A stretch of 64,000 nt of DNA from a bacterium (GCA_030616165.1 JAUWXV010000001.1:23024-87023); one strand, 5' to 3'. Positions 1 through 64,000 are shown, counted from the stretch's first letter. Numbers and translations are program-made. Notes: generated by a model from the letters alone, not told the origin.

Positions 1-295
1 TAGCTTCAGCAGACTCTGCGCTTCCTCCAGGACTGTGAATTATCAAATCTAAATTCGAGCCCTTTAAACCATGCATTACTTCCATTAATCCCTGAATATC
101 TTCATCATTAATACTGATAAATTCAGGGTTGTCAACTTTACCTTGAGTAAATTTTGAAGCATAAAGAATTGTATCTCGTTTAGTCTCTCTGTAAACATTA
201 CTTAAGTATTTGCGTCTTAATCTATCATATGGAGCTGGATCTTTATCATCTATTAATTTTTTAATTTCATTAAGAATTTCACTCCATGTTGGCAT
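1..295 (-). CDS. Serine dehydrogenase proteinase family protein (ClpP/SppA-like), N-terminal part
   Basis: Only the first 98 codons are in the window; the gene runs off the left edge. The ATG is at 295. The translation begins MPTWSEILNEIKKLIDD and reaches LDLIIHSPGGSAESAEA, which is the oxyanion/active-site strand of the SDH-protease (PF01972) branch of the ClpP/crotonase fold: LDLIIHSPGGS is the family hallmark. Members are ClpP-like serine peptidases, often membrane-associated; the catalytic Ser would lie further on, outside the window. It follows the 67-codon gene on the same strand with a 78-base gap and may share its transcript. Family assignment is fairly secure from the motif; the cellular role is unknown. 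Confidence 0.7.
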   Translation of the reverse strand, partial: MPTWSEILNEIKKLIDDKDPAPYDRLRRKYLSNVYRETKRDTILYASKFTQGKVDNPEFISINDEDIQGLMEVMHGLKGSNLDLIIHSPGGSAESAEA

Positions 296-373
296 CTATA
301 ATAAAATTCCTTATATTTAATGAATAATATTTCAAATACCAAAAATCAGTTTTTATATGAAAATAATCTATTA

Positions 374-577
374 TTATGTTGAAGAAGAGTTTTGAATTCT
401 AGATCTATTTTTATAATATTGGTACATAATTTTAAAATAAGAATTATATTTAAAATTAATTTTAGAATATTTATTATAAATATCCATATAATCAGCAACA
501 CCCGGGTTTTTCATTGCCTCATCTAACATTCTTTCTTCTTCATTTTCTATTTTAGATTTAGTTATTTTATTTTTCAT
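374..577 (-). CDS. Small hypothetical protein, 67 aa
   Basis: A short charged, Tyr/Asn/Lys-rich protein without a signal peptide or membrane segment. I do not recognise a family. The start at 577 has a plausible ribosome-binding site (AAAGG, 7 bases upstream). It lies directly upstream of and in line with the ClpP-like protease gene, so the two may be co-transcribed. The region MLDEAMKNPGVADYMDIYNKY resembles short prophage- or toxin-associated proteins only loosely. It could be a real small gene; coding potential is supported by the RBS and position alone. Confidence 0.45.
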   Translation of the reverse strand: MKNKITKSKIENEEERMLDEAMKNPGVADYMDIYNKYSKINFKYNSYFKIMYQYYKNRSRIQNSSST

Positions 578-656
578 TTTAGACCTTTAATTAATTTTAA
601 TAATTTAAATTCAATAATTTAATATATTATAATATCGACAAAAATCAAAGAGTTTT

Positions 657-1511
657 TTAAAATTTTATAAAATAAGATTGAAAACTATGATTCAATTTCT
701 TCATAAAAATCACCATGGTGCTGTACATAACATAACATTCAATTGCAAATACTGGAAATCCTAAATATCCAACAACCGGCATTTCAAAAATCTTAACATC
801 GCCCCAATAAGGTACAGTGTAAATCCACTTTGTATACGCCCAGAAATTCCAGAACTCCCATAGTATCCCGCATATAATCCCTGCGGTGAAGTGTGTGAGA
901 AATTTCTGACTGCTTCCACTCTTTAACTCCCTTATAAAAGAACCTCCATTTAATAAATAATTGATAGGTTCAAGGAAAAATATAAAACCAGTCCAGACAA
1001 TTGGTGCGTAATATTCAGAAGGATTTACAAATGGTAAAATAAGAAATATGAAACCAATAAAAATAATTACAATTAACCATAATCTTTTAGGTTCAAATTC
1101 ACGGAAAGAACAATTCTTAAAAATACCAAAACTCTCAAGCAGGTCTCTTGTCTCAAATATGGCAGGATAAATAGTGGAAAATGACCAGCAGTAGCCAATA
1201 TACCTTATAGGCAGATTTTCAGGAAGATTTACATAATGCCAGTTTTTAATAAAAAGATTGTATCCTTCAAATATAAGCCAGAATCCAACAGATAGAAAAA
1301 GCAGAATTACAAATTCTTTAAAATGATGTGATATAAAAGATTCCCCCTTATTTCTATATATTATACTGTCGATAAAAAGTATATATCCCGACCAAACCAA
1401 TGGAGTAAACCAGACTCCAATGATTTGATTATCAAAAAATAAAGCAATCTCGGCAAATATTATAATAAATAAACCAGCAAAACCGTAAATGTAAACAATC
1501 CTTTTTTTCAT
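657..1511 (-). CDS. Multi-spanning membrane protein with internal duplication
   Basis: 284 residues with about seven or eight hydrophobic segments. Two halves repeat each other: a VWxGxIxFxxxxNxxxxxxSF-type segment near residues 40-65 is echoed near 170-195, followed in both by a long helix, WEFWNFWxxxKWxYxxPYW-like in the second half and FEGYNLFIKNWHYVNLP in the first. The pattern of short aromatic-rich loops and a FAIECYVMY motif near the C-terminus faintly resembles the lycopene cyclase domain family, but I cannot confirm this. It begins 5 bases after the kinase stop codon, with AGGAT upstream of the ATG, so it is the last gene of the FHA/PBP/kinase cluster. Substrate unknown. Confidence 0.6.
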   Translation of the reverse strand: MKKRIVYIYGFAGLFIIIFAEIALFFDNQIIGVWFTPLVWSGYILFIDSIIYRNKGESFISHHFKEFVILLFLSVGFWLIFEGYNLFIKNWHYVNLPENLPIRYIGYCWSFSTIYPAIFETRDLLESFGIFKNCSFREFEPKRLWLIVIIFIGFIFLILPFVNPSEYYAPIVWTGFIFFLEPINYLLNGGSFIRELKSGSSQKFLTHFTAGIICGILWEFWNFWAYTKWIYTVPYWGDVKIFEMPVVGYLGFPVFAIECYVMYSTMVIFMKKLNHSFQSYFIKF

Positions 1512-1516
1512 TTATC

Positions 1517-2878
1517 CTATTTGATGTTTTTTTCCGCAGCCAGAATCAAGTTCTTAACAATCTTATTAGAGGGATCTTTTTCAAGCACGCTCTTCCATTC
1601 TCTAACCGCTTCACTGTATATATCAGCCTGAAAATACATTTTACCAAGGTTAATTTTATATTCTAAGTTATCTGGGTTAAGCCTGACCGCAATCTCCCAG
1701 GAAATTATGGATTTATCAAGCATTCCCAATTCAGAGTATATCCTACCAAGATAAGGATATGCCCTTGGATTATCCGGTTTGAGTTTTACTGCCTTTTCTA
1801 AAAATATTCTCGCCTGATTATACTCTCCGTAACCTAAATTAAAAAGTTCCACACCCTTCTGTAGCAGTTCTTCCTGATTCTCACTCCTTTTGAAAAACTC
1901 TATACTTCTAAACCTCTGATAAATACTTAAAAATTCATCCTTTTTCAAATATCCGATAGTAATGATAAAAACAAATAATAAAAAGGCAAAAGTAACTTTT
2001 AATGAAGTTCGAGATTTCTTAACTCTTTTTATTTTGAATTTTGAGATTTTGGATTTTTGGTAAAGTTTTTTCAAATCATTTTTTAACTGATTAATATCTT
2101 TATAGCGGGATGAAGGAACGATTTCCGTCGATCTTTTTATAATATGAGTAAAATTCTCAGACCAGGGGCAATCTAAATATTTTTCAGGGAGTTCGGTTAT
2201 CTGACCACCTGGTGGGGGCACAATCTTGGTAATCGTTGTATAAATTGTTTTTCCAAGCGAGTATATATCGACCTGAGAGGTGATTGGTTTAGATTTGCTT
2301 ATCTGTTCGGGGGCGGCGTATGCAGGAGCTCCAACAACTGAAGAAATCATATCTTCATCAGAATAAAACTTTGCTATGCCGAAATCGACAATCTTAACAA
2401 TCTTCCCCTCATACACAAGAATATTATCGGGTTTAATATCCCTGTGAATTATCTTATTTTTATGAAGAAATGCAAGCCCCTCACATACCTGAAGGCTGAA
2501 GTTTATATGCTGGTTGAATGTATATTCTTTACTCAGAATATTACCATGAGGAATAAACTCAGTAATAAGATAAAAACTGGGCATACCATCTACGTCAACA
2601 ATAGTTCCAAAATCCTCAATCTTTATAATATACCTGTGATTAAGTTCCATCAATATTTTTATCTCAGCCTGAAAATCGTTTATAACCCTATCGAACTTTC
2701 TAATAATACTGGGTTTCAGAACCTTTACTGCAAATTTCTTTCTGGTCTTTGCCTTAACTGCAAGATATACCTCAGCAAAAGTATTTCTTATATCTCTACT
2801 CAGCGGTGTGCTTTTCAGTATCATGTATTCGTCGTGCTCGCCAAATATAAATCCTGCTGGAAAATTTAACTCAGTCAT
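1517..2878 (-). CDS. Membrane Ser/Thr protein kinase (PknB type) with extracytoplasmic TPR domain
   Basis: 453 residues. Kinase domain about 15-275: VKVLK supplies the ATP Lys (K52), HRDIKPDN the catalytic loop (D147), DFG is at 165-167 and APEQ at 189-192. A single transmembrane helix lies at about 293-311, followed by an extracytoplasmic part made of about three TPR repeats (335-453). The glycine-rich loop is degenerate: residues 22-36 carry no Gly where GxGxxG is expected, so activity may be altered. Kinases of this layout phosphorylate envelope and division proteins, and FHA domains read the phosphothreonines; two FHA proteins lie upstream on the same strand. It sits 22 bases after the LPP20-like gene. 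No PstP-type phosphatase is visible nearby. Confidence 0.85.
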   Translation of the reverse strand: MTELNFPAGFIFGEHDEYMILKSTPLSRDIRNTFAEVYLAVKAKTRKKFAVKVLKPSIIRKFDRVINDFQAEIKILMELNHRYIIKIEDFGTIVDVDGMPSFYLITEFIPHGNILSKEYTFNQHINFSLQVCEGLAFLHKNKIIHRDIKPDNILVYEGKIVKIVDFGIAKFYSDEDMISSVVGAPAYAAPEQISKSKPITSQVDIYSLGKTIYTTITKIVPPPGGQITELPEKYLDCPWSENFTHIIKRSTEIVPSSRYKDINQLKNDLKKLYQKSKISKFKIKRVKKSRTSLKVTFAFLLFVFIITIGYLKKDEFLSIYQRFRSIEFFKRSENQEELLQKGVELFNLGYGEYNQARIFLEKAVKLKPDNPRAYPYLGRIYSELGMLDKSIISWEIAVRLNPDNLEYKINLGKMYFQADIYSEAVREWKSVLEKDPSNKIVKNLILAAEKNIK

Positions 2879-2900
2879 AAATATATTTTTTTAAAATCTT

Positions 2901-3620
2901 TTATTTATTATCAATTAGTTCAGGTTTGGGTGACTTTGAGATTACTTCAAATTCCCCGATAAAAAGGTATTCTCCCGTTTTTTCCTTATACTCTTCATGA
3001 ATTACATTTTTCAATCCCACAGATTTTTCCATTACTGTTAATCTCCTGAAATCTTTAATAAGATTAATATTTTTAAGGATTGTTTCTGATTCAAAACTAA
3101 TTCCTGCCTGAATAGATGCATTTTCTATAGCATTCCTGATTGCTTCATCTCTGTCTGCCATTCTGCCGTTTTTCCTTTCATCAGAATACCCCTTTGCAAT
3201 AACAATTTTCACATTGTCAGTGGGCTCTTTGGTTAGAGAATGAATCTTCTTCTGATCTGTTGTGATGAGTTCCGAATCTCCTATAAAGGGGGTAAAATTT
3301 ACGGTGCAGCCCTCGGGTGGGAACTTCAAACCTTTATGAAGGCATATCCCTTTTATTGTTTTTTCTACCGTCTGATTTGGTGGTATAATAACAAACCCAG
3401 CCCCTGATGTAATAATTATACTCTGATAATAAGAGGCATCAACCTTTGCTATCTCAAGAATTCTTCCTTTTTCGAGATTTAACTTTTTCCAGTTATTTGA
3501 GTTATTCTTAAATGTTATAGTCAGAGTAAAATCGGTTGCATGGATACCTTTTAAAGGGGAAAAAGACAATATAATAATTAAAATAAATATTTTTTTAAAA
3601 AACATATATGTTCCCTTCAT
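2901..3620 (-). CDS. Exported protein with LPP20/FlgT-N-like C-terminal domain
   Basis: 239 residues with an N-terminal signal peptide (MFFKKIFILIIILSFSPLKG; cleavage probably after HA near residue 28). The C-terminal half contains IAKGYSDERKNGRMADRDEAIRNAIENA, the GxG...A.R.A.RNA pattern of LPP20/FlgT N-terminal-like domains, found in envelope lipoproteins and flagellar T-ring proteins. The start at 3620 overlaps the HEAT-repeat gene stop by four bases (ATGA), implying translational coupling; an alternative ATG five codons later gives a tidier signal peptide. It lies between the HEAT protein and the kinase in the morphogenesis cluster, so a periplasmic scaffold role is possible but unproven. 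Confidence 0.6.
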   Translation of the reverse strand: MKGTYMFFKKIFILIIILSFSPLKGIHATDFTLTITFKNNSNNWKKLNLEKGRILEIAKVDASYYQSIIITSGAGFVIIPPNQTVEKTIKGICLHKGLKFPPEGCTVNFTPFIGDSELITTDQKKIHSLTKEPTDNVKIVIAKGYSDERKNGRMADRDEAIRNAIENASIQAGISFESETILKNINLIKDFRRLTVMEKSVGLKNVIHEEYKEKTGEYLFIGEFEVISKSPKPELIDNK

Positions 3621-4576
3621 TTTAACACGACTTTATCGACGATGACATTTATTTCAACATCATCATCAATTTTATTAATAGCCTGATTTGCAGCCGAACT
3701 TTCTTTGAGACTGAATTTAATCCTCATTGCAGAAAGGTTCGGAAAAATCAGTTTTTCCCCATCGGTCTCTAACTCCATTAAATCAACCCTGCGTTCCATA
3801 TCAAGGGATATAAAATTATGCTTTCTCCAGAATGCGAGTATTGTATTCATACCCGCTTTTTTGAATTCGGGAGCGGAATATACCCTGTAAGCAACTTCTC
3901 CGTAAGTATCTCCAAAAAACGTAGGCAGACTAATAGTAGTAGGATATCTACTTTGAGCCCCATCTGGCAGAAGGTAATCCTTCTTAAAATCCTGAATACG
4001 CTTGATACGTTCCTTTATTAATTGATTAATCTTTTTAACTCCAGTAGAATATCCAGGAACAGTCTTAACTTTAAAAACAGGAGTTCCAAAATATACTATA
4101 AGTAATAAAGAAATAATAAATAATAAAGAAATACCAATTATGACAAGCAGTGGTGATTTTTTCTGGTAAGGATAGAACTCCTCTTCAAGTAAATCTTCTG
4201 TTTTTTCTTTTTCAGGTAACTCAATCTCCTTTTTATATACCTTTTCTATAATTTCGTTCTTGATTTTTGACTTCAATTCCTGATATGAAACCTTCTTAAA
4301 ATTTTCAAAAGCAATAGAAGCAGCAACCCTCACACCTTTATCTTTATCAAATCCCTTTAACTTGCCTATTTTTTTAAGGGCTTTTTCATTTCCCATAACA
4401 CCCAGTACCATTACCGCATTTAATCTTACTTCGGGATTTTTATTTTTAAGGAGTGACATAACCTCCTTTACAAATTCAATTTCACTGCTTACACAAATTA
4501 AAGTTCCTGCCCTCTCCATGGATTCTTTGTCTCCAGAGCCAAGTTCGTCCACCAAAAATTTAATTCTCTTATCCAT
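3617..4576 (-). CDS. HEAT-repeat membrane protein
   Basis: 319 residues. The cytoplasmic N-terminus (about 1-110) has HEAT-like helical repeats (LLKNKNPEVRLNAVMVLGVMG; KGVRVAASIAFENF). A charged linker follows, then one transmembrane helix (about 147-170, LLVIIGISLLFIISLLLIVYF) and an extracytoplasmic C-terminus of about 150 residues with no family I recognise. This bitopic layout suits a scaffold linking cytoplasmic partners to the periplasm. It overlaps the next gene by four bases (ATGA) and follows the rodA-like gene by 100 bases on the same strand. Confidence 0.6.
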   Translation of the reverse strand: MDKRIKFLVDELGSGDKESMERAGTLICVSSEIEFVKEVMSLLKNKNPEVRLNAVMVLGVMGNEKALKKIGKLKGFDKDKGVRVAASIAFENFKKVSYQELKSKIKNEIIEKVYKKEIELPEKEKTEDLLEEEFYPYQKKSPLLVIIGISLLFIISLLLIVYFGTPVFKVKTVPGYSTGVKKINQLIKERIKRIQDFKKDYLLPDGAQSRYPTTISLPTFFGDTYGEVAYRVYSAPEFKKAGMNTILAFWRKHNFISLDMERRVDLMELETDGEKLIFPNLSAMRIKFSLKESSAANQAINKIDDDVEINVIVDKVVLK

Positions 4577-4676
4577 AATAATTTTCTTCCTTTTTAATTT
4601 TACTTTCTCTTGAAAAAGAACCTGCTTTCTTTGAAAAAAAATAGGCTCCGCTTAAGGCGGATAAGAAACTTTATGC

Positions 4677-5996
4677 TCATTTCCTCAAGTACTCTTGTGA
4701 TGAATGAGAAATGGTTAAATTTTTTTCCATCTCAGAAGCAGCCATAATAAATCCAACCATAAAAGAGAAAGTCAGGTAAGCAAATCCTCCTTTACTTAAG
4801 AAGGGGAGTGGAATCCCTGTCAAAGGTATCAAATTTATCACACCTCCAATGTTAACAAAAGTTTGAATACCGATAATAATACTGAAACCCAAAACACAAT
4901 ACCTGACAAAATTATCACTGCATTTGAATCCTGTTATTAATCCCGAAATCAACAAAGAAAAATATATCAAAATTAAAGAAAGTGTTCCAATAAATCCTAT
5001 TTCTTCTGCATGAACATAATAAATGAAATCAGTGCTGGATTTCGGTTTTAAATCAGTATAACCCATCCCAAAACCGACTCCAAATAAGCCACCCGAATGA
5101 ACCGCAAATAGAGAATTTAACGGCTGATATATCCTGCTGAACCATTCAGTGGATGGAAATCCATTCCAGAAGTCAGTCCAGATTTCAAATCGTGCAACTA
5201 CATATTCAGGCAAAAACCTGTATAAAAATGGAATTATATAAATAATAAAAAATATAAACAAAACACCACTAAAAAAATATACAAACTTTCCAGATACAGC
5301 AAAAAACAAAAATAAAATAAATAAACTAAATATTATAATCTGCCCCAAATCTCCCATCGCTATAAACAATATCTGTGGAATAATCCATAAAAGAAAAATA
5401 GGACAAATTATAATCAAAATCAAAACAAAAAAATTGTTTTTCTTAATAAAAATTATCGAATATTCACTTAAAAACCCTCCTATTACAAAAACTATCGGAA
5501 TCTTTGCAAGTTCCCAGGGCGTTCTCGAAAAAAGAAATTTTTCTCCGATTATATTGGAAATGATTGACCAAATAAATAAACACAAAATAGTTGTACCAAA
5601 TAAAAGATAATATCTCCTTTTTAATTTTGCAATCCAATTATTTCTAAAATAAAAAATAATAATCGGTATAAATAAAATACCAAGAATCAGGGATATAATA
5701 AAAGTAGAAAATAATCGAGTGGATGGAGAAGATAGAGCAAATCTGTAATTTAATGAGAGATTTATTCCAGTTAAAAAAGATATCACAATTAATGGTATGT
5801 AATTACCTTTAAACTTCATAACCTTTAAAACAGCATAGACAATTAAGAATAACAGCATTATTGAAATATTTCTTATAAAGGGCGGAGTGCTCGCGAAGTT
5901 CCCAGTCAGAAAGGCTGAATAATAAATCTCAAAATGTGCGAGAACAGTCATCATAATCGAGAGTATAATTAAGTATAATTCACATCTGTTTTTCAT
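4677..5996 (-). CDS. SEDS-family peptidoglycan glycosyltransferase (RodA/FtsW)
   Basis: 439 residues, about ten to twelve membrane helices. SEDS signatures are near the C-terminus: GGLFGVGFGMG, YVHAEEIGFIGTL and PLPFLSKGGFAYLTFSFMVGFIMA. SEDS proteins polymerise lipid II glycan strands in the inner membrane and work with a cognate class B PBP, which is the next gene upstream (6315-7880). A 318-base gap containing two dispersed repeats separates them. RodA versus FtsW cannot be settled by eye; the FHA/PBP/kinase neighbourhood suggests RodA by analogy with the mycobacterial locus. Confidence 0.88.
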   Translation of the reverse strand: MKNRCELYLIILSIMMTVLAHFEIYYSAFLTGNFASTPPFIRNISIMLLFLIVYAVLKVMKFKGNYIPLIVISFLTGINLSLNYRFALSSPSTRLFSTFIISLILGILFIPIIIFYFRNNWIAKLKRRYYLLFGTTILCLFIWSIISNIIGEKFLFSRTPWELAKIPIVFVIGGFLSEYSIIFIKKNNFFVLILIIICPIFLLWIIPQILFIAMGDLGQIIIFSLFILFLFFAVSGKFVYFFSGVLFIFFIIYIIPFLYRFLPEYVVARFEIWTDFWNGFPSTEWFSRIYQPLNSLFAVHSGGLFGVGFGMGYTDLKPKSSTDFIYYVHAEEIGFIGTLSLILIYFSLLISGLITGFKCSDNFVRYCVLGFSIIIGIQTFVNIGGVINLIPLTGIPLPFLSKGGFAYLTFSFMVGFIMAASEMEKNLTISHSSQEYLRK

Positions 5997-6150
5997 ATTT
6001 TTAATTTTAAGTTTTCTTTGCCACTTTCTTTTTTAAAAGAAAGTAGCATATTTAATAAAAATTAACTAAAGTCTATTAATTTAATCAACAGAACTTTGAT
6101 AAATTTCTACTGTAGATAATTCGAAACATTCTGAAACAAATAAAGGCTGA

Positions 6151-6202
6151 CTGTCATGCTGAATCCTGTGCTGAACTTGATTCAGTATTATTTCAGCATC
6201 TT
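6151..6202. repeat. Dispersed GTCAT...TTCAGCATCT repeat, copy 1
   Basis: Contains CCTGTGCTGAACTTGATTC followed by AGTATTATTTCAG; the same 30-base core recurs at about 11981-12015. Intergenic, no protein-coding content. Confidence 0.65.
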
Positions 6203-6233
6203 AGCAATTAATAAACAATAGATTCCGTCCCTT

Positions 6234-6261
6234 GTAGGGGCGGTTCGTGAACCGCCCTTAC
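6234..6261. repeat. GTAGGGGC hairpin repeat
   Basis: Near-perfect hairpin, GTAGGGGCGGTTC / GAACCGCCCTTAC with a two-base loop. One of at least fourteen short members of a dispersed family in this window. Confidence 0.75.
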
Positions 6262-6314
6262 CTGTGCTTTTGTGAATTAATAGAACCAATATATTTACAA
6301 AAAATAACAATTTT

Positions 6315-7880
6315 TCAAAATTTATCAGAGTTTTGTTTATCAAAATAACCCTGATTTTTAGCTTCGATTAAAATTTTTTTAGCAATTGAAGCAGCATCCT
6401 CACCGCCATACCCTCCATTCTCAACAACCACCGCAAGGGCAATTCGTGCATTATTATATGGAGCAAACGCAGTAAACCAACTGATATTTCCCATTCCCGC
6501 CTTTTCAGCGGTTCCAGTCTTTCCAGCAACCTCAAGACCAGAGATATTTACCCGAAAACCAGTTCCATTTTTCACAACATTTCTCAAAATATCTTGTAGC
6601 CTTTTCGCAGTAGATTTTTTAATTAACCTCCAACCTTTTTTATCTTTTTTATTTTTTTCGATTTTTGGATACACCAGAATCCCGTCATTTGCAATAGCGG
6701 CTGTAAAAAGTGCTACCTGCATTGGTGAAACAAGAACTCTTTGCTGACCGATAGATGCCCAGGCTAAATCAGATTCAGAAATATCTTCATACTCGGAGAA
6801 AAAACCCGTATTGATAGAAAAATCCTTTTTGAATAAATCATTAGTAGAATTCCATTTAAGTTTTTGGTTAAATCCGAATTTTTCTGCATACTTTTTAATA
6901 GTCTCTCTCCCAAGTGCAACACCAAGTTTGGAAAAATATACATTGCTCGATTTTTCCATTGCACTCTCTAAATCCAAATATCCATGCCCTTTCCATATCT
7001 TTCCCTTTTTTTCATAAATTCTCTTTTCAATGTCAAATATTCTTCTTTTCGTTCCAGATGGTAGATAGCCCTCTGGTGCACAGTAAAACCTTCTATTAAA
7101 ATTATTTTCAATTGCAGCAGCGGCAGTTACAATTTTAAAAACCGATCCGGGGGGATATCTACCCTTCAAAGCCCTGTTAAACATTGGTGCTTCTTCTGAA
7201 TTATTAATTATGCTCATCCAGGTCTGCTCATCGGAAATGTCATTCGTCGGAAAACCCGGAGAACTCACGAGACACAGCACTTCCCCGGTTTTTGGAATCA
7301 AAACAACAGCAGCCCCGCACCTTTCTCCAAAAGAAGAATATGCCTCATGCTGAAGTTTACTATCTATTGTCAGATGGAGATCTTTTCCCTTTTGCTTTTT
7401 CATTGAAAAGTAGTTTAAAAAATTAAATTCTTTACCAACCAAAAAATCGTGATAACACCTTTCTATTCCTGCACCACCCCTCTCAATATCCCAATATCCA
7501 ACAAGATGTGATGCCGCCTTACCTAATGGATATATTCTTTTCTTCTGATTATTAATCCTGATGCTTAATGCCAAATTTTCCCCCCCTGTTCTATCTAAAA
7601 TTTTTCCCATTTCTACTCTTTCATCCTTGAGCCATTCCCTTCTGTCAAAAAGCCTGATGCTCTGATTCATCCTCTCGTCCTTGCAAAACAACTGCCACTT
7701 TGATTGATATATCAGAACGGATAAAAATAAAAGGAAAAAAAACAATGCGGTCGAAAAAAATATAATTCCTGATTTTACCTCTCTTGTTATATGTCTTGCA
7801 GTTGCAATTAAAATATTTATACTTGCCACCGTCAATCCAAAAATATAAATGAATTTCAAAAATATGTATAATATCTTCAT
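6315..7880 (-). CDS. Class B penicillin-binding protein (PbpA-like transpeptidase)
   Basis: 521 residues: two N-terminal membrane helices (about 4-26 and 38-58), a short pedestal region, then a transpeptidase domain. The active-site motifs are complete: SVFK (S246-K249, in GRYPPGSVFKIVTAAA), SSN (311-313) and KTG (454-456, in AGKTGTAEK). The enzyme would cross-link stem peptides in the periplasm, paired with the SEDS glycosyltransferase downstream. The short pedestal and the RYPPGSVFKI motif are like mycobacterial PbpA. It follows the small FHA gene by 82 bases. Two membrane helices rather than one is slightly unusual. Confidence 0.9.
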   Translation of the reverse strand: MKILYIFLKFIYIFGLTVASINILIATARHITREVKSGIIFFSTALFFFLLFLSVLIYQSKWQLFCKDERMNQSIRLFDRREWLKDERVEMGKILDRTGGENLALSIRINNQKKRIYPLGKAASHLVGYWDIERGGAGIERCYHDFLVGKEFNFLNYFSMKKQKGKDLHLTIDSKLQHEAYSSFGERCGAAVVLIPKTGEVLCLVSSPGFPTNDISDEQTWMSIINNSEEAPMFNRALKGRYPPGSVFKIVTAAAAIENNFNRRFYCAPEGYLPSGTKRRIFDIEKRIYEKKGKIWKGHGYLDLESAMEKSSNVYFSKLGVALGRETIKKYAEKFGFNQKLKWNSTNDLFKKDFSINTGFFSEYEDISESDLAWASIGQQRVLVSPMQVALFTAAIANDGILVYPKIEKNKKDKKGWRLIKKSTAKRLQDILRNVVKNGTGFRVNISGLEVAGKTGTAEKAGMGNISWFTAFAPYNNARIALAVVVENGGYGGEDAASIAKKILIEAKNQGYFDKQNSDKF

Positions 7881-7962
7881 AAATCTCGCAAATTTTTATT
7901 TTCTATTTAAAATTTTTGTATTGCAACTTTTTTGTAAAAAAAGTTGCGTAAAAAACTTTAAA

Positions 7963-8664
7963 CTATATTTCCATTAATTCCAGCACTACAGTTCTTTTTC
8001 TGCCGAGATATATCTTATCACCTGGAATAATATAAACACCATTTTTTACAGGAATTAAGTCATCATTTAAATACGTTCCGTTTTTGCTTTTGCAGTCCGA
8101 AATCTTTATATCACCAGAAGAAGATAAAACCAAGTTTGCATGACATGCAGAAACATACGGATTATCAATGTGAATGTATGCCTCCATTTTTCTACCAATT
8201 TCATATTCCCCGGGTCCATCAATTATCCACATTTTACCTTCCTCATTAAGAAGTTTTAAATAATAACTTTTTTCTTTAATTATTGTGTCTTCCTCATTTG
8301 AAGAAAAGCAGAGTAACTTAATTTCATAATCTTTCAAGTATGACAAAGGATAAAAATCTATTATAATTTTCTCATTTCTTAACCGACAGCCAAGAAATAA
8401 AAAATATTCTTCAATTTCCTTCTTTAAGCAAAATATCAGTATTTCTTTTTTCTTTTCTATCTTTCTATATGTTTTTTGACTCACACAAATCAAGAACCTA
8501 TAAGGAACAGATTTAATATCTTTTCTGTTGTTAACAAAAAAACTATTTATTTTTTCTACAATATGAAAGTATAATCTATCCTTATGGTCTGATGGAATCA
8601 AACACCAGAACGGAAAAGTCACTAAATTTTTAATTTTTTTATTTAAATTTGTTGTAATTCCCAT
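7963..8664 (-). CDS. FHA-domain protein (FhaB-like position)
   Basis: 233 residues. The C-terminal FHA domain (about 145-230) has the phosphothreonine-binding pattern: EIGRK, S..H (VSACHANLVL), and SKNGTYLND. The N-terminal 140 residues are Lys/Phe-rich and unrecognised. No membrane helix. FHA domains bind phosphothreonine made by kinases such as the one at 1517-2878. It lies between the FhaA-like gene and the PBP gene, the slot taken by fhaB in actinobacterial loci, though FhaB itself has a different N-terminus. Confidence 0.8.
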   Translation of the reverse strand: MGITTNLNKKIKNLVTFPFWCLIPSDHKDRLYFHIVEKINSFFVNNRKDIKSVPYRFLICVSQKTYRKIEKKKEILIFCLKKEIEEYFLFLGCRLRNEKIIIDFYPLSYLKDYEIKLLCFSSNEEDTIIKEKSYYLKLLNEEGKMWIIDGPGEYEIGRKMEAYIHIDNPYVSACHANLVLSSSGDIKISDCKSKNGTYLNDDLIPVKNGVYIIPGDKIYLGRKRTVVLELMEI

Positions 8665-8695
8665 CCTTACTTAAAAACCAGTTTTTTCAAAATTT

Positions 8696-8810
8696 AACCA
8701 CAGAGAACACCCACAGGGCAGGCAGAGTCCGACTGTGGCGGAAATATCAATGAGTTAAGGGAAATACTATTCTCTCCTCTCTGCCTGCCCTGTGGGTGGT
8801 CTCTGTGGTT
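8696..8810. repeat. Long inverted repeat between two FHA genes
   Basis: Arms 8696-8727 and 8779-8810 are 32 bases each with a single mismatch; the core is CCACAGGGCAGGCAGAG and its complement, with a 51-base centre. No open frame. It looks like a small non-autonomous palindromic element inserted between two co-directional genes; it could also act as a terminator or attenuator for the downstream genes. Confidence 0.75.
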
Positions 8811-8847
8811 TCATATTTTATCCTCGTTTTTCATAGAACTTTTGACA

Positions 8848-9735
8848 CTACCTAAAAACCAATAATTTTAATTCGAAAGTATAATCTCCCATTTTAATCT
8901 GGTCTTTAATAAAAATTTCTCTTTTCTTTCCGAGTTCCAGCTTTTCTTCATTCAAATATGTACCATTAATCCCAAGGGGCATGACAAATATCTTGTCATT
9001 TTCCATGATTAATTCAATATGCCTTCGAGAAATTTTATGGTCGGTGCTTTTAAGACAAATATCACATCTTTCACTTCTCCCAACAGTATAAACTCCATCC
9101 TCGAGGTCAATGTATTTTTCTTCATCATTATAAGAAATTTTCAAGATGTAAATCCTATTCTTGTCTTTATCAAAAGAGGTCTTGTTCTCTTGTATTATCT
9201 TTATTGCATCATCTGATATCAGCGGCAAAAACTTCCTTTCCGCGTTCAACAAAGGATTATTATCATTTTCCAGGTCAAATTTGTCCTCGATTAATGTCTG
9301 CTGTAATGAACTAACTCTCTCCGAAAATTTATTTTCTCCCGTTTTTAAGATACTTCTGTCCAGTGAACATTCAATATAAAATTCTCCCGGCTTTAAATCG
9401 TCATCTGATTGGATTTCTACATAAAAATGTTCTATATTACGATTATTCCATTCCTTAGAAAGATTGTATAATTCTTCTTCAAGTTCACTTTTCAGTATGT
9501 CTTCGATATCACGGCGCATATTTCTATCAAACTGGCTGAAAAATATCTCGAATCTATTCGGTATAACTACTTTTTTACCAATTTCATCGATGTTTTCTTC
9601 TATTGCACATTTTAGTTTTTGGGAAATCTTTGAAAATGGTATTTTTCTGCTTTTAGAAAATCCACTTTTATCGAAATTGGATAAATTAAGCAAAAAACTT
9701 TTGAATGCTTCAAAAAAATTATTTAATGTCATCAT
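8848..9735 (-). CDS. FhaA-like protein: DUF3662 domain plus C-terminal FHA domain
   Basis: 295 residues. The N-terminus (about 10-125) matches the DUF3662/FhaA-N pattern: IEENIDEIGKKVVIPNRFEI, two Asp-rich strands, then DDDLKPGEFYIEC. The C-terminal FHA domain (about 208-293) has VGRSERCDICL, SRRHIEL and GINGTYLNEEKL. In mycobacteria FhaA is phosphorylated by PknB and binds the MviN lipid II flippase complex, helping to control peptidoglycan synthesis. The same domain order in a locus with PBP, SEDS and kinase genes supports that kind of role here. It starts MM; the second Met is equally possible. It follows the MerR-like gene by 29 bases. Confidence 0.82.
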   Translation of the reverse strand: MMTLNNFFEAFKSFLLNLSNFDKSGFSKSRKIPFSKISQKLKCAIEENIDEIGKKVVIPNRFEIFFSQFDRNMRRDIEDILKSELEEELYNLSKEWNNRNIEHFYVEIQSDDDLKPGEFYIECSLDRSILKTGENKFSERVSSLQQTLIEDKFDLENDNNPLLNAERKFLPLISDDAIKIIQENKTSFDKDKNRIYILKISYNDEEKYIDLEDGVYTVGRSERCDICLKSTDHKISRRHIELIMENDKIFVMPLGINGTYLNEEKLELGKKREIFIKDQIKMGDYTFELKLLVFR

Positions 9736-9764
9736 AATTTCTCCAGGTTGTTTTTTTATAAATA

Positions 9765-9968
9765 TTATTGATTTTTTCTCATTTTTTCTTCAATTATCCT
9801 CTTGATTTCAGCAACATTTTCATCATTAAAAACCCTCCATCCCCTCCAATCCTTTTTTACTTTAGAAATCTTTCCCTCTTTTTCCCATGTAAATAGAGTC
9901 TTTTTGGTAACATCAAACATTTTACAGATTTCGTGAGCAGTGTATTTCTTCTTATGTGCTTTTTCCAT
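9765..9968 (-). CDS. Small MerR-type DNA-binding regulator
   Basis: 67 residues from the ATG at 9968, which has a strong RBS (AAGGAG, 8 bases upstream). YTAHEICKMFDVTKKTLFTWEKEGKI is a MerR-like winged helix, followed by GWRVFNDENVAEIKRII. There is no effector domain, so it resembles excisionase/HspR-size regulators. The open frame continues upstream to 10061 and would add a membrane-like N-terminus, but that start lies inside the -35 box of a near-consensus promoter, so it is not used. It is the first gene of the envelope cluster, and three 9-base iterons lie at its own transcription start, suggesting autoregulation and control of the cluster. Confidence 0.75.
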   Translation of the reverse strand: MEKAHKKKYTAHEICKMFDVTKKTLFTWEKEGKISKVKKDWRGWRVFNDENVAEIKRIIEEKMRKNQ

Positions 9969-10006
9969 TGATAAACTCCTTATATATAATAAAAATAATA
10001 TAATAA

Positions 10007-10033
10007 CTATAATTTCTATAATTACTATAGTAA
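10007..10033 (-). promoter_or_regulatory. Operator candidate: three 9-base direct repeats and a palindrome
   Basis: CTATAATT starts at 10007 and 10016 and CTATAGT at 10025, an exact 9-base spacing. The last unit is part of the perfect palindrome TTACTATAGTAA (10022-10033), which overlaps the -10 box. It is a likely binding site for the adjacent MerR-like protein. Confidence 0.55.
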
Positions 10034-10061
10034 ATATAATAATTAATTTTCTGTTTGTCAA
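10033..10061 (-). promoter_or_regulatory. Sigma70-type promoter of the MerR/FHA/PBP/kinase cluster
   Basis: On the minus strand TTGACA (10061-10056), 17 bases, TATATT (10038-10033). Transcription would start near 10025, about 60 bases before the ATG at 9968. Confidence 0.7.
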
Positions 10062-10149
10062 GGAAAAAATTAATTTTTTGTAAATTTTTTTAATTTAGTT
10101 TAATTTTACATTATGGCAGGAGATATTCACAGAATTTTTATTGTAATAT

Positions 10150-10176
10150 GTAGGGGCGGTTCTCGAACCGCCCTTA
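10150..10176. repeat. GTAGGGGC hairpin repeat
   Basis: GTAGGGGCGGTTC / GAACCGCCCTTA, two-base loop. Nearly the same as the copy at 6234. Confidence 0.75.
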
Positions 10177-10293
10177 TAAAAATTATATTATAATATTGTT
10201 TTGCTAATCATGGATTTGCTCACCAATTTTTTGGATTTTCCTTACCCGATTCCCATTCTAATGGACTATTAATGGGGCATTCGCGAATTAGGT

Positions 10294-10377
10294 GTAAGGA
10301 CGAAGCATTTAACTAAATAGTTTTCAAAAAATTTACAGCATAGACAAAAAAATGCTTCGCCCTTACTGATTTTGGTT
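10294..10377. repeat. Long-loop GTAAGGACGAAGCATT repeat
   Basis: Outer arms GTAAGGACGAAGCATT and AATGCTTCGCCCTTAC enclose about 50 bases that include AGTTTTCAAAAAATTTACAG and GCATAGACAAAAAA. The same element, in the opposite orientation, lies at 24965-25042; a decayed copy is at 63236-63300. Confidence 0.7.
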
Positions 10378-10384
10378 TCATTTA

Positions 10385-11824
10385 TTAGATATGGACAACC
10401 TTTATCCCTGCGAGCTCGCAGTATGCTTTGAATGGAATCTCCAGGTCGCTGTAAATAAAGAGCTGGTGGAATCCCTTCGTGTCACGGACATCAGGGACAC
10501 CGTCCACCTCAATCTCCATGGATGTACGGCAGCCACCTGCAGGTGGAGTATCGATATTGCGAAGTACCCGACCTGTGCCGAGAAGTATGGAATCTGGTCT
10601 GGTGAACTGCATTATTGTAATCTTTTGGCCAACGCGCCAGAGAACCTGTGGTGAGACTCCGAGTTCAGACTCATTATGGTTGCGGAGGATGAAGGGCTCG
10701 TGGGACCTGTTAAAACCGTCGAGTCTGGTGGGGCTGGTGCAATGGGCAGCCATCAGTGTATTATTGACTGTGTTAGGCGCGGGATCTTGCATGAAGCCTG
10801 GTCGGTCGAAGAGAAGGCTCGTGAGACGCTGGGATATGGTGTGGTTCACGCTGGCTTCGCAGGTCCCGACATAGCCTTCGTCGAGGAGCCGTAGCAAGGC
10901 TATGCAGGGTGGACACGGGATCTGGCGGTCACCAACCAAACCCAGGCAGTCCATTGAGATGCCATGGCAGTTCTCGGCTTCCATGATTCTGCGGGAAACA
11001 ATGTAATTCTTCGCTGCATTTATCCTGTCACCTCTGTTCGGCTCAACGATCCTCTCACTCCTGGATTCGTAGTAGTCGGCGATTGCTCGAATCTCTTCGG
11101 TTGTCTCCGTCTTTTTGAATTCCTCTGAAAAGCGGTTGCGGGGGATATAGTGAATCGTCGTGCCGATGGTATCGAGCTGCCGGTCATAAGTCTTATTGCC
11201 TCGCATGATGCATATGCGGGTGTGTTTCATCTGCCATATGGTATTGAGCATCCGCATAGCGAAGTTGAGCCAGCTGACATCCTGAGTGGCACCAACCGTG
11301 ACACCTGTGATATTTCGGGTTCCCTGGAGGTGTTGGGTAAAGGAAGTTCCCATCTGGCTGAACACAACCATCGGGATTTCTCCATGGTTCTCGGCAATGT
11401 GATTAATGTTACCCCAGGCTGGGTCGTTGAGGCTCATTGAGACAATCACGATGCCGTCTGGCGGAGCCTTCTCGAGGCTCTCGAGGAATGCGCTGATGGT
11501 ATTGGAATCATGCAGTGGCGCCTCGATTATCTCAAGGTCAATTCCAAACTTCTTGGCAGCATCTGTCAGCACCTTCGTATACTGAACCTGGTGACCTTTA
11601 ATGTCGAAGGAGGCTCCCGGCCAGCCCATCCAGTATTTCTCGACATCTGGACGAACAAATGCTGCCCGAACCAGAGGCTTCCTCGATGTCTTGACTTGCA
11701 CAGCTGAGTTCGGCGCGTCGAAATCGACAAATCCTCTATCCAAATTTATCTTTGGCAGTACTGCAGCTGCACTTACACCAGCAGTAAACTTCTTTAAAAC
11801 TTCTCTCCTTGTTATTTTCTTCAT
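10385..11824 (-). CDS. Tat-exported L-fucose/L-arabinose isomerase-like protein
   Basis: 479 residues. The N-terminus ITRREVLKKFTAGVSAAAVLP is a twin-arginine signal. The rest resembles the L-fucose isomerase superfamily: an N-terminal alpha/beta region (IVIVSMSLNDPAW; GVTVGATQDVSW), a central GDRINAAKNYIV segment, and a C-terminal region with GFMQDPAPNTVNNTLMAAHC, where AHC and nearby acidic residues match the metal/substrate site of FucI-like enzymes. Export of a sugar-isomerase-like protein is unusual; a sugar-binding or periplasmic isomerase role is inferred. Codons are clearly GC-richer than in its neighbours and it stands alone between repeat-rich gaps, suggesting transfer. Confidence 0.6.
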   Translation of the reverse strand: MKKITRREVLKKFTAGVSAAAVLPKINLDRGFVDFDAPNSAVQVKTSRKPLVRAAFVRPDVEKYWMGWPGASFDIKGHQVQYTKVLTDAAKKFGIDLEIIEAPLHDSNTISAFLESLEKAPPDGIVIVSMSLNDPAWGNINHIAENHGEIPMVVFSQMGTSFTQHLQGTRNITGVTVGATQDVSWLNFAMRMLNTIWQMKHTRICIMRGNKTYDRQLDTIGTTIHYIPRNRFSEEFKKTETTEEIRAIADYYESRSERIVEPNRGDRINAAKNYIVSRRIMEAENCHGISMDCLGLVGDRQIPCPPCIALLRLLDEGYVGTCEASVNHTISQRLTSLLFDRPGFMQDPAPNTVNNTLMAAHCTSPTRLDGFNRSHEPFILRNHNESELGVSPQVLWRVGQKITIMQFTRPDSILLGTGRVLRNIDTPPAGGCRTSMEIEVDGVPDVRDTKGFHQLFIYSDLEIPFKAYCELAGIKVVHI

Positions 11825-11968
11825 TTTAATTTTCCTTTCTATACTTTTATGAAATTATATTTTCTAACCTGAATAATTCATAAAATTCTTTATTTTATTA
11901 GGCATATTTTTGATATTATTAAAATTGCTATAGAATTACCTTAAAACAATGTTGAGTGTCGCTACTAT

Positions 11969-12080
11969 TGTCATCCTTAACCCTGTGCTGAACTTGATTC
12001 AGTATTGTTTCAGGATCTAATATTAAATCTGAAGATAGATTCCGAAGATCCTGAACATGTTTCAGGATCGGAATGACAGT
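11969..12080. repeat. Dispersed GTCAT repeat, double head-to-head copy
   Basis: A copy of the 6151 repeat (CCTGTGCTGAACTTGATTC, then TTTCAGGATCT) is followed within 40 bases by an inverted partner (AGATCCTGAACATGTTTCAG, GGAATGACAG), giving a large imperfect palindrome in the 476-base gap 11825-12300. The rest of the gap holds only the promoter at 12223. Confidence 0.65.
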
Positions 12081-12222
12081 CGGTGTTTCGGAATGATAAA
12101 AACAGGATTTACGAATAAATCAGGCTAATTAATAGAAATATTTTTTACAAGGTTATGTTAAAATATAAAAAAAATATTACAATTTTCAAAAATATTTTCT
12201 AAAATTAAAAAATATTTTTCTC

Positions 12223-12251
12223 TTGACAAAGATTTTAAAAAAGGGTAAATT
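12223..12251 (+). promoter_or_regulatory. Sigma70-type promoter for the Wzi-like gene
   Basis: TTGACA (12223-12228), 17 bases, TAAATT (12246-12251), about 45 bases before the TTG start at 12301. Confidence 0.65.
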
Positions 12252-12300
12252 CCTAACACATTGAAAGTATTTTATTTATGGTTAAACAATTAAAGATAAA

Positions 12301-13863
12301 TTGAAAAAGGTAATTTTTACAATTTTTTTATTTATAATAATTATCATCCCTATTAACGGGCAATACGTCAATCTACCAATTGACCATTGGGCATACCTTT
12401 TTCTTGATAGACTTGAAACAAAAGGTTTTATTGATAATCTCTATTACCGTTCAAAACCTTTTACTAGAAGCGAGTTTTCTGAGATAATAATTCAAATTTC
12501 TAAGAAAATAGAAAGTGGTATGATTCCACTTTCAGAAACAGATATGGCTCTTTTTGAAAAACTGAAAGGGGAATTCTTTGATGAGTTAAAAAATAAAAAT
12601 ATTGATATAAACTCCAAAGAAAGAGAACCGCACCTGTTTAGTTGGGGCGAAAAAAAGAGCATGTTGCATTATGACGGATATTTAATAGAAGATGCAAAGT
12701 ATCTTCCTCAAAATGAAAATTCCAATTATTCTTCAAGATTTACATTGGGTTCAATTATTAGAGGTGTAGTTGAGGATAAGATACACTTTTATCTTGACTT
12801 TAGAAACACCCTGATAAAAGGTGAAAAGGATTTGGAAAAAAATTACGACCCTTCGATGGGACCTCCCATTACTGTTGCTGGAAGAAACATTTACAGTGAT
12901 CAGGCAACTGCATATTTTGTTTATAAATTTTCGTGGTGTGAATTCTCTGTGGGAAGGGACAATTTTAACTGGGGACCGGGATATCGGGGAAGTCTGGCAC
13001 TTTCTAAAAACAGTGAAGTCATCGACATGTTCAGGATAAAAGTTGAATACAAACGATTTAAATTCATTGGGATGTCAGGTTTTTTGAATTCCGGATTGGG
13101 TAAAAAAAACATAGCCGCTCACAGAATAGAGGTCAGAATATTACCAAATTTAATACTTGGTGGAAATGAAACTGTTATTTATGGCAAAAGGGGACTTGAA
13201 CTTATATATGTCAATCCCATTATGCCGTATCATATAGCAGAACATTATCAGCAGGATAAAGATAATAATACTATGGGATTTGACCTCATCTATCTTCCTT
13301 TTAATAATATCAAGTTTTACTCTGAACTTTTCATCGATGATTTTAACTCATCAAAAAATCCTTTTAAATACTACGGTAATAAATTTGCATTTCTTACAGG
13401 ATTACATTGGACTGACCCGTTAAAAATAAAAGATACAGATTTCAGAGCAGAATACACAAGGATTGAACCTTATGTTTATACCCATACATATCCCATAAAC
13501 ATATACACCAACTACGACCGAATTATTGGACACTGGCTGGGTCCCAATTCAGATAACCTTTTCACAGAGTTCGCATACCAGTATAACCGGTATTTCAGAA
13601 TTACAGCATCATTCGAACAGTTCAGAAGGGGGGAGGGAGATGTTAATACACCACATAAGGACGAAGACGGAGAAGAAAAGCATTTTCTCAATGGAATTGT
13701 TGAAAACAAAAAATCTTTCCGCTTGGGATTTTCTTATGAAATCAAAAGGGATGTCTATATTTCTCTCGATTATAAAATCACCCAGACAAAAAATACTGAT
13801 AGAATCCTAAATAAAAATAATAGAAATAATGAATTATATTTTATTTTCTGGATTAATAGATAA
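12301..13863 (+). CDS. Capsule-assembly Wzi-like outer-membrane beta-barrel protein
   Basis: 520 residues with a signal peptide (KKVIFTIFLFIIIIIPINGQ). The N-terminal NLPIDHWAYLFLDRLETKGFI segment, the SVGRDNFNWGPGYRGSLALS motif and FMISGF-like strands (here FIGMSGFLNSGLG) match the Wzi/capsule-assembly beta-barrel family (PF14052-type). Wzi-like proteins sit in the outer membrane and help attach or organise surface polysaccharide. The C-terminus ends in an aromatic-rich strand (ELYFIFWINR), as expected for a barrel. The start is TTG; no in-frame ATG lies close upstream. Stands alone, with its own promoter. Confidence 0.75.
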   Translation: MKKVIFTIFLFIIIIIPINGQYVNLPIDHWAYLFLDRLETKGFIDNLYYRSKPFTRSEFSEIIIQISKKIESGMIPLSETDMALFEKLKGEFFDELKNKNIDINSKEREPHLFSWGEKKSMLHYDGYLIEDAKYLPQNENSNYSSRFTLGSIIRGVVEDKIHFYLDFRNTLIKGEKDLEKNYDPSMGPPITVAGRNIYSDQATAYFVYKFSWCEFSVGRDNFNWGPGYRGSLALSKNSEVIDMFRIKVEYKRFKFIGMSGFLNSGLGKKNIAAHRIEVRILPNLILGGNETVIYGKRGLELIYVNPIMPYHIAEHYQQDKDNNTMGFDLIYLPFNNIKFYSELFIDDFNSSKNPFKYYGNKFAFLTGLHWTDPLKIKDTDFRAEYTRIEPYVYTHTYPINIYTNYDRIIGHWLGPNSDNLFTEFAYQYNRYFRITASFEQFRRGEGDVNTPHKDEDGEEKHFLNGIVENKKSFRLGFSYEIKRDVYISLDYKITQTKNTDRILNKNNRNNELYFIFWINR

Positions 13864-14119
13864 ATTATTGTTTTCTTTGAGAAATTATAAGACAGATAGT
13901 TTGTCAAGCGAATTTAAATAAAGTTTTTGTTTTTGAAAAATGTAATTTTCATTATCAGATTCATCAGTAATATCCAAAACACAATGCCATTCAGTATTGA
14001 ACGTGATTATAAATTCATCCTTTATTTTCTTTTTTTAGTGCATAAATTTTTTTTATTATTTTCAATTACAGACCTATTTTAAAATAAACTTTTTAAAAAT
14101 TTGATTAAGAGGTTTTAAG

Positions 14120-16528
14120 ATGAAAAGAATAGTATTGTTATTCATTAATGTCTTATTTAGTATTCATTTTATAGTATTTCAGGTTTCTTTATTTGCAAGT
14201 GATGAATTTGCTACTGCTCTGCAAACTGACGAGTTGGAGATTCTGCAAGACACGAAACCTTTAACCTGGGAGGGTGACCTGTCGAAAAGAATGATGGACG
14301 GCGCCCATCGGTATATTGAGCGGAAAATCGACGAGTCAGTTACAGTCCGCCAGAAATACTGGAAGCGGGATCTCTCGTCACGAACTGCATATGAAAAATC
14401 CATCGAGCCGAACCGCAAGCGCTTCATGAAATGCATCGGTTTAGTGGGCGAGCGCGTGCCGGTTGTGATGCAGCGTCTTTGTGAAGATGCTAACCCAGAA
14501 CTGGTTGCCGATACGGATAAATATAGCGTGTATCAGGTTCGCTGGTCGGTGCTGGATGGAGTGTTTGGCGAGGGGCTTTTGCTCGAGCCGAAGGTCAAGC
14601 CTACTGCTTATGTCGTGGCAGTTCCCGACGCGGGTCAGACTCCCGAACAAATTGTCGGCTTGGCAAGCGGCGTACCGAAAGAAGCACAGTATGCACGCCG
14701 CCTTGCCGAAAACGGCTTCCAGGTCGTGGTGCCGGTGATTATCAGCAGGTCTTCGGATTTTTCCGGGCACCAGGACCAGACACACCGTGAATGGATTTAT
14801 CGCCAGGCGTTTCATATGGGCCGGCACATTATCGGCTACGAAATGCAGAAGGTGCTTGCAGTTGTGGACTGGTTCAAGAAAATAGCCGGAGAGGAGGCGA
14901 AGATAGGTGTTGTCGGATACGGTGAGGGAGGATTGATAGCGTTTTATGCCGCGGCAGTGGACACACGGATAGATGCAGCACTGGTCAGCGGTTATTTCCA
15001 ATCGCGTCAGGGTGTGTGGAATGAGCCGATATACCGTAATGTGTGGGCGCTGCTGCATGAGTTTGGAGATGCCGAAATCGCCACTCTGATTGCTCCACGT
15101 CCATTAGTAGTTGAATACAGCAGAGTGCCAGAGGTTGACGACTATGCAGAGAGGTTGCGGAGGAACCCTTATGTCACGAGTGGTTTTACTGTCGACGGGT
15201 ATAAGGGCCAACTGCGCACTCCGTCGTTTGAATCTGTCAGGGAGGAATTCAACCGAATTGACATACTGACGAAGCCGTCTTTTCAGCCGAAGAGCCTAAT
15301 CAGCGGCAAGAACGGCTCTACTGTGGCCCCCGGCTCGGTACAAGCGATGCGGGAATTTGCCCAATTGTTTGGAGTCCGATCGTCTATGACGCTGTCAATC
15401 GACCTGCCCATTGATCGCCGCAAGTCGCTCGATTCTGCCGAATTGCAACACCGGCAGCTCAAAGAGCTTGAATACCATGTGCAGCGGCTGATTCGCGATG
15501 CAGATTATGTCCGTGACCAATTCTTCATGTACAAGGTGATGCCCGAATTTGCAAAAAAGAGGTGGAGCACCGCACAGCGACACGAGACATATCCATCGCA
15601 GAAGTTCATAGAAGGAACAAAGGAGTACCGTCAATACTTCTGGGAGGAAGTGATAGGTAAGTTCGATGAGCCAATGCTTCCGATGAATCCGCGAGCAAGG
15701 AAAATTTATGACGAACCGAAATGGGCAGGCTACGAAGTGGTGCTGGACGTGTTTCCGGATGTGTTTGCCTGGGGCATCCTGCTGGTTCCGAAAGACCTGA
15801 AAGCCGGTGAGAAGCGACCATTGGTGGTATACCAGCACGGACGCAATGGTCTGCCCAGGAACTCCATCAAGGGAGGGCGGGAAGTTGCAGCGAAACTGGC
15901 TGACCGAGGATTTATCACCTTTTCACCGCACAACCTTTACCGTGGTGAGGATCGGTATCGCTTTCTTGACCGCAAGGCTAATGGAGTTAAGGCATCATTG
16001 TTTTCTTTCATCCTCGCTCAACACGAGCAGATTCTAAACTGGCTTGAAAAACTGCCGTTTGTGGATAGTAAGCGAGTAGGATTCTACGGGATTAGCTATG
16101 GGGGTGAGACGGCGGTGCGTGTGCCGCCGTTGCTTGAGCGATATTGTCTGTCAATCTGCTCAGCCGACTTTAACGACTGGGCGCGCAAGGTTGCCAGCAC
16201 TCACCCTCAAGGCAGATACAGTTTTATGTACACTATTGAATGGGAGATGCCGTACTTTGACATGGGCAGTACGTTCAACTATGCAGAGTTGGCATACCTG
16301 ATGGTGCCGCGTCCGTTCATGGTCGAGCGTGGCCACCACGACACTGTTGCACCTGATGAGTGGGTTGCTTATGAGTATGCAAAAGTGCGCTGGCTGTATG
16401 CACAACTGGGGCTTGCTGATAAAACAGAAATAGAATACTTTAACGGCGGACACGCCATTAACTTCAGCGGTACATTCAAGTTTCTGCACAAACACCTGAA
16501 CTGGCCGGAGCCTGCGGGGCAAGAATAA
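14120..16528 (+). CDS. Secreted double alpha/beta-hydrolase (acetyl xylan esterase/dienelactone hydrolase-like)
   Basis: 802 residues with a signal peptide (about 1-27). Two alpha/beta-hydrolase domains: residues about 140-370 and 520-800. The first has GYGEGG (266-271) at the nucleophile elbow, so Gly stands where Ser is expected in GxSxG; it still has a PRPLVVEY strand. The second has a complete set: GISYGGE with the Ser nucleophile, VERGHHDTVAPDEW for the acid and GGHAINFSG for the His. It is probably a periplasmic esterase acting on acylated carbohydrate, with the first domain structural. The mature part is GC-rich while the signal peptide codons are AT-rich like the host. RBS AGAGG precedes the ATG. 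Monocistronic. Confidence 0.7.
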   Translation: MKRIVLLFINVLFSIHFIVFQVSLFASDEFATALQTDELEILQDTKPLTWEGDLSKRMMDGAHRYIERKIDESVTVRQKYWKRDLSSRTAYEKSIEPNRKRFMKCIGLVGERVPVVMQRLCEDANPELVADTDKYSVYQVRWSVLDGVFGEGLLLEPKVKPTAYVVAVPDAGQTPEQIVGLASGVPKEAQYARRLAENGFQVVVPVIISRSSDFSGHQDQTHREWIYRQAFHMGRHIIGYEMQKVLAVVDWFKKIAGEEAKIGVVGYGEGGLIAFYAAAVDTRIDAALVSGYFQSRQGVWNEPIYRNVWALLHEFGDAEIATLIAPRPLVVEYSRVPEVDDYAERLRRNPYVTSGFTVDGYKGQLRTPSFESVREEFNRIDILTKPSFQPKSLISGKNGSTVAPGSVQAMREFAQLFGVRSSMTLSIDLPIDRRKSLDSAELQHRQLKELEYHVQRLIRDADYVRDQFFMYKVMPEFAKKRWSTAQRHETYPSQKFIEGTKEYRQYFWEEVIGKFDEPMLPMNPRARKIYDEPKWAGYEVVLDVFPDVFAWGILLVPKDLKAGEKRPLVVYQHGRNGLPRNSIKGGREVAAKLADRGFITFSPHNLYRGEDRYRFLDRKANGVKASLFSFILAQHEQILNWLEKLPFVDSKRVGFYGISYGGETAVRVPPLLERYCLSICSADFNDWARKVASTHPQGRYSFMYTIEWEMPYFDMGSTFNYAELAYLMVPRPFMVERGHHDTVAPDEWVAYEYAKVRWLYAQLGLADKTEIEYFNGGHAINFSGTFKFLHKHLNWPEPAGQE

Positions 16529-16595
16529 GAGGAAAAGGTATTTTTGATAAAATAATTTCACATTATCTCAATAGAACTACAATATTCTCTACATA

Positions 16596-18323
16596 TTAAA
16601 GCACGGGATGTTTTAAATGAAAATCGGTTGAATCCTGATAAACCTTTGCCAGAGCAAGCATTTCTGCCTCGCCGTAAAGTCTTCCAGTGAATGTGATGCT
16701 TGTAGGAGTGCCTTTTTTTGTAAATCCATTGGGCATAACTACAGCAGGATGTCCGGTCAGATTGGTTAAAAGAAGGTTGTTATTACCGCGAGTAGGTACC
16801 ACGTAAACGTCAATATCAGACATCAATTCAGCCATAGCCTTCATAATTATAGTGCGAAATCGATTGGCTTGAATATATTCAACAGCGGGAACCATTCGGG
16901 CAAGTCGGAAAGTATTTGGCCAGGCACCTCTATTTTGTCGAACAAGAAGGTCATCTTTGTTACTTCTCGTAAGTTCATCAAAGGCAGCAGCCGCTTCAAC
17001 TCTTAAGATGAAGTTTATTGCATTGATAGGATAATCAGGTAACTCGATAGGTATGAGGTTGATACCAAGGGAACGCAGCTTTTCAAGAGTGGCTTTATCG
17101 TTTGCTTTCCATTCTTTGTCTTTTCGCTCATTCTCGAATGCGCTTTTTATATATCCTACACGCAAATTTTTTATACCTGAATTACTATCCCAGTTGAACG
17201 GGATGTCCACAACGGTTCCATCTTTTCCATCTGGACCATAAATGGTGTTTAAAACCAGAGCGCAGTCTTCCACACTCCTGCACATAGGTCCGATTTTATC
17301 CATACTCCAACTCAAAGCCATAGCACCATACCGACTTATCCGCCCGAATGTAGTGCGCAGTCCTGTAACACCACATCTGGTTGACGGGGAAATAATAGAA
17401 CCCAAAGTTTCTGTTCCAATGGAAAATCCAACTAAGCCTCCTGCTGTGGCTGCTCCCGGACCGGCTGAAGAACCGCTTGAACCCTGTTCGGGATTCCAGG
17501 GATTTTTCGTTTCGCCTCCAAACCATACATTTCCCATAGCGAGCGCACCGCTGGTTAATTTTGCAACTAACACCGCACCTGCCTCTTCAAGACGCTTGAC
17601 GACTGTCGCATTATCATCGATTACCTGGTCTTTGTAAGGCATTGCTCCCCATGTGGTTTTATATCCTTTCGTGGAAAAAAGGTCCTTAACTCCCCAGGGA
17701 ATCCCGTGCAGTGCCCCTCGATACCGGCCTTTGGCAATTTCATCACCTGCTTTTTTCGCCTGCTCTATGGCTAATTCTTCTGTCAGAGTAACTATGCACT
17801 GGAGTTTGGGACCGTACTTTTTCAATCTCGACAGATACATTCTTGTAAGTTCTCCAGAACTTACCTTTCCTGATTTGATGAACCGAGATAAATGCGTTAC
17901 TGGCAAAAAAGCCAGTTCTTCAAGATTTGAAGGAATTTGAGATATCTGTACATTGCTTATTTTAATAGGTTTAGATTTTTTCTCAAAAGACATTCCGGGC
18001 AAGATTGGATTAAACTGAAGAGCAGGAGCCACGCTGTTTCCTAATGGAATCTTTCGAAGTTCTTCATATTTTTTAAGGTAATCATTTAATCCATCAACCA
18101 TTAATTCCCGCTCTTCGTCGGTAAATTCTAAACCGGCTAACCCTTCAGCCTCTTTAAGCATATTTTTGGTAATCTTCTCATCTTTCTTACCCTGACATCT
18201 TACAAAGAGTATGCCCGGAAGGAGAGTAGAAGACAATCCAATGCCGGTAAAATAAGACAGAAAGAGGCGGCGGGTTAAATCTCTGTCTTTAGATGAATTT
18301 TTTGATTGTAAAAGATTCGGCAT
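16596..18323 (-). CDS. Tat-exported amidase-signature hydrolase
   Basis: 575 residues. The N-terminus LTRRLFLSYFTGIGLSS is a twin-arginine signal, possibly with a lipobox Cys (FVRCQG). The amidase signature domain (about 140-560) has the Ser-cisSer-Lys triad: Lys in GIPWGVKDLF, cis-Ser and Ser in the GSSGSSAGPGAATAGG run. Homologues hydrolyse amides, and GatA is related, but export excludes a tRNA-charging role. A periplasmic amide or peptide-amide hydrolase is inferred. It ends 67 bases from the convergent hydrolase at 14120-16528. The leader about 45-130 before the domain (EELRKIPLGN) is typical of secreted Asp-tRNA-amidotransferase-like proteins. Confidence 0.8.
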   Translation of the reverse strand: MPNLLQSKNSSKDRDLTRRLFLSYFTGIGLSSTLLPGILFVRCQGKKDEKITKNMLKEAEGLAGLEFTDEERELMVDGLNDYLKKYEELRKIPLGNSVAPALQFNPILPGMSFEKKSKPIKISNVQISQIPSNLEELAFLPVTHLSRFIKSGKVSSGELTRMYLSRLKKYGPKLQCIVTLTEELAIEQAKKAGDEIAKGRYRGALHGIPWGVKDLFSTKGYKTTWGAMPYKDQVIDDNATVVKRLEEAGAVLVAKLTSGALAMGNVWFGGETKNPWNPEQGSSGSSAGPGAATAGGLVGFSIGTETLGSIISPSTRCGVTGLRTTFGRISRYGAMALSWSMDKIGPMCRSVEDCALVLNTIYGPDGKDGTVVDIPFNWDSNSGIKNLRVGYIKSAFENERKDKEWKANDKATLEKLRSLGINLIPIELPDYPINAINFILRVEAAAAFDELTRSNKDDLLVRQNRGAWPNTFRLARMVPAVEYIQANRFRTIIMKAMAELMSDIDVYVVPTRGNNNLLLTNLTGHPAVVMPNGFTKKGTPTSITFTGRLYGEAEMLALAKVYQDSTDFHLKHPVL

Positions 18324-18410
18324 ATTGTTATCCTTTCTTATTATGATTTTATTAAAAGTCTGATTAAGAATAATAAATAATGTATTTAAATTGACATAAA
18401 GTTAATTTGT

Positions 18411-18462
18411 CATTGCGAGTGAAGTCTCCCGAGTACTCGGGGGATGAAGCGTGGCAATCTCA
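18411..18462. repeat. GTCATTGCGAG...GCGTGGCAATCTCA repeat
   Basis: Contains a small hairpin (CCCGAGTACTCGGG) and ends in GCGTGGCAATCTCA (18449-18462), the same 14 bases that form both ends of the element at 31893-31999. Lies in the 572-base gap 18324-18895, in which I see no gene. Confidence 0.65.
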
Positions 18463-18598
18463 ACAATTGAATATATTAGTGATTTAAATAAAAGATTTTA
18501 ATTTTCAGAGTTTGCCAAATTTATTTAATATAAAATATTAGTCAGTATTTTTCAATATAATTTATCTGACCTATTTATAAAATTTTAGAGTAGGATAA

Positions 18599-18734
18599 TT
18601 TGTCATTTCGACCGGAGTCTCCTGAGTACTCAGGGGACAAAGTGTCCTCCGAAGGCGGATCCGCCTTTGGCGGAGAGAAATCTCAAAAGACGAGATGTCT
18701 CGTCCCGACGGTTCGGGTTAAACATGACAAATTG
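18599..18734. repeat. Composite GTCATTTCGAC repeat with hairpins
   Basis: Starts GTCATTTCGACCGGAGTCTC, includes CCTGAGTACTCAGG and GGCGGATCCGCC palindromes, and ends ATGACAAATT, the complement of its beginning. An open frame across it is only the read-through of repeat sequence. Confidence 0.6.
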
Positions 18735-18895
18735 AGATATGCACAATTACTTGTATTTATACGAGTTCATGCAAGGCGAGGTGTTCTTCAAATCGCCACT
18801 TTCAAATTTTCAAGAAGTTTTAACTATTTTTTAAAAAACTGGAGGATATAATATTATGAGTTTGAATCGGCGAAATTCTTCTCATCCCATATCTC

Positions 18896-20308
18896 TTAAT
18901 TTCCAAATCGGGGATTTACAACATTGCTGTAAATAGACCCGAATGTGTATCTCAATCCTATTGAAAAATAGTAACTATATTGAGTGGCAAGTTGTTTCTG
19001 ACGCAGCAGAATTTCCTCTTCCGTTGCACCCTTCTTGGGTAATGACAATTGGTCGTGAATCCTCGATGCGCTTCCTAATAAACTCAGGGAGAATCCTTCA
19101 AAGAGACGCAGGGATAAATTACTAAATAATACTAATCTGTTTTTGCTGAAATCGTGAGAATAGTGTGAACCCGCTAATGTGGTACTCACAGAGCCCCATC
19201 TTTCCTTAACCTCATACGTAGCGGAAAGACTTTCACTAACTAAGTTCTCTCTGAGTTTTTCATAAATAGTTTCTTCGTCGTAGCGAATGTTAGTATTACC
19301 CACTCTGTAAAGAAAACGAAATTCTCTTCGTGTGGATTGAGCGTATGGAAATACATTGTATTCAATGGCAGGTGCAACATTGAAAGAAAATTTAGTATTA
19401 GTATAGATTGATGATAGTGCATCCCCATATACTCCAATCGACCAGTGTCCACCAAGACTTTTAACGAGTAACCCACGAAATGAGTGAGACCTTATAAAAC
19501 TGGAGATTGTATTATCACCTATTTTGTAATTGGTTTCATTATAATTTGTACTAAAAGAAAGGCTTGTTTTCCAGTCGGGTGCTACTCTATCTGCAGAAAC
19601 AGACCCATAAATCGACATACTTTTTATGGATTCCTCTCCATTAAAAAAACCCCTGATACTGCTATTAAATACCCAGTAGTCCCATTTGTCCACCACAGCA
19701 CCCGGGTCTGTCCTCTTCCTGTAATTAATAGAAATATATTCGGCAAGAGGAGTTTTAGATACATAAGGCATTAAGCCCATTTTAAGAATCCTCACAATCC
19801 CGCTCCTGCGGATTTCTTGTGTGTCTGTTTGTCTTGATACGTACTTTAGCGTATCATTCTGATTAACAAAGTTTTGCTGCCCGGTAAGAGTCAGTGTGTA
19901 TTCTAATCCTCCGGCACCAGTCCTCTGAGTTGTCAGCATTATATAGACCTGTGCTTGTTTCCTGTCCCGCACGTAATTCACGAAAGGGATTTCCCTTTTA
20001 ATGTGATCCTGATAGGAAGACAATCTGTCGAGGAAGATTCTTACGGCACTCTCCTGCAGTTCTGTACTGTCACTTTCGACCTCTTGTGAATAAGATTGGG
20101 GAATTGAAATAAAACAAATCAAAAATAGTATGGTGCTGAGATAAAGAAAAGTCAATGACAGGGCAGTTCTAAAGCGAGAAATGACTGCAGTCATTGAGGG
20201 GAATACCATCACAAAACGCTGTTTGTAGTTTTTATTCATACAACTAAGTGAGCGCTTTGAATTACCGAACAATACAAAACAAGAAAAAATGCGAATAAAT
20301 TGATTCAT
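18896..20308 (-). CDS. Outer-membrane beta-barrel protein, paralogue A
   Basis: 470 residues. The start at 20308 has RBS GGGAG about 9 bases upstream. Two hydrophobic stretches lie at the N-terminus (about 5-16 and 45-66); the second, ending in PQSYSQE, looks like the real signal. An alpha/beta region follows with FVNYVRDRKQAQVYIMLTTQ and TGAGGLEYTLTLTGQQNF, a motif set I have seen in conserved hypothetical proteins of FCB and Gemmatimonadetes genomes, then DTLKY and a C-terminal barrel rich in alternating aromatic strands, ending FGSIYSNVVNPRFGN. It is a close paralogue of 20965-22422 but lacks that copy's Gly-rich tail. Function unknown. Confidence 0.65.
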   Translation of the reverse strand: MNQFIRIFSCFVLFGNSKRSLSCMNKNYKQRFVMVFPSMTAVISRFRTALSLTFLYLSTILFLICFISIPQSYSQEVESDSTELQESAVRIFLDRLSSYQDHIKREIPFVNYVRDRKQAQVYIMLTTQRTGAGGLEYTLTLTGQQNFVNQNDTLKYVSRQTDTQEIRRSGIVRILKMGLMPYVSKTPLAEYISINYRKRTDPGAVVDKWDYWVFNSSIRGFFNGEESIKSMSIYGSVSADRVAPDWKTSLSFSTNYNETNYKIGDNTISSFIRSHSFRGLLVKSLGGHWSIGVYGDALSSIYTNTKFSFNVAPAIEYNVFPYAQSTRREFRFLYRVGNTNIRYDEETIYEKLRENLVSESLSATYEVKERWGSVSTTLAGSHYSHDFSKNRLVLFSNLSLRLFEGFSLSLLGSASRIHDQLSLPKKGATEEEILLRQKQLATQYSYYFSIGLRYTFGSIYSNVVNPRFGN

Positions 20309-20455
20309 AGTGAATTACTCCCTGAGTTTATATTTAAAAGGTATTTCGACTAACTTGTTATTTAAGATGACACGGCAAAAAGTAAAAATTAAGGAGTTTA
20401 ATGATGGGTTCAATAAATAAATTCTATTGTAAATTAAGAACTTATACACCAGACT

Positions 20456-20482
20456 GTCATTCCCGCGAAAGCGGGAATCCAC
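20456..20482. repeat. GTCATTCCCGCGAAAGCGGGAATCC hairpin
   Basis: Arms TTCCCGC / GCGGGAA around a GAAA loop. This short hairpin type is widespread in bacterial intergenic DNA. Confidence 0.7.
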
Positions 20483-20745
20483 CTTTTGCCGCTTCGTCAT
20501 TTGAAGAATATGGATTATGATAGTATATGTTCAATTTTTCAGTCCTATAAATATATGACTATCTAAATTTGTTAATAGTTTTACTAAATTTAATATGCGG
20601 AGTTCCTTATTAATACAATGTTAGGACGGATTACGCTGGTGTTAATCTCTGTAGTTCTGTAATTTTTATAAAAAGGATTATAAGAAAAAAGACAATTATT
20701 CCCCCATCTAATCATTTTCCAATTTTTATTTCTTTTATATATTTA

Positions 20746-20774
20746 AATATAATAAAATCAAATAAATTAGTCAA
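20746..20774 (-). promoter_or_regulatory. Promoter of outer-membrane paralogue A
   Basis: Minus strand: TTGACT (20774-20769), 17 bases, TATATT (20751-20746). The downstream leader (to about 20703) is nearly the same as that of paralogue B, so the promoter was duplicated with the gene. It leaves an untranslated leader of about 430 bases. Confidence 0.65.
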
Positions 20775-20829
20775 GGTATTCTTTAAGTTTTATGTAAAAA
20801 TTTATCACATTGAATATTAATCAAAGAAT

Positions 20830-20866
20830 AAAAAAGCCCATTGCATTAACAATCTGTAATGGGCAA
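20830..20866 (-). terminator. Rho-independent terminator after paralogue B
   Basis: Stem GCCCATT (20836-20842) / AATGGGC (20858-20864), followed on the minus strand by a run of T. It lies about 100 bases after the stop at 20965. Confidence 0.7.
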
Positions 20867-20964
20867 AAATATTTGTTATTATTTTATCAACTATTGGTGG
20901 AAGGGCCCTTTTTATTCGTATTATAAATGCAGTCTGAACAACTTCTAATCCATGTCACTTAATC

Positions 20965-22422
20965 TCAACGAAATCCACCTCCTCCTCCACCCCCACCACC
21001 TCTACCTCGAGGACTTCCAAATCGAGGATTTACAACGTTGCTGTAAATAGACCCAAATGTGTATCTAAATCCCACTGAAACCATGTAGTCATATTGAGTG
21101 GCAAGTTGCCTCTGACGCAGCAAGATTTCCTCATCCGTTGCCTCCTCCATAGGTAATGATAATTGGTCATGAATCCAGGATACGTTTGCGAATATAGTTA
21201 TGGAAAGTCCTTCAAAAAGGCGAAGGGATAAATTACTGCGTAATTCTAAACGCTTTTTCCTGAAATCGTGAAAGTAGTGTGAACCTTCCAATGTGGATGT
21301 CACAGAGCCCCATCTTTCCTTAACCTCATACGTAGCAGAAAGACTTTCATTAAATAAGTTCTCTCTGAGTTTTTCATAAACGGTTTCTTCGTCATAGCGA
21401 ATGTTAGTATCGCCTATTCTGTAAAGAAAACGAAATTCCCTTCTCGTAGATTCAGCATAGGGGAACACATTGTATTCAATTGCAGGTGCCACACTGAAAG
21501 ATAATTTAGTGTTAGCATAGATTGATGATAGTGCAGACCCATATCCTCCAATCGACCAATGTTCACCAAGACTTTTGACAATCAACCCCTGAAATCTCTG
21601 AGACCTTCTATAACTGAGAATAGTACCGTCTTCTGTTACGTAACGGCCTTCATCATAGTCTGTGTCTATACCAAAGTTTATTTTCCAGTAAGGGGTTACA
21701 CGGTCAATAGAAAAAGAGGCATCAATTGAATAGCTTTTTCTCTTCTCTTCTCCATTAGTGCGACCGCTGATATTGGTATTGAAAACCCAATAGTCCCACT
21801 TATCCACCACAGCAGTTGGCTCTGCCCTCAGCCTGTAATTAACAGAAATATAATCACCAAGCGGAGTTTTAGACACATAGCGTACCAAGCCCATCTTAAG
21901 AATCCGTACAAGCCCGCTCCGAATGATTTCCTGGGTATCTGCTTGTTTTGATACATACTTCAATGTATCGTTCATGCCGACAAAATTTTGCTGTCCGATG
22001 AGTGTTATTGTGTATTCCATTCCTCCAGCGCCGGTCCTCTGCTGTGTTAGCATCACATAAACCTGCGCTTGTTTCCTGTCCCGAACATAATTCACGAAAG
22101 TAATCTCCCTTTTGACATGATCTTGATAAAGACGCGATACGTCAAGGAAAATTTTTACGGCACTCTCTCGCAATGCTGTGGTATCACTTTTTGCTTCCTG
22201 AGAATAAGAGTGAGGAACCGAAATAAAACAAATCAAAAATAGTATGGCACCTAAATAAAGAAGGGTCAATGACAGGACAGTTTTAAAGCGAGAAATTGGT
22301 GCCGTCATTGAGGAAAATACCATCAGAAAACGGTGTTTATAGTTTTTATTCATACAACTAAGTGAACGCTTTGGACCTCCGAACAATAAAAAACAAGATA
22401 AAATGCCAACAAATCGTTTCAT
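20965..22422 (-). CDS. Outer-membrane beta-barrel protein, paralogue B, with Gly-rich tail
   Basis: 485 residues, aligned along its whole length with 18896-20308 (for example FVNYVRDRKQAQVY, RTGAGGMEYT, HWSIGGYGSALSSIYANTKL). Start at 22422 with RBS AAGGAG. The N-terminal double hydrophobic region is conserved, so the longer start is probably genuine in both. The last strand FGSIYSNVVNPRFGS is followed by RGRGGGGGGGGGFR, a basic Gly-rich tail absent from paralogue A. Such a tail after the terminal barrel strand is odd because an aromatic end residue usually guides barrel assembly; here the final residues FR still include Phe. Tandem duplication with promoter. Function unknown. Confidence 0.65.
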   Translation of the reverse strand: MKRFVGILSCFLLFGGPKRSLSCMNKNYKHRFLMVFSSMTAPISRFKTVLSLTLLYLGAILFLICFISVPHSYSQEAKSDTTALRESAVKIFLDVSRLYQDHVKREITFVNYVRDRKQAQVYVMLTQQRTGAGGMEYTITLIGQQNFVGMNDTLKYVSKQADTQEIIRSGLVRILKMGLVRYVSKTPLGDYISVNYRLRAEPTAVVDKWDYWVFNTNISGRTNGEEKRKSYSIDASFSIDRVTPYWKINFGIDTDYDEGRYVTEDGTILSYRRSQRFQGLIVKSLGEHWSIGGYGSALSSIYANTKLSFSVAPAIEYNVFPYAESTRREFRFLYRIGDTNIRYDEETVYEKLRENLFNESLSATYEVKERWGSVTSTLEGSHYFHDFRKKRLELRSNLSLRLFEGLSITIFANVSWIHDQLSLPMEEATDEEILLRQRQLATQYDYMVSVGFRYTFGSIYSNVVNPRFGSPRGRGGGGGGGGGFR

Positions 22423-22776
22423 TGTAGATCTCTCCTTAAGTTCAGGTTAAAGTGGATACTTATATAACTCGTTTATATTCAAGGTATTTCGGATTTCTAT
22501 TACTGTAAATTTATTGTTTTCCTTATTATTTCATTATCTACTTGAGTTTTTAATCTTGCTTTATATACATTTTTTATCCAAAATAATTCAAAAAAGAATT
22601 TTATTTATTAAAAAATTTTGTTTTATATTAACTTAAGAATTAAAAAAAACAAAATCGGAGACTGGTGAAAAAGTTTTATGAAATAAGTTGAATCTGATTT
22701 TTAAAACGGAGAAATAACATCAAATCATGTTCCACCATCTAATCATTTTCCAATTTTTATTACTTTTATATGCATA

Positions 22777-22805
22777 AATATAATAAATTCAAGGACATTA
22801 GTCAA
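22777..22805 (-). promoter_or_regulatory. Promoter of outer-membrane paralogue B
   Basis: Minus strand: TTGACT (22805-22800), 17 bases, TATATT (22782-22777). The surrounding block 22733-22815 matches 20703-20784. Otherwise the 573-base gap 22423-22995 holds only the terminator at 22883; no gene seen. Confidence 0.65.
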
Positions 22806-22882
22806 GTTATTCTGAAAGTTTTATAAAATTTTTTTTTTTTAAAAATCTGGCATTTTTAATTTTGTAACCTGATAAAATTTTA

Positions 22883-22930
22883 ATAAAAAAGCCCATTAAT
22901 AAAAATTATTAATGGGCTTGGGTGTTTTTT
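22883..22930 (-). terminator. Strong terminator, likely bidirectional
   Basis: Perfect 14-base arms, 22889-22902 (AAGCCCATTAATAA) and 22906-22919, with T-runs on both strands. It serves the minus-strand exported Cys-rich protein ending at 22996. Confidence 0.75.
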
Positions 22931-22995
22931 ATTTCTGCAGAGTATGAATTATATTCCCCAACTATATATATTTACATAATTTTTATTTAAAAATA

Positions 22996-23421
22996 TCACT
23001 TATTAGATTCAGCGGTAGAAGTTTGACAACTTGGACAACTGCTTCCTGACTCAGCAGTCTTTGAATCCTGTAATTTCAAATCAGTGAAATTAACTTTTTT
23101 GGATACCGGGCAGATATAACCGCTTACTTCTACATTTTTCCCCACATAATTCTCAAGAGTTGAAACTTTCTTTGCTTCTTCGTTAAAAAGATGGATTTTC
23201 CCATCTGATGTCTTAAGAGCATATTTATGATTACATGATTCACCTTCACTCTTCTCAGGATGGGTGGAAGCACAGTCGCCGCTGCATTCTTTTCCTTCTT
23301 CGTTAATAAGAACTACTGCTCCTTTTAACGACTTTGAGGAATCATCGGCTGCAATTGAAGTTGAGACAAAAAATAAAAATAACGCAAGAAACAATGACAC
23401 TATCAAATTTTTTGAATTCAT
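22996..23421 (-). CDS. Small exported Cys-rich protein
   Basis: 141 residues from the ATG at 23421, chosen because AAGGAG lies 8 bases upstream; a longer frame to 23460 lacks such a site. Signal peptide about 1-25 (LFLALFLFFVSTSIAA). The mature part has seven Cys, including KECSGDC, ESCNH, YICPVSK and a C-terminal SSCPSC, with a GKNVEVSGYICP strand that looks like a small OB-type or copper-binding-like beta fold. I do not recognise the family. Cys pairs and export suggest metal binding or disulfides. Own terminator downstream; stands alone. Confidence 0.6.
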   Translation of the reverse strand: MNSKNLIVSLFLALFLFFVSTSIAADDSSKSLKGAVVLINEEGKECSGDCASTHPEKSEGESCNHKYALKTSDGKIHLFNEEAKKVSTLENYVGKNVEVSGYICPVSKKVNFTDLKLQDSKTAESGSSCPSCQTSTAESNK

Positions 23422-23591
23422 AGCACACTCCTTAACTGTTAAAATGATTATTAAGTGCATTTCATATTTTTTGTATTAGAAAAACTGCGAGAAGTTTTAA
23501 ATATCTAACATAAAATATTTTTTTAAAGTTCCCTCATCTAAAAAATTTATTAAAAAAAATTCGAAAAAGGGTATTCAGTCAGCGAAGGAAT

Positions 23592-23870
23592 TTATTTCTT
23601 ATCTTTCCAGTTCCACCATTTTAGAAGTTTCGGGTTGTGTTTTTTGTTGGATGCATAATAGACAGCACAGCGGAATACATAAAGCATACATCTGTCTATA
23701 TGTGTGCCCTTTTGATGTGAAAGTTTGAAGTAAAGTTCTTCAGGGTTCCGGTTTTTAAAATCTTGAACTTAACGGAAACCCAGGTTCCACAAACCTTTGG
23801 CGATTTTTTTACCGACACCGGAAATCTGCTGTAAATCTTTCAATACGGATTGTTTTTTAGATTTTGTCAT
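23592..23870 (-). pseudogene. Cdd1/pathogenicity-locus helix-hairpin-helix protein, interrupted by one stop
   Basis: Read from the ATG at 23870, the frame gives a 92-residue protein with a single in-frame TAA at codon 34 (23771-23769). Before it: VLKDLQQISGVGKKIAKGLW, a helix-hairpin-helix. After it: NRNPEELYFKLSHQKGTHID and CVLYVFRCAVYY-like (here CMLYVFRCAVYYASNKKHNP), ending LKWWNWKDKK. This is the PF11731 (pathogenicity locus, Cdd1) family in full length. It starts 11 bases after the Gfo/Idh gene and would be co-transcribed. Either a recent inactivation or a base-call error; everything else is intact. Confidence 0.75.
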
Positions 23871-23881
23871 ATAATCCTGTA

Positions 23882-24859
23882 CTATATAAATTTCCAGTCG
23901 TTAAAGATAATTTCTTCTATACTGGCAACTTCCCGTCCAGTTTCGCCGTTAACGGCAGGATTGTAGTCGTCAAGCACAGCCTGAGTAAAATCCTCAATTA
24001 AGGGCTGGTGAAAGTTTGCTTCAGGCGGGTGCTCTTCGGTGCGGTCTCCGGTTTGTGTCCTTACGGTCATATAACCTGCGTTAAGGACCGGAACATGAAT
24101 TGAACCCTTATCGCCGAATATATCCATCGTGTCCTGAGGTTCGTATGCCGCATGAGTTATGTTCAAGATAGCGTTTGGTCCGGAGTTAAAAGAGAAAAAT
24201 GCAGTAGATGTGTCTTCCACTTCCCTATCAAAAAGAACTCTACTGATAAAGCCCTTTGTATATTTCACCGGACCAAATATGTTAAGCAGTACCTCTATAC
24301 GATGGCATCCGAAATCAAACATCGGACCTCCGCCTGCCTGTTCTTTCCTTAGGAACCAGTATTGGCTGTCGGTGGGTAGCGGATTGAAATACTCGAATGC
24401 ATTTATCTGGGAGAAGACAACTTGACCTATTTCACCGGAAGCGATGATTTCTTTTATGCGGTCGATGACAGGATAAAAATTACGGTAATATGCAATTCCA
24501 AGTTTAACGTTGTTGGCACGGCAGGCAGATATCATCCTGTCGCACTCGGCAACTGTCAATGCCATTGGCTTCTCGCACAGCACTTGTTTGCCTGATTCTG
24601 CGGCGGCGATAGTCTGCGGGCAGTGAAGATTCACCGGCGTTGCTACATATACTGCGTCAATTTCATCATCGGTAACCAGTTCCTGCCAGGTTTTGTGCCA
24701 TTTTCGGGCACCGAATTCAGAAGCAAAGGATTCAGCCAGTTCGTAATTTGCCCTGTTTATTGCAAAAAACTCGCAGTTGGGCAAATCTCTTAAAGCAGGC
24801 GCAACACGTTTTCTCGAGATGTCCCCGCAGCCAATAAGTCCCCATTTTAGTTTTTTCAT
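23882..24859 (-). CDS. Gfo/Idh/MocA-family NAD(P)-dependent oxidoreductase
   Basis: 325 residues. N-terminal Rossmann fold with WGLIGCGDISRKRVAPAL (GxGxxS-type), the family CEKPM motif near residue 95, and a C-terminal alpha/beta domain with GGGPMFDFGCHRIEVLLNIFG, where the conserved Asp and His form the catalytic pair. Such enzymes oxidise or reduce sugars and inositols; the substrate is not determined. No signal peptide, so cytoplasmic. The ATG at 24859 is used; a TTG two codons earlier is nearer the GGGGAG site and cannot be excluded. GC-richer than its surroundings. Confidence 0.85.
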   Translation of the reverse strand: MKKLKWGLIGCGDISRKRVAPALRDLPNCEFFAINRANYELAESFASEFGARKWHKTWQELVTDDEIDAVYVATPVNLHCPQTIAAAESGKQVLCEKPMALTVAECDRMISACRANNVKLGIAYYRNFYPVIDRIKEIIASGEIGQVVFSQINAFEYFNPLPTDSQYWFLRKEQAGGGPMFDFGCHRIEVLLNIFGPVKYTKGFISRVLFDREVEDTSTAFFSFNSGPNAILNITHAAYEPQDTMDIFGDKGSIHVPVLNAGYMTVRTQTGDRTEEHPPEANFHQPLIEDFTQAVLDDYNPAVNGETGREVASIEEIIFNDWKFI

Positions 24860-24917
24860 TGTCAAAGAAACTCCCCGAAAATATTAATAGATTTACTTGT
24901 ACAAACAGAATAAATTA

Positions 24918-24946
24918 AATATATTAATGGATAATATTAATGTCAA
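24918..24946 (-). promoter_or_regulatory. Sigma70-type promoter of the Gfo/Idh gene
   Basis: Minus strand: TTGACA (24946-24941), 17 bases, TATATT (24923-24918), about 60 bases before the start codon. Confidence 0.65.
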
Positions 24947-24964
24947 TGTTTTAATTGGAAGAAA

Positions 24965-25042
24965 AGTAGGGGCGAAGCATTTTTTTGTCTATGCTCTGAA
25001 TTTTTCGAAAACTCTTTAATTGAATGCTTTGCCCACACTACT
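24965..25042. repeat. Long-loop GTAGGGGCGAAGCATT repeat
   Basis: GTAGGGGCGAAGCATT ... AATGCTTTGCCCACACTAC. The centre (GTCTATGCTCTGAA, TTTTTCGAAAACT) is the reverse complement of the centre of the 10294 copy, so the whole 75-base element is conserved, not only its arms. It separates the two divergent promoters at 24918 and 25107. Confidence 0.7.
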
Positions 25043-25106
25043 TTTTTTTAAACTCAAGCATTTTCTTAATTTATGATGCTTTTTTAAATACTCTTTAAAA
25101 AAATAC

Positions 25107-25135
25107 TTGACAGGGAATTTTTGTTTTTGTATATT
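25107..25135 (+). promoter_or_regulatory. Near-consensus promoter of the sulfur assimilation operon
   Basis: TTGACA (25107-25112), 17 bases, TATATT (25130-25135). Transcription should start near 25142, about 80 bases before the Rrf2 gene. Confidence 0.75.
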
Positions 25136-25155
25136 TCCTACTAATTTGATAGGAA
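25135..25155 (+). promoter_or_regulatory. Inverted-repeat operator TTCCTA-N9-TAGGAA
   Basis: Perfect 6-base arms (25135-25140, 25150-25155) that overlap the -10 box and the expected start of transcription; a further GGAAT half-site follows at about 25161. The position suits repression, most simply by the Rrf2 protein encoded next. Confidence 0.6.
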
Positions 25156-25224
25156 TAGTTGGAATAATATTTTGAATCAAGTATAAGTTTAAATTAAATA
25201 TTCGGATAGAAGGGGTGATGGCTA

Positions 25225-25668
25225 ATGATGAAACTTTCTACAAAAGGACGATATGGCGCGAGGTTAATGTTGGACCTTGCCATACACTATGATGATGGAT
25301 TTGTTTTGTTAAAGGATATTGCTAAAAGGCAGGATATATCTGAAGGATATATGGAGCATCTTCTTCCTCATCTCAAGGCGGCAGGACTGATAAATTCATT
25401 GCGAGGTGCACGAGGTGGTTATAAACTGGCTAAAGCCCCTTCTGAAATATCTCTTAAAGAAGTAGTTCAATCTCTGGAAGGACCATTAACTCCAGCAGAA
25501 TGTGTTGTTGCTCCTTCTGTTTGTAAGAGAGTTAGTTTTTGTGTTACACGGGATATATGGAAAGAAGTAGGAGAAAAAATCTCTCAGACTTTAGAATCAG
25601 TAACTCTGAAAGATATGGTTGAGATGCAAAAGAATAAAGGAAAGGCATCTCTCACATATAACATTTAA
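25225..25668 (+). CDS. Rrf2-family transcriptional regulator with three conserved-type Cys
   Basis: 147 residues. N-terminal winged helix [18 protein letters not shown] and the recognition region [29 protein letters not shown] are textbook Rrf2. C93, C100 and C106, followed by W112, are spaced as C-x6-C-x5-C, close to the IscR/NsrR cluster ligands, so an Fe-S cofactor is possible; CymR, the cysteine-metabolism member, lacks them. As first gene of the operon for cysteine and thiazole synthesis, it probably senses sulfur, Fe-S or cysteine status. The start is either of two adjacent ATGs (25225, 25228). Confidence 0.88.
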
Positions 25669-25693
25669 CAATTTAAGAAAGGAGGATAATATA

Positions 25694-26530
25694 ATGAAAA
25701 GATTTATTAATGTTTCAGAAAAGCAGATTACAAGAGCGATTGTGAATGAATTTTGTAAGGATTTTCTTGATAATATCTACACAGAAGTTATCATTGTGGG
25801 TGCGGGGCCCAGTGGGCTTATAGCTGGGAGAGAATTGGCAAAGGAAGGATTCAAAGTGCTAATTATAGAGGCTAACAACTATCTAGGTGGTGGCTTCTGG
25901 CTTGGTGGTTATTTGATGAATGGACTTACGGTAAGAGAACCTGCGAATGAAGTGCTTGATGAATTAGCGATTCCTAATGAAAAAGTGGAAAAAGGCTTAT
26001 ATTTTGCAAATGGGCCCCATGCTTGTTCAAAACTCATAGCTGCAACATGTGATGAGGGAGCAAAGATTTTGAATATGACTAAATTCGATGATGTTGTGCT
26101 CCGGGAAAATAATCGCGTAAGTGGGGTGGTAATTAATTGGACTCCAGTATCAAGTTTACCGAGGCAGATTACATGTGTGGACCCCGTTGCTCTTGAATCC
26201 AGAATTGTTATTGATGCTACGGGACATGATGCGTGTGTAGCTAACTCCTTAGCACAGAGAAATCTACTTAAGATTAAAGGATTTGGGGGTATGTGGGTAG
26301 AAAAATCTGAGGATTTGGTGGTAGAAAAGACCGGTGAGGTTCACCCTGGCTTAATCGCTACGGGAATGGCTGTAGCAACTATCTTTGGAATCCCAAGAAT
26401 GGGACCGACCTTTGGAGGAATGCTGCTTTCAGGAAAGAAAGCTGCCGAGGAAGCAAAGAAACTGCTAACCAAGGAGAAAGTGGATTTAGAATCTTTAACT
26501 ATTGAAATAAAAGAAGAAATTGCAGTTTAA
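25694..26530 (+). CDS. thi4: THI4-type thiamine thiazole synthase
   Basis: 278 residues from the ATG at 25694, preceded by AAAGGAGG at 9 bases; a longer frame back to 25619 overlaps rrf2 and lacks an RBS. Rossmann motif VGAGPSG (35-41), [25 protein letters not shown], and the C-terminal [28 protein letters not shown] are the full THI4 signature. THI4 makes the thiazole phosphate from NAD, glycine and sulfur. C161 in ITCVDPV aligns with the sulfur-donor Cys of yeast Thi4 (CMDP), whereas many anaerobic sulfide-using enzymes have His there. Its place in a sulfide-producing operon suggests sulfide use, but the Cys leaves a suicide mechanism open. Confidence 0.88.
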
Positions 26531-26590
26531 AAGAGTTTTACTTTTTAATTTTTTAGCTATTTTAAATTTAACCAATATAGGAGTAAAAAA

Positions 26591-27523
26591 ATGGCAAAGA
26601 TAGCGGATGATATAACAAAATTAATAGGGAATACCCCATTAGTCAGGCTAAACAGAATAGGAACTGGGTTAGAAGCGACTCTAATAGCTAAACTTGAAAG
26701 TTTTAATCCTTTATCGAGTGTGAAGGATAGGATTGGAGTTTCTATGATTGAAGAAGCAGAAAAGGAAGGATTTATTAAAAAGGATACAGTAATCATAGAA
26801 CCTACCAGCGGCAACACCGGGATATCACTGGCTTTTGTCTGTGCAGCAAAGGATTATCGTTTAATATTAACGATGCCGGATACTTTTTCAATTGAACGCA
26901 GACAACTATTATCAGTATTTGGAGCAGAGGTTGTCTTAACCCCTGGTCAGGAAGGGATGCCGGGAGCGGTGAGAAAGGCAGAAGAACTTTTAGAGAATAC
27001 TCCTAATTCTTTTATGCCGCAGCAATTTAAAAATCCTGCAAATCCAAAGATACATAGGGAAACCACTGCGGAAGAAATATGGCAGGATACGGATGGCAAG
27101 GTAGATATTTTGGTGAGTGGTGTAGGTACGGGTGGCACAATCACAGGAGTTGCTGAAGTAATAAAAGAAAGGAAACCTGAGTTTAAGGCAATTGCTGTTG
27201 AACCTATAGATTCGCCTGTTCTTTCGGGAGGGCAACCTGGTTCACATAAGATTCAGGGAATTGGAGCAGGATTTATACCCGATGTTTTGAGAATGGAACT
27301 GGTTGATGAAGTAATAAAAGTTACTAATGATGACGCCGGAGAGTTTGCAAGGAGATTGGCAAAAGAGGAGGGAATACTCGCAGGTATATCCTCTGGTGCT
27401 GCTGTACGTGCGGCAGTTGAGGTGGCAAAAAGAAAAGAAAACAAAGATAAACTTATTGTAGTCGTTTTACCGGATACTGGTGAGCGATATCTAACTACCT
27501 GGCTCTTCCAGGAGCTTTATTAG
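26591..27523 (+). CDS. cysK: Cysteine synthase (O-acetylserine sulfhydrylase)
   Basis: 310 residues, normal length. PLP Lys is K45 in [17 protein letters not shown] (72-77) binds the substrate carboxylate; GTGGTITG binds the phosphate. It replaces acetate in O-acetylserine with sulfide to form cysteine. CysE, which makes the substrate, is encoded further down the same operon, and the sulfite reductase that makes sulfide lies next. RBS TAGGAG precedes the ATG. A second, divergent synthase with a TusA tail is at 29593. Confidence 0.93.
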
Positions 27524-27560
27524 GGAGCAACGGCTATATAAAAGGACAAAATGAATTTTA

Positions 27561-27782
27561 ATGGAGGATGACATAACAGGAGAACCAGAAATAAATGTTG
27601 ATGAACTAAGAAAAAGTGGCGTAGTAAAACTAAAAGATAAAGATATGTTTTTCCTATGGATTAAAACAACGTGTTCTAATCTAAACTCAAAGTGGTTGAG
27701 GAAACTCGCTGATAATGTAAAAGAAGAACTTGGCGAAGTTTATTTATCATTAGACCGCTGTGATGTGAATAGGAAAAGATAG
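27561..27782 (+). CDS. Stand-alone NIR/SIR ferredoxin-like half domain, 73 aa
   Basis: Residues 14-66 align with residues 14-65 of the sulfite reductase that follows: ELRKSGVVKLKDKDMFFLWI against ALKSGGFIKQTQENLFTVRL, then LRKLADNV against LRKAAELA, ending in LGEVYLSLDR. This is the PF03460 half domain found at the start of siroheme reductases, here alone, without the siroheme or Fe-S parts. It may be an accessory subunit of the reductase or a leftover of a duplication. The RBS is weak. It sits 64 bases upstream of the reductase gene on the same strand. Confidence 0.6.
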   Translation: MEDDITGEPEINVDELRKSGVVKLKDKDMFFLWIKTTCSNLNSKWLRKLADNVKEELGEVYLSLDRCDVNRKR

Positions 27783-27846
27783 TAAGTATGCTGAACAAAC
27801 ATTCATAATGAAATCAATAAAGTTAATTGAATAATCAGGAGGAGAA

Positions 27847-28803
27847 TTGGACGTAGAACAGAAACGAGAAGCTCGCCGTTTGAAGTTGGATTTTGAGGCA
27901 CTCAAAAGCGGGGGATTTATCAAACAAACCCAGGAGAACCTCTTTACGGTGAGGTTGCGATGCCCAGGTGGGAAATTGACATCACGACAATTGCGGAAGG
28001 CTGCCGAGCTTGCTGAGAAGTATGGGAAAGGAGAGATTCATAATTCGGTTCGACAGTCAATAGAAATCCCTTATGTTCACTATCAGTACTTCGATGATAT
28101 TACGGACGAACTGAAGGAAATTGGTTGGTTGGTCGCATCTTGTGGCCCTCGCATAAGGGTGCCAACTGCATGTGCTGGATGCACATGGAACCCTAATGGT
28201 CTTATGGATTCACAGTTAATGTGTCAGATGGTAGATAAACGATATTTTGGAAGAACCACAGGTCACCATAAATTTAAAATTTCCTTTTCTGGGTGTCCAA
28301 TAGATTGTGCCCGAACCAGGGGGATGGACTTGGGCTTTCAAGGAATTGCTGAGCCAGAATTAGTAGAGGAATTATGTAACGGATGTGGACTCTGTATTTC
28401 AAGCTGTAGTGAAAATGCACTTACCTTAGTGAATGACCTCCCTGTAAGGGATTGCAGTAAGTGTATCTATTGTGGTGATTGTATCAAAGTCTGTCCGATA
28501 GATGCTATAGTGGTGGGGAGGAAGGGATGGCTCGTTCGTGTGGGTGGTAAGCATGGTAAACACCCTATCTATGCCTATGAGGTAGCTAAGTTCGTTTCTG
28601 ATGAGAAATGTTTCCTACTTATTGAGAAAACCATGGAATGGTACCAGGTCAATGGTGAAGGTAGAGAAAGAATCGGAACAGCAATTGTTCGGTTAGGTCT
28701 CTCCAAATACCTTGATGAAGTTGTAAAACCATTGAGTCTGGAGATTATCGATAAGTCTGAAGAGAGAAGAAAGTTCTGGACTGAAGGGAACCTGTATGTC
28801 TGA
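27847..28803 (+). CDS. Siroheme sulfite reductase, anaerobic small type with ferredoxin insert
   Basis: 318 residues from a TTG start with AGGAGG four bases upstream. N-terminal NIR/SIR half domain (about 12-80), then the siroheme/[4Fe-4S] site: CAGCTWNPNG and SGCPIDCAR (CxxxC). A two-cluster ferredoxin follows: CNGCGLCISSC and CSKCIYCGDCIKVCP. This is the AsrC/Dsr-like-protein group of compact reductases, which carry out sulfite + 6 e- to sulfide in assimilation or detoxification. It lacks a second DsrB-type subunit in the window. Product sulfide would feed the cysteine synthases and perhaps THI4. Directly followed by the APS reductase gene. Confidence 0.85.
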   Translation: MDVEQKREARRLKLDFEALKSGGFIKQTQENLFTVRLRCPGGKLTSRQLRKAAELAEKYGKGEIHNSVRQSIEIPYVHYQYFDDITDELKEIGWLVASCGPRIRVPTACAGCTWNPNGLMDSQLMCQMVDKRYFGRTTGHHKFKISFSGCPIDCARTRGMDLGFQGIAEPELVEELCNGCGLCISSCSENALTLVNDLPVRDCSKCIYCGDCIKVCPIDAIVVGRKGWLVRVGGKHGKHPIYAYEVAKFVSDEKCFLLIEKTMEWYQVNGEGRERIGTAIVRLGLSKYLDEVVKPLSLEIIDKSEERRKFWTEGNLYV

Positions 28804-28870
28804 TGAAGTTGCATATTGAGCGAAATATAGCTAATGATTATTATTAGAAAATATAAAAGGATTGTTAAAA

Positions 28871-29596
28871 ATGGAAAATAAAATTGAGCATGCCAAAAGA
28901 TTGATTGAAGAGGCAATAAAAAACTATCCAAGGGTGGGGGTAGCATGCTCTTTTGGGAAAGACAGTATAGTAACGGTTCATCTGGCAAGAGAGGTAGACC
29001 CAAATATAGAGGTTTTCTCAATAATGACCCAGTACAAACCAAAAGAAACTTTTGAGTACCTCAGGTTAATGAATAAAAAGATGAATCTTAGAATCACTGT
29101 TTATATGGTAGCTGATAGCGTTCCGGAGGCTCTTAAGGATGGTTCTCTAAAAGTAAGACTGTTACCAACTGATGAATTTCACCAAAGAACATCTGAAATA
29201 AAGACTCAAACCGGCAAAAAAATTTATGAAATAAATCCGGATGAATGCTGCCGACTACTTAAAGTAGAGCCGGCCAAAGTAGCTGTGAGCAATCTTGACG
29301 CTTGGATATGTGGCTTAAGAAACACTGAAGGCAGAATAAGAGAAAATTATCAGGAAGTAGAAAATAAGGGTGGGCTTATCAAGATAAACCCAATTCTAAC
29401 ATTTACCGAAGCCGAGATATGGAGATATATAGCCACCAGAGGTATTGAACCACATACCTGGTATAGGAAAGGTTATCGGTCTCTCGGCTGTGCGCCTTGC
29501 TCGCGAGCAGGAGGAGAACTTGAGCGAGACGGTAGATGGAAAGATACAAGCAAATGTGGAGGGGAGTGCGGCATACACACTCAAATATTAAAATGA
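28871..29596 (+). CDS. cysH: APS/PAPS reductase (CysH), [4Fe-4S] type
   Basis: 241 residues from the ATG at 28871 (AAAGGA upstream; a TTG three codons earlier is less likely). SFGKDSIVTVHLA is the PP-loop of the PAPS reductase family. The Cys pair DECCRLLKVEP and the later LGCAPCSRAG are the four ligands that mark APS reductases with an iron-sulfur cluster. The C-terminal KCGGECGIHT carries the redox Cys that takes the sulfite (usual motif ECGLH). It reduces adenylylsulfate to sulfite for the reductase encoded just upstream. The stop overlaps the next start (ATGA). Confidence 0.9.
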   Translation: MENKIEHAKRLIEEAIKNYPRVGVACSFGKDSIVTVHLAREVDPNIEVFSIMTQYKPKETFEYLRLMNKKMNLRITVYMVADSVPEALKDGSLKVRLLPTDEFHQRTSEIKTQTGKKIYEINPDECCRLLKVEPAKVAVSNLDAWICGLRNTEGRIRENYQEVENKGGLIKINPILTFTEAEIWRYIATRGIEPHTWYRKGYRSLGCAPCSRAGGELERDGRWKDTSKCGGECGIHTQILK

Positions 29597-30813
29597 TAAA
29601 TCAAGAAAAATATTCAGAAAACAGAAGACAGGGTAAAGAATTAGACCATCAATTAAGGGTCTATTCTGATATAACACAACTAATAGCCAGTCCACAGAAT
29701 CCGACACCATTAGTTAGATTAAATAGAATCAACCCTGATAAGGATTTTCAAATTTATATTAAACTGGAAAGATATAATCCATTTGGTTCAGTTAAAGATA
29801 GGATTGTTTATGAAATGCTAAAGGCATTGGAAGTAAGGGATAGAACAGTGGTTGAGCCATCATCGGGAAATACGGGGATTGCGTTAGCTTGTGTTGCCAA
29901 TGCATTGGGAATACCGGTTGAGATTGCTGTTCCAGAGAGAATTCCTGATGAAAAAAAGGTAATGCTAAAATTTTTAGGGGCTAAGGTAACAGAAGCTGAT
30001 GACGCACTGTGCCCTTTATTTCCTACTGAAGGAGCCAGGGGTTTAGTAAACGCCTTGATAAAAAGCCCGGCTACTAAAAATAGCTATGTTAGCCCCAATC
30101 AATACGAGAATGAATTGAATGTTCAAGCCCATTACCAAACCACGGGACCAGAAATATGGAAGCAAACACAAGGTAAAATCGATTATTTCTTTGCTGGATT
30201 TGGCACCTGTGGCACAATAACTGGTGTCGGTAGATATCTCAAAGAGCAAAATCCAAAAATAAAGATTATTGGCGTAGAACCTTCTTCCCCCAACCATAAA
30301 TTGCCCGGGATGAAGAGAATAACCGGGTTAGATGAGGAGTTTATACCGAAAATTCTAGACCGCTCATTAATCGATGATATCGTATCAGTAACCGATGAAG
30401 AAGGTTATAGAACTGCTATAAAATTAGCCAGAAAAGATGGAATTCCTGTTGGTCCTACCACGGGGGCTATACTTTGTATTGCCTTAAATTATGCCAAACT
30501 AAATAGAGGTTTAGCTGTTGTTATATCACCTGATGACGCATTCAAATACGCAAGTTACTACAAGGTTATCTTGGAAACAGGATTCAGAGAAATTAAGGAA
30601 AAAGAGTATGATTTGTGTGGTTTAGTTTGCCCTCTATCAAAGATAAAAGCGATAGAATTATTAGATAATCTTGGTGAAGGAGAAACTGCAAGAGTAATAC
30701 TAGGAGATAGCGAATCTCTCAAAAGCGTGGTGCAAGAATTAAAAACCAGAGGAATAAAACCAGGTTTTGAACAAGAGAGCGAAAGTAGATTTATATTGAC
30801 TATTACTATATGA
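29593..30813 (+). CDS. Cysteine synthase-like PLP enzyme fused to a TusA-like sulfur carrier
   Basis: 406 residues from ATG 29593, which overlaps the cysH stop (ATGA). Residues about 24-330 are a CysK/CysM fold: PLP Lys K68 in NPFGSVKDRI, SSGNTGIA, and FGTCGTITGVG, where a Cys replaces the usual Gly in GTGGT. The last 70 residues (about 337-406) are a TusA/SirA domain: YDLCGLVCPLSKIKAIELL has the sulfur-carrying Cys-Pro (C346), and GETARVILGDSESLKSVVQEL follows. The carrier could deliver persulfide sulfur to the PLP site or receive it. A fused pair is unusual. The first 20 residues are extra relative to CysK. Confidence 0.82.
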   Translation: MINQEKYSENRRQGKELDHQLRVYSDITQLIASPQNPTPLVRLNRINPDKDFQIYIKLERYNPFGSVKDRIVYEMLKALEVRDRTVVEPSSGNTGIALACVANALGIPVEIAVPERIPDEKKVMLKFLGAKVTEADDALCPLFPTEGARGLVNALIKSPATKNSYVSPNQYENELNVQAHYQTTGPEIWKQTQGKIDYFFAGFGTCGTITGVGRYLKEQNPKIKIIGVEPSSPNHKLPGMKRITGLDEEFIPKILDRSLIDDIVSVTDEEGYRTAIKLARKDGIPVGPTTGAILCIALNYAKLNRGLAVVISPDDAFKYASYYKVILETGFREIKEKEYDLCGLVCPLSKIKAIELLDNLGEGETARVILGDSESLKSVVQELKTRGIKPGFEQESESRFILTITI

Positions 30814-30869
30814 TAAGATTATATTAACAGAGCAAACAGAACTAAAAATAAATTTAAAAGTGGATTTGA

Positions 30870-31097
30870 ATGGAAAGCCACAAAAGAAGCATCATAAAAG
30901 CTATTACTTGGCGGGTTATTGCTTCTCTAATTATATTCGTAATTGCTTATTTATTTACAAAAGAAGTAGTATTATCAGTGGGTATAGGCATTTCCGATAC
31001 AATTGTAAAAATTGTTACTTATTACTTTCATGAAAGGATGTGGAATAAAATAGATTTTGGAAGAGAGAAAAGAGATGAAGAAGATTATTCGATATAA
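30870..31097 (+). CDS. DUF2061 small membrane protein
   Basis: 75 residues with two membrane helices (about 14-30 and 33-50). SHKRSIIKAITWRVIASLI and KIVTYYFHERMWNKI are the DUF2061 pattern. Such proteins often lie in sulfate assimilation loci, and the role may be linked to sulfate or sulfite handling but is not established. It lies between the cysteine synthase-TusA gene and cysE. Confidence 0.8.
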   Translation: MESHKRSIIKAITWRVIASLIIFVIAYLFTKEVVLSVGIGISDTIVKIVTYYFHERMWNKIDFGREKRDEEDYSI

Positions 31098-31151
31098 GGA
31101 TTAAATCGAAATTGGTAGAGACTATTCGAATAATAAATACAGGAGAATAAA

Positions 31152-31820
31152 ATGAGAAGTCTTATGTTTAAGACATTGAAGGAAGATATTCAAACAGTTT
31201 TCAGTAAAGACCCGGCTGCCAAAAGCGTGATAGAGGTTATCTTTTGCTATCCTGGACTCCATGCCATTTGGATGAATAAAATTGCACATTTCTTCTGGAT
31301 GCATAAGTTTCTCTTTATTGGAAGGTATATTTCCCATGTTAATCGCTGGCTGACGGGGATTGAGATTCACCCGGGAGCAAAGATTGGGAGAAGATTTTTT
31401 ATTGACCATGGAATGGGAGTAGTAATAGGAGAAACTGCCGAGATTGGTGATGATGTTTTGCTTTATCAGGGCGTGGTTTTAGGTGGCAGAAGTTTCGAAA
31501 AGAAGAAACGGCATCCTACTCTCGGAGATAATGTTGTTGTTGGAGCAGGGGCTGTTATTTTAGGTCCAGTAAATATCGGGGAAGGTGCAAAAATAGGGGC
31601 AGGGAGTGTGATACTTCAGGATGTTCCTTCGGGTGCAACAGCAGTTGGTGTTCCAGGGAAGATTAAAATGGGATTATCAGCTAAATTGATGGAGGATTTG
31701 GAACATGGGAAAATACCAGACCCTATTTTCAGTACTATTCAGTTTATGATAGAGGAACAGGAAAAACTTGCAAAAAGGGTAAAAGTGTTAGAGTCTCAAG
31801 GCAGCAACTTTTCGAATTAG
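31152..31820 (+). CDS. cysE: Serine O-acetyltransferase
   Basis: 222 residues. N-terminal helical domain ([27 protein letters not shown]), then left-handed beta-helix hexapeptide repeats: [26 protein letters not shown], with the catalytic DHG and His residues, through [20 protein letters not shown]. It acetylates serine with acetyl-CoA for the cysteine synthases. RBS AGGAG. The last clear gene of the tight operon; a 247-base repeat-containing gap follows. Confidence 0.93.
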
Positions 31821-31892
31821 AAAAGAATTTGCAAAGAAAAAAAAAGGATAAAGAGAAGAAAAACTCTTAATAAAATAAAGTATCTGTATTAT

Positions 31893-31999
31893 TGAGATTG
31901 CCACGCTTCATCCCCCCGCTGAAAGCAGGGGGACTTCGCTCAACACGATAAATTAACTGCAAAGAGAGGAGCGACGCCTGCGCAGGCGTGGCAATCTCA
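31893..31999. repeat. Palindromic element ending in TGAGATTGCCACGC
   Basis: Perfect 14-base terminal inverted repeats (31893-31906 and 31986-31999) and internal hairpins (CCCCCGCTGAAAGCAGGGGG; GCGACGCCTGCGCAGGCGT). The terminal sequence occurs again at 18449-18462. Looks like a small non-autonomous mobile or REP-like unit in the cysE-CGS gap. Confidence 0.7.
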
Positions 32000-32067
32000 T
32001 ACAAATTTGCAAATGTTTTGTAATTTAAAAAAATAACAAGGATTTTATCTTTTTAACAGACTAAATA

Positions 32068-33249
32068 ATGAAAGATAAATTGAAATCGTCAACCAGGTGT
32101 GTTCACTATGGTGAGAATAGAAAAGAACCGTATTATTCTGTTATCACACCAATTGTCAATTCGGCTCCATATAGATTTAGTTCCAGCAAAGAATTATTGG
32201 ATTTTGTTACAGGTAAATCATCAAGAACCCAGCCAGAATATGGGCGAATGGGAAATCCCACGGTTACATCCGTTCAGGAAAAACTTGCAAGGTTAGAGGG
32301 TGGGAAAAATGCACTGCTTTTTGCAAGTGGAATGTGTGCAATTACGACAGCATTATTTGTACTTTTGAAAAAGGGTGATCATATTGTCATAACCAATGAT
32401 TCATACCGTCGGACAAGAGACTTTGTTTTAAATTTTCTTCCAAAGTTCGGGATTAAATCAACAATAACAAAATCGACTTCATCTGATATTAAGAAAGCAT
32501 TAAGGAAAACAACAAAAATAATCTTTTCAGAATCCCCGACAAATCCTTACCTTCATGTTTTAGATTTGAAAGCAATTGCTGATATTGGAAAGCAGAATAA
32601 TATTATAACTATTATAGACAGCACTCTTGCCACTCCTGTAAACCAGAAGCCATTACAATATGGGATTGACCTTGTCATACACTCGGCTACAAAGTATTTG
32701 GGAGGGCATAACGACCTGATTGCAGGCGTTTTAATTGGTTCAGATAAACTGGTTCAGCCGATTGCTGAATTATTAATGACCATAGGAGGTATTTGTGACC
32801 CCAATACGTCGTATTTAATCGAAAGAGGTTTAAAAACGCTCGATTTGCGAGTAAAAAGACATAATGAAAATGGGCAAAAAGTAGCACAATTTCTTGAGAA
32901 GCATCCAAAAGTTTTAAAGGTTTTTTATCCGGGTTTAAAAAGCCATCCAGACCATAAGATTGCAAAACGTCAAATGAAAGGATTTGGAGGATTACTTTCT
33001 TTTTTACTCCAAACCGATTTTAAGGGAGCAATGAAATTTATTGATAGCTTAACAATTCCCCAGATTGCTCCAAGTTTTGGTGGACCCGAATCGCTTATTG
33101 AACAACCTGCGCTGATGTCTTTTATGGATATCAAAAAAAAGGAAAGGGAGAGAATAGGAGTTTTTGATAATTTAGTACGATTATCTCTCGGTCTTGAGGA
33201 CAGTGAAGATATCATCGAAGACCTGAAGAGAGGTCTGGAAAAACTATAG
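32068..33249 (+). CDS. Cystathionine gamma-synthase/lyase-family PLP enzyme
   Basis: 393 residues. PLP Lys is in HSATKYLGGHNDLIAGVLIG; GKNALLFASGMCAI and ESPTNPYLHVLDL are family motifs; the C-terminus FGGPESLIEQPALMSF and RLSLGLEDSEDIIEDL completes the fold. Members link cysteine and homocysteine (MetB, MetC, Mgl, or O-acetylhomoserine sulfhydrylase). The exact reaction cannot be read from sequence by eye. Its place behind the cysteine operon fits transsulfuration towards methionine. Separated from cysE by a repeat, so its transcription may be separate. Confidence 0.87.
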   Translation: MKDKLKSSTRCVHYGENRKEPYYSVITPIVNSAPYRFSSSKELLDFVTGKSSRTQPEYGRMGNPTVTSVQEKLARLEGGKNALLFASGMCAITTALFVLLKKGDHIVITNDSYRRTRDFVLNFLPKFGIKSTITKSTSSDIKKALRKTTKIIFSESPTNPYLHVLDLKAIADIGKQNNIITIIDSTLATPVNQKPLQYGIDLVIHSATKYLGGHNDLIAGVLIGSDKLVQPIAELLMTIGGICDPNTSYLIERGLKTLDLRVKRHNENGQKVAQFLEKHPKVLKVFYPGLKSHPDHKIAKRQMKGFGGLLSFLLQTDFKGAMKFIDSLTIPQIAPSFGGPESLIEQPALMSFMDIKKKERERIGVFDNLVRLSLGLEDSEDIIEDLKRGLEKL

Positions 33250-33472
33250 ATTTGCTTTTACTCTGCTGTTATTCGTTCTCACCTATATATACTATTAAGA
33301 AAAGCATATATCAATAATGCAGGATTTTTTAATAAATAATATTGTCATTAACCAAGTATAGATTATATAACAGTAGAAAAACAAGACATAGATTTATTTA
33401 AGATATTTTTCTCCTTTTCAATAAGGAATCATTTGAACTAATTTTAAATTAGACTAATAGGCGCGCATCGAA

Positions 33473-36073
33473 ATGGACTTATTTTTACAAGATGGGGCGA
33501 GGGTAGGAATTATAGGTGGGGGTCCCTCTGGGAGTTTTACGGCTATTCATTTATTGAGCATTGCAGCTTCGCTTAACAAAAAAATTAAGGTATTCATCTT
33601 TGATAAAAAAGATTTTACATCTGGTTTAGGGTGTAATTTTTGTGCAGGCATTCTTTCTAATACACTAATTAAAGAGTTAGTCCAATATAATATTATTATC
33701 CCGCCAGAGATAATCCAAAGAGAGATTAAAGGATACTATTACGAGACGAGAGAGGGGACAGCATATTTCCCAAAGCCATCTACTTCATCAATTTTCAGTG
33801 TGTTCCGAGCAAATGGACCTTGCAGCTCAAAAGAATTATATAACGTTAGTTTTGACTATTTTCTTCTACAAGAAGCGATTAAAAGGGGAGCAAACAAAAT
33901 AGACACCAATATCAATGAAGTCATTTTTCCTTCCACTCCACAGGATCGAGTATCACTTTACTCACAGGAGCAAAATACATATTATGAATTTGAACTGGTA
34001 TTCGGTGCATTTGGAATAAATACTCCTTTTATTAAAGAATTAGAAAAATCAGGAATCGGATACAAAGCCCCAAAATACCTGCATTCTGGTCAGGCTGAGA
34101 TCCCCTACGATATATCTTTGAATAAAAAGTTTCATGACAATGTCACTGTTTTTCTTATTCCTCTCAGGAATTTATACTTCTTTTCCTTTACACCAAAAGC
34201 AGAGTATTTAACGGTTACCGCTATTGGTCCTCATGTTACAAAAGCAATGCTGGAGGAAATATTTACCATTCCGCAGGTTATGAAATATTTTCCAGACAAA
34301 TGGCAGTTCCCATTGGAGTATTGTCACTGTCATCCAAGAATATCTGTTACTATTGCGGAAAATTTCTTCTATCACCGTTTTGTGGTTGTCGGAGATGCTT
34401 GTTGGTCAAGGTATCTCAAGGATGGTATTGCATCTGCATTTTATACCTCAAAATTCGGAGTTGAATGTGCTTTCAAATATGGGATTTCACGTAATGCGTT
34501 CCGGGACAGATACTTTAGGGAAATTACTCGGATGGATAAAGATAATACTGTAGGAAAAATTTTATTTAAAATCCATAATAGATTGAAAAGGTCGCAGACT
34601 GTGCGGGGCTCTCTTTTTTCGATGACCAGAGATTACTATCATAAAACAATTCAGGAAAATGTACGATATATCCTATGGGGTTTATTTACAGGTGATTACT
34701 CTTATAAGAAGATAATGAGAAAATCTTTTAGGATTTCATTTATCGTGCCCTTTATTATAAATATTATTAATGCATACCTGAAGATTATCTTTAATAATCT
34801 GTCAAAAATTAATAAAAAAACAAAATTAAGACCAATAAAAAATCAGAGCAGTAATGTAACAGTGTCAAATTTAGTAAACGGAGATACAATTATTGTTATT
34901 GGTGGGGGACCAGCAGGCACTTCTTGTGCAATACATGCAAAAAAACTTGCTGTAAATAATAATATAGACTTGTCAGTCATATTAATCGAACCTAAAACTT
35001 TTAGCATACATTACAATCAGTGTGTTGGTGTTCTTTCCCCTAGGATAAAACAATTGATGGGAGATATAGGTATAGACTTCCCGGAACATTTAATTCAAAC
35101 AAAAATTCCAGGGTATTATTTGAATGCAAATGGTGAAGAAATATATCTTCCTTCTGATAAACATAACGATATTGGACTTGCTTTAAGGCGGAATGAGTTT
35201 GATGCTTTTATGATAGAGCAGGCTTTGCGGAACGGAGTACAAGTTGTCCGGGGAGAAGTTGTGACATTCGATTATTCAAAAAATGACAAAAAGAATAAAT
35301 TCATTGTTTATTGCAATTCCGGCACTTATAAGTGCAATTTTATTGTAGGTGCTTTTGGTGTCGGGAATGGGATTGCCCTTGATTTTTTTAAAACTTTCCG
35401 GTACCGACCTCCACATATTCTTCAATCAATTGTTTCCAAAATTCATCCTCTGGATAATTTATATATTGATGAAATTTTTGGAAATAATATCCATACTTAT
35501 CTCCCTAAATATAAAGCAATTGAATTTGGAGCAATAACTCCAAAGGGCAACCATTTAACAGTCAATATCGCCGGTGAAAAAATCAGTTTTAAAGATATGG
35601 AATATTTTCTAATGATAGATGAAGTAAAAAAATGGATTCCCCCCCATAAAGAACGAACTTACTTTAAAGGTCAATTCCCAACAAGTCCTGCACATCGATT
35701 CTATGGAGATAATTACTTGATCATAGGTGATGCGGCTGGTTTAGTTCGGCCATTTAAAGGAAAAGGTGTAAATTCAGCAATTCTCTCAGGTAAAATTGCT
35801 GCTGAAACTATCGTGAATTATGGCACAACGGCTCTTGCAATAAAACGAAACTTTGTACAACATCCACAGATACAAAAAATATTAATCGATTATAAATATG
35901 GAAAAATTATAAGAAAATTAACTATTCAGGCTTCACATCATAATCTTTTAAAATATATAATTAATTATGCAAAAAGAAATAAAACGTTCGAAACCGCTCT
36001 ATATAATGCTGTCTCTGCTAACAGACTTTATAAGGATATTATTTTATGTACTTTAAGAAACTTAGTGAGTTAA
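33473..36073 (+). CDS. Duplicated geranylgeranyl-reductase-type flavoprotein
   Basis: 866 residues made of two FAD modules of the geranylgeranyl reductase/FixC family. First module: GIIGGGPSG near residue 13, GLGCNFCAGILS, and GDACWSRYLKDGIASAF. Second (about 470-866): VIGGGPAGTSCAI, NQCVGVLSP, and GDAAGLVRPFKGKGVNSAI. Each half has its own dinucleotide and substrate motifs, so this is a head-to-tail fused duplication. Each half ends with membrane-associating hydrophobic stretches. It opens the cytochrome region, 66 bases before the NapC-like gene; it might pass electrons to quinone or reduce isoprenoid chains. No exact match known to me. Confidence 0.7.
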   Translation: MDLFLQDGARVGIIGGGPSGSFTAIHLLSIAASLNKKIKVFIFDKKDFTSGLGCNFCAGILSNTLIKELVQYNIIIPPEIIQREIKGYYYETREGTAYFPKPSTSSIFSVFRANGPCSSKELYNVSFDYFLLQEAIKRGANKIDTNINEVIFPSTPQDRVSLYSQEQNTYYEFELVFGAFGINTPFIKELEKSGIGYKAPKYLHSGQAEIPYDISLNKKFHDNVTVFLIPLRNLYFFSFTPKAEYLTVTAIGPHVTKAMLEEIFTIPQVMKYFPDKWQFPLEYCHCHPRISVTIAENFFYHRFVVVGDACWSRYLKDGIASAFYTSKFGVECAFKYGISRNAFRDRYFREITRMDKDNTVGKILFKIHNRLKRSQTVRGSLFSMTRDYYHKTIQENVRYILWGLFTGDYSYKKIMRKSFRISFIVPFIINIINAYLKIIFNNLSKINKKTKLRPIKNQSSNVTVSNLVNGDTIIVIGGGPAGTSCAIHAKKLAVNNNIDLSVILIEPKTFSIHYNQCVGVLSPRIKQLMGDIGIDFPEHLIQTKIPGYYLNANGEEIYLPSDKHNDIGLALRRNEFDAFMIEQALRNGVQVVRGEVVTFDYSKNDKKNKFIVYCNSGTYKCNFIVGAFGVGNGIALDFFKTFRYRPPHILQSIVSKIHPLDNLYIDEIFGNNIHTYLPKYKAIEFGAITPKGNHLTVNIAGEKISFKDMEYFLMIDEVKKWIPPHKERTYFKGQFPTSPAHRFYGDNYLIIGDAAGLVRPFKGKGVNSAILSGKIAAETIVNYGTTALAIKRNFVQHPQIQKILIDYKYGKIIRKLTIQASHHNLLKYIINYAKRNKTFETALYNAVSANRLYKDIILCTLRNLVS

Positions 36074-36139
36074 ATTTATCTACTAATAAAAAATCAGCAT
36101 ATGAATATAAAATTAAACTAATTTAAGGAAAATTTTATT

Positions 36140-37648
36140 ATGACAAGGAAATTGCCACCCTTATTGTTAAATCCTATTAGTTTAATAGGGATTCTTATTG
36201 CTTTGACCAGTTTCATTGCCATTATAATTCTCTTTTTTGCTCATATTTTTTTAGCACCTGATAATCCATATATTGGAATAGTCACTTACCTGATTTTCCC
36301 AATCTTTTTAATAATAGGATTACTTATAATTCCCTTCGGTATGTTTATTGAGAGACGGCAACAATTAAAAAGAAAAGGAATAAAAGAACGGCGTCTTCCA
36401 ATTATCGATTTTAACCAGCAAGATCAGAGAAACGCTTTTATACTCTTTTTGATAGTTTTAATTATTTTTATGATATTGAGTGCTGTTGGAAGTTACAGAG
36501 CTTATGTTTTCACCGATTCAGTAGTTTTTTGTGGGAAAATCTGCCATTCTATAATGCATCCTGAATATATTACTTACATGGAGAGCCCTCATGCCCGGGT
36601 GTCATGTGCTGAGTGTCATGTTGGAACAGGAGCCAACTGGTATGCCAAATCAAAGCTTTCCGGTGCATATCAGGTTTATGCTACAATAGCACAAAAATAT
36701 CCTAAGCCTATTCCAACACCTATCAAAAATTTACGACCAGCTCAGGAAACCTGTGAGCAGTGTCACTGGCCAGGGCAATTTTTTGGTGGGAAACAGAAAA
36801 TATTTACTTATTATTTAAGTGATGAAGAAAACACCAAGTATGAAATTAATATGTTAATGAAGGTTGGTGGCGGAAATCCAAAATCCAGTAGAACTTCGGG
36901 TATTCACTGGCATATGAATATTCAGAATAAGATAGAATTTATATCAACGGATAATAAAAACAAAATTATTCCTTGGATTCGTTCTACTAACCTATTAACT
37001 GGGGAAGTAAAAACATTTACTGATGAAGAGAACCCACTATCAGAAGAATTATTGTCAAAGAGTAAGCCTCATGTAATGGATTGTATGGATTGTCATAACC
37101 GACCAACTCATATCTTTAAGTCTCCAAGTCTTTCCGTTAATGAAAAAATTCTATTAAATCGAATTAATAAATCATTACCTGAGGTTAAATATATATCTGT
37201 TGAACTTCTTTCAGATGATTATGAAACAACTGATATTGCAGTGAACACAATTGCCGAAGAGATTTGGAAATTTTACAGAGAAAATTATCCCAAGGTTTTT
37301 GAAAAGGAAAGGGATAGTATAAAACAATCAATCAGAGAATTGCAGGAGATTTATCAGAGGAATATTTTTCCAGAAATGGGTGTAAAGTGGTCAGTTTATC
37401 CTGACCACATTGGACATCTTGATTTCCCGGGTTGTTATAGATGTCATGATAATAAACATATTACGGAATACGGAGACCGACTGGCGAATGATTGTAATCA
37501 ATGTCACACAATTTTGTCGCAGGAGTTTGGAGGCGAAAAAGAAGAGACTCTCGACCCAAAAGGAATAAAATTTAAACATCCAGTTGATATTGGAGATGAC
37601 TGGAAATTAGTAGGATGCCATGAATGTCATACAGGATTAAATCCTTAA
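36140..37648 (+). CDS. NapC/NirT-like membrane heptahaem cytochrome c
   Basis: 502 residues. Three N-terminal membrane helices (about 13-35, 46-66, 96-117) precede the periplasmic part. Seven haem motifs: CGKICH (CxxxCH), CAECH, CEQCH, CMDCH, CYRCH, CNQCH and CHECH. SPHARVSCAECHVG, LSGAYQVYATIAQKYPKPIP and LRPAQETCEQCHWP are typical of the NapC/NirT-related multihaem quinol dehydrogenases of metal- and sulfur-respiring bacteria. It would exchange electrons between the quinone pool and periplasmic cytochromes. It converges on the NrfD operon, whose end is 81 bases away. Confidence 0.85.
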   Translation: MTRKLPPLLLNPISLIGILIALTSFIAIIILFFAHIFLAPDNPYIGIVTYLIFPIFLIIGLLIIPFGMFIERRQQLKRKGIKERRLPIIDFNQQDQRNAFILFLIVLIIFMILSAVGSYRAYVFTDSVVFCGKICHSIMHPEYITYMESPHARVSCAECHVGTGANWYAKSKLSGAYQVYATIAQKYPKPIPTPIKNLRPAQETCEQCHWPGQFFGGKQKIFTYYLSDEENTKYEINMLMKVGGGNPKSSRTSGIHWHMNIQNKIEFISTDNKNKIIPWIRSTNLLTGEVKTFTDEENPLSEELLSKSKPHVMDCMDCHNRPTHIFKSPSLSVNEKILLNRINKSLPEVKYISVELLSDDYETTDIAVNTIAEEIWKFYRENYPKVFEKERDSIKQSIRELQEIYQRNIFPEMGVKWSVYPDHIGHLDFPGCYRCHDNKHITEYGDRLANDCNQCHTILSQEFGGEKEETLDPKGIKFKHPVDIGDDWKLVGCHECHTGLNP

Positions 37649-37729
37649 AGCAAGTTTTAATAAAAATATAATTTACAATTTTTTATAAATATTATATATC
37701 GGACTCGATGTTTATCTGTCAATTAGATT

Positions 37730-38956
37730 TTATTGAGAAGATTCCTTTGCAATAGAAGACAGAGGTGTTGTTGCAGCTTCAGGCCATGGCGGAAGGATTT
37801 TTATGATTATATACAATACGAATAGTGGAAGAAATAATAATGCAATGGATATCAAAAGACCTTCGATTCCTAAAAGTTCCATCTTATAATGGGTTAGTCC
37901 TCGAAGGCTTTTCGAGAATAATTGACCACCTATCACGACGTTCCACCTTGTGCTGAATATCCCAATTTGAACTAAAATTGCCGCTCCAAAATAGATTAAC
38001 CTACGTAACTCATCGGGGAGCCGGAATAGTTTTACAGATGCTAATGAACCCAAAGGCAGTAAAGTTCCCAGGAGTATTTGAATTACAACAAGACTTATAA
38101 ACAATTTTTGTGATATCAACTGGCCTAAAATGTGGATGGATTCAACAGACTCATACATCCGGTGGATAAAATCCAGGGTCTCGAGAGAAATATCAAGTAT
38201 CATCGCATACAGCAGAAATGACGCCAGTTTGTCCATGCATGCCATATCGATTGGTTTCCAACGAAAAAGGGTTGTTACACCATATATCAGGATCATCAAC
38301 GCGATTCCTGAAACAATAGCCGAAAACAGAAATACAATAGGCATCAACACGCTGCTCCACCAGGGATTTGCCTTCACGGAGCCAAAAATAAAACCTACAT
38401 ATCCATGCAGTAAAAATGCTGACGGGATACCGATTATGGTAATAAACTTTCCTGCTTTACGGTCAAATCGTATTGCCTTTTCGGACAGGTCCAGTGAGCC
38501 TAATGAAAGAAGATAGTACATATACTTTCGCCATCCTTTTTTACTCCGAGCCCAATAAACGATGTCCTTCCTATAATCAAACCATATTTCGAGCATTAAC
38601 ACTATCATCAAGTACCAGGCGTAAACAAATCCGAACATTGCCATTGCTGACTTTAATTGAGGAGTGAGAAAAATTTCAATTGACCGTTCGGGGTAACTAA
38701 GGTGTGCAAGGAGCGGAAGTGGGGCTATGATCAGAAATGCCAGCGCAGTCAACATAGACAGGCGGTATGTAGGTTGAACTTCTTTTACTTCAAAAACACG
38801 CTCCAGTGAAGCAAGGATGAATGCCCCTGCGACAAGCCCTGTGATATATGGATATACGACTATCAAAATCCCCCAATGGAGTTCCACCTCGTTTGGATAA
38901 ATATACCCAACCACTTGTTTTAAGATTGGCTGTAGTTGTTCGATTAAATTTTCCAT
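37730..38956 (-). CDS. NrfD/PsrC-type quinone-interacting membrane subunit
   Basis: 408 residues, about ten membrane helices. WGILIVVYPYITGLVAGAFILASLERVF is the family opening helix with the conserved GxxxG region; LAHLSYPERSIEIFL and NPWWSSVLMPIVFLFSAIVSGIAL are also typical. NrfD proteins oxidise or reduce quinones and pass electrons to a membrane-attached ferredoxin, here encoded two bases upstream, and from it to the octahaem cytochrome. Last gene of a three-gene unit on the minus strand. Confidence 0.87.
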   Translation of the reverse strand: MENLIEQLQPILKQVVGYIYPNEVELHWGILIVVYPYITGLVAGAFILASLERVFEVKEVQPTYRLSMLTALAFLIIAPLPLLAHLSYPERSIEIFLTPQLKSAMAMFGFVYAWYLMIVLMLEIWFDYRKDIVYWARSKKGWRKYMYYLLSLGSLDLSEKAIRFDRKAGKFITIIGIPSAFLLHGYVGFIFGSVKANPWWSSVLMPIVFLFSAIVSGIALMILIYGVTTLFRWKPIDMACMDKLASFLLYAMILDISLETLDFIHRMYESVESIHILGQLISQKLFISLVVIQILLGTLLPLGSLASVKLFRLPDELRRLIYFGAAILVQIGIFSTRWNVVIGGQLFSKSLRGLTHYKMELLGIEGLLISIALLFLPLFVLYIIIKILPPWPEAATTPLSSIAKESSQ

Positions 38957-38958
38957 AA

Positions 38959-39717
38959 TTATCTCACTTCCCCATCCAAGTTAGCGTAATAAATTTTTGG
39001 TTCCGTATTAAGATGAGGTTTCAGAACCTGGACTTTGTTGAAACGCATGAATCGGGCTAATAGGCTGCTGCGCAAACCGATCTCGCCAAATATCCTCGCT
39101 TCGGTTGGACAAACTTCAACACAAGCGGGCTTTAGACCCCGGGATAAACGATGATAGCAGAATGTACATTTTTCCGCCGTACTGGTCACAGGGTTAAGAA
39201 ACCTTGCTCCGTACGGACATGCCTGAATACAATAACGACACCCGAGGCAGTAATCTTTATCGATCAATATCACTCCATCCTTAGTGATAAATGTAGCACC
39301 TACCGGACATACCTGCACGCATGGTGGATTAGCACACTGGTTGCACAATTTTGGCACAAAGAAGGTCCGCATGATCTCATTTTCGGCAACCATTTCAGGA
39401 AAACCCTCACTTCCCCCATTTGGGCTATCAACCTGTGCTGTCCCATCAATAAGAATTATGTACCGCTCAACCCAAGTCCGGAAAAAGAATGGTTCACGAG
39501 GTACATCATTTTCCCGCTTACATGCATCTACACACTGTCCACAACCGATGCACTTGTCGACCTGAATTCCCATCCCGTATTGATGTATTGGTTCATTATC
39601 ATTTGATGAATCAGAATCTTCTGAAGCAGGAGACCCGAATAATAACAGTACGGTTCCTACAAGTGTGCTTTCCCGTAGAAACTCTCGGCGATTCATCAAT
39701 TCACGTTTCTTTTTCAT
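38959..39717 (-). CDS. Tat-exported four-cluster ferredoxin (NrfC/HybA/DsrO type)
   Basis: 252 residues from the ATG at 39717, which overlaps the cytochrome stop (TGATG); a longer frame to 39759 would run into that gene. MNRREFLRES is a twin-arginine signal. Ferredoxin motifs: CIGCGQCVDACKRE, CNQCANPPCVQVCPVGA, CLGCRYCIQACPYGA, and CTFCYHRLSRGLKPACVEVCPTEA; these supply four [4Fe-4S] clusters. It would sit on the periplasmic face, bridging the NrfD-type protein and the octahaem cytochrome. Confidence 0.9.
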   Translation of the reverse strand: MKKKRELMNRREFLRESTLVGTVLLLFGSPASEDSDSSNDNEPIHQYGMGIQVDKCIGCGQCVDACKRENDVPREPFFFRTWVERYIILIDGTAQVDSPNGGSEGFPEMVAENEIMRTFFVPKLCNQCANPPCVQVCPVGATFITKDGVILIDKDYCLGCRYCIQACPYGARFLNPVTSTAEKCTFCYHRLSRGLKPACVEVCPTEARIFGEIGLRSSLLARFMRFNKVQVLKPHLNTEPKIYYANLDGEVR

Positions 39718-40502
39718 CAGCGCACCTCCGGATAATGTGGATAATGACATTGCCAGCACGCATGATCAGGCTCATGTGACTGAAGGTCCACCCGCGGTAT
39801 TTCCCCGGCACTTTCTGCATTTTCTCCATGACAACCACCGCAAAATGTTCTCTTCCGTGGTTTACTGGGACGAAATGACCGGGGATCTTTTTTATGTGCT
39901 TCAGGAGCAGAGTGACACTGGGTACACTCCAGGGCAGCATGGTGTGAGACAGCTTTTGTCCGCGCAATTTCCCCGTGACATGCTCCACATTCCTCAGGGG
40001 GTTGCGGAGGTTTGGGATCATGGGGTTCGTGACAAGACATACAGGGTTCTAAAGGATTATGTGTGACTATATTAATTTGGGGGAATCCCGTTGGCTTGGA
40101 CGCATTATATATATGACAGAGGGGACATAAACCCCGCTGACGTGGAGCCGAAGGAGTATTTTCGCTGGGATCCTCAACATGGTTTGCACCTGGCCCATGG
40201 CATACTTCGCAGGCAACATTCTGATGATAAGATGTTTGTTTTAACGCTACATATTCATCGTGACACTCTGAACACGCTTCCTGCCCAGCATAATGGATTG
40301 GAAGAGCTAATATAGAATCTATGGCAGCTGCTCGGTAGTGTCCCTCTTTTACAAAGGTGGGCGGCATTAAGTAATTCCGGACGGTAATGAGCATTATCAC
40401 TAAAATAATAAAAATAATAAGTAAGCGTTTTATTTGGTCTGGAAAAGGAATTGATTTCCAGCCCGGCATTCTTAATTCTGGACGAAATCGAAAATTTAAC
40501 AT
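39717..40502 (-). CDS. Membrane-anchored octahaem cytochrome c
   Basis: 261 residues from the ATG at 40502; a longer frame begins at 40583, and neither start has a clear RBS. One N-terminal helix (LLIIFIILVIMLITVRNYL) anchors a periplasmic domain with eight CxxCH motifs: CSECH, CEVCH, CPLCH, CMSCH, CGACH, CTQCH, CGGCH, CWQCH. The GxCPLCHIYNASKPTGFPQI stretch and dispersed His ligands resemble the cytochromes of NrfD/ferredoxin quinone oxidoreductases. First gene of the three-gene unit; divergent from the Rieske gene. Confidence 0.85.
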   Translation of the reverse strand: MLNFRFRPELRMPGWKSIPFPDQIKRLLIIFIILVIMLITVRNYLMPPTFVKEGHYRAAAIDSILALPIHYAGQEACSECHDEYVALKQTSYHQNVACEVCHGPGANHVEDPSENTPSAPRQRGLCPLCHIYNASKPTGFPQINIVTHNPLEPCMSCHEPHDPKPPQPPEECGACHGEIARTKAVSHHAALECTQCHSAPEAHKKDPRSFRPSKPRKRTFCGGCHGENAESAGEIPRVDLQSHEPDHACWQCHYPHYPEVR

Positions 40503-40929
40503 GTTTTTTGTCTGAATCAGCTTTTTAATATCAATTAAGTAATGAAAAACGAGATAATGAAAAATTTCATGGAATTTTAACAAATTCAGTAAAATGAGAA
40601 AATCTATACGAATTTGGAACTTATATCACTTGACTATTGTTAATCATTTGAAATTGTAATTTTCAATAAAAGATTTATATTTTGAAAAAAATATGGAGAA
40701 ATTTTGAAAATTGTTAAAAAATTTGACATACAACCCCAAATGAAAATATGTATTATCAATCCCTTTTTATAATTGTATAAATTATATAAATAATATAAAA
40801 TATTTTAAATTAAATATCAATAATTTTTTTATTAATATTTTTTATAATTTATATATTTTATTTATCTTGACTTTTTTAAAAAAAAATTATATTATTAAGA
40901 AAAATTTCATACTTAATAACCAAACGATA
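40503..40929. other. Divergent intergenic region between two redox operons
   Basis: Very AT-rich, no gene seen. It carries a promoter candidate for the Rieske operon (40723-40752) and presumably one for the octahaem operon that I could not place. Confidence 0.5.
40723..40752 (+). promoter_or_regulatory. Promoter candidate of the Rieske/cytochrome b operon
   Basis: TTGACA (40723-40728), 18 bases, TATGTA (40747-40752); a weaker -10 and longer spacing than in other promoters here. It leaves a leader of about 170 bases. Confidence 0.4.
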
Positions 40930-41370
40930 ATGGAAGAGAGAAACACATCAAGAAAGAGTTTTATTAATTACCTGTTAGGCGGTGGTTTTACTCTTGTCGC
41001 AGCTTCTTTCTTATATCCAATAGTGAGGTTCGTGCTCCCTCCAAAATCGACCGAAGCAGAACCTATGGCAGTATCTGCTGGCAAGGTTGGCGAGATGCAT
41101 TTAAATTCTGGGAAGATATTTAAATTTGGAAGAAAACCTGGTCTGCTTATTTATACAGAACAGGGTGAATATCAGGCATTTATGGCAACCTGTACACATC
41201 TTGACTGCATTGTGCAATTCCGAAATGATTCTGAAAGCATCTGGTGTGCTTGCCATAATGGATATTATGACCTTAATGGAAATAATATATCTGGTCCGCC
41301 CCCAAGACCCTTAGAAAGACTGAATGTTTTTATAAAAGATGATGATATAATGGTTTCAAAAATTACTTAA
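40930..41370 (+). CDS. Rieske [2Fe-2S] protein
   Basis: 146 residues from the ATG at 40930; an upstream frame from a TTG (40867) adds only an AT-rich artefactual stretch. A single N-terminal helix ([21 protein letters not shown]) acts as anchor or Tat-like signal (SRKSF rather than RR). CTHLDC and CACHNGYY give the two Cys-His pairs. [10 protein letters not shown] after them is the Pro-rich loop. It moves electrons from quinol at cytochrome b to a c-type cytochrome; cytochrome b is encoded one base downstream. Confidence 0.92.
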
Positions 41371-41371
41371 A

Positions 41372-42445
41372 ATGAAGACCTACACAACCAATCTCATTAA
41401 TTGGCTTGATAAAAGATACAACATAAAAGAAATAATAGGATTTATTACAGAAAAGAAGGTCCCTATTTACAAACACACTATCTGGTATTATATGGGAGGG
41501 ATAACCCTTCTTTTTTTTATCATTCAGGTTTTAACTGGCATACTTCTTCTTCTCTATTACCGACCTACTCCTGAGGAGGCATTTGAAAGTGTTCAATTTA
41601 TTATGACACAGGTTCACTACGGATGGCTTATCCGCTCTATTCACAGTTGGTCAGCAAATCTTATGATTCTTTTTGCATTTATACATATGTTCAGTGTATT
41701 ACTCCTGAAATCTTACAGACCTCCACGTGAACTAACATGGGTAACCGGTGTGCTGTTAATGTATATATCTCTTGCTTTTGGCTTCACGGGTTATCTCCTT
41801 CCGTGGAATGAATTGTCCTTTTTTGCCACAAAAGTTGGTACTGACATAGCGGGAGTTATTCCTTTTATTGGAAAATTCATTATTAGATTCCTGAGAGGTG
41901 GAGAAGACGTTACAGGAGCGACCTTGACGAGACTCTTTGGATTTCATGTTGCTGTCCTTCCAGGAGTAATCATTGTGATTTTGGTTATACATTTATTGAT
42001 GGTTCAACGACAGGGAATGAGCAAACCGATAGGCTTAAAAGAAGTGAAGAAGGGGATGCTATTTTTCCCGGACTTTTTTTTAAGAGACCTTTTAGGATGG
42101 CTATTTGCAGTTGGGATTCTTGCAGCTCTGGCTGCTATCTTTCCCTGGGAACTGGGGCAGAAGGCAGACCCATTTTCATCTGCTCCAGAAGGCATCGCGC
42201 CTGAATGGTATTTTTTATTTATGTTTCAAACATTAAAATTCTTCCCCGCAAGAATATTAATTTTAGACGGCGAAGTGATTGCAGTCTTTATTTTCGCAGC
42301 ACTCGGAATATTCTGGATTCTAATCCCATTTCTTGATACTAAAGCCAGAAGGGAACAAAAAAGCCCGATATTTACAACTATAGGTATTTTTGCAATTCTA
42401 TACGTGGGGATAATTACTATACTTTCTTATTTTGTATTTAAGTAA
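41372..42445 (+). CDS. Cytochrome b of a bc/b6f-like complex (fused b6 and subunit IV)
   Basis: 357 residues, about seven or eight helices. The b-haem His pairs are in [22 protein letters not shown] and the region around [41 protein letters not shown] is the Qo-side PW(N) motif; [23 protein letters not shown] near the C-terminus contains the PEWY Qo motif. The shorter length and lack of a full last third resemble b6-subunit IV fusions. It oxidises menaquinol and passes electrons to Rieske and the 9-haem cytochrome encoded next (TAATG overlap). Confidence 0.92.
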
Positions 42446-43752
42446 TGTATTCGCATAATCTTATGAAAAATATTATTAGACATTTCAACATTATTTACAT
42501 ACTATTTTTATTTATTTTTCTCTTCCCCGCTATATATTTATTTCCACAAGAAAGGCACAATAATTGTATCGAATGCCACAGTAAATTCGAAGAAGAAGAG
42601 ACATCGCCAACCATTGAATTTAAAAATGATATCCATAATACAAGTGGTATGTTATGTTCTGACTGTCATGGTGGAGACCCGGAAATAAATGCAGGTGGAA
42701 ATCAAGAACTTGCTATGAATCCTAAAAAAGGATATAAACCACCTCCGGGTCATAACGAAATCCCCGAATTCTGTGCAAGATGCCATTCTGATTTTGAATA
42801 TATGAAAAAATTTAATCCCAATATAAGAGTAGACCAATATGAAAATTATTTAACAAGTCAACACGGGAAATTACTGGCAAAGGGAGATGATAAAGTAGCT
42901 AATTGTGTTAGTTGTCATAAAACCCACGGGATTCGAAAAAAAACAAACCCTGCCTCAGCCGTTTTTGCAAACAAAATTCCGGAAACTTGTAGTAAATGCC
43001 ACTCAGACCCGGAATATATGAAGGAATATAAAATCCTGACTAACCAGTTGGAAATGTATAAAAAAAGTGTTCACGGGGAATTTTTATTGGAAAAAGGGGA
43101 CTTAAATGCTCCTGCTTGCAATGACTGCCACGGAAATCACGGTGCCGCTCCCCCGGGTGTCGAATCTGTACACAATGTCTGCGGAGTATGTCACTCAGGA
43201 AATAATCAGTTGTTCTTAAAAAGTTCTCATAAAAAATACTTTGATGAATTTGGCTTTCCAGAATGTGCATCATGTCATGAACATCATTTAATAAAAAAAC
43301 TTACAGAAGAATCTCTCGGGGTTGGAGACCAATCTGTTTGCGGAATTTGTCATACACAAGAAGATGAAGGAGGTATAATCGCTGTTGAAATGAAAAATAT
43401 TATCGAAAATTTTTCTGCACTGCGGGATACTTGCCAAATATTGTCCGAAGAGGTAGAAAGGAAGGGTATGCCCGTTAATGAAATAAAATACCAGATGAAC
43501 AATGTTGACTCTGAACTGTTAAAAGCAAGAAATATAGTGCATAGTTTTTCTCTGGAAAATATAAAACAAATAACTGAAGAAGGAACAAAACTTGCCATCT
43601 CTGTAAAAAAAATGGCAAATGATGAATTAAAAGAATATCAAATTAGGAGAATAGGACTGGCTGTCTCGCTTTTCTTTATTTTTTTAGCGGGAACCGCCCT
43701 CTATTTGAAAATCAAGAAGATAGACAAAAAAAATATAATAAATTCTTTTTAA
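42445..43752 (+). CDS. Nine-haem cytochrome c subunit of the bc-like complex
   Basis: 435 residues. Signal/anchor helix (about 14-34), nine CxxCH motifs (CIECH, CSDCH, CARCH, CVSCH, CSKCH, CNDCH, CGVCH, CASCH, CGICH), a helical stretch of about 100 residues without haem, and a C-terminal membrane helix (IGLAVSLFFIFLAGTALYL). The haem-free coiled region after motif nine is like the cytochrome c3-type subunits of quinol-oxidising multihaem complexes. It replaces cytochrome c1. The start shares a base with the cytochrome b stop, so the three genes form one unit. Confidence 0.85.
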   Translation: MYSHNLMKNIIRHFNIIYILFLFIFLFPAIYLFPQERHNNCIECHSKFEEEETSPTIEFKNDIHNTSGMLCSDCHGGDPEINAGGNQELAMNPKKGYKPPPGHNEIPEFCARCHSDFEYMKKFNPNIRVDQYENYLTSQHGKLLAKGDDKVANCVSCHKTHGIRKKTNPASAVFANKIPETCSKCHSDPEYMKEYKILTNQLEMYKKSVHGEFLLEKGDLNAPACNDCHGNHGAAPPGVESVHNVCGVCHSGNNQLFLKSSHKKYFDEFGFPECASCHEHHLIKKLTEESLGVGDQSVCGICHTQEDEGGIIAVEMKNIIENFSALRDTCQILSEEVERKGMPVNEIKYQMNNVDSELLKARNIVHSFSLENIKQITEEGTKLAISVKKMANDELKEYQIRRIGLAVSLFFIFLAGTALYLKIKKIDKKNIINSF

Positions 43753-44117
43753 CTATAAATTGATGGTATAACAAATTTAAAAATAAAATCTTAAAATTTT
43801 GTGCACTTAATCAGAGATGCAATATATAAGTTTCAGAAAAAATATTTGACAATTAAAAATATTTTGTTATATTATCATAATATATAATTAATATAATTAT
43901 TATAATCAATATATTTTATATCTTTTCAATACCTAAATCGAATAATTTTAATTATTTATATAAATATTTCTTTCTGGTATAAATATGATAAAAATGCTGA
44001 AATAATATGCGTAAATACCTAATTCTCTGTTCTTCTATTACCTATTTTTTTAATCCAAATTCTCATATAAAATAATTTTTATAAATATGAGAATAGAATT
44101 TTTATTAGGAGGATTCA
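43753..44117. other. Leader region of the porin-cytochrome genes
   Basis: 365 AT-rich bases with the promoter at 43846 and a 240-base untranslated leader that ends in AGGAGG. No gene seen in it. Confidence 0.55.
43846..43873 (+). promoter_or_regulatory. Promoter of the porin-cytochrome genes
   Basis: TTGACA (43846-43851), 16 bases, TATATT (43868-43873). Confidence 0.65.
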
Positions 44118-46895
44118 ATGAAATCAAGACTTTTAGCTTTAATTGCGATAAGTATTCTCAGTATGTTTATAATCAAAATATTAATTGCCCAAAGTTCTGA
44201 ACCAACTGCAAAGATTAAACTCGATTTTGTTACCTCGCATAAGATTGACGTTGATACGGCTTTGACATCCACAGGGAAAGCCTCAGGGCTGAATAATGTA
44301 GGTGTCGGTGAAACTGTTTATCCGGTGGGTGTTGCTACCGGTACGAATATTACTTATCAGTGGTCTATTGATGGACCGACAGGTTCTTCAGCAACTTTAA
44401 GCAGTACTATCGAAGACAGTATACACTTTCAGCCGGACGTAGAAGGGATTTATATATTAACTCTCACGGTTACTGCTGATGAAGGAACAGCAACTTCCTC
44501 AATCAAGGTTCAGGCGGCGAAATATATAGGTGTTGGAAAAATTGATGGTCTTAAGTCTGAATTTCCTCAGTGTGGCATAGGATGCCATTATACTATTTAT
44601 GACAAATGGATTCAAACAGGACATGCTACAGCATTCAGCAGGAAACTGGATGAAGAAGGCGGACATTTCGGTTCAAATTGTATAGATTGTCATTCAATAG
44701 GTTATAATACACTTACTAATGCGGTTAATAATGGATTTGATGATATAGCAAGTAGCCTTGGATGGACCTTCCCTGATACCTTAAAATCGGGAAATTGGCA
44801 GAATATGATAAACAATTATCCCTCACTTGCCCAGAGAGCAAATATACAATGTGAAAATTGCCATGGTCCAGGCAGCGGTCATAATTTTAAAGATGGTCCA
44901 ATTGAAGAATCCGGTATCGGTAAGACCTATGAGCCTGGTATTTGTGCATATTGTCATGATGCTCCTACTCACCATGTGTATTTTCCTGAGTGGGAAAAAA
45001 GCGGTCATAATACAGTAGATGATCACATGAATAGTTCATCATGTGCCAAATGCCATACAGGGAAGGGTTTTGTAATCCAAAATATAAGAGGTGAGGCATC
45101 TGAAGCACCTTATGTTGAGGGTGCGGCTGTTACTTGTGCAGCCTGTCATGACCCTCACGATGCTACAAATGAACATCAATTACGGAAAGTTTCGAATGTT
45201 ACACTTAATGATGAAACAACAGTGGTTTCTGAAGGAGGATTGGGAAAACTTTGTATGAACTGCCATCTTTCAAGAAGAGATGCAGAAGAATATGTAACTA
45301 AATATCATAGTCATTTTGGCCCTCATCACTCGAATCAAACAGATATGTTAGTTGGTGCAAATGCTATAGAGTTCGGGCTCTCCATGCCGGAGACTGGACA
45401 TATCAAAGCAGTTGAAGATGCTTGTGTCACATGTCACATGGCAGAACAGCCAAAAGAAAATAAAGATGAAGGTATATCCAAGGTTGGTTCGCATACTTTC
45501 AGTATGGTTAGCACCGTTGGAACTGATACAACTTACAATGTTGAGATATGTCAGGGCTGTCACGGCAGTGAAATTGAAAAATTTGAAGATGTAAAAGCAT
45601 CTTCGGATTATGATGGTGATGGCACGATAGAAGGAGCTGTAGCGGAAGTTGAAGGTTTAATGCATCAATTGGGAATGCTTCTTCCACCATTAGATGAGCC
45701 TGGAGTTTCTGTAGCTAAAGATTATACTCCTGTACAGCTTAAGGCTGCGTATAACTATGAATTCGTTGATGATGATGCAAGCCATGGAGTTCACAATACA
45801 TCTTATACAGTTGCAATTTTGAAGGCTGCAATTCAGGCAATTTCTACTGGAGATATTGGAGCGGGCAGTATTATAGCAATTGATGATGTTCCTAACGACC
45901 AGGGGAAACAGGTACGAATACGTTGGAATCGTTTTTCGGGAGATGGAAAATTAGACAATCCTATTGGGAAGTACGGAATATGGCGGCGTATCGATGATAT
46001 GAGTTTGGCAAAGAATGCTAATACTGTTTCATCTTATGAGGATATGTTCAATAGTCTGGAAAAAATTTCTGAAGGAAGTCAATTCGTGGTCACTGAAAGC
46101 GGAGAACTCTGGGATTTTGAAAAAGAAGTCTCTGCAGTCGGGGAAGACAAGTACAGCACAATTACTGCTACGCTTTTTGATTCTACAATTACAGATGGCA
46201 TGCACTGGTCTGTTTTTTACATTTCTGGTCATTCACTCGAAGGTGGATTAGTTGTGAAATCTGCTGTGGACAGTGGTTATTCAGTTGATAATTTGGCACC
46301 TGCAGTACCTGTTCTAAAGATAGCATCAAAAACAGCCGGTATGGTTACTGTAGAATGGGATGCTCCTGTGGATGAGGACTTCAAATACTTCAATGTATAT
46401 CGGGGAACAGAGCAGGGGTTTGACCCTGCGACTGTTGAGCCAATTTTGAGAAGGGTAGATGCTGAATTCACCGAAAATCTTTCTGCTGTTGGTGAAAAAT
46501 ATTATTACAGGATTAGTGCTGTGGATTTCAGTGGGAACGAATCAGGATTTTCACTGGAAATTTCTGAGGATAACGTAATAACCAGTCTTGAACTTGGTAA
46601 TATCAGTAGTATCCCAGGAAAGTTCGCTCTGGAACAGAATTATCCGAACCCATTTAACCCGATAACACATATACGTTATCAACTGCCAAAAAGTACTAAT
46701 GTCACTCTACATATATATGGTATCACCGGTAATCTGATTCGTACTCTTGTCAGCGAATACCAGCACCAAGGTTTTATAGAGGTTGAATGGAATGGAAAGG
46801 ATGATTTTGGTAGCTCGGTAGCATCTGGAATTTATATTTATAGAATTACAGCAGGGAAGTTCTCGGATAGCAGAAAAATGATTCTCATAAAATAA
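44118..46895 (+). CDS. Surface multihaem cytochrome c with PKD-like and fibronectin-like domains and a type IX sorting tail
   Basis: 925 residues; RBS AGGAGG. Signal peptide about 1-25; a PKD/Ig-like strand domain (about 60-130, ITYQWSIDGPTGSSATL); nine haem motifs between about 155 and 485 (CGIGCH, then CIDCH, CENCH, CAYCH, CAKCH, CAACH, CMNCH, CVTCH, CQGCH); a long all-beta region; a fibronectin type III domain (about 725-820, VPVLKIASKTAGMVTVEWDAP); and a C-terminal sorting domain of about 90 residues (FALEQNYPNPFNPITHIRYQ ... GIYIYRITAG). The tail is the type A signal of type IX secretion, so the protein should reach the cell surface. Likely the outer end of an electron conduit. Confidence 0.87.
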   Translation: MKSRLLALIAISILSMFIIKILIAQSSEPTAKIKLDFVTSHKIDVDTALTSTGKASGLNNVGVGETVYPVGVATGTNITYQWSIDGPTGSSATLSSTIEDSIHFQPDVEGIYILTLTVTADEGTATSSIKVQAAKYIGVGKIDGLKSEFPQCGIGCHYTIYDKWIQTGHATAFSRKLDEEGGHFGSNCIDCHSIGYNTLTNAVNNGFDDIASSLGWTFPDTLKSGNWQNMINNYPSLAQRANIQCENCHGPGSGHNFKDGPIEESGIGKTYEPGICAYCHDAPTHHVYFPEWEKSGHNTVDDHMNSSSCAKCHTGKGFVIQNIRGEASEAPYVEGAAVTCAACHDPHDATNEHQLRKVSNVTLNDETTVVSEGGLGKLCMNCHLSRRDAEEYVTKYHSHFGPHHSNQTDMLVGANAIEFGLSMPETGHIKAVEDACVTCHMAEQPKENKDEGISKVGSHTFSMVSTVGTDTTYNVEICQGCHGSEIEKFEDVKASSDYDGDGTIEGAVAEVEGLMHQLGMLLPPLDEPGVSVAKDYTPVQLKAAYNYEFVDDDASHGVHNTSYTVAILKAAIQAISTGDIGAGSIIAIDDVPNDQGKQVRIRWNRFSGDGKLDNPIGKYGIWRRIDDMSLAKNANTVSSYEDMFNSLEKISEGSQFVVTESGELWDFEKEVSAVGEDKYSTITATLFDSTITDGMHWSVFYISGHSLEGGLVVKSAVDSGYSVDNLAPAVPVLKIASKTAGMVTVEWDAPVDEDFKYFNVYRGTEQGFDPATVEPILRRVDAEFTENLSAVGEKYYYRISAVDFSGNESGFSLEISEDNVITSLELGNISSIPGKFALEQNYPNPFNPITHIRYQLPKSTNVTLHIYGITGNLIRTLVSEYQHQGFIEVEWNGKDDFGSSVASGIYIYRITAGKFSDSRKMILIK

Positions 46896-46944
46896 AAAGA
46901 TCTTGAAAATTTTGCCATAACATAATGAATAACAACAGTTTGTT

Positions 46945-46980
46945 AAAAAGAAAACAGTTCTTTGTGAGCTGTTTTCTTTT
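46945..46980 (+). terminator. Terminator after the surface cytochrome gene
   Basis: Stem AAGAAAACAG / CTGTTTTCTT with an 11-base loop and a short T-run, 50 bases after the stop. Read-through to the next gene, which starts 24 bases later, is likely. Confidence 0.6.
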
Positions 46981-47003
46981 ATTAAGAAAGTAAAAATATC
47001 ATA

Positions 47004-48107
47004 ATGAGTACGAATAAATTACGAAAGTTATTACTGTGTATCTCATTAATAGGATTAGGAGCATTCTCATGCAGTGAGTTAGATATTAATAATCCTTTAA
47101 CATATATAAATGATAAAATATCTTATGAAAAAGATATAAAACCTATTTTTGCGAATAGATGTATAGATTGTCATAGTGGAAGTTCGCCTGCAGGAAATTA
47201 TAACCTTTCTTCCATATTAACGATTATGGGGAACGGTACAGACTTGAAACCGAATGTAATTATCGGAAGTCCATATAGTCTTCTTCTGATGAAGATTATT
47301 ATAGGGGACGATAACCACCGTGAGTGGATAGGCTCTGAAGAAAACACTCAAAAATTGTATAAATGGATAGTTGAGGATAGTTTGAGCATCAGTGAGCCGA
47401 TTGTGCATCTTGCTGGACCTATGGATGTGGATTCACCAAATTTTCATGGACAGGATATTAGAAATAAAGCGTGGTCTATGGAATCATGTAAGCTCTGTCA
47501 TGGAACTGACTATAATGGGGGTTCCTCAGAGGGTTCCTGTAACAAATGTCACGATCCAAACCCGGAGGAATGCACTACTTGTCATGGTTTTGGTATGCTT
47601 GATAATCATTTGGGAGCACCACCTCCTGATCTGAGTAACAACATCGAGACTTCTTTTAGAGGAGTTGGCGCTCACACAATACACATGACAGAGGGCGATA
47701 ATTCCGATGGTATTGAATGTGAATCCTGTCACATTGTTCCCCAAAATTTGTACGATGATGGTCATATTTTTTCTGAAGAGCCTGCAGAAGTTGTTTTTAG
47801 TTATCTTGCACATAATTTAGGAGCAGAACCAATCTGGGACACTGAAACCCTGACCTGTAAAGATGTTTACTGTCATGGAAATTTCCCTTCAGGAAACAAG
47901 GAGAATGCTCCAAAATGGACTGGCTTTGATCCGAATCCACCGAGTTGTTCTCCTGCCTGCCACCAGTTTCCTCCTGTTGGTAAAACACGAACCGGTTTTA
48001 AACACTCTCCCAGTGTTTCTCAATGCTGGTACTGCCATTCCAATCTTGATAATAAATATAATTTTATTGATAAGTCAACTCATATTAATGGAATTATTGA
48101 AAGATGA
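47004..48107 (+). CDS. Outer-membrane multihaem lipoprotein of the C-x4-CH type
   Basis: 367 residues with a lipobox (IGLGAFSC, Cys about 23). Haem motifs: CIDCH, CKLCH, CNKCH, CTTCH, CESCH, then CKDVYCH (Cx4CH) and CSPACH (Cx3CH), then CWYCH. The Cx4CH followed 25-30 residues later by CxxxCH, in a WTGFDPNPPSCSPACHQFPP context, is the pattern of the Geobacter CxxxxCH/CxxCH domain family (TIGR01904-type), found in outer-membrane electron-transfer proteins. The N-terminal SYEKDIKPIFANRCIDCHSG is a cytochrome c planctomycete-type domain. Stop overlaps the barrel gene (ATGA). Confidence 0.82.
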   Translation: MSTNKLRKLLLCISLIGLGAFSCSELDINNPLTYINDKISYEKDIKPIFANRCIDCHSGSSPAGNYNLSSILTIMGNGTDLKPNVIIGSPYSLLLMKIIIGDDNHREWIGSEENTQKLYKWIVEDSLSISEPIVHLAGPMDVDSPNFHGQDIRNKAWSMESCKLCHGTDYNGGSSEGSCNKCHDPNPEECTTCHGFGMLDNHLGAPPPDLSNNIETSFRGVGAHTIHMTEGDNSDGIECESCHIVPQNLYDDGHIFSEEPAEVVFSYLAHNLGAEPIWDTETLTCKDVYCHGNFPSGNKENAPKWTGFDPNPPSCSPACHQFPPVGKTRTGFKHSPSVSQCWYCHSNLDNKYNFIDKSTHINGIIER

Positions 48108-49399
48108 ATAAACTCATAAGTGTTAAAATTATTTTGTTATATTTAATCTTTACAATTCTGCCATTATATGAGAATTATGGTCAGGTTATTACGGGAAGAG
48201 TGTCATCGTATATGTACAGCTGGCAAATTCAGGACCAACAGTCAGGTTCCTCTGAACATATTCGTTTGTATCAAACCCTTGTTATGAATGTTAAAAATGT
48301 TGGGAGCCCAAAAGTCTCTTTGCATACCAATATACGCTATACGAAGGACTTCATTAATGATAGCGATTACAATCACAATTGGAAATTTCAATATTTTTAT
48401 GGACAGGTAAAAAAGGTTCTTCAAGTAGCAGATATTAAATTTGGTCGGCATTATGTATATTCTGGCGTTGGCAATGGTTCAATTGACGGGATTTCTACAA
48501 AGATAAAAGTAAAAGAAATTGCTGATTTTGAATTTTATGGCGGAATGCCTGTTTCATGGTATCATGAAATAAAGGTCCAGAAATGGAACGAGAGTAGAAT
48601 GTATGGATTACGAATACAGCCGAGAATGTTCTTGAATACATTGGTGAGTATAAGTTATGTTCAAAAAAAGATGAATCCCCTCCCTTATAAGATTCCTGGG
48701 AAGTTTACTTTCAAAAAATGGGATATAACTTCTGATGCAGTGGAATTTGTTGGATTGGATTTCTATACTCAATGGTCTGAAAAAACGAGCGCGTATGGCC
48801 GCCTCGATTGGGATATGACGTATGATGACATTTATCGGATAAATTTTTATTATAACAGGTCGCTCTTCAATAAATTTTCTCTCAGTGCTGAATACTACTA
48901 TAGAAAACCGCGGATTTATAATAATTCGATTTTTAGTGTGTTTGCTCAGCACGATAACCGAGAATACTGGTTTCGAATTTATTATAATATTAAAGAAAAT
49001 CTGTCTGTATCCGGCGGAACATCAATTGTTATTTATTCGGGAGATAAGGGATATCGACATAATGTAAGTATATATTCAAATCGTTTTAGTATTGGCTATA
49101 ATCATACAAGCGGTTACAGCGGTAGATTGGATGGATTAACAGGAAGCGTTAATTATCCGATAAGAAATAATATATGGCTGAAGGGCGGTACAAATATTTC
49201 ACGATACAAGCTGTTTGAACATCTTGAAGACTTTGAAAATGTGTTAAGTACGTTTGCAGGAATTTCAATAATGCCCAAAAAAACTTGTACGCTGGATATC
49301 GAAGGGCAGGGATTACATAATTATAATCACAGCAGTGATTTTCGGATACTTTTGAGAGCTAACTGCTGGTTTTCATTTGGTAAAATACGGAAAAATTAA
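48104..49399 (+). CDS. Outer-membrane beta-barrel, likely porin of a porin-cytochrome conduit
   Basis: 431 residues; signal peptide (ILLYLIFTILPLYENYGQ). After it come about 18-20 amphipathic strands with alternating aromatic residues and short turns (for example YSGVGNGSIDGISTKIKV, FSLSAEYYYRKPRIY, NIWLKGGTNISRYKLF), ending in FRILLRANCWFSFGKIRKN. No plug or enzymatic domain. The size is like Geobacter OmbB (shorter than MtrB). It lies between a cytochrome lipoprotein and a 14-haem periplasmic cytochrome, the arrangement of porin-cytochrome complexes, so it probably sheathes haems across the outer membrane. Barrel call by pattern only. Confidence 0.72.
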   Translation: MNKLISVKIILLYLIFTILPLYENYGQVITGRVSSYMYSWQIQDQQSGSSEHIRLYQTLVMNVKNVGSPKVSLHTNIRYTKDFINDSDYNHNWKFQYFYGQVKKVLQVADIKFGRHYVYSGVGNGSIDGISTKIKVKEIADFEFYGGMPVSWYHEIKVQKWNESRMYGLRIQPRMFLNTLVSISYVQKKMNPLPYKIPGKFTFKKWDITSDAVEFVGLDFYTQWSEKTSAYGRLDWDMTYDDIYRINFYYNRSLFNKFSLSAEYYYRKPRIYNNSIFSVFAQHDNREYWFRIYYNIKENLSVSGGTSIVIYSGDKGYRHNVSIYSNRFSIGYNHTSGYSGRLDGLTGSVNYPIRNNIWLKGGTNISRYKLFEHLEDFENVLSTFAGISIMPKKTCTLDIEGQGLHNYNHSSDFRILLRANCWFSFGKIRKN

Positions 49400-49411
49400 G
49401 GTGTTTATTAC

Positions 49412-50590
49412 ATGACACATGTGAAAATAATCAAAACTGTTAAATGGGTTTTTTTCTTTTTTATTGTTTATTATGGAAGTTATTACTCTATAATTGCTGC
49501 TCAAAAAAATTCTATTATTTTTTCTCATAAACTGCATATCGAAGATATAGGAGCAGAATGTGTTGATTGTCATTCAACCATCCCGGAAAGTCAGGAAATG
49601 GATGATAAAAATCTACCAAAACATGAAGAATGCTTTATGTGTCATGATGATGATATAGCATCTCAAAAATGCGGTACTTGTCATTCTGATCCGGATAATC
49701 CCGAACCGTTGGAAAATCCAATTCGTGAATTTTATTTCAACCATGTATTTCATATCAAGGAACAAAATATGGAATGCGATAATTGTCATCAGGGATTGGA
49801 AAAAGTTGACTATGCACAGAAAGAAAATCTCCCGAGTATGGAACAATGTTATCAATGTCATGATGGTGTGACAGCATCGCAAAGATGTGAAGATTGTCAT
49901 ACACCTACAGCTCGCCTGATTCCAATGACTCACACCCCTGACTGGAAATTAATTCATAAGCATTCATCAAATTTAATAGAATCAGAATGCATGACATGCC
50001 ACCAAGAGAATTATTGTGAAGATTGTCATACGGGAACACGATTGCTGGAAATTGGAAATGAAGATAAAGACTATGTTAATCCCAACATTCCTTCGAGTGA
50101 AGGGAAAAAGAATATGGTTCTTCAAAGGGTGCATGAACTTAATTATCGTTACACACATGGAATTGATGCTAACGATAAAAAACTGAATTGTTCTTTTTGC
50201 CATCAAGAAACACAATTTTGCGTTAGATGTCATCAAGAAGAAGAAAAGATAAATATTTTAAAACCTTCCTGGCATTCAGGACCGGAATGGGGTGCTATTG
50301 TTGAAGCAGTGGGTTCAGGGGGAGGAAGGCATGCTCGGCTTGCCAGGAGAGACATTGAAAGATGTGCAGCCTGCCATGATTCACAGGGAGAAGACCCTGT
50401 TTGTCTTATGTGTCATAGAGATTTTCTTCCAGGAAGAGGAAATGATTTAAGAACACATTTTATAGGAATGTTTTCTGGGGCAGGAGAGGGAGCATGGCAT
50501 GTTGATGAAGGTTCTATATGTTTTAATTGCCATGTAAATTCTATGACACCCGGTGTGGGATTTTGCGGATACTGTCATAGCATCAAATGA
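49412..50590 (+). CDS. Periplasmic 14-haem cytochrome c
   Basis: 392 residues with an N-terminal signal (VKWVFFFFIVYYGSYYSIIAA). Fourteen CxxCH motifs: CVDCH, CFMCH, CGTCH, CDNCH, CYQCH, CEDCH, CMTCH, CEDCH, CSFCH, CVRCH, CAACH, CLMCH, CFNCH, CGYCH, one per 28 residues. The repeats IIFSHKLHIEDIGAECVDCH and FYFNHVFHIKEQNMECDNCH resemble MtrA/OmaB-like decahaem proteins, which have ten and eight haems. By position after the barrel gene it should be the periplasmic end of the conduit. It starts 13 bases after the barrel stop. Confidence 0.85.
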   Translation: MTHVKIIKTVKWVFFFFIVYYGSYYSIIAAQKNSIIFSHKLHIEDIGAECVDCHSTIPESQEMDDKNLPKHEECFMCHDDDIASQKCGTCHSDPDNPEPLENPIREFYFNHVFHIKEQNMECDNCHQGLEKVDYAQKENLPSMEQCYQCHDGVTASQRCEDCHTPTARLIPMTHTPDWKLIHKHSSNLIESECMTCHQENYCEDCHTGTRLLEIGNEDKDYVNPNIPSSEGKKNMVLQRVHELNYRYTHGIDANDKKLNCSFCHQETQFCVRCHQEEEKINILKPSWHSGPEWGAIVEAVGSGGGRHARLARRDIERCAACHDSQGEDPVCLMCHRDFLPGRGNDLRTHFIGMFSGAGEGAWHVDEGSICFNCHVNSMTPGVGFCGYCHSIK

Positions 50591-50716
50591 TGACACACAT
50601 TAGATAATGAAGATAATATTATAGATTTTATAGGATTTATCATAAACGGCTCATTTGTAATTTATTTAAAAGGATTGTTTAATTGGGATAAATATAAAAA
50701 GTAAAGGAATAACATT

Positions 50717-52378
50717 ATGAAATTAAGCACCTCTAAATCAAAAAAGAAAGCAGATGCAGAAGATAGTCAAATTGAAATTTTTGGTAAAATGCTTACAGCA
50801 ATAGAATATATTGAAAGATGCCACGAATTTGCAAGTCTTATTCCTGAGGTAAGGAGTAATTTGGTTTATGCAAAACTAAATCCGCAGTCGCCTGAAGACG
50901 TTGCAGGGATTGATGGACGTATAACTGTAGTTAATGATAAGCCATATCCTGCAGGAAGACCTAAATTTGGTGCATCGAGCCATATGGCACGGCTTATAAT
51001 CGAAATAAGAAAAATAGATCCAAAAATTCGTGCAGGTATTAATTTTGTATGTAATCCTGAACTGGAAAAGTGGTTGGAGAATTACTGCAGAGAAAAAGGA
51101 TGGATATTCAGTAAGATTGACCGCTCAAAAGAGCCGGAAAAGGTTACAAAGAGAGAGGGAGCATCGATGCCCTGGAAGATAAACGAAGCTGTAAAATCTG
51201 CCGGCAATAAAGTACCGAAGATTTTTTATGAGACGGGAGCTGTAGGAAAAGAAGAAGTTGCGGTACTTATAGGAGAAGACCCGGTCGAGGTTGCAAAGGA
51301 AGTTTGTGAGATTGCAAGGTTATATATCCAGAGTCAACACCCAAAACCTAAAGTAGGTAAGGTGGATCTTGATACTTTTGAATCATTTATCCAACCCCGC
51401 CTTGGTAAAAAAGATAAGACTGTTATTGTTCCGCCATTTACCGGGATTGATGCTGGTGTTATTGCTGTAGATGATAAAAAGGTACTAATCATTGCAGAAG
51501 ACCCGATATTTTCTATACCAAAACAACCGTTAGAAATGTTCGGCTGGTATGCTGTTCACATTGGAGCAAGTGATGTTGCCGTGATGGGTGTCAAGCCGAG
51601 ATATATGACATATACCCTTTTAATGCCGCCTGAAACACCCGAAAAACATTTCCGGAGTATTATCGAATCTATTCATAGAACAGCATCTGAACTCGAAATA
51701 GCAATAGTCGGAGGACATACAGGATATTATCCCGGATTCGCGGCACCCACGATTGGAGGCATAACTGTATTTTCATTCGCCGATAAGCAGAGTTACGTCA
51801 CTCCGGGTGGCGCAAAACCGGGTGACGATGTTATCCTTACAAAAGGTCCTGCGATAGAGACTGCGGGGATATTAGCGGTTCTACGTGAAAAAGAACTTCT
51901 TGAAAAATATCCTTCAACACTTGTTGAAAAGGCAAAATCTCTTTGTAAACAAATGACCGTGGTAGAAGATGCCTTGACTGCAATGGAAGCAGGTGGTGTT
52001 ACTGCAATGCATGATGCGACTGAAGGGGGTGTTATGGGAGGACTCTTTGAAGTTGCGAATGCCAGTGGTGTCGGTATGGAAATTAATGAAAATTCTTTCA
52101 TCTATCCTGAAGAGGTTAAAGTAGTCTGCGAAACATTCAACATTGACACGGTGAAAGCAATTGCTGAAGGTTCTCTGATTATCACTGCAAAATCAACTAA
52201 TTCAAATCAGATAATACGCAAGTTGAAAGAAAGAGGTATTAATGCGTCTGTTATAGGTAAAGTTACCGGCAATCCTGATAAAAGGACGATAAAAAGACTT
52301 AACGGTAAAACTATTCCATTAGCCATTCCTGAACAGGACCCATTCTGGCAAATTTTCTTTGAAAGCCTGGAGAGTTAA
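50717..52378 (+). CDS. ThiN-AIRS fusion: thiamine-phosphate synthase domain plus PurM/HypE/ThiL-like domain
   Basis: 553 residues. Residues about 25-205 are a ThiN domain (archaeal-type thiamine-phosphate synthase): IPEVRSNLVYAKLNPQSPEDVAGIDGRI, PAGRPKFGASSHMARLIIEI, KREGASMPWKINEAV and IFYETGAVGKEEVAVLIG. Residues about 235-535 are an AIR-synthase-related domain: GIDAGVIAV, FGWYAVHIGASDVAVMGVKPRYM, GGHTGYYPGF, and MHDATEGGVMGGLFEVA, with ATP-binding Asp residues. ThiL, the thiamine-phosphate kinase, is in this superfamily, but HypE-like proteins look closer by eye. Normally ThiN is fused to ThiD. With THI4 at 25694 it suggests archaeal-style thiamine synthesis. Confidence 0.8.
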   Translation: MKLSTSKSKKKADAEDSQIEIFGKMLTAIEYIERCHEFASLIPEVRSNLVYAKLNPQSPEDVAGIDGRITVVNDKPYPAGRPKFGASSHMARLIIEIRKIDPKIRAGINFVCNPELEKWLENYCREKGWIFSKIDRSKEPEKVTKREGASMPWKINEAVKSAGNKVPKIFYETGAVGKEEVAVLIGEDPVEVAKEVCEIARLYIQSQHPKPKVGKVDLDTFESFIQPRLGKKDKTVIVPPFTGIDAGVIAVDDKKVLIIAEDPIFSIPKQPLEMFGWYAVHIGASDVAVMGVKPRYMTYTLLMPPETPEKHFRSIIESIHRTASELEIAIVGGHTGYYPGFAAPTIGGITVFSFADKQSYVTPGGAKPGDDVILTKGPAIETAGILAVLREKELLEKYPSTLVEKAKSLCKQMTVVEDALTAMEAGGVTAMHDATEGGVMGGLFEVANASGVGMEINENSFIYPEEVKVVCETFNIDTVKAIAEGSLIITAKSTNSNQIIRKLKERGINASVIGKVTGNPDKRTIKRLNGKTIPLAIPEQDPFWQIFFESLES

Positions 52379-52719
52379 AGAAGTTGGCAGGCAGGCAAAC
52401 AAGACTATTAAATTATAATTGGTTTTATCTCATTGAAGCGGAAAAATAAATTTTGGGTCTTTCTGATTTTTTGTGATAATTAACTAATTTCATTTAAGAA
52501 TTTTTTATTTATATAAAATTCTAATACAATTTTCAAGATTTAAATTACCCTGATAATTTCCAATCCCCGCTTTAATATATAAAATTAACAATATTTGTCA
52601 AACAAAATCGAATTGAACAATTAAGAGAGCAAATACAAGAATGTAAAAAACTACACCCTAATCCCAATCAATTTTTGCTGTTTGAAGGACAATAATTTTT
52701 TTTCCGGAGAAAATAATAC

Positions 52720-52747
52720 TTGACCTTCATTTTTAAAAAATTATATT
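52720..52747 (+). promoter_or_regulatory. Promoter of the Gfo/Idh lipoprotein gene
   Basis: TTGACC (52720-52725), 16 bases, TATATT (52742-52747). The rest of the 525-base gap 52379-52903 is AT-rich and I see no gene in it; about 52618-52695 resembles a decayed coding end but cannot be supported. Confidence 0.5.
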
Positions 52748-52903
52748 ATATGTTAAATTGTTGATGAATAACTTTATCAAATTATAACTATAGGTTCTTT
52801 TCATATTTACCTGAAGCAGTATTTTCATCGACTAAGTTCGAATAACTCGCGGAGTTTTTCTTCTCTGAAATTGTTTAATATTATTAAATATGGAGGTTTA
52901 CAA

Positions 52904-54331
52904 ATGCATTTTTATTTTAAAGGAATTTGTGTTGAGTATATTTTTCTAATGGGATTCGCCTTTATTTTTTTCTTCGCTGGCTGTGAGCGCGGTGATGTGA
53001 GTGATACATCTCGGAGCATAGAGGGGAAACAAGCCCTGCACCGCTTCATGGTTATGGACCCGGGACATTTCCATGCAGCCCTGGTATTTAATCGTCCGGG
53101 TTATGAAGGGGTCTCGTCCGATGTAGGGATTTATGCTCCTATTGGTGATGATTTTGTTGACCACATGAGCAGGGTAGTTCCTTTCAATACTCGGAAGGAG
53201 AATCCTGCCTCCTGGAACTACCATATACGCCTTGGTCCTGACTATCAGGAACGCATGTTTGAGGAAAGATTCGGAGATGTGGTTGTTCTTTCTGGGCAAA
53301 ATCAACTGAAGATCGATAGAATTTTGGCTTGCGTGCGCGCAGGTTTCAACGTGTTTTCAGACAAGCCCCTGGTCATCGATCCTGAGAAATTTAATACTTT
53401 GGAGTCAGCATTAAGTGAAGCCGAGAAGGCTGGGCTTATAGTCTTGGATTTTATGACTGAGCGATACGAAATCACATCTATTTTACAAAGGTTGATTGTA
53501 GCCGAGGAGTCCATTTTCGGAAAGATAACCAGCGGGACACCTGAAGACCCTGCTGTTATTAAGGAAAGTGTACACCATTTTTACAAACTCGTTGCAGGTC
53601 GTCCCAATAAAAGGCCATGGTGGTATTTTGATACCTCTGTTCAAGGAGAGGGTCTTGTAGATGTTACCACTCATTTGGTAGACCTGGCTTTCTGGATACT
53701 ATATCCGGAGCGTCCTATCGACTACAAAAAGGATACGAAAGTGCTTTCCGCAAACCACTGGCCCACGCTCATTGATCCTCAACAGTTTGAAAAGGTAACC
53801 GGGTTTAGTGAATTCCCTCCGCAGTTCGAATTGAATAAACAGGGGAAATTTCCTTGTTACAGCAATGGAGAAATTGTCTTTCTTGTGGACGATGTCAATG
53901 TCAAGGTTAGTGTAGTGTGGAACTTCCAGGCACCAGAAGGTGGGGGAGACACTCACTACTCTATTATTAAAGGTACAAGGGCTAATGTTATTATACTTCA
54001 GGGAAAAGAACAGGGTTACAAGCCCGAACTTTATTTGGAACCCGCATCAGGTACTGACTTTCAGGCATTGGGAACAGCGCTTACTTCATTTATCAACAAT
54101 CTTGCCAGCGGTGAATATCCTGGACTTACAGTCTCAAAAGAAGGAAAATACTGGAAAATTGAAATTCCAGATCGATACCGTGTAGGACACGAGGCTCACT
54201 TCGGACAGGTGACCGATGCATTCCTGGAGTATCTCGGAGGCAAACCCTTACCTCGATGGGAACAACCTAACATGCTTGCCAAATACTATGTTACTACTCG
54301 TGCACTTGAGATATGTAAGCAGGGAAATTAA
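52904..54331 (+). CDS. Gfo/Idh/MocA-type lipoprotein
   Basis: 475 residues from the ATG at 52904, which has GGAGG 8 bases upstream; a TTG at 52871 is less likely. Lipobox FFFAGCERG (Cys about 26). The rest is a long Gfo/Idh/MocA protein: Rossmann region HRFMVMDPGHFHAALVF, FSDKPLVI in place of EKP, VDVTTHLVDLAFWILYPERP with the catalytic-type His, and a beta-sheet domain. Export as a lipoprotein is uncommon for a nicotinamide enzyme, although Tat-exported members with tightly bound cofactor are known. GC-richer than its surroundings except in the signal part. Terminator at 54380. Confidence 0.75.
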   Translation: MHFYFKGICVEYIFLMGFAFIFFFAGCERGDVSDTSRSIEGKQALHRFMVMDPGHFHAALVFNRPGYEGVSSDVGIYAPIGDDFVDHMSRVVPFNTRKENPASWNYHIRLGPDYQERMFEERFGDVVVLSGQNQLKIDRILACVRAGFNVFSDKPLVIDPEKFNTLESALSEAEKAGLIVLDFMTERYEITSILQRLIVAEESIFGKITSGTPEDPAVIKESVHHFYKLVAGRPNKRPWWYFDTSVQGEGLVDVTTHLVDLAFWILYPERPIDYKKDTKVLSANHWPTLIDPQQFEKVTGFSEFPPQFELNKQGKFPCYSNGEIVFLVDDVNVKVSVVWNFQAPEGGGDTHYSIIKGTRANVIILQGKEQGYKPELYLEPASGTDFQALGTALTSFINNLASGEYPGLTVSKEGKYWKIEIPDRYRVGHEAHFGQVTDAFLEYLGGKPLPRWEQPNMLAKYYVTTRALEICKQGN

Positions 54332-54379
54332 AATCAACATACTGTTCCTTATTAACTGTCAGGTTATTAAATATGATAA

Positions 54380-54413
54380 AAGCCCTTTATGACCAACTTG
54401 TCGTAAAGGGCTT
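54380..54413 (+). terminator. Terminator after the Gfo/Idh lipoprotein gene
   Basis: Stem AAGCCCTTTA (54380-54389) / TAAAGGGCTT (54404-54413), 49 bases after the stop; weak T-run. Confidence 0.65.
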
Positions 54414-54580
54414 ATTGCTTTCCGTTTCAATTTATAAAGTATTTCCCATATACTCCGAACAGTGCAATTTTTTAAAATTAATTTCTTTACACTATAATTG
54501 TATCTTTAAAGTGTGTTGATGACAACACCAGCTCAAAGGGCAAGCACACAACATACTTTTCTTGGTTAGTGCGAAAGTGA

Positions 54581-55522
54581 TTATTTTTCAGTTTTGGCTG
54601 ACCTTGGGAAAAAGACCCACACATTCGGATGCATGGTATAAAGCCTGTATTGTGTTCCGTCATGTACCAGGATACCGCTGGACTTATCACCTCCACTAAC
54701 AATAGGGTTTTTCGGATATTTTTTCCAGTGAATCAGGTCATTAGAAACTGCAACATTAGTAGTCCAGTCGCTCCATGGCTGGTTAGAACAAGCATGGTAA
54801 TTGCAGTAATACCTGCCTTTGTATTTTATAATCTGGTTCATCGCAACAGCTTCTTTGTCGTATTGTTCTGGTCCCCTAACAATTACGGGGTCGTTCTGAA
54901 CGTTGGTCCAGATTTTAAGGTCTGTAGAGGTAGCCAACCAGATGCCACGGTCACTGCGTTCGTAAAAAAGGAACCATTTTTCATCTTCAATCCAGATTGT
55001 AGGGGTGCCGTAAGGGCCCGGGCTTAGTGATTCGCCGTTTGTGTAGCGGATATCAAGACTTCCATGGTCTTTCCAATGGATTCGGTCTTTGGAGGTCATC
55101 ATATGGGCAATATCGTTTAGCCCTTCGGCAAACATGTAATAAGTATCGCCATGCTTGATAACGCACATATCCTCGACCCAGGATTCAGTAAATATGGGAT
55201 TGTCGGGATAGCGGGTCCAGTTGAAACCATCTTGTGATGTCCCGTATCCCAGATACAATGTCCTTGATAGTTTTCTGTTATAACCTGTATACCAAATATG
55301 ATATATGTCACCTTCCCGAAGAATGTATCCCCGCTCGCGGATGTTTCTATCCCATGTATCCGTACCAGTCCCTGCAAAGACCGGATTATTCTCATACGGA
55401 ACAAAGTCCACCATTTCGGGAGGAAATTCTTCTAAGATAGTTTTGTCCACTTCCCTGCCGGGTGCCTCTTTTTTACTGCATCCCACTGCTGTGGCTAATA
55501 ACGATATCATCAGAATATACAA
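54581..55522 (-). CDS. Five-bladed propeller glycosidase-like lipoprotein (GH43/GH32/GH117 type)
   Basis: 313 residues. Lipobox LATAVGCSKK near residue 15. The rest is a beta-propeller with repeated blades: YHIWYTGYN, YLGYGTSQDGFNWTRYPDNPIF, YYMFAEGLNDIAHMMTSKDRIHW, WFLFYERSDRGIWLATSTDLKIW, and YYCNYHACSNQPWS. D/E residues in DMCVIKHGD and FYERSD are candidate catalytic acids. The start is uncertain: TTG at 55522 gives this frame, while a well-placed GGGAG and ATG (55538) lead into the other frame, as if one base had been lost in the signal peptide. Substrate unknown. GC-richer than its surroundings. Confidence 0.7.
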   Translation of the reverse strand: MYILMISLLATAVGCSKKEAPGREVDKTILEEFPPEMVDFVPYENNPVFAGTGTDTWDRNIRERGYILREGDIYHIWYTGYNRKLSRTLYLGYGTSQDGFNWTRYPDNPIFTESWVEDMCVIKHGDTYYMFAEGLNDIAHMMTSKDRIHWKDHGSLDIRYTNGESLSPGPYGTPTIWIEDEKWFLFYERSDRGIWLATSTDLKIWTNVQNDPVIVRGPEQYDKEAVAMNQIIKYKGRYYCNYHACSNQPWSDWTTNVAVSNDLIHWKKYPKNPIVSGGDKSSGILVHDGTQYRLYTMHPNVWVFFPRSAKTEK

Positions 55523-55617
55523 TGCCTTTTACATTCATAATTCTCCCATATTTATTGTAGATAATTAAACTGTATTTTTCATATGGATATTTTAATGAAT
55601 TTTCATTTCAACCAAAT

Positions 55618-55643
55618 GTGGGGGCGAACCCGTGTGTTCGCCC
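55618..55643. repeat. GGGGGCGAACC hairpin repeat
   Basis: GGGCGAAC / GTTCGCCC around CCGTGT. With about 40 flanking bases it is a direct repeat of the copy at 55737. Confidence 0.75.
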
Positions 55644-55736
55644 TCTTTATTTTCTTCCTTGCCCTTCGGGTCTGCGTCCTTGCCATTTGAATCTGCGGTT
55701 TATTATAATTGTTTTAATTTTTTTCTTTAGCCAAAT

Positions 55737-55763
55737 GTAGGGGCGAACCCGTGTGTTCGCCCT
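55737..55763. repeat. GTAGGGGCGAACC hairpin repeat
   Basis: Same arms as the copy at 55618; both are preceded by CCAAATGT and followed by CTCTTT. Confidence 0.75.
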
Positions 55764-55792
55764 CTTTGTTTTCCAACAACTAACATCTGCAT

Positions 55793-56260
55793 TTAAGCCA
55801 ATATGTTCGGAGTGACCATCCAGCGGATTGACCAACTGCCCGATTTCTCCGTTCCGAGACAGACAATACTGCCCATCTGAAATTCAACCACCTCCTTATC
55901 TGCATCTTGACATAGCAGAAGTGCGGCCAATTTACTTAGGTGGGGGAGATGACCCACTAATATAATGTCTTCGGTTCGATTAGCCAGGCGTTCCGCCCAG
56001 ATAGATGGCTCGTCCAGAGGTTTTAGGCCTTCGGTTTCGCCGATTTCAATTGAAGAACTCAACTGCTCAGCCAGTACTTCGACTGTCTGTTTTGCCCTCG
56101 TCTTTCCACTATGAAAGATATCTTTCACACTGATATCGCCTTTTTGGGCAATAAAATCTGCCACTTTTTTAATATCTGACCATCCCTTTTCAGAGAGAGG
56201 CCTTTCCGGGTCTTCTTGTTCCGTTTTTGCCTGAGCATGCTGTACCAAATATACATTCAT
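55793..56260 (-). CDS. sixA: SixA-type phosphohistidine phosphatase (histidine phosphatase superfamily)
   Basis: 155 residues. MNVYLVQHAQAKTEQEDPERPLSEKGW is the SixA opening; the usual RHG triad reads QHA here, a variant that I have seen in SixA-like proteins of anaerobes. FHSGKTRAKQTVEVLAEQL and IILVGHLPHLSKLAALLL supply the later Arg and His of the active site. It would remove phosphate from phosphohistidine on signalling proteins. No partner histidine kinase is in the window. The Arg-to-Gln change in the first motif may lower activity. Confidence 0.82.
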   Translation of the reverse strand: MNVYLVQHAQAKTEQEDPERPLSEKGWSDIKKVADFIAQKGDISVKDIFHSGKTRAKQTVEVLAEQLSSSIEIGETEGLKPLDEPSIWAERLANRTEDIILVGHLPHLSKLAALLLCQDADKEVVEFQMGSIVCLGTEKSGSWSIRWMVTPNILA

Positions 56261-56403
56261 ATATAGTACCTCACTTAATATATTCCTTTAATGCAACCAG
56301 CCTGTCAATTTTCATATCCTCCACCTTATAAACCACAAACATCCCACCTTCACCAAGTGTAGGGTTTTGCCAATCATATAGATAAACCTGTTTTTAAATT
56401 ACC

Positions 56404-56426
56404 GTAGGGGCGAATGGCATTCGCCC
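56404..56426. repeat. GTAGGGGCGAATG hairpin repeat
   Basis: GGGCGAATG / CATTCGCCC with overlapping centre; a member of the GTAGGGGC family with a different inner arm. Confidence 0.7.
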
Positions 56427-56478
56427 TATTTATTATATTATTTTTTTTTGCCGACTTGTCCGCCGTCTTTTTGGAGGA

Positions 56479-56588
56479 TCATTTTTCCAACCCCGCTTTT
56501 TTCAGCAGCGCCTTAAACCTCGGTTCATCAGGAATACGCCAGCTATCAATTGGAAAGACTCTAAACCAAGGGATAAACCTTTTCCAAC
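56479..56588 (-). pseudogene. C-terminal remnant of a TPR-type protein
   Basis: Reading from 56586 the frame gives WKRFIPWFRVFPIDSWRIPD then EPRFKALLKKAGLEK and a stop (56481-56479). LPW..., followed by DPRFKALLKKMGL, is the usual C-terminal end of bacterial TPR proteins of the adenylate cyclase/CadC/protein-kinase type. Upstream the frame is cut by the hairpin at 56588-56620, and no further matching sequence is seen. It is a leftover of a gene lost by insertion or deletion. The 560-base gap 56261-56820 holds nothing else but hairpins and a small TCGTAAA tandem repeat near 56775. Confidence 0.55.
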
Positions 56589-56643
56589 TCTCGTTCCCAA
56601 ACTCTGTTTGGGAACGAGAGTGGCTGAGAAACTCCGTTTCTCA
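56588..56643. repeat. Two adjacent perfect hairpins
   Basis: First: CTCTCGTTCCCAAAC (56588-56602) / GTTTGGGAACGAGAG (56606-56620), 15-base arms with a three-base loop. Second: TGAGAAAC (56625-56632) / GTTTCTCA (56636-56643). Both have the centre AAACTC[T/C]GTTT, so they are related units. Confidence 0.75.
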
Positions 56644-56820
56644 AAAACTTCGATTAAACTAATATCTCATCTATTTTTATATAACTCTAAAATAAAGAAA
56701 GTATTTTAATCTTTACCCGCATTATTTTGGATTAGTCCTTAAATTATTAAATGAGCAATTAAAAAATTCATCATTCGTAAATCGTAAATCGTAAAGTTAA
56801 TATGGAACAATAATACTATT

Positions 56821-57093
56821 TTATTCTTTCCCCCAGAATTCATCGGCTTCTTTTTCCATCTTTTCAAGTCTGTCATAGTAATCTGGAAACTCATTTAAAT
56901 GTGCCAGGGCAATTTTACCAGTCATTATTGAATCATCATTTGTAACGTTAGTAACTTCATCATGTGTGCCATGTTCTAACTCCACATTTATACCTATCAT
57001 AAACTGATTCACATCAAATTTATCCCATTTAATCCCCAATTTTTCGCCGATTTCTTTTGCTTCTTCTTCAGTAATATTTTTTTTAATTTCCAT
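56821..57093 (-). CDS. DUF5661 family protein
   Basis: 90 residues, soluble. FDVNQFMIGINVELEHGTHD and TNDDSIMTGKIALAHLNEFPDYYDRLEKME are the whole DUF5661 pattern. The function is unknown; such proteins are often found in phage or mobile contexts, but nothing else here supports that. RBS CAGGAG before the ATG. Own promoter with a palindrome in the spacer at 57157-57170. Confidence 0.8.
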   Translation of the reverse strand: MEIKKNITEEEAKEIGEKLGIKWDKFDVNQFMIGINVELEHGTHDEVTNVTNDDSIMTGKIALAHLNEFPDYYDRLEKMEKEADEFWGKE

Positions 57094-57151
57094 TTTTATA
57101 ACTCCTGAATCTAATAATTAAATAAGTCTTAATTATGGTTGAAACTCCTTT

Positions 57152-57180
57152 TTATTATGACCTTGGTCATCTCATGTCAA
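57152..57180 (-). promoter_or_regulatory. Promoter of the DUF5661 gene with a palindromic operator in the spacer
   Basis: Minus strand: TTGACA (57180-57175), 17 bases, TAATAA (57157-57152). The spacer holds ATGACC-AA-GGTCAT (57170-57157), an inverted repeat placed where a repressor or MerR-type activator would act. Confidence 0.5.
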
Positions 57181-57757
57181 AATATATTATTTCATAAAGT
57201 TCCTATCAATAAATCAATTTTTATTTAAAGGTATAAATAAATACTCCGATAATCAACTAAAAAATAAAATTAATTATAAATCATATCTCTCATATTAACA
57301 ATAAAAAAGCCCTGGGGAATTCCCTTCTGGTCTTTATGTACATTAGATTGGATTCGAAATATAAACTTGTGTTTAACAATCTATAAATTTGTTAAAAAAA
57401 TACAGACAGGGGGTCATTTAATTTTCTCTTTGATTAAATTTTACTTGCTTTTATATAGATTATTTATTACCTATTTTATATATAAACTTCTTTACTTACA
57501 ATAGTATCCGTTTTATATCCCCAGAAGATACTGTTTGCTTTTTTGCAATTGACCAGTGCCATGTTAAATAACATATATTCTTTTTTGTAATTTTTATAAA
57601 AAAAGTTGACCGGAGTTAAGCACTTTTTTAATGAGAAAATAAAAAAGTTACTTAATTTTTATATTTGTATAATTTTCAAAAATATGTTAACGGACAGAAC
57701 ATTGCCTGCACACTGTGTTCTATCCCCACATAATAATCATTTGTGATTAAATATATT

Positions 57758-57784
57758 GTAGGGACAGGACATTGTCCTGTCCTT
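57758..57784. repeat. GTAGGGACAGGACA hairpin repeat
   Basis: AGGACAGGAC-type arms: GGGACAGGACA / TGTCCTGTCC with a two-base centre; GTAGGG family member. Confidence 0.7.
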
Positions 57785-57945
57785 CTGTTCTTATTATTTC
57801 TCTATTTCAAGAAATGTCAGGAAAATATATATCGTTTATTATTTAACAAGGCACAGGTTAGGACCGAAAAAAGAAACTCAAGAACAAATGTAAGCAAAAG
57901 GGTGGGAAAGCCCGAATAGGATTGAATGAACGAAAGGAGTAATTT

Positions 57946-59358
57946 ATGAATCGACGCAATTTTATAAAAACCGTTGGCTTGGGTACAGCATCGCTGGCAA
58001 TACCCGGATACATGAGCGTCCCTCAACTGTTTGCAGGGGAAACACTCGAGAATAACCCCAACATCGTCTTTATCCTCGCGGACGACCTTGGCTGGAAGGA
58101 CGTGGGTTATCATGGCAGTGATATCAAGACGCCCAACATCGATAGGCTCGCATCTGAGGGAACGAGGCTTGAACAGTTCTATGTTCAACCAGTCTGCTCG
58201 CCGACTCGTTCGAGCCTGATGACAGGAAGATATCCAATACGTTACGGATTGCAAGTAGGCGTAGTCCGACCATGGGCAAAACATGGGCTGCCTTTAGAAG
58301 AACGAACACTGGCGCAGGCACTCAGGGAAGTGGGCTACGTCACGGCTGTCCACGGCAAATGGCACCTCGGTCACCTGAGCTCTGAATACCTGCCTACTTC
58401 CAGGGGTTTTGTTCATCAGTATGGTCACTACAACGGTGCGCTCGATTACTTTACCCATATTCGCGATGGTGGGTTGGACTGGAACCGGGATGATAAACCG
58501 CTGCGTGAAGATGGCTACACGACCAACCTGATTGGCAGCGAGTCCGTGCGCCTCATCGAACAGCACGACGTCTCCAGACCACTGTTCCTGTACGTATCTT
58601 TCAACGCTCCGCACTCACCGTTTCAGGCACCGCAGCCGTACCTGGACATGTACGCACACATCAAAGTCAAAAATCGGCGCGCATATGCCGCTATGGTTAC
58701 GTGCATGGACGATGCAATCGGGCGGATCATCGCGGCACTGGACAAACGCAGCATGAGGCGCAGCACCCTTATCATTTTCTGCTCAGACAACGGCGGTGCG
58801 GAAAGGGTAGCAAACAACAGCCCACTTCGGGGCAGTAAGGGCACACTCTACGAGGGTGGAGTGAGAGTTCCGGCAGTAGCCGTGTGGCATGGCGTTCTCA
58901 AGGCAGGCGCGGTAGTCAACGAGCCGCTCCACGTGGTGGACATGTACCCGACCCTGCTTAAACTTGCCGGCGCGCAACTCGAGCAGGTTCTGCCCATCGA
59001 TGGTAAGGATGCCTGGTCCACTATAGCAAAGGGCGATTCATCGCCACATGATGAAATCCTCCTTAACTGCACGCCCTTCTCTGGGGCAATTCGTCGCGGC
59101 AGCTGGAAGTTAACCTGCAACGCCCATCTCAACGCCAACTACATCGGACCCAAACTCAGCGATAACAAATTTGAACTTTTCAACCTAACTGACGACCCTT
59201 ACGAGAAAAACAACCTGGTCGAAAAACATCTACAAAAGTTTCAAGAACTCAAACAGCGGTTGGAAGTATACGCCAGGCAGGCTGTCAAACCAAATATGCC
59301 GCCGAACAAAATGCCGGAAGACTTCAAGGTGCCTGAAGTTTGGGGTCACCCGGATTGA
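57946..59358 (+). CDS. Tat-exported Cys-type sulfatase
   Basis: 470 residues. Twin-arginine signal (NRRNFIKTVGLGTASLAIPG). Metal Asp pair D46-D47 in FILADDLGW; the formylglycine site is C84-S-P-T-R88 in VCSPTRSSLMTGR; HGKWHLGH and FCSDNGGAERVAN are further active-site motifs. Cys in place of Ser means maturation by FGE or anSME; neither is in the window. Likely removes sulfate from sulfated glycans in the periplasm. GC-rich with codon use unlike the cytochrome genes. RBS AAAGGAG. The next gene is an exported amidohydrolase, 87 bases on, after a hairpin repeat. Confidence 0.9.
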   Translation: MNRRNFIKTVGLGTASLAIPGYMSVPQLFAGETLENNPNIVFILADDLGWKDVGYHGSDIKTPNIDRLASEGTRLEQFYVQPVCSPTRSSLMTGRYPIRYGLQVGVVRPWAKHGLPLEERTLAQALREVGYVTAVHGKWHLGHLSSEYLPTSRGFVHQYGHYNGALDYFTHIRDGGLDWNRDDKPLREDGYTTNLIGSESVRLIEQHDVSRPLFLYVSFNAPHSPFQAPQPYLDMYAHIKVKNRRAYAAMVTCMDDAIGRIIAALDKRSMRRSTLIIFCSDNGGAERVANNSPLRGSKGTLYEGGVRVPAVAVWHGVLKAGAVVNEPLHVVDMYPTLLKLAGAQLEQVLPIDGKDAWSTIAKGDSSPHDEILLNCTPFSGAIRRGSWKLTCNAHLNANYIGPKLSDNKFELFNLTDDPYEKNNLVEKHLQKFQELKQRLEVYARQAVKPNMPPNKMPEDFKVPEVWGHPD

Positions 59359-59379
59359 CGTCGCTGTTAAACTAAAAAA

Positions 59380-59403
59380 GGAGCGAACCCACTGGTTCGC
59401 CCC
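59380..59403. repeat. GGAGCGAACC hairpin repeat
   Basis: GCGAACC / GGTTCGC around CACT, between the sulfatase and amidohydrolase genes. It may double as a terminator. Confidence 0.7.
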
Positions 59404-59445
59404 ATGTTTTGACATTGTGGGATTTTATAGTGAGGTAAAAGTAAT

Positions 59446-60897
59446 ATGAAGAATAAAAAATTAATTTCAAGGAGGTCTACTCTAAAAGGAATTGGAGCAA
59501 TTGGCGCTCTTACATTTCTGAATTCAAAAACAGTTCTTGGTAAAGATGAAACACGTACAAATTCTGACTTAATTTCTCATTCGAGTGATATTCGAAAAAA
59601 AATATTTCAAAAGGTTTTCCAGACACCGTTCATTGATACCCATGAACACTTGATTGAAGAAAAAGAACGGTTTATTGGTGCCTCTCACCCAAGAGTAAAA
59701 AGCGATGATTGGACTATACTTTTTAGTCATTACCTCAACTCCGATATGCTCACAGCAGGCATGCCAAAAGAGGATTATGACGAGTTCTTCTCGCCTGAAG
59801 TTGATCCCTTAGACAAGTGGGCTTTACTTGAACCTTATTGGCAGGCTGTCAAGAACACAGGATATGGACAAGCAGTCTGTATTACCTTGAGGGAACTTTA
59901 TGGTGTTGAGGAACTTTCGGCAAAAACAATAAAAAAGGTACAATTGGGCTATGAAAGTGTTCGACGCCCTGACTTTTACAAACACATTTTACGCGACCTA
60001 ACAAACATCGAATCATGTCAGGTGAATAGCTTGGAAGGGGCACCTTTTATGGAAACCGAGATGCCTGCACTCCTTATGCAGGATATAAGTATTGTTGGAA
60101 TGTTTGCCGGTCCGGATTTCGAGCAATTCGGCGAACCCACAGGCATTAAAATTACTTCATTGTCTGACTGGCATAAGGTGATAGATTGGTGGTTCAATAA
60201 ATACGGCAGATATGCTGTTGCAGTCAAATCACAGAATGCTTATAGTCGCGACATTAACTATGAGAAAGTACCAGGAGAAAAGGTAGAGGCAATATTCAAA
60301 AAAAGACTTGACAAGCAATCCCTCACCGCCGGGGAGAAAAAGTTGCTTGAAGACCACCTGTTTTGGTATGCGGTTGATATGGCAGCCGAATTCAACCTGC
60401 CTGTTAAATTACACACAGGATATTATGCTGGAGAGAATCGTATGCCACTATCGCGGCTTATCAATAATCCCGCCTCTGCAGCAGATTTATGTAATATCGC
60501 TCCAGAAACAAATTTTGTTTTTATGCACATCTGTTATCCATACTATGAAGAATTAATTTCAATCGCCAAACAATATACCAACGCTCATATCGACATGTGC
60601 TGGGCATGGATAATCAATCCCGTTGCTTCTAAAGACTTTTTGAAAAAATATCTTGTCACGGCACCGGCGAATAAAGTTTTAACATTTGGCGGTGATTATA
60701 TTCCTGTAGAACCGGTTTTAGGGCATGCTGTTATAGCAAGACGAGGTATAGCTCTGACTTTATCGGAATTAGTGGAGGAAGGGTGGTTCAGTTTAGAGAA
60801 TGCACTAAAAGTAATTGACCCCATAATGCATGGAAACGCTCGACGTATTTTTAATCTTCACGCAAAAGAGAAAGTATTAAAAAGGGTAAAATGGTAA
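59446..60897 (+). CDS. Tat-exported amidohydrolase-superfamily enzyme
   Basis: 483 residues. Twin-arginine signal SRRSTLKGIGAIGALTFL. The metal motif is DTHEHL (H66, H68), followed by a TIM-barrel: VKLHTGYYAGEN with a metal His, FVFMHICYPYYEEL with another, and TFGGDYIPVEP with the final Asp. This is the amidohydrolase 2 group, which includes decarboxylases, lactonases and uronate-isomerase-like enzymes. Export and the neighbouring sulfatases suggest action on a released carbohydrate or aromatic acid; the reaction is not determined. Codons are AT-rich like the host, unlike the sulfatases on both sides. Confidence 0.8.
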   Translation: MKNKKLISRRSTLKGIGAIGALTFLNSKTVLGKDETRTNSDLISHSSDIRKKIFQKVFQTPFIDTHEHLIEEKERFIGASHPRVKSDDWTILFSHYLNSDMLTAGMPKEDYDEFFSPEVDPLDKWALLEPYWQAVKNTGYGQAVCITLRELYGVEELSAKTIKKVQLGYESVRRPDFYKHILRDLTNIESCQVNSLEGAPFMETEMPALLMQDISIVGMFAGPDFEQFGEPTGIKITSLSDWHKVIDWWFNKYGRYAVAVKSQNAYSRDINYEKVPGEKVEAIFKKRLDKQSLTAGEKKLLEDHLFWYAVDMAAEFNLPVKLHTGYYAGENRMPLSRLINNPASAADLCNIAPETNFVFMHICYPYYEELISIAKQYTNAHIDMCWAWIINPVASKDFLKKYLVTAPANKVLTFGGDYIPVEPVLGHAVIARRGIALTLSELVEEGWFSLENALKVIDPIMHGNARRIFNLHAKEKVLKRVKW

Positions 60898-61109
60898 TAA
60901 AAGATAGGAATATATACACTCTATATAACCAAAATAAATGAGAACGAAATAAAATAATTATTCTTTATGTAATTTTGTGATAAAGTAATTTTTTAATAAT
61001 AAAAGACATCCGTTGCTATTATTTATTAAATGACACGGCAAAAACTCTAAAATTTTTATTTTTAAGTCTTTATTCTGAAAAAAAATTCAATTGTAAAATA
61101 TACATTTAG

Positions 61110-61137
61110 GTAGAGACATGCCATGGCATGTCTCTAC
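61110..61137. repeat. GTAGAGACATGCC hairpin repeat
   Basis: A perfect 28-base palindrome from GTAGAGACATGCCA to TGGCATGTCTCTAC, no loop. Confidence 0.75.
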
Positions 61138-61173
61138 TTTAATATATTGATTTACCTTAATTTCCAAACCCAT

Positions 61174-61201
61174 GTAAGGACAACCCTCGGGTTGTCCTTG
61201 C
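61174..61201. repeat. GTAAGGACAACCC hairpin repeat
   Basis: AAGGACAACCC / GGGTTGTCCTT around TC. Confidence 0.75.
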
Positions 61202-61297
61202 TAAATTTTCATTTTTTACCCTGTAATCTTATAATAGAAAAAAAATAAGATTAACAGTTATGAATTAAATTACCTACATAAATAAATGTATTTAATA

Positions 61298-61325
61298 TAG
61301 GGACAGAACACTGCTCTGTCCTTAC
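61298..61325. repeat. TAGGGACAGAACA hairpin repeat
   Basis: AGGGACAGA / TCTGTCCTT with a short centre; it lies 45 bases before the second sulfatase gene. Confidence 0.65.
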
Positions 61326-61369
61326 AATGTAAAAAGCTTGAAATCAAATAAAAGAAAAGGAGAAGTAAT

Positions 61370-63184
61370 ATGGGAAAGCAAACAAGAAGGGAATTCCTTA
61401 AAAAAATCGGGATAACTGCAGCTTCGGAGAGAACGCTGTCGATATTGCCGGGCATTGCAAGTATAAGCCAGATAATGTGTGCGAAAAGAAAAATGCCGAA
61501 TGTCCTTCTTATAATGACTGACGACCAGGGCTGGGGTGACATACGGTCGCATGGTAACGACGAAATTGACACACCGGTGATGGATGAACTCGCCGCTGAC
61601 GGTAGTCGCTTTGACCGCTTCTTCGTCAGTTCCGTGTGCGCTCCTACACGTGCAAGTCTGCTGACCGGACGCTATTACTTGCGCACCGGTACGCACGGAG
61701 TGACCCGCGGATATGAGAACATGCGTAGCGAGGAGGTCACAATCTCAGAGATTCTTAAAGCCGCTGGATATGCAACGGGCTGCTTCGGCAAATGGCATAA
61801 TGGTGCTTATTACCCCTACCATCCAAATGCGCGGGGTTTCGATGAATTTCTCGGTTTCTGTTGCGGGCATTGGAATAATTATTTTGATACCCAACTGGAC
61901 CACAACGGCACAATGGTCAGAACCAGGGGTTATATCACCGATGTATTGACCGATGCGGCTATCCAGTTCATCGAAAAAAACAGGGACACACAATTTTTCT
62001 GTTATGTGCCTTACAATGCTCCGCACTCGCCGTTTCAGGTACCTGACAGGTATTTCGACAAATACAAAGCACGTGGATTTGACGACAGACTCGCCTGCGT
62101 TTACGGGATGTGCGAGAACCTCGATGATAACATCGGTCGCATCATGAAACGCCTCGATGAGTTGAAATTGACCGAAAACACAATCGTATTATTCCTTACC
62201 GACAACGGACCGAACACCAATCGATACAACGGCGGCATGAAAGGACGGAAGGGAAGCGTCCACGAAGGCGGTGTCAGAGTGCCGCTTTTCATCCGCTGGC
62301 CCCGACGTATCAAACCTGGTTCGAATATTAAACATATATCAGCACATATAGACCTGCTGCCGACGATTGTTGACTTGTGCGGTGTCAGGATGCCAAAAAC
62401 CTTCCCGCTCGATGGCATCAGTCTTGTGCCGTTGCTTAAAGGTGAAACTGAGAACTGGCAAGATCGTATGATATTCAACTTTAGATCCCCCCGGGAGCAG
62501 ATGCCGACAGTCAACGGCTCGGTTCGCACGCAGCGATGGCGGGCTGTAAAAACCGGTAAACGCTGGGAACTTTACGACATGAGCGTCGACCCGGGTCAGA
62601 AGAACGATGTCTCGAAAAAGTATCCCGAAATCATGAAGAAGCTCAGCGCCGCTTACGAAGCAACTTCCAAAGATGTAACCAAGGCCGGTTTCGACCCTCT
62701 TCCTGCACACATTGGCAGTCCCCAGTACCCCGAAATAACACTCCGCGGTCATGAGGCTTTTCTGGAACCTCCTTCCGGGAAGGGGATCAGTTACGTTGGT
62801 CGTGCTGGTTGGGCAAACGACTGGGTCACTAACTGGACCAGCACCGATGCTTATCCCTGGTGGCCCCTCGAGGTAATCCAGCCAGCCCGCTTTGAAGTGA
62901 CGCTGATGTATATCTGTTCAAAGGAGAACGTTGGTGTGAAGGTGCGAGTGGAGATAGGGGGAAAGAGTTTGGAGACCATTGTGAGTAAAGCACATGACCC
63001 CGCTCCCATTCCGAGCCCCGACCGTGTCCCTCGCGGGGAAGTTTATGAAAAAGTCTGGGAACCCCTCACCCTCGGCACCGTTGAACTTAGCAGGGGGCGA
63101 ACGAAACTTATGGTTAAAGCTCTGGAAATTCCGGGAGATAAGGCAATCGACCTTAAGGCAGTGAAATTAAGACGAATTGATTAA
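61370..63184 (+). CDS. Tat-exported Cys-type sulfatase with C-terminal extension
   Basis: 604 residues. Twin-arginine signal TRREFLKKIGITAA. Metal Asp pair D51-D52 in LIMTDDQGWGD; formylglycine site C90-A-P-T-R94 in VCAPTRASLLTGR; FGKWHNG and FLTDNGPNTNRYNGG follow. After the normal sulfatase fold (to about 450) comes a C-terminal beta-rich domain of about 130 residues (YPWWPLEVIQPARFEVTLMYICS ... GRTKLMVKALEIPG), like the small carbohydrate-binding-type modules of planctomycete arylsulfatases. GC-rich. It lies between two near-identical 165-base direct repeats, which suggests movement or loss as a cassette. Confidence 0.9.
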   Translation: MGKQTRREFLKKIGITAASERTLSILPGIASISQIMCAKRKMPNVLLIMTDDQGWGDIRSHGNDEIDTPVMDELAADGSRFDRFFVSSVCAPTRASLLTGRYYLRTGTHGVTRGYENMRSEEVTISEILKAAGYATGCFGKWHNGAYYPYHPNARGFDEFLGFCCGHWNNYFDTQLDHNGTMVRTRGYITDVLTDAAIQFIEKNRDTQFFCYVPYNAPHSPFQVPDRYFDKYKARGFDDRLACVYGMCENLDDNIGRIMKRLDELKLTENTIVLFLTDNGPNTNRYNGGMKGRKGSVHEGGVRVPLFIRWPRRIKPGSNIKHISAHIDLLPTIVDLCGVRMPKTFPLDGISLVPLLKGETENWQDRMIFNFRSPREQMPTVNGSVRTQRWRAVKTGKRWELYDMSVDPGQKNDVSKKYPEIMKKLSAAYEATSKDVTKAGFDPLPAHIGSPQYPEITLRGHEAFLEPPSGKGISYVGRAGWANDWVTNWTSTDAYPWWPLEVIQPARFEVTLMYICSKENVGVKVRVEIGGKSLETIVSKAHDPAPIPSPDRVPRGEVYEKVWEPLTLGTVELSRGRTKLMVKALEIPGDKAIDLKAVKLRRID

Positions 63185-63235
63185 AAAGCATATTAGAACG
63201 CATACCATCAACAAACTCTCCCTGATGAACATGAA

Positions 63236-63300
63236 GTAGGGGCGATGCATTCAACCATAGAGATTTCGAAAAATCTTCAGCATGGACAAATAAATACTTC
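63236..63300. repeat. Decayed long-loop GTAGGGGCGATGCATT repeat
   Basis: Left arm and centre (ATTTCGAAAAATCTTCAGC, ATGGACAAATAAAT) match 10294 and 24965; the right arm is degraded. Confidence 0.6.
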
Positions 63301-63439
63301 TAACTGTATAAATCAAATTCGAAAAACACTTTAAATATTAAAATATGATACGGCAAAAAGTGTAAATTTTTTTTTAAATCTTTAGTTCTAAAATAGAATA
63401 TAATTTTAGATTAAATGAATATGAATATTTTAATTATCT

Positions 63440-63462
63440 GGTTCGATAAATCGAACCCCTAC
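63440..63462. repeat. GGTTCGATAAATCGAACC hairpin repeat
   Basis: GGTTCGAT / ATCGAACC followed by CCTAC; a GTAGGGG family member in reverse orientation. Confidence 0.7.
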
Positions 63463-63481
63463 GAATGTTATCATTATAATT

Positions 63482-63509
63482 GTAGGGGCTTGATTTATCA
63501 AGCCCTTTA
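63482..63509. repeat. GTAGGGGCTTGAT hairpin repeat
   Basis: GGGCTTGAT / ATCAAGCCC around TT; family member next to the copy at 63440 in opposite orientation. Confidence 0.7.
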
Positions 63510-63600
63510 TATTAATTTTTGTTAAATCTGCATTTACATAATTAATCCAGAAAATAGAAAATATTTTTATGTTTCGTGGTGCTCCAAAGGAGCATGAATG

Positions 63601-63770
63601 TTTATTCTGAAAAAAATTCAATTGTAAAATATATATTTAGGTAGAGACATGCCATGGCATGTCTCTACTTTAATATATTCATTTACTTTAATTCCCACTA
63701 CTATGTAGGGACAACCCTCGGGTTGTCCCTGTTAAATTTTCATTTTTTGCCATATCATCCTGATAATGAA
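63601..63770. repeat. Right direct repeat flanking the second sulfatase gene
   Basis: Matches 61069-61235 base for base over most of its length, with the two hairpins at 63641-63668 and 63705-63731. Confidence 0.8.
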
Positions 63771-63840
63771 TCAAACTAATCAACATCCAAAACTAGTGTC
63801 ATGTCAAGTATGAATTGATGCTGTGTGCCTGTCCTTCGGG

Positions 63841-63856
63841 TTGGTCTTATGACCAA
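63841..63856. repeat. TTGGTC-TTAT-GACCAA hairpin
   Basis: Perfect 6-base arms; related to the hairpin at 63968. Confidence 0.5.
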
Positions 63857-63894
63857 CACACATTTTCTAAAAAAATAGAAACTCCATCTTTTTA

Positions 63895-63930
63895 AATCCC
63901 CCTTATCAAAGGGGGAACTAAAGGGGGTTG
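63895..63930. repeat. AATCCCCCTT...AAGGGGGTT repeat
   Basis: Interleaved CCCCCTTATCAAAGGGGG and a second AGGGGGTT arm; a repeat type that is common between genes in many bacterial genomes. Confidence 0.65.
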
Positions 63931-63967
63931 TAAAATAATTAAATTTCTTTTATTATACTATCTTCTC

Positions 63968-63987
63968 TGTTGGTGACAACACCAACA
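63968..63987. repeat. TGTTGGTG-ACAA-CACCAACA hairpin
   Basis: Perfect 8-base arms; a similar GTGTTGATGACAACAC lies at about 54513. Confidence 0.6.
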
Positions 63988-64000
63988 AAAAACTATAATT

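What the first reader, a model, noticed from the sequence alone, without database searches (positions are those of the whole stretch)
33473..50590. A near-complete route for electrons from the quinone pool to the outside of the cell
Directly seen: 17 kb with six multihaem cytochromes holding 7, 8, 9, 9, 8 and 14 haem motifs (55 in all), a Rieske/cytochrome b pair, an NrfD/ferredoxin module and a barrel protein. Known: porin-cytochrome complexes (Mtr, Omb-Oma-Omc) move electrons across outer membranes, fed by inner-membrane quinol oxidoreductases. Inference: this lineage can respire, or take electrons from, solids such as iron or manganese minerals or partner cells. All layers lie side by side in one locus, with no close match I know of in an FCB-type bacterium.
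Basis: partly seen in the sequence, partly recalled or inferred. Interest (0 to 1): 0.85.

Follow-up and report, generated by a model that had tools for sequence, protein, structure and literature searches.

The report
Electron-export gene cluster, KSB1 bacterium
This stretch encodes a probable electrical path from a bacterium's inner membrane to its surface, of a type already known from related Ignavibacteria; what may be new is that one surface cytochrome carries a type IX secretion tag and nearly always occurs in genomes that have this same outer-membrane pore.

Summary
Six multihaem cytochromes (51 CX2CH plus 4 CX3-4CH motifs, 55 in all), a Rieske/cytochrome b pair, an NrfD/FeS pair and a predicted 22-strand, plugless barrel lie within 14.5 kb. 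Most likely this is an extracellular electron-transfer pathway: an ImcH-type quinol dehydrogenase, an NrfD/FeS/octahaem module and a bc complex whose third subunit is a nonahaem cytochrome feed a porin-cytochrome (Pcc) conduit. The claim of no close match in FCB bacteria is wrong. The barrel is in 97 of 149 Ignavibacteria genomes, as the barrel/14-haem/lipoprotein trio where read. The same 14-haem layout was described in Ignavibacterium album in 2014. The whole inner-membrane block recurs in the DeMMO2_4 genome. The window comes from a KSB1-type bacterium, and its conduit groups with other KSB1 members. Less expected is the 925-residue cytochrome: it carries a type IX secretion signal. In 99 Ignavibacteria genomes its relatives co-occur with the barrel (57 both, 8 barrel only, 1 cytochrome only, 33 neither), and it lies beside the conduit in several genomes. 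I found no report of T9SS-exported multihaem cytochromes. Direction of flow, substrate and complex formation are inferred, not shown.

The parts
36140..37648 (+). ImcH-type inner-membrane heptahaem quinol dehydrogenase (NapC/NirT-like; 3 transmembrane helices; one CX3CH and six CX2CH motifs; 502 aa)
   Evidence: PF03264 over cut-off; motifs and helices; matches the ImcH definition in PMC6295460; 43-47% identical homologues next to bc genes or near the conduit
37730..38956 (-). NrfD-type quinone-interacting membrane subunit
   Evidence: PF03916, E 9e-34; 67% identical in L062
38959..39717 (-). Tat-exported ferredoxin-like subunit with 16 conserved Cys (room for four 4Fe-4S clusters), NrfC/TtrB/DsrO-like
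   Evidence: PF13247 and others, NCBIfam, RREF Tat motif and Cys set conserved with L062
39717..40583 (-). Membrane-anchored periplasmic octahaem cytochrome of the NrfD module
   Evidence: 8 CX2CH, N-terminal helix, orthologues in L060 and L062
40867..41370 (+). Rieske 2Fe-2S protein of a bc-type complex
   Evidence: PF00355; ligands CTHLDC and CACH conserved in 9 sequences
41372..42445 (+). Cytochrome b (b6 plus subunit IV fused) of a bc-type complex
   Evidence: PF00033, PF00032; His 91/105 and 192/207 and the PEWY motif conserved; 54-86% identical homologues
42445..43752 (+). Nonahaem cytochrome with C-terminal membrane helix, in place of cytochrome c1/f
   Evidence: 9 CX2CH conserved in 10 sequences; follows Rieske-cytochrome b in the eight relatives read at 36-78% identity
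44118..46895 (+). Extracellular nonahaem cytochrome with PKD domain and T9SS type A sorting signal
   Evidence: TIGR04183 38.2 bits against a cut-off of 23, PF18962 over cut-off, PF22352 weaker; homologues with T9SS tail next to or near the conduit in L036, L042, L043; SprA present in the genome
47004..48107 (+). Outer-surface lipoprotein cytochrome, 6 CX2CH plus 2 atypical motifs (CxxxxCH/CxxCH family)
   Evidence: TIGR01904 over cut-off; Cys23-Ser24 conserved; homologue beside the barrel or 14-haem gene in most related loci
48104..49399 (+). Porin-like outer-membrane barrel, 22 predicted strands, no plug
   Evidence: AlphaFold2 model, pLDDT 80; Z about 20 over 346 residues to TonB-receptor barrels
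49412..50590 (+). Periplasmic 14-haem cytochrome expected to thread the barrel
   Evidence: 14 CX2CH; haem Cys/His make up most of the invariant positions in 12 sequences; barrel gene directly upstream in the KSB1, Ignavibacteria, DeMMO2_4 and Zixibacteria homologues

Best explanation
The locus encodes an anaerobic extracellular electron-transfer pathway. Three inner-membrane modules take electrons from quinol: the ImcH-type heptahaem protein, the NrfD/FeS/octahaem module and the Rieske/cytochrome b/nonahaem complex. They reduce periplasmic haem chains. [quoted passage not shown] Shown here: gene content, motifs, barrel fold prediction, conserved neighbourhoods, presence of the T9SS translocon, and no detected haem-copper oxidase or NrfA in the assembly. 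Inferred: complex formation, outward direction of flow, surface location, and a mineral, humic substance or partner cell as acceptor.
For: Barrel and 14- or 12-haem gene adjacent in KSB1, Ignavibacteria, DeMMO2_4 and Zixibacteria loci, mostly with the lipoprotein. Barrel in 97 of 149 Ignavibacteria genomes. 22-strand barrel. ImcH signature and literature. The order ImcH, octahaem, FeS, NrfD, Rieske, cytochrome b, nonahaem repeated in L062. T9SS-tagged cytochrome, lipoprotein, barrel, 14-haem in the same order in KSB1 L036. Own genome: SprA found, no COX1, no NrfA; molybdoenzyme hits read as formate dehydrogenase, NADH dehydrogenase-like and one cut 524-aa protein. Published Pcc roles.
Against: No complex could be predicted. 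The 14-haem model is poor (pLDDT 49). Not every published Pcc bearer reduces metal oxides; I. album is named as one that does not. The own genome is about 90% complete, so absences are weak. In DeMMO2_4 the inner-membrane block and the conduit lie on different contigs, so one-locus packing is not general.
Confidence: 0.8

Rival explanations
1. The same proteins work inward: electrons are taken from Fe(II), other minerals or partner cells into the quinone pool.
For: Porin-cytochrome conduits are used for Fe(II) oxidation in other bacteria (general knowledge; PMC4245776, mentions Mtr-type examples). The chain itself is reversible in principle.
Against: A bc complex and an ImcH-type protein are normally quinol oxidisers. 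Carbon fixation was not searched for. No COX1 was found, so a high-potential sink for inward electrons is not evident.
Confidence: 0.1
2. The inner-membrane modules and the conduit are separate systems that only sit side by side; the NrfD/FeS/octahaem and bc modules serve periplasmic reductases elsewhere in the genome.
For: In DeMMO2_4 the inner-membrane block is on another contig (G008:C18) than the conduit (G008:C30). NrfD/FeS pairs often serve other reductases (family matches).
Against: No NrfA or COX1 found; no obvious terminal molybdoreductase among the hits read. ImcH lies near the conduit in G121 (L039), and an FeS/multihaem pair near it in L012 and L015.
Confidence: 0.15
3. The T9SS-tagged 925-aa cytochrome is an extracellular enzyme that reduces a soluble compound, with the conduit feeding it, rather than a contact to solids.
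For: Partial matches to cytochrome c554 (PF13435) and to a UshA-like family with a cytochrome segment (NF041198). Pcc systems have been proposed for substrates other than metals (PMC4245776).
Against: These matches are partial or below family cut-offs; no active-site assignment was made.
Confidence: 0.2
4. Artefact of binning or assembly.
For: The source is a 343-contig draft genome.
Against: The family-level relative G002 carries the same genes at 69-86% identity. GC of the cluster is like its flanks (0.369 against 0.367 and 0.405). The 14-haem tree groups the window with KSB1.
Confidence: 0.02

Closest known systems
Pcc cluster of Ignavibacterium album (IALB_1840-1837; porin IALB_1839, 14-haem IALB_1838 of 400 aa, outer cytochrome IALB_1837 with atypical motifs; PMC4245776)
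   Same: Porin followed by a periplasmic cytochrome of about 400 aa with 14 haems, plus an outer cytochrome with atypical haem motifs. Ignavibacteria loci with this order are 33-39% identical to the window in the 14-haem protein.
   Different: In the window the lipoprotein gene precedes the barrel; a T9SS-tagged cytochrome and inner-membrane modules are alongside. The I. album sequences themselves could not be aligned here.
ImcH of Geobacter sulfurreducens (PMC6295460)
   Same: Three N-terminal helices, one CX3CH next to them, six CX2CH, about 500 aa.
   Different: Sits beside bc and NrfD modules and a Pcc conduit, in a KSB1-type bacterium.
Geobacter ext conduits (extABCD, extEFG; PMC6148476)
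   Same: 18-21 strand porin with a periplasmic dodecahaem cytochrome and lipoprotein cytochromes; relatives of the window family in other FCB loci have 12 haems.
   Different: No sequence comparison with ExtA/ExtG could be made; haem number differs (14 against 12).
MtrCAB of Shewanella
   Same: Same general architecture of barrel, inner haem wire and surface cytochrome.
   Different: The barrel does not match the MtrB family (PF11854) and the genome has no match to it; 22 strands and 14 haems against 28 strands and 10 haems given for Mtr in PMC4245776.
Cytochrome b6f/bc complexes
   Same: Rieske ligands, four haem b His ligands and the PEWY motif.
   Different: Cytochrome f/c1 replaced by a nonahaem cytochrome with a C-terminal anchor.

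Membership tests
Porin-cytochrome (Pcc) conduit | Outer-membrane porin-like protein of 18-22 strands | tested here: met
   22 strands predicted; large-barrel structural matches
Porin-cytochrome (Pcc) conduit | Porin gene next to a periplasmic multihaem cytochrome gene with 5-14 haems | tested here: met
   Adjacent 14-haem gene, arrangement conserved
Porin-cytochrome (Pcc) conduit | Outer-membrane cytochrome in the same cluster (in most cases) | tested here: met
   Lipoprotein with 6+2 motifs, TIGR01904 over cut-off; surface location inferred
Porin-cytochrome (Pcc) conduit | Physical complex that moves electrons across the outer membrane | not testable with these tools
   Needs purification and a proteoliposome assay
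Ignavibacterium album-type Pcc | Homology to IALB_1839/1838 | tested here: inconclusive
   Same size, haem number and porin/14-haem order; 33-39% identity to Ignavibacteria loci, but I. album is not named among the held genomes
Mtr (MtrB/PioB) | MtrB_PioB family barrel (PF11854) | tested here: not met
   No match of the barrel nor anywhere in the genome
ImcH | 3 N-terminal helices, atypical CX3CH, six CX2CH, 495-519 aa | tested here: met
   against PMC6295460
ImcH | Sequence identity to Geobacter ImcH | not tested
   Geobacter sequence not at hand
Cytochrome bc/b6f complex | Rieske cluster ligands, haem b ligands, PEWY motif | tested here: met
Cytochrome bc/b6f complex | Monohaem cytochrome c1 or f subunit | tested here: not met
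   A nonahaem cytochrome holds its place
T9SS cargo | C-terminal type A sorting domain over cut-off, and T9SS translocon in the genome | tested here: met
   TIGR04183 38.2 bits, cut-off 23; SprA_N over cut-off in G000

The most novel reading that the evidence does not exclude
In KSB1, Ignavibacteria and perhaps other FCB bacteria, the outward end of a Pcc conduit includes a nonahaem cytochrome exported with its haems by the type IX secretion system. That is a way of placing redox protein outside the cell that I did not find described for Mtr, Omc or Pcc systems. It works together with a locus that packs three different quinol-to-cytochrome modules.
Probability: 0.5. Interest if true: 0.7.

Novelty: new variant of a known kind. 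Interest (0 to 1): 0.5.

Why it matters
It extends a likely electron-export route to KSB1-type bacteria, which have few genomes in the set searched here. It also ties a type IX secreted cytochrome to the conduit by genome co-occurrence and neighbourhood. If true, it gives FCB bacteria their own way to wire the cell surface, and a gene marker (T9SS-tagged nonahaem cytochrome plus 22-strand barrel) for finding such bacteria in metagenomes.

Tried and rejected
The barrel profile against PDB sequences gave nothing significant (TbuX, E 0.07). The structure of the 14-haem protein was too poor to use. The Mtr family was rejected by PF11854. A nitrite-reductase (Nrf) reading of the NrfD and NapC/NirT genes was set aside because no NrfA was found and the ImcH signature fits better. 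An aerobic bc-to-oxidase role was made unlikely by the absence of COX1; cytochrome bd was not searched. A plasmid search with the barrel found nothing. No 16S gene is in the draft genome, so kinship rests on named relatives. MtrB structures did not appear among the rows shown by the fold comparison, which decides nothing. Searches for T9SS together with multihaem cytochromes and electron transfer gave no paper, and the broader searches showed none in the rows listed; the library lacks most subscription journals.

Full report
What is there. Shuffled proteins give almost none. Around them lie a Rieske protein, a cytochrome b, an NrfD protein, a Tat-exported ferredoxin with 16 Cys and a 431-residue protein without any family match. 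The 866-residue protein at the start of the reported range is a tandem FAD oxidoreductase, and no homologue of it turned up in the related loci examined; I leave it out.

The barrel. The 431-residue protein is modelled as a run of 22 strands (mean pLDDT 80). Its best structural matches are large outer-membrane barrels: ushers by Foldseek and the barrels of TonB-dependent receptors, which have 22 strands, by VIA-align (Z about 20, rmsd about 4.5 Å over 346 residues). The window protein starts its first strand right after the signal peptide, so it has no plug domain. That is a wide pore, which is what a haem wire needs. The second, a predicted complex, could not be run.

The conduit trio. In the family-level relative G002 and in KSB1, Ignavibacteriota, Zixibacteria and DeMMO Bacteroidetes genomes, the barrel gene is next to a 14-haem (or 12- or 13-haem) gene, and in most of them a lipoprotein cytochrome gene of the same family is adjacent. 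In more distant loci (L014-L017, L019) a 12- or 13-haem relative also follows an open frame of barrel size, but those frames did not match the window barrel. A profile of the barrel finds it in 97 of 149 Ignavibacteria genomes. The haem Cys and His positions are conserved across 12 sequences. In a tree of the 14-haem protein the window groups with other KSB1 sequences (97/88, 100/98 and 99/98 support) apart from Ignavibacteria, so recent transfer from Ignavibacteria is not indicated.

The inner-membrane part. The 502-residue heptahaem protein has three helices, one CX3CH and six CX2CH, which is the published description of ImcH homologues (PMC6295460); that paper already lists ImcH homologues in Ignavibacteriae, Calditrichaeota and Bacteroidetes. 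Cytochrome b has His 91/105 and 192/207 and the PEWY motif, and the Rieske protein has both ligand boxes, conserved in nine sequences. The cytochrome c1/f place is taken by a nonahaem protein with a C-terminal helix. In DeMMO2_4 (L062) the order is a 19-haem protein, an unassigned frame, ImcH, octahaem, FeS, NrfD, Rieske, cytochrome b, nonahaem: the window's whole inner-membrane set, in one direction. In Melioribacteraceae (L067) and Calditrichota (L063) ImcH sits by the bc genes. In the genome G121, whose conduit lies on a 3.74-Mb contig, ImcH lies about 6 kb from the conduit (L039).

The type IX secreted cytochrome. The 925-residue protein carries a PKD-like domain, nine haem motifs and a T9SS type A sorting signal over its cut-off. 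The genome has the SprA translocon. In the KSB1 genome G011 (L036) the order T9SS cytochrome, lipoprotein, barrel, 14-haem matches the window's outer-membrane part, followed there by a relative of the nonahaem protein; in two Ignavibacteria genomes (L042, L043) the T9SS cytochrome is next to or close by the conduit. In 99 Ignavibacteria genomes, 57 have both it and the barrel, 8 the barrel only, 1 the cytochrome only and 33 neither (Fisher p 1.5e-17; not corrected for shared ancestry). In ten genomes the two lie within 31 kb on one contig, and all 30 of the homologues read carry a T9SS tail. I found no paper that reports T9SS-exported multihaem cytochromes, within a library that lacks many journals.

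How it most likely works. Quinol is oxidised by up to three modules with different chemistry; electrons pass over periplasmic haems to the 14-haem wire in the barrel and out to the lipoprotein and T9SS cytochromes. No haem-copper oxidase or NrfA was found in the draft genome, and the molybdoenzyme hits read as a formate dehydrogenase with an in-frame TGA, NADH dehydrogenase-like subunits and one cut protein, which fits an anaerobe with an extracellular sink. Direction and acceptor are inferred.

Against what is known. This is a Pcc system. Shi et al. 2014 (PMC4245776) describe in Ignavibacterium album a porin (IALB_1839) with a 400-residue 14-haem cytochrome (IALB_1838) and an outer cytochrome with atypical motifs (IALB_1837), placed outside their five groups. 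Later papers add Melioribacter, other Ignavibacteria and Caldithrix (PMC7399161; PMC6137239). What remains new, as far as I could look, is the type IX secreted partner, its tight co-occurrence with the barrel, and the packing of three quinol modules with the conduit in one KSB1-type locus.

Noticed in passing
33473-36073: 866-aa tandem duplication of an FAD-dependent oxidoreductase (two Rossmann units, possibly geranylgeranyl-reductase-like by reading), 66 bases upstream of the ImcH-type gene on the same strand; no homologue in the related loci examined.
   Followed up: partly
29536-30813: Cysteine-synthase-like PLP enzyme with a TusA domain fused at its C-terminus, in a run of sulfur assimilation genes.
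   Followed up: no
50717-52378: Fusion of a ThiN domain with an AIR-synthase-like domain directly downstream of the conduit.
   Followed up: no
L036 (G011:C99) and L012, L013: Second conduit variant in KSB1 genomes: nonahaem cytochrome, a 335-361 aa protein (rhodanese-like by reading of L004), barrel, 12-haem cytochrome, lipoprotein cytochrome; recalls the rhodanese lipoprotein ExtH of Geobacter extHIJKL.
   Followed up: partly
L012 and L015: An FeS subunit and a 5-haem cytochrome (with a weak NrfD match in L012) lie near the barrel/12-haem conduit in KSB1 and Calditrichota, on the opposite strand.
   Followed up: partly
L072 (G000:C53): Formate-dehydrogenase-like gene with one in-frame TGA, probably selenocysteine.
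   Followed up: no
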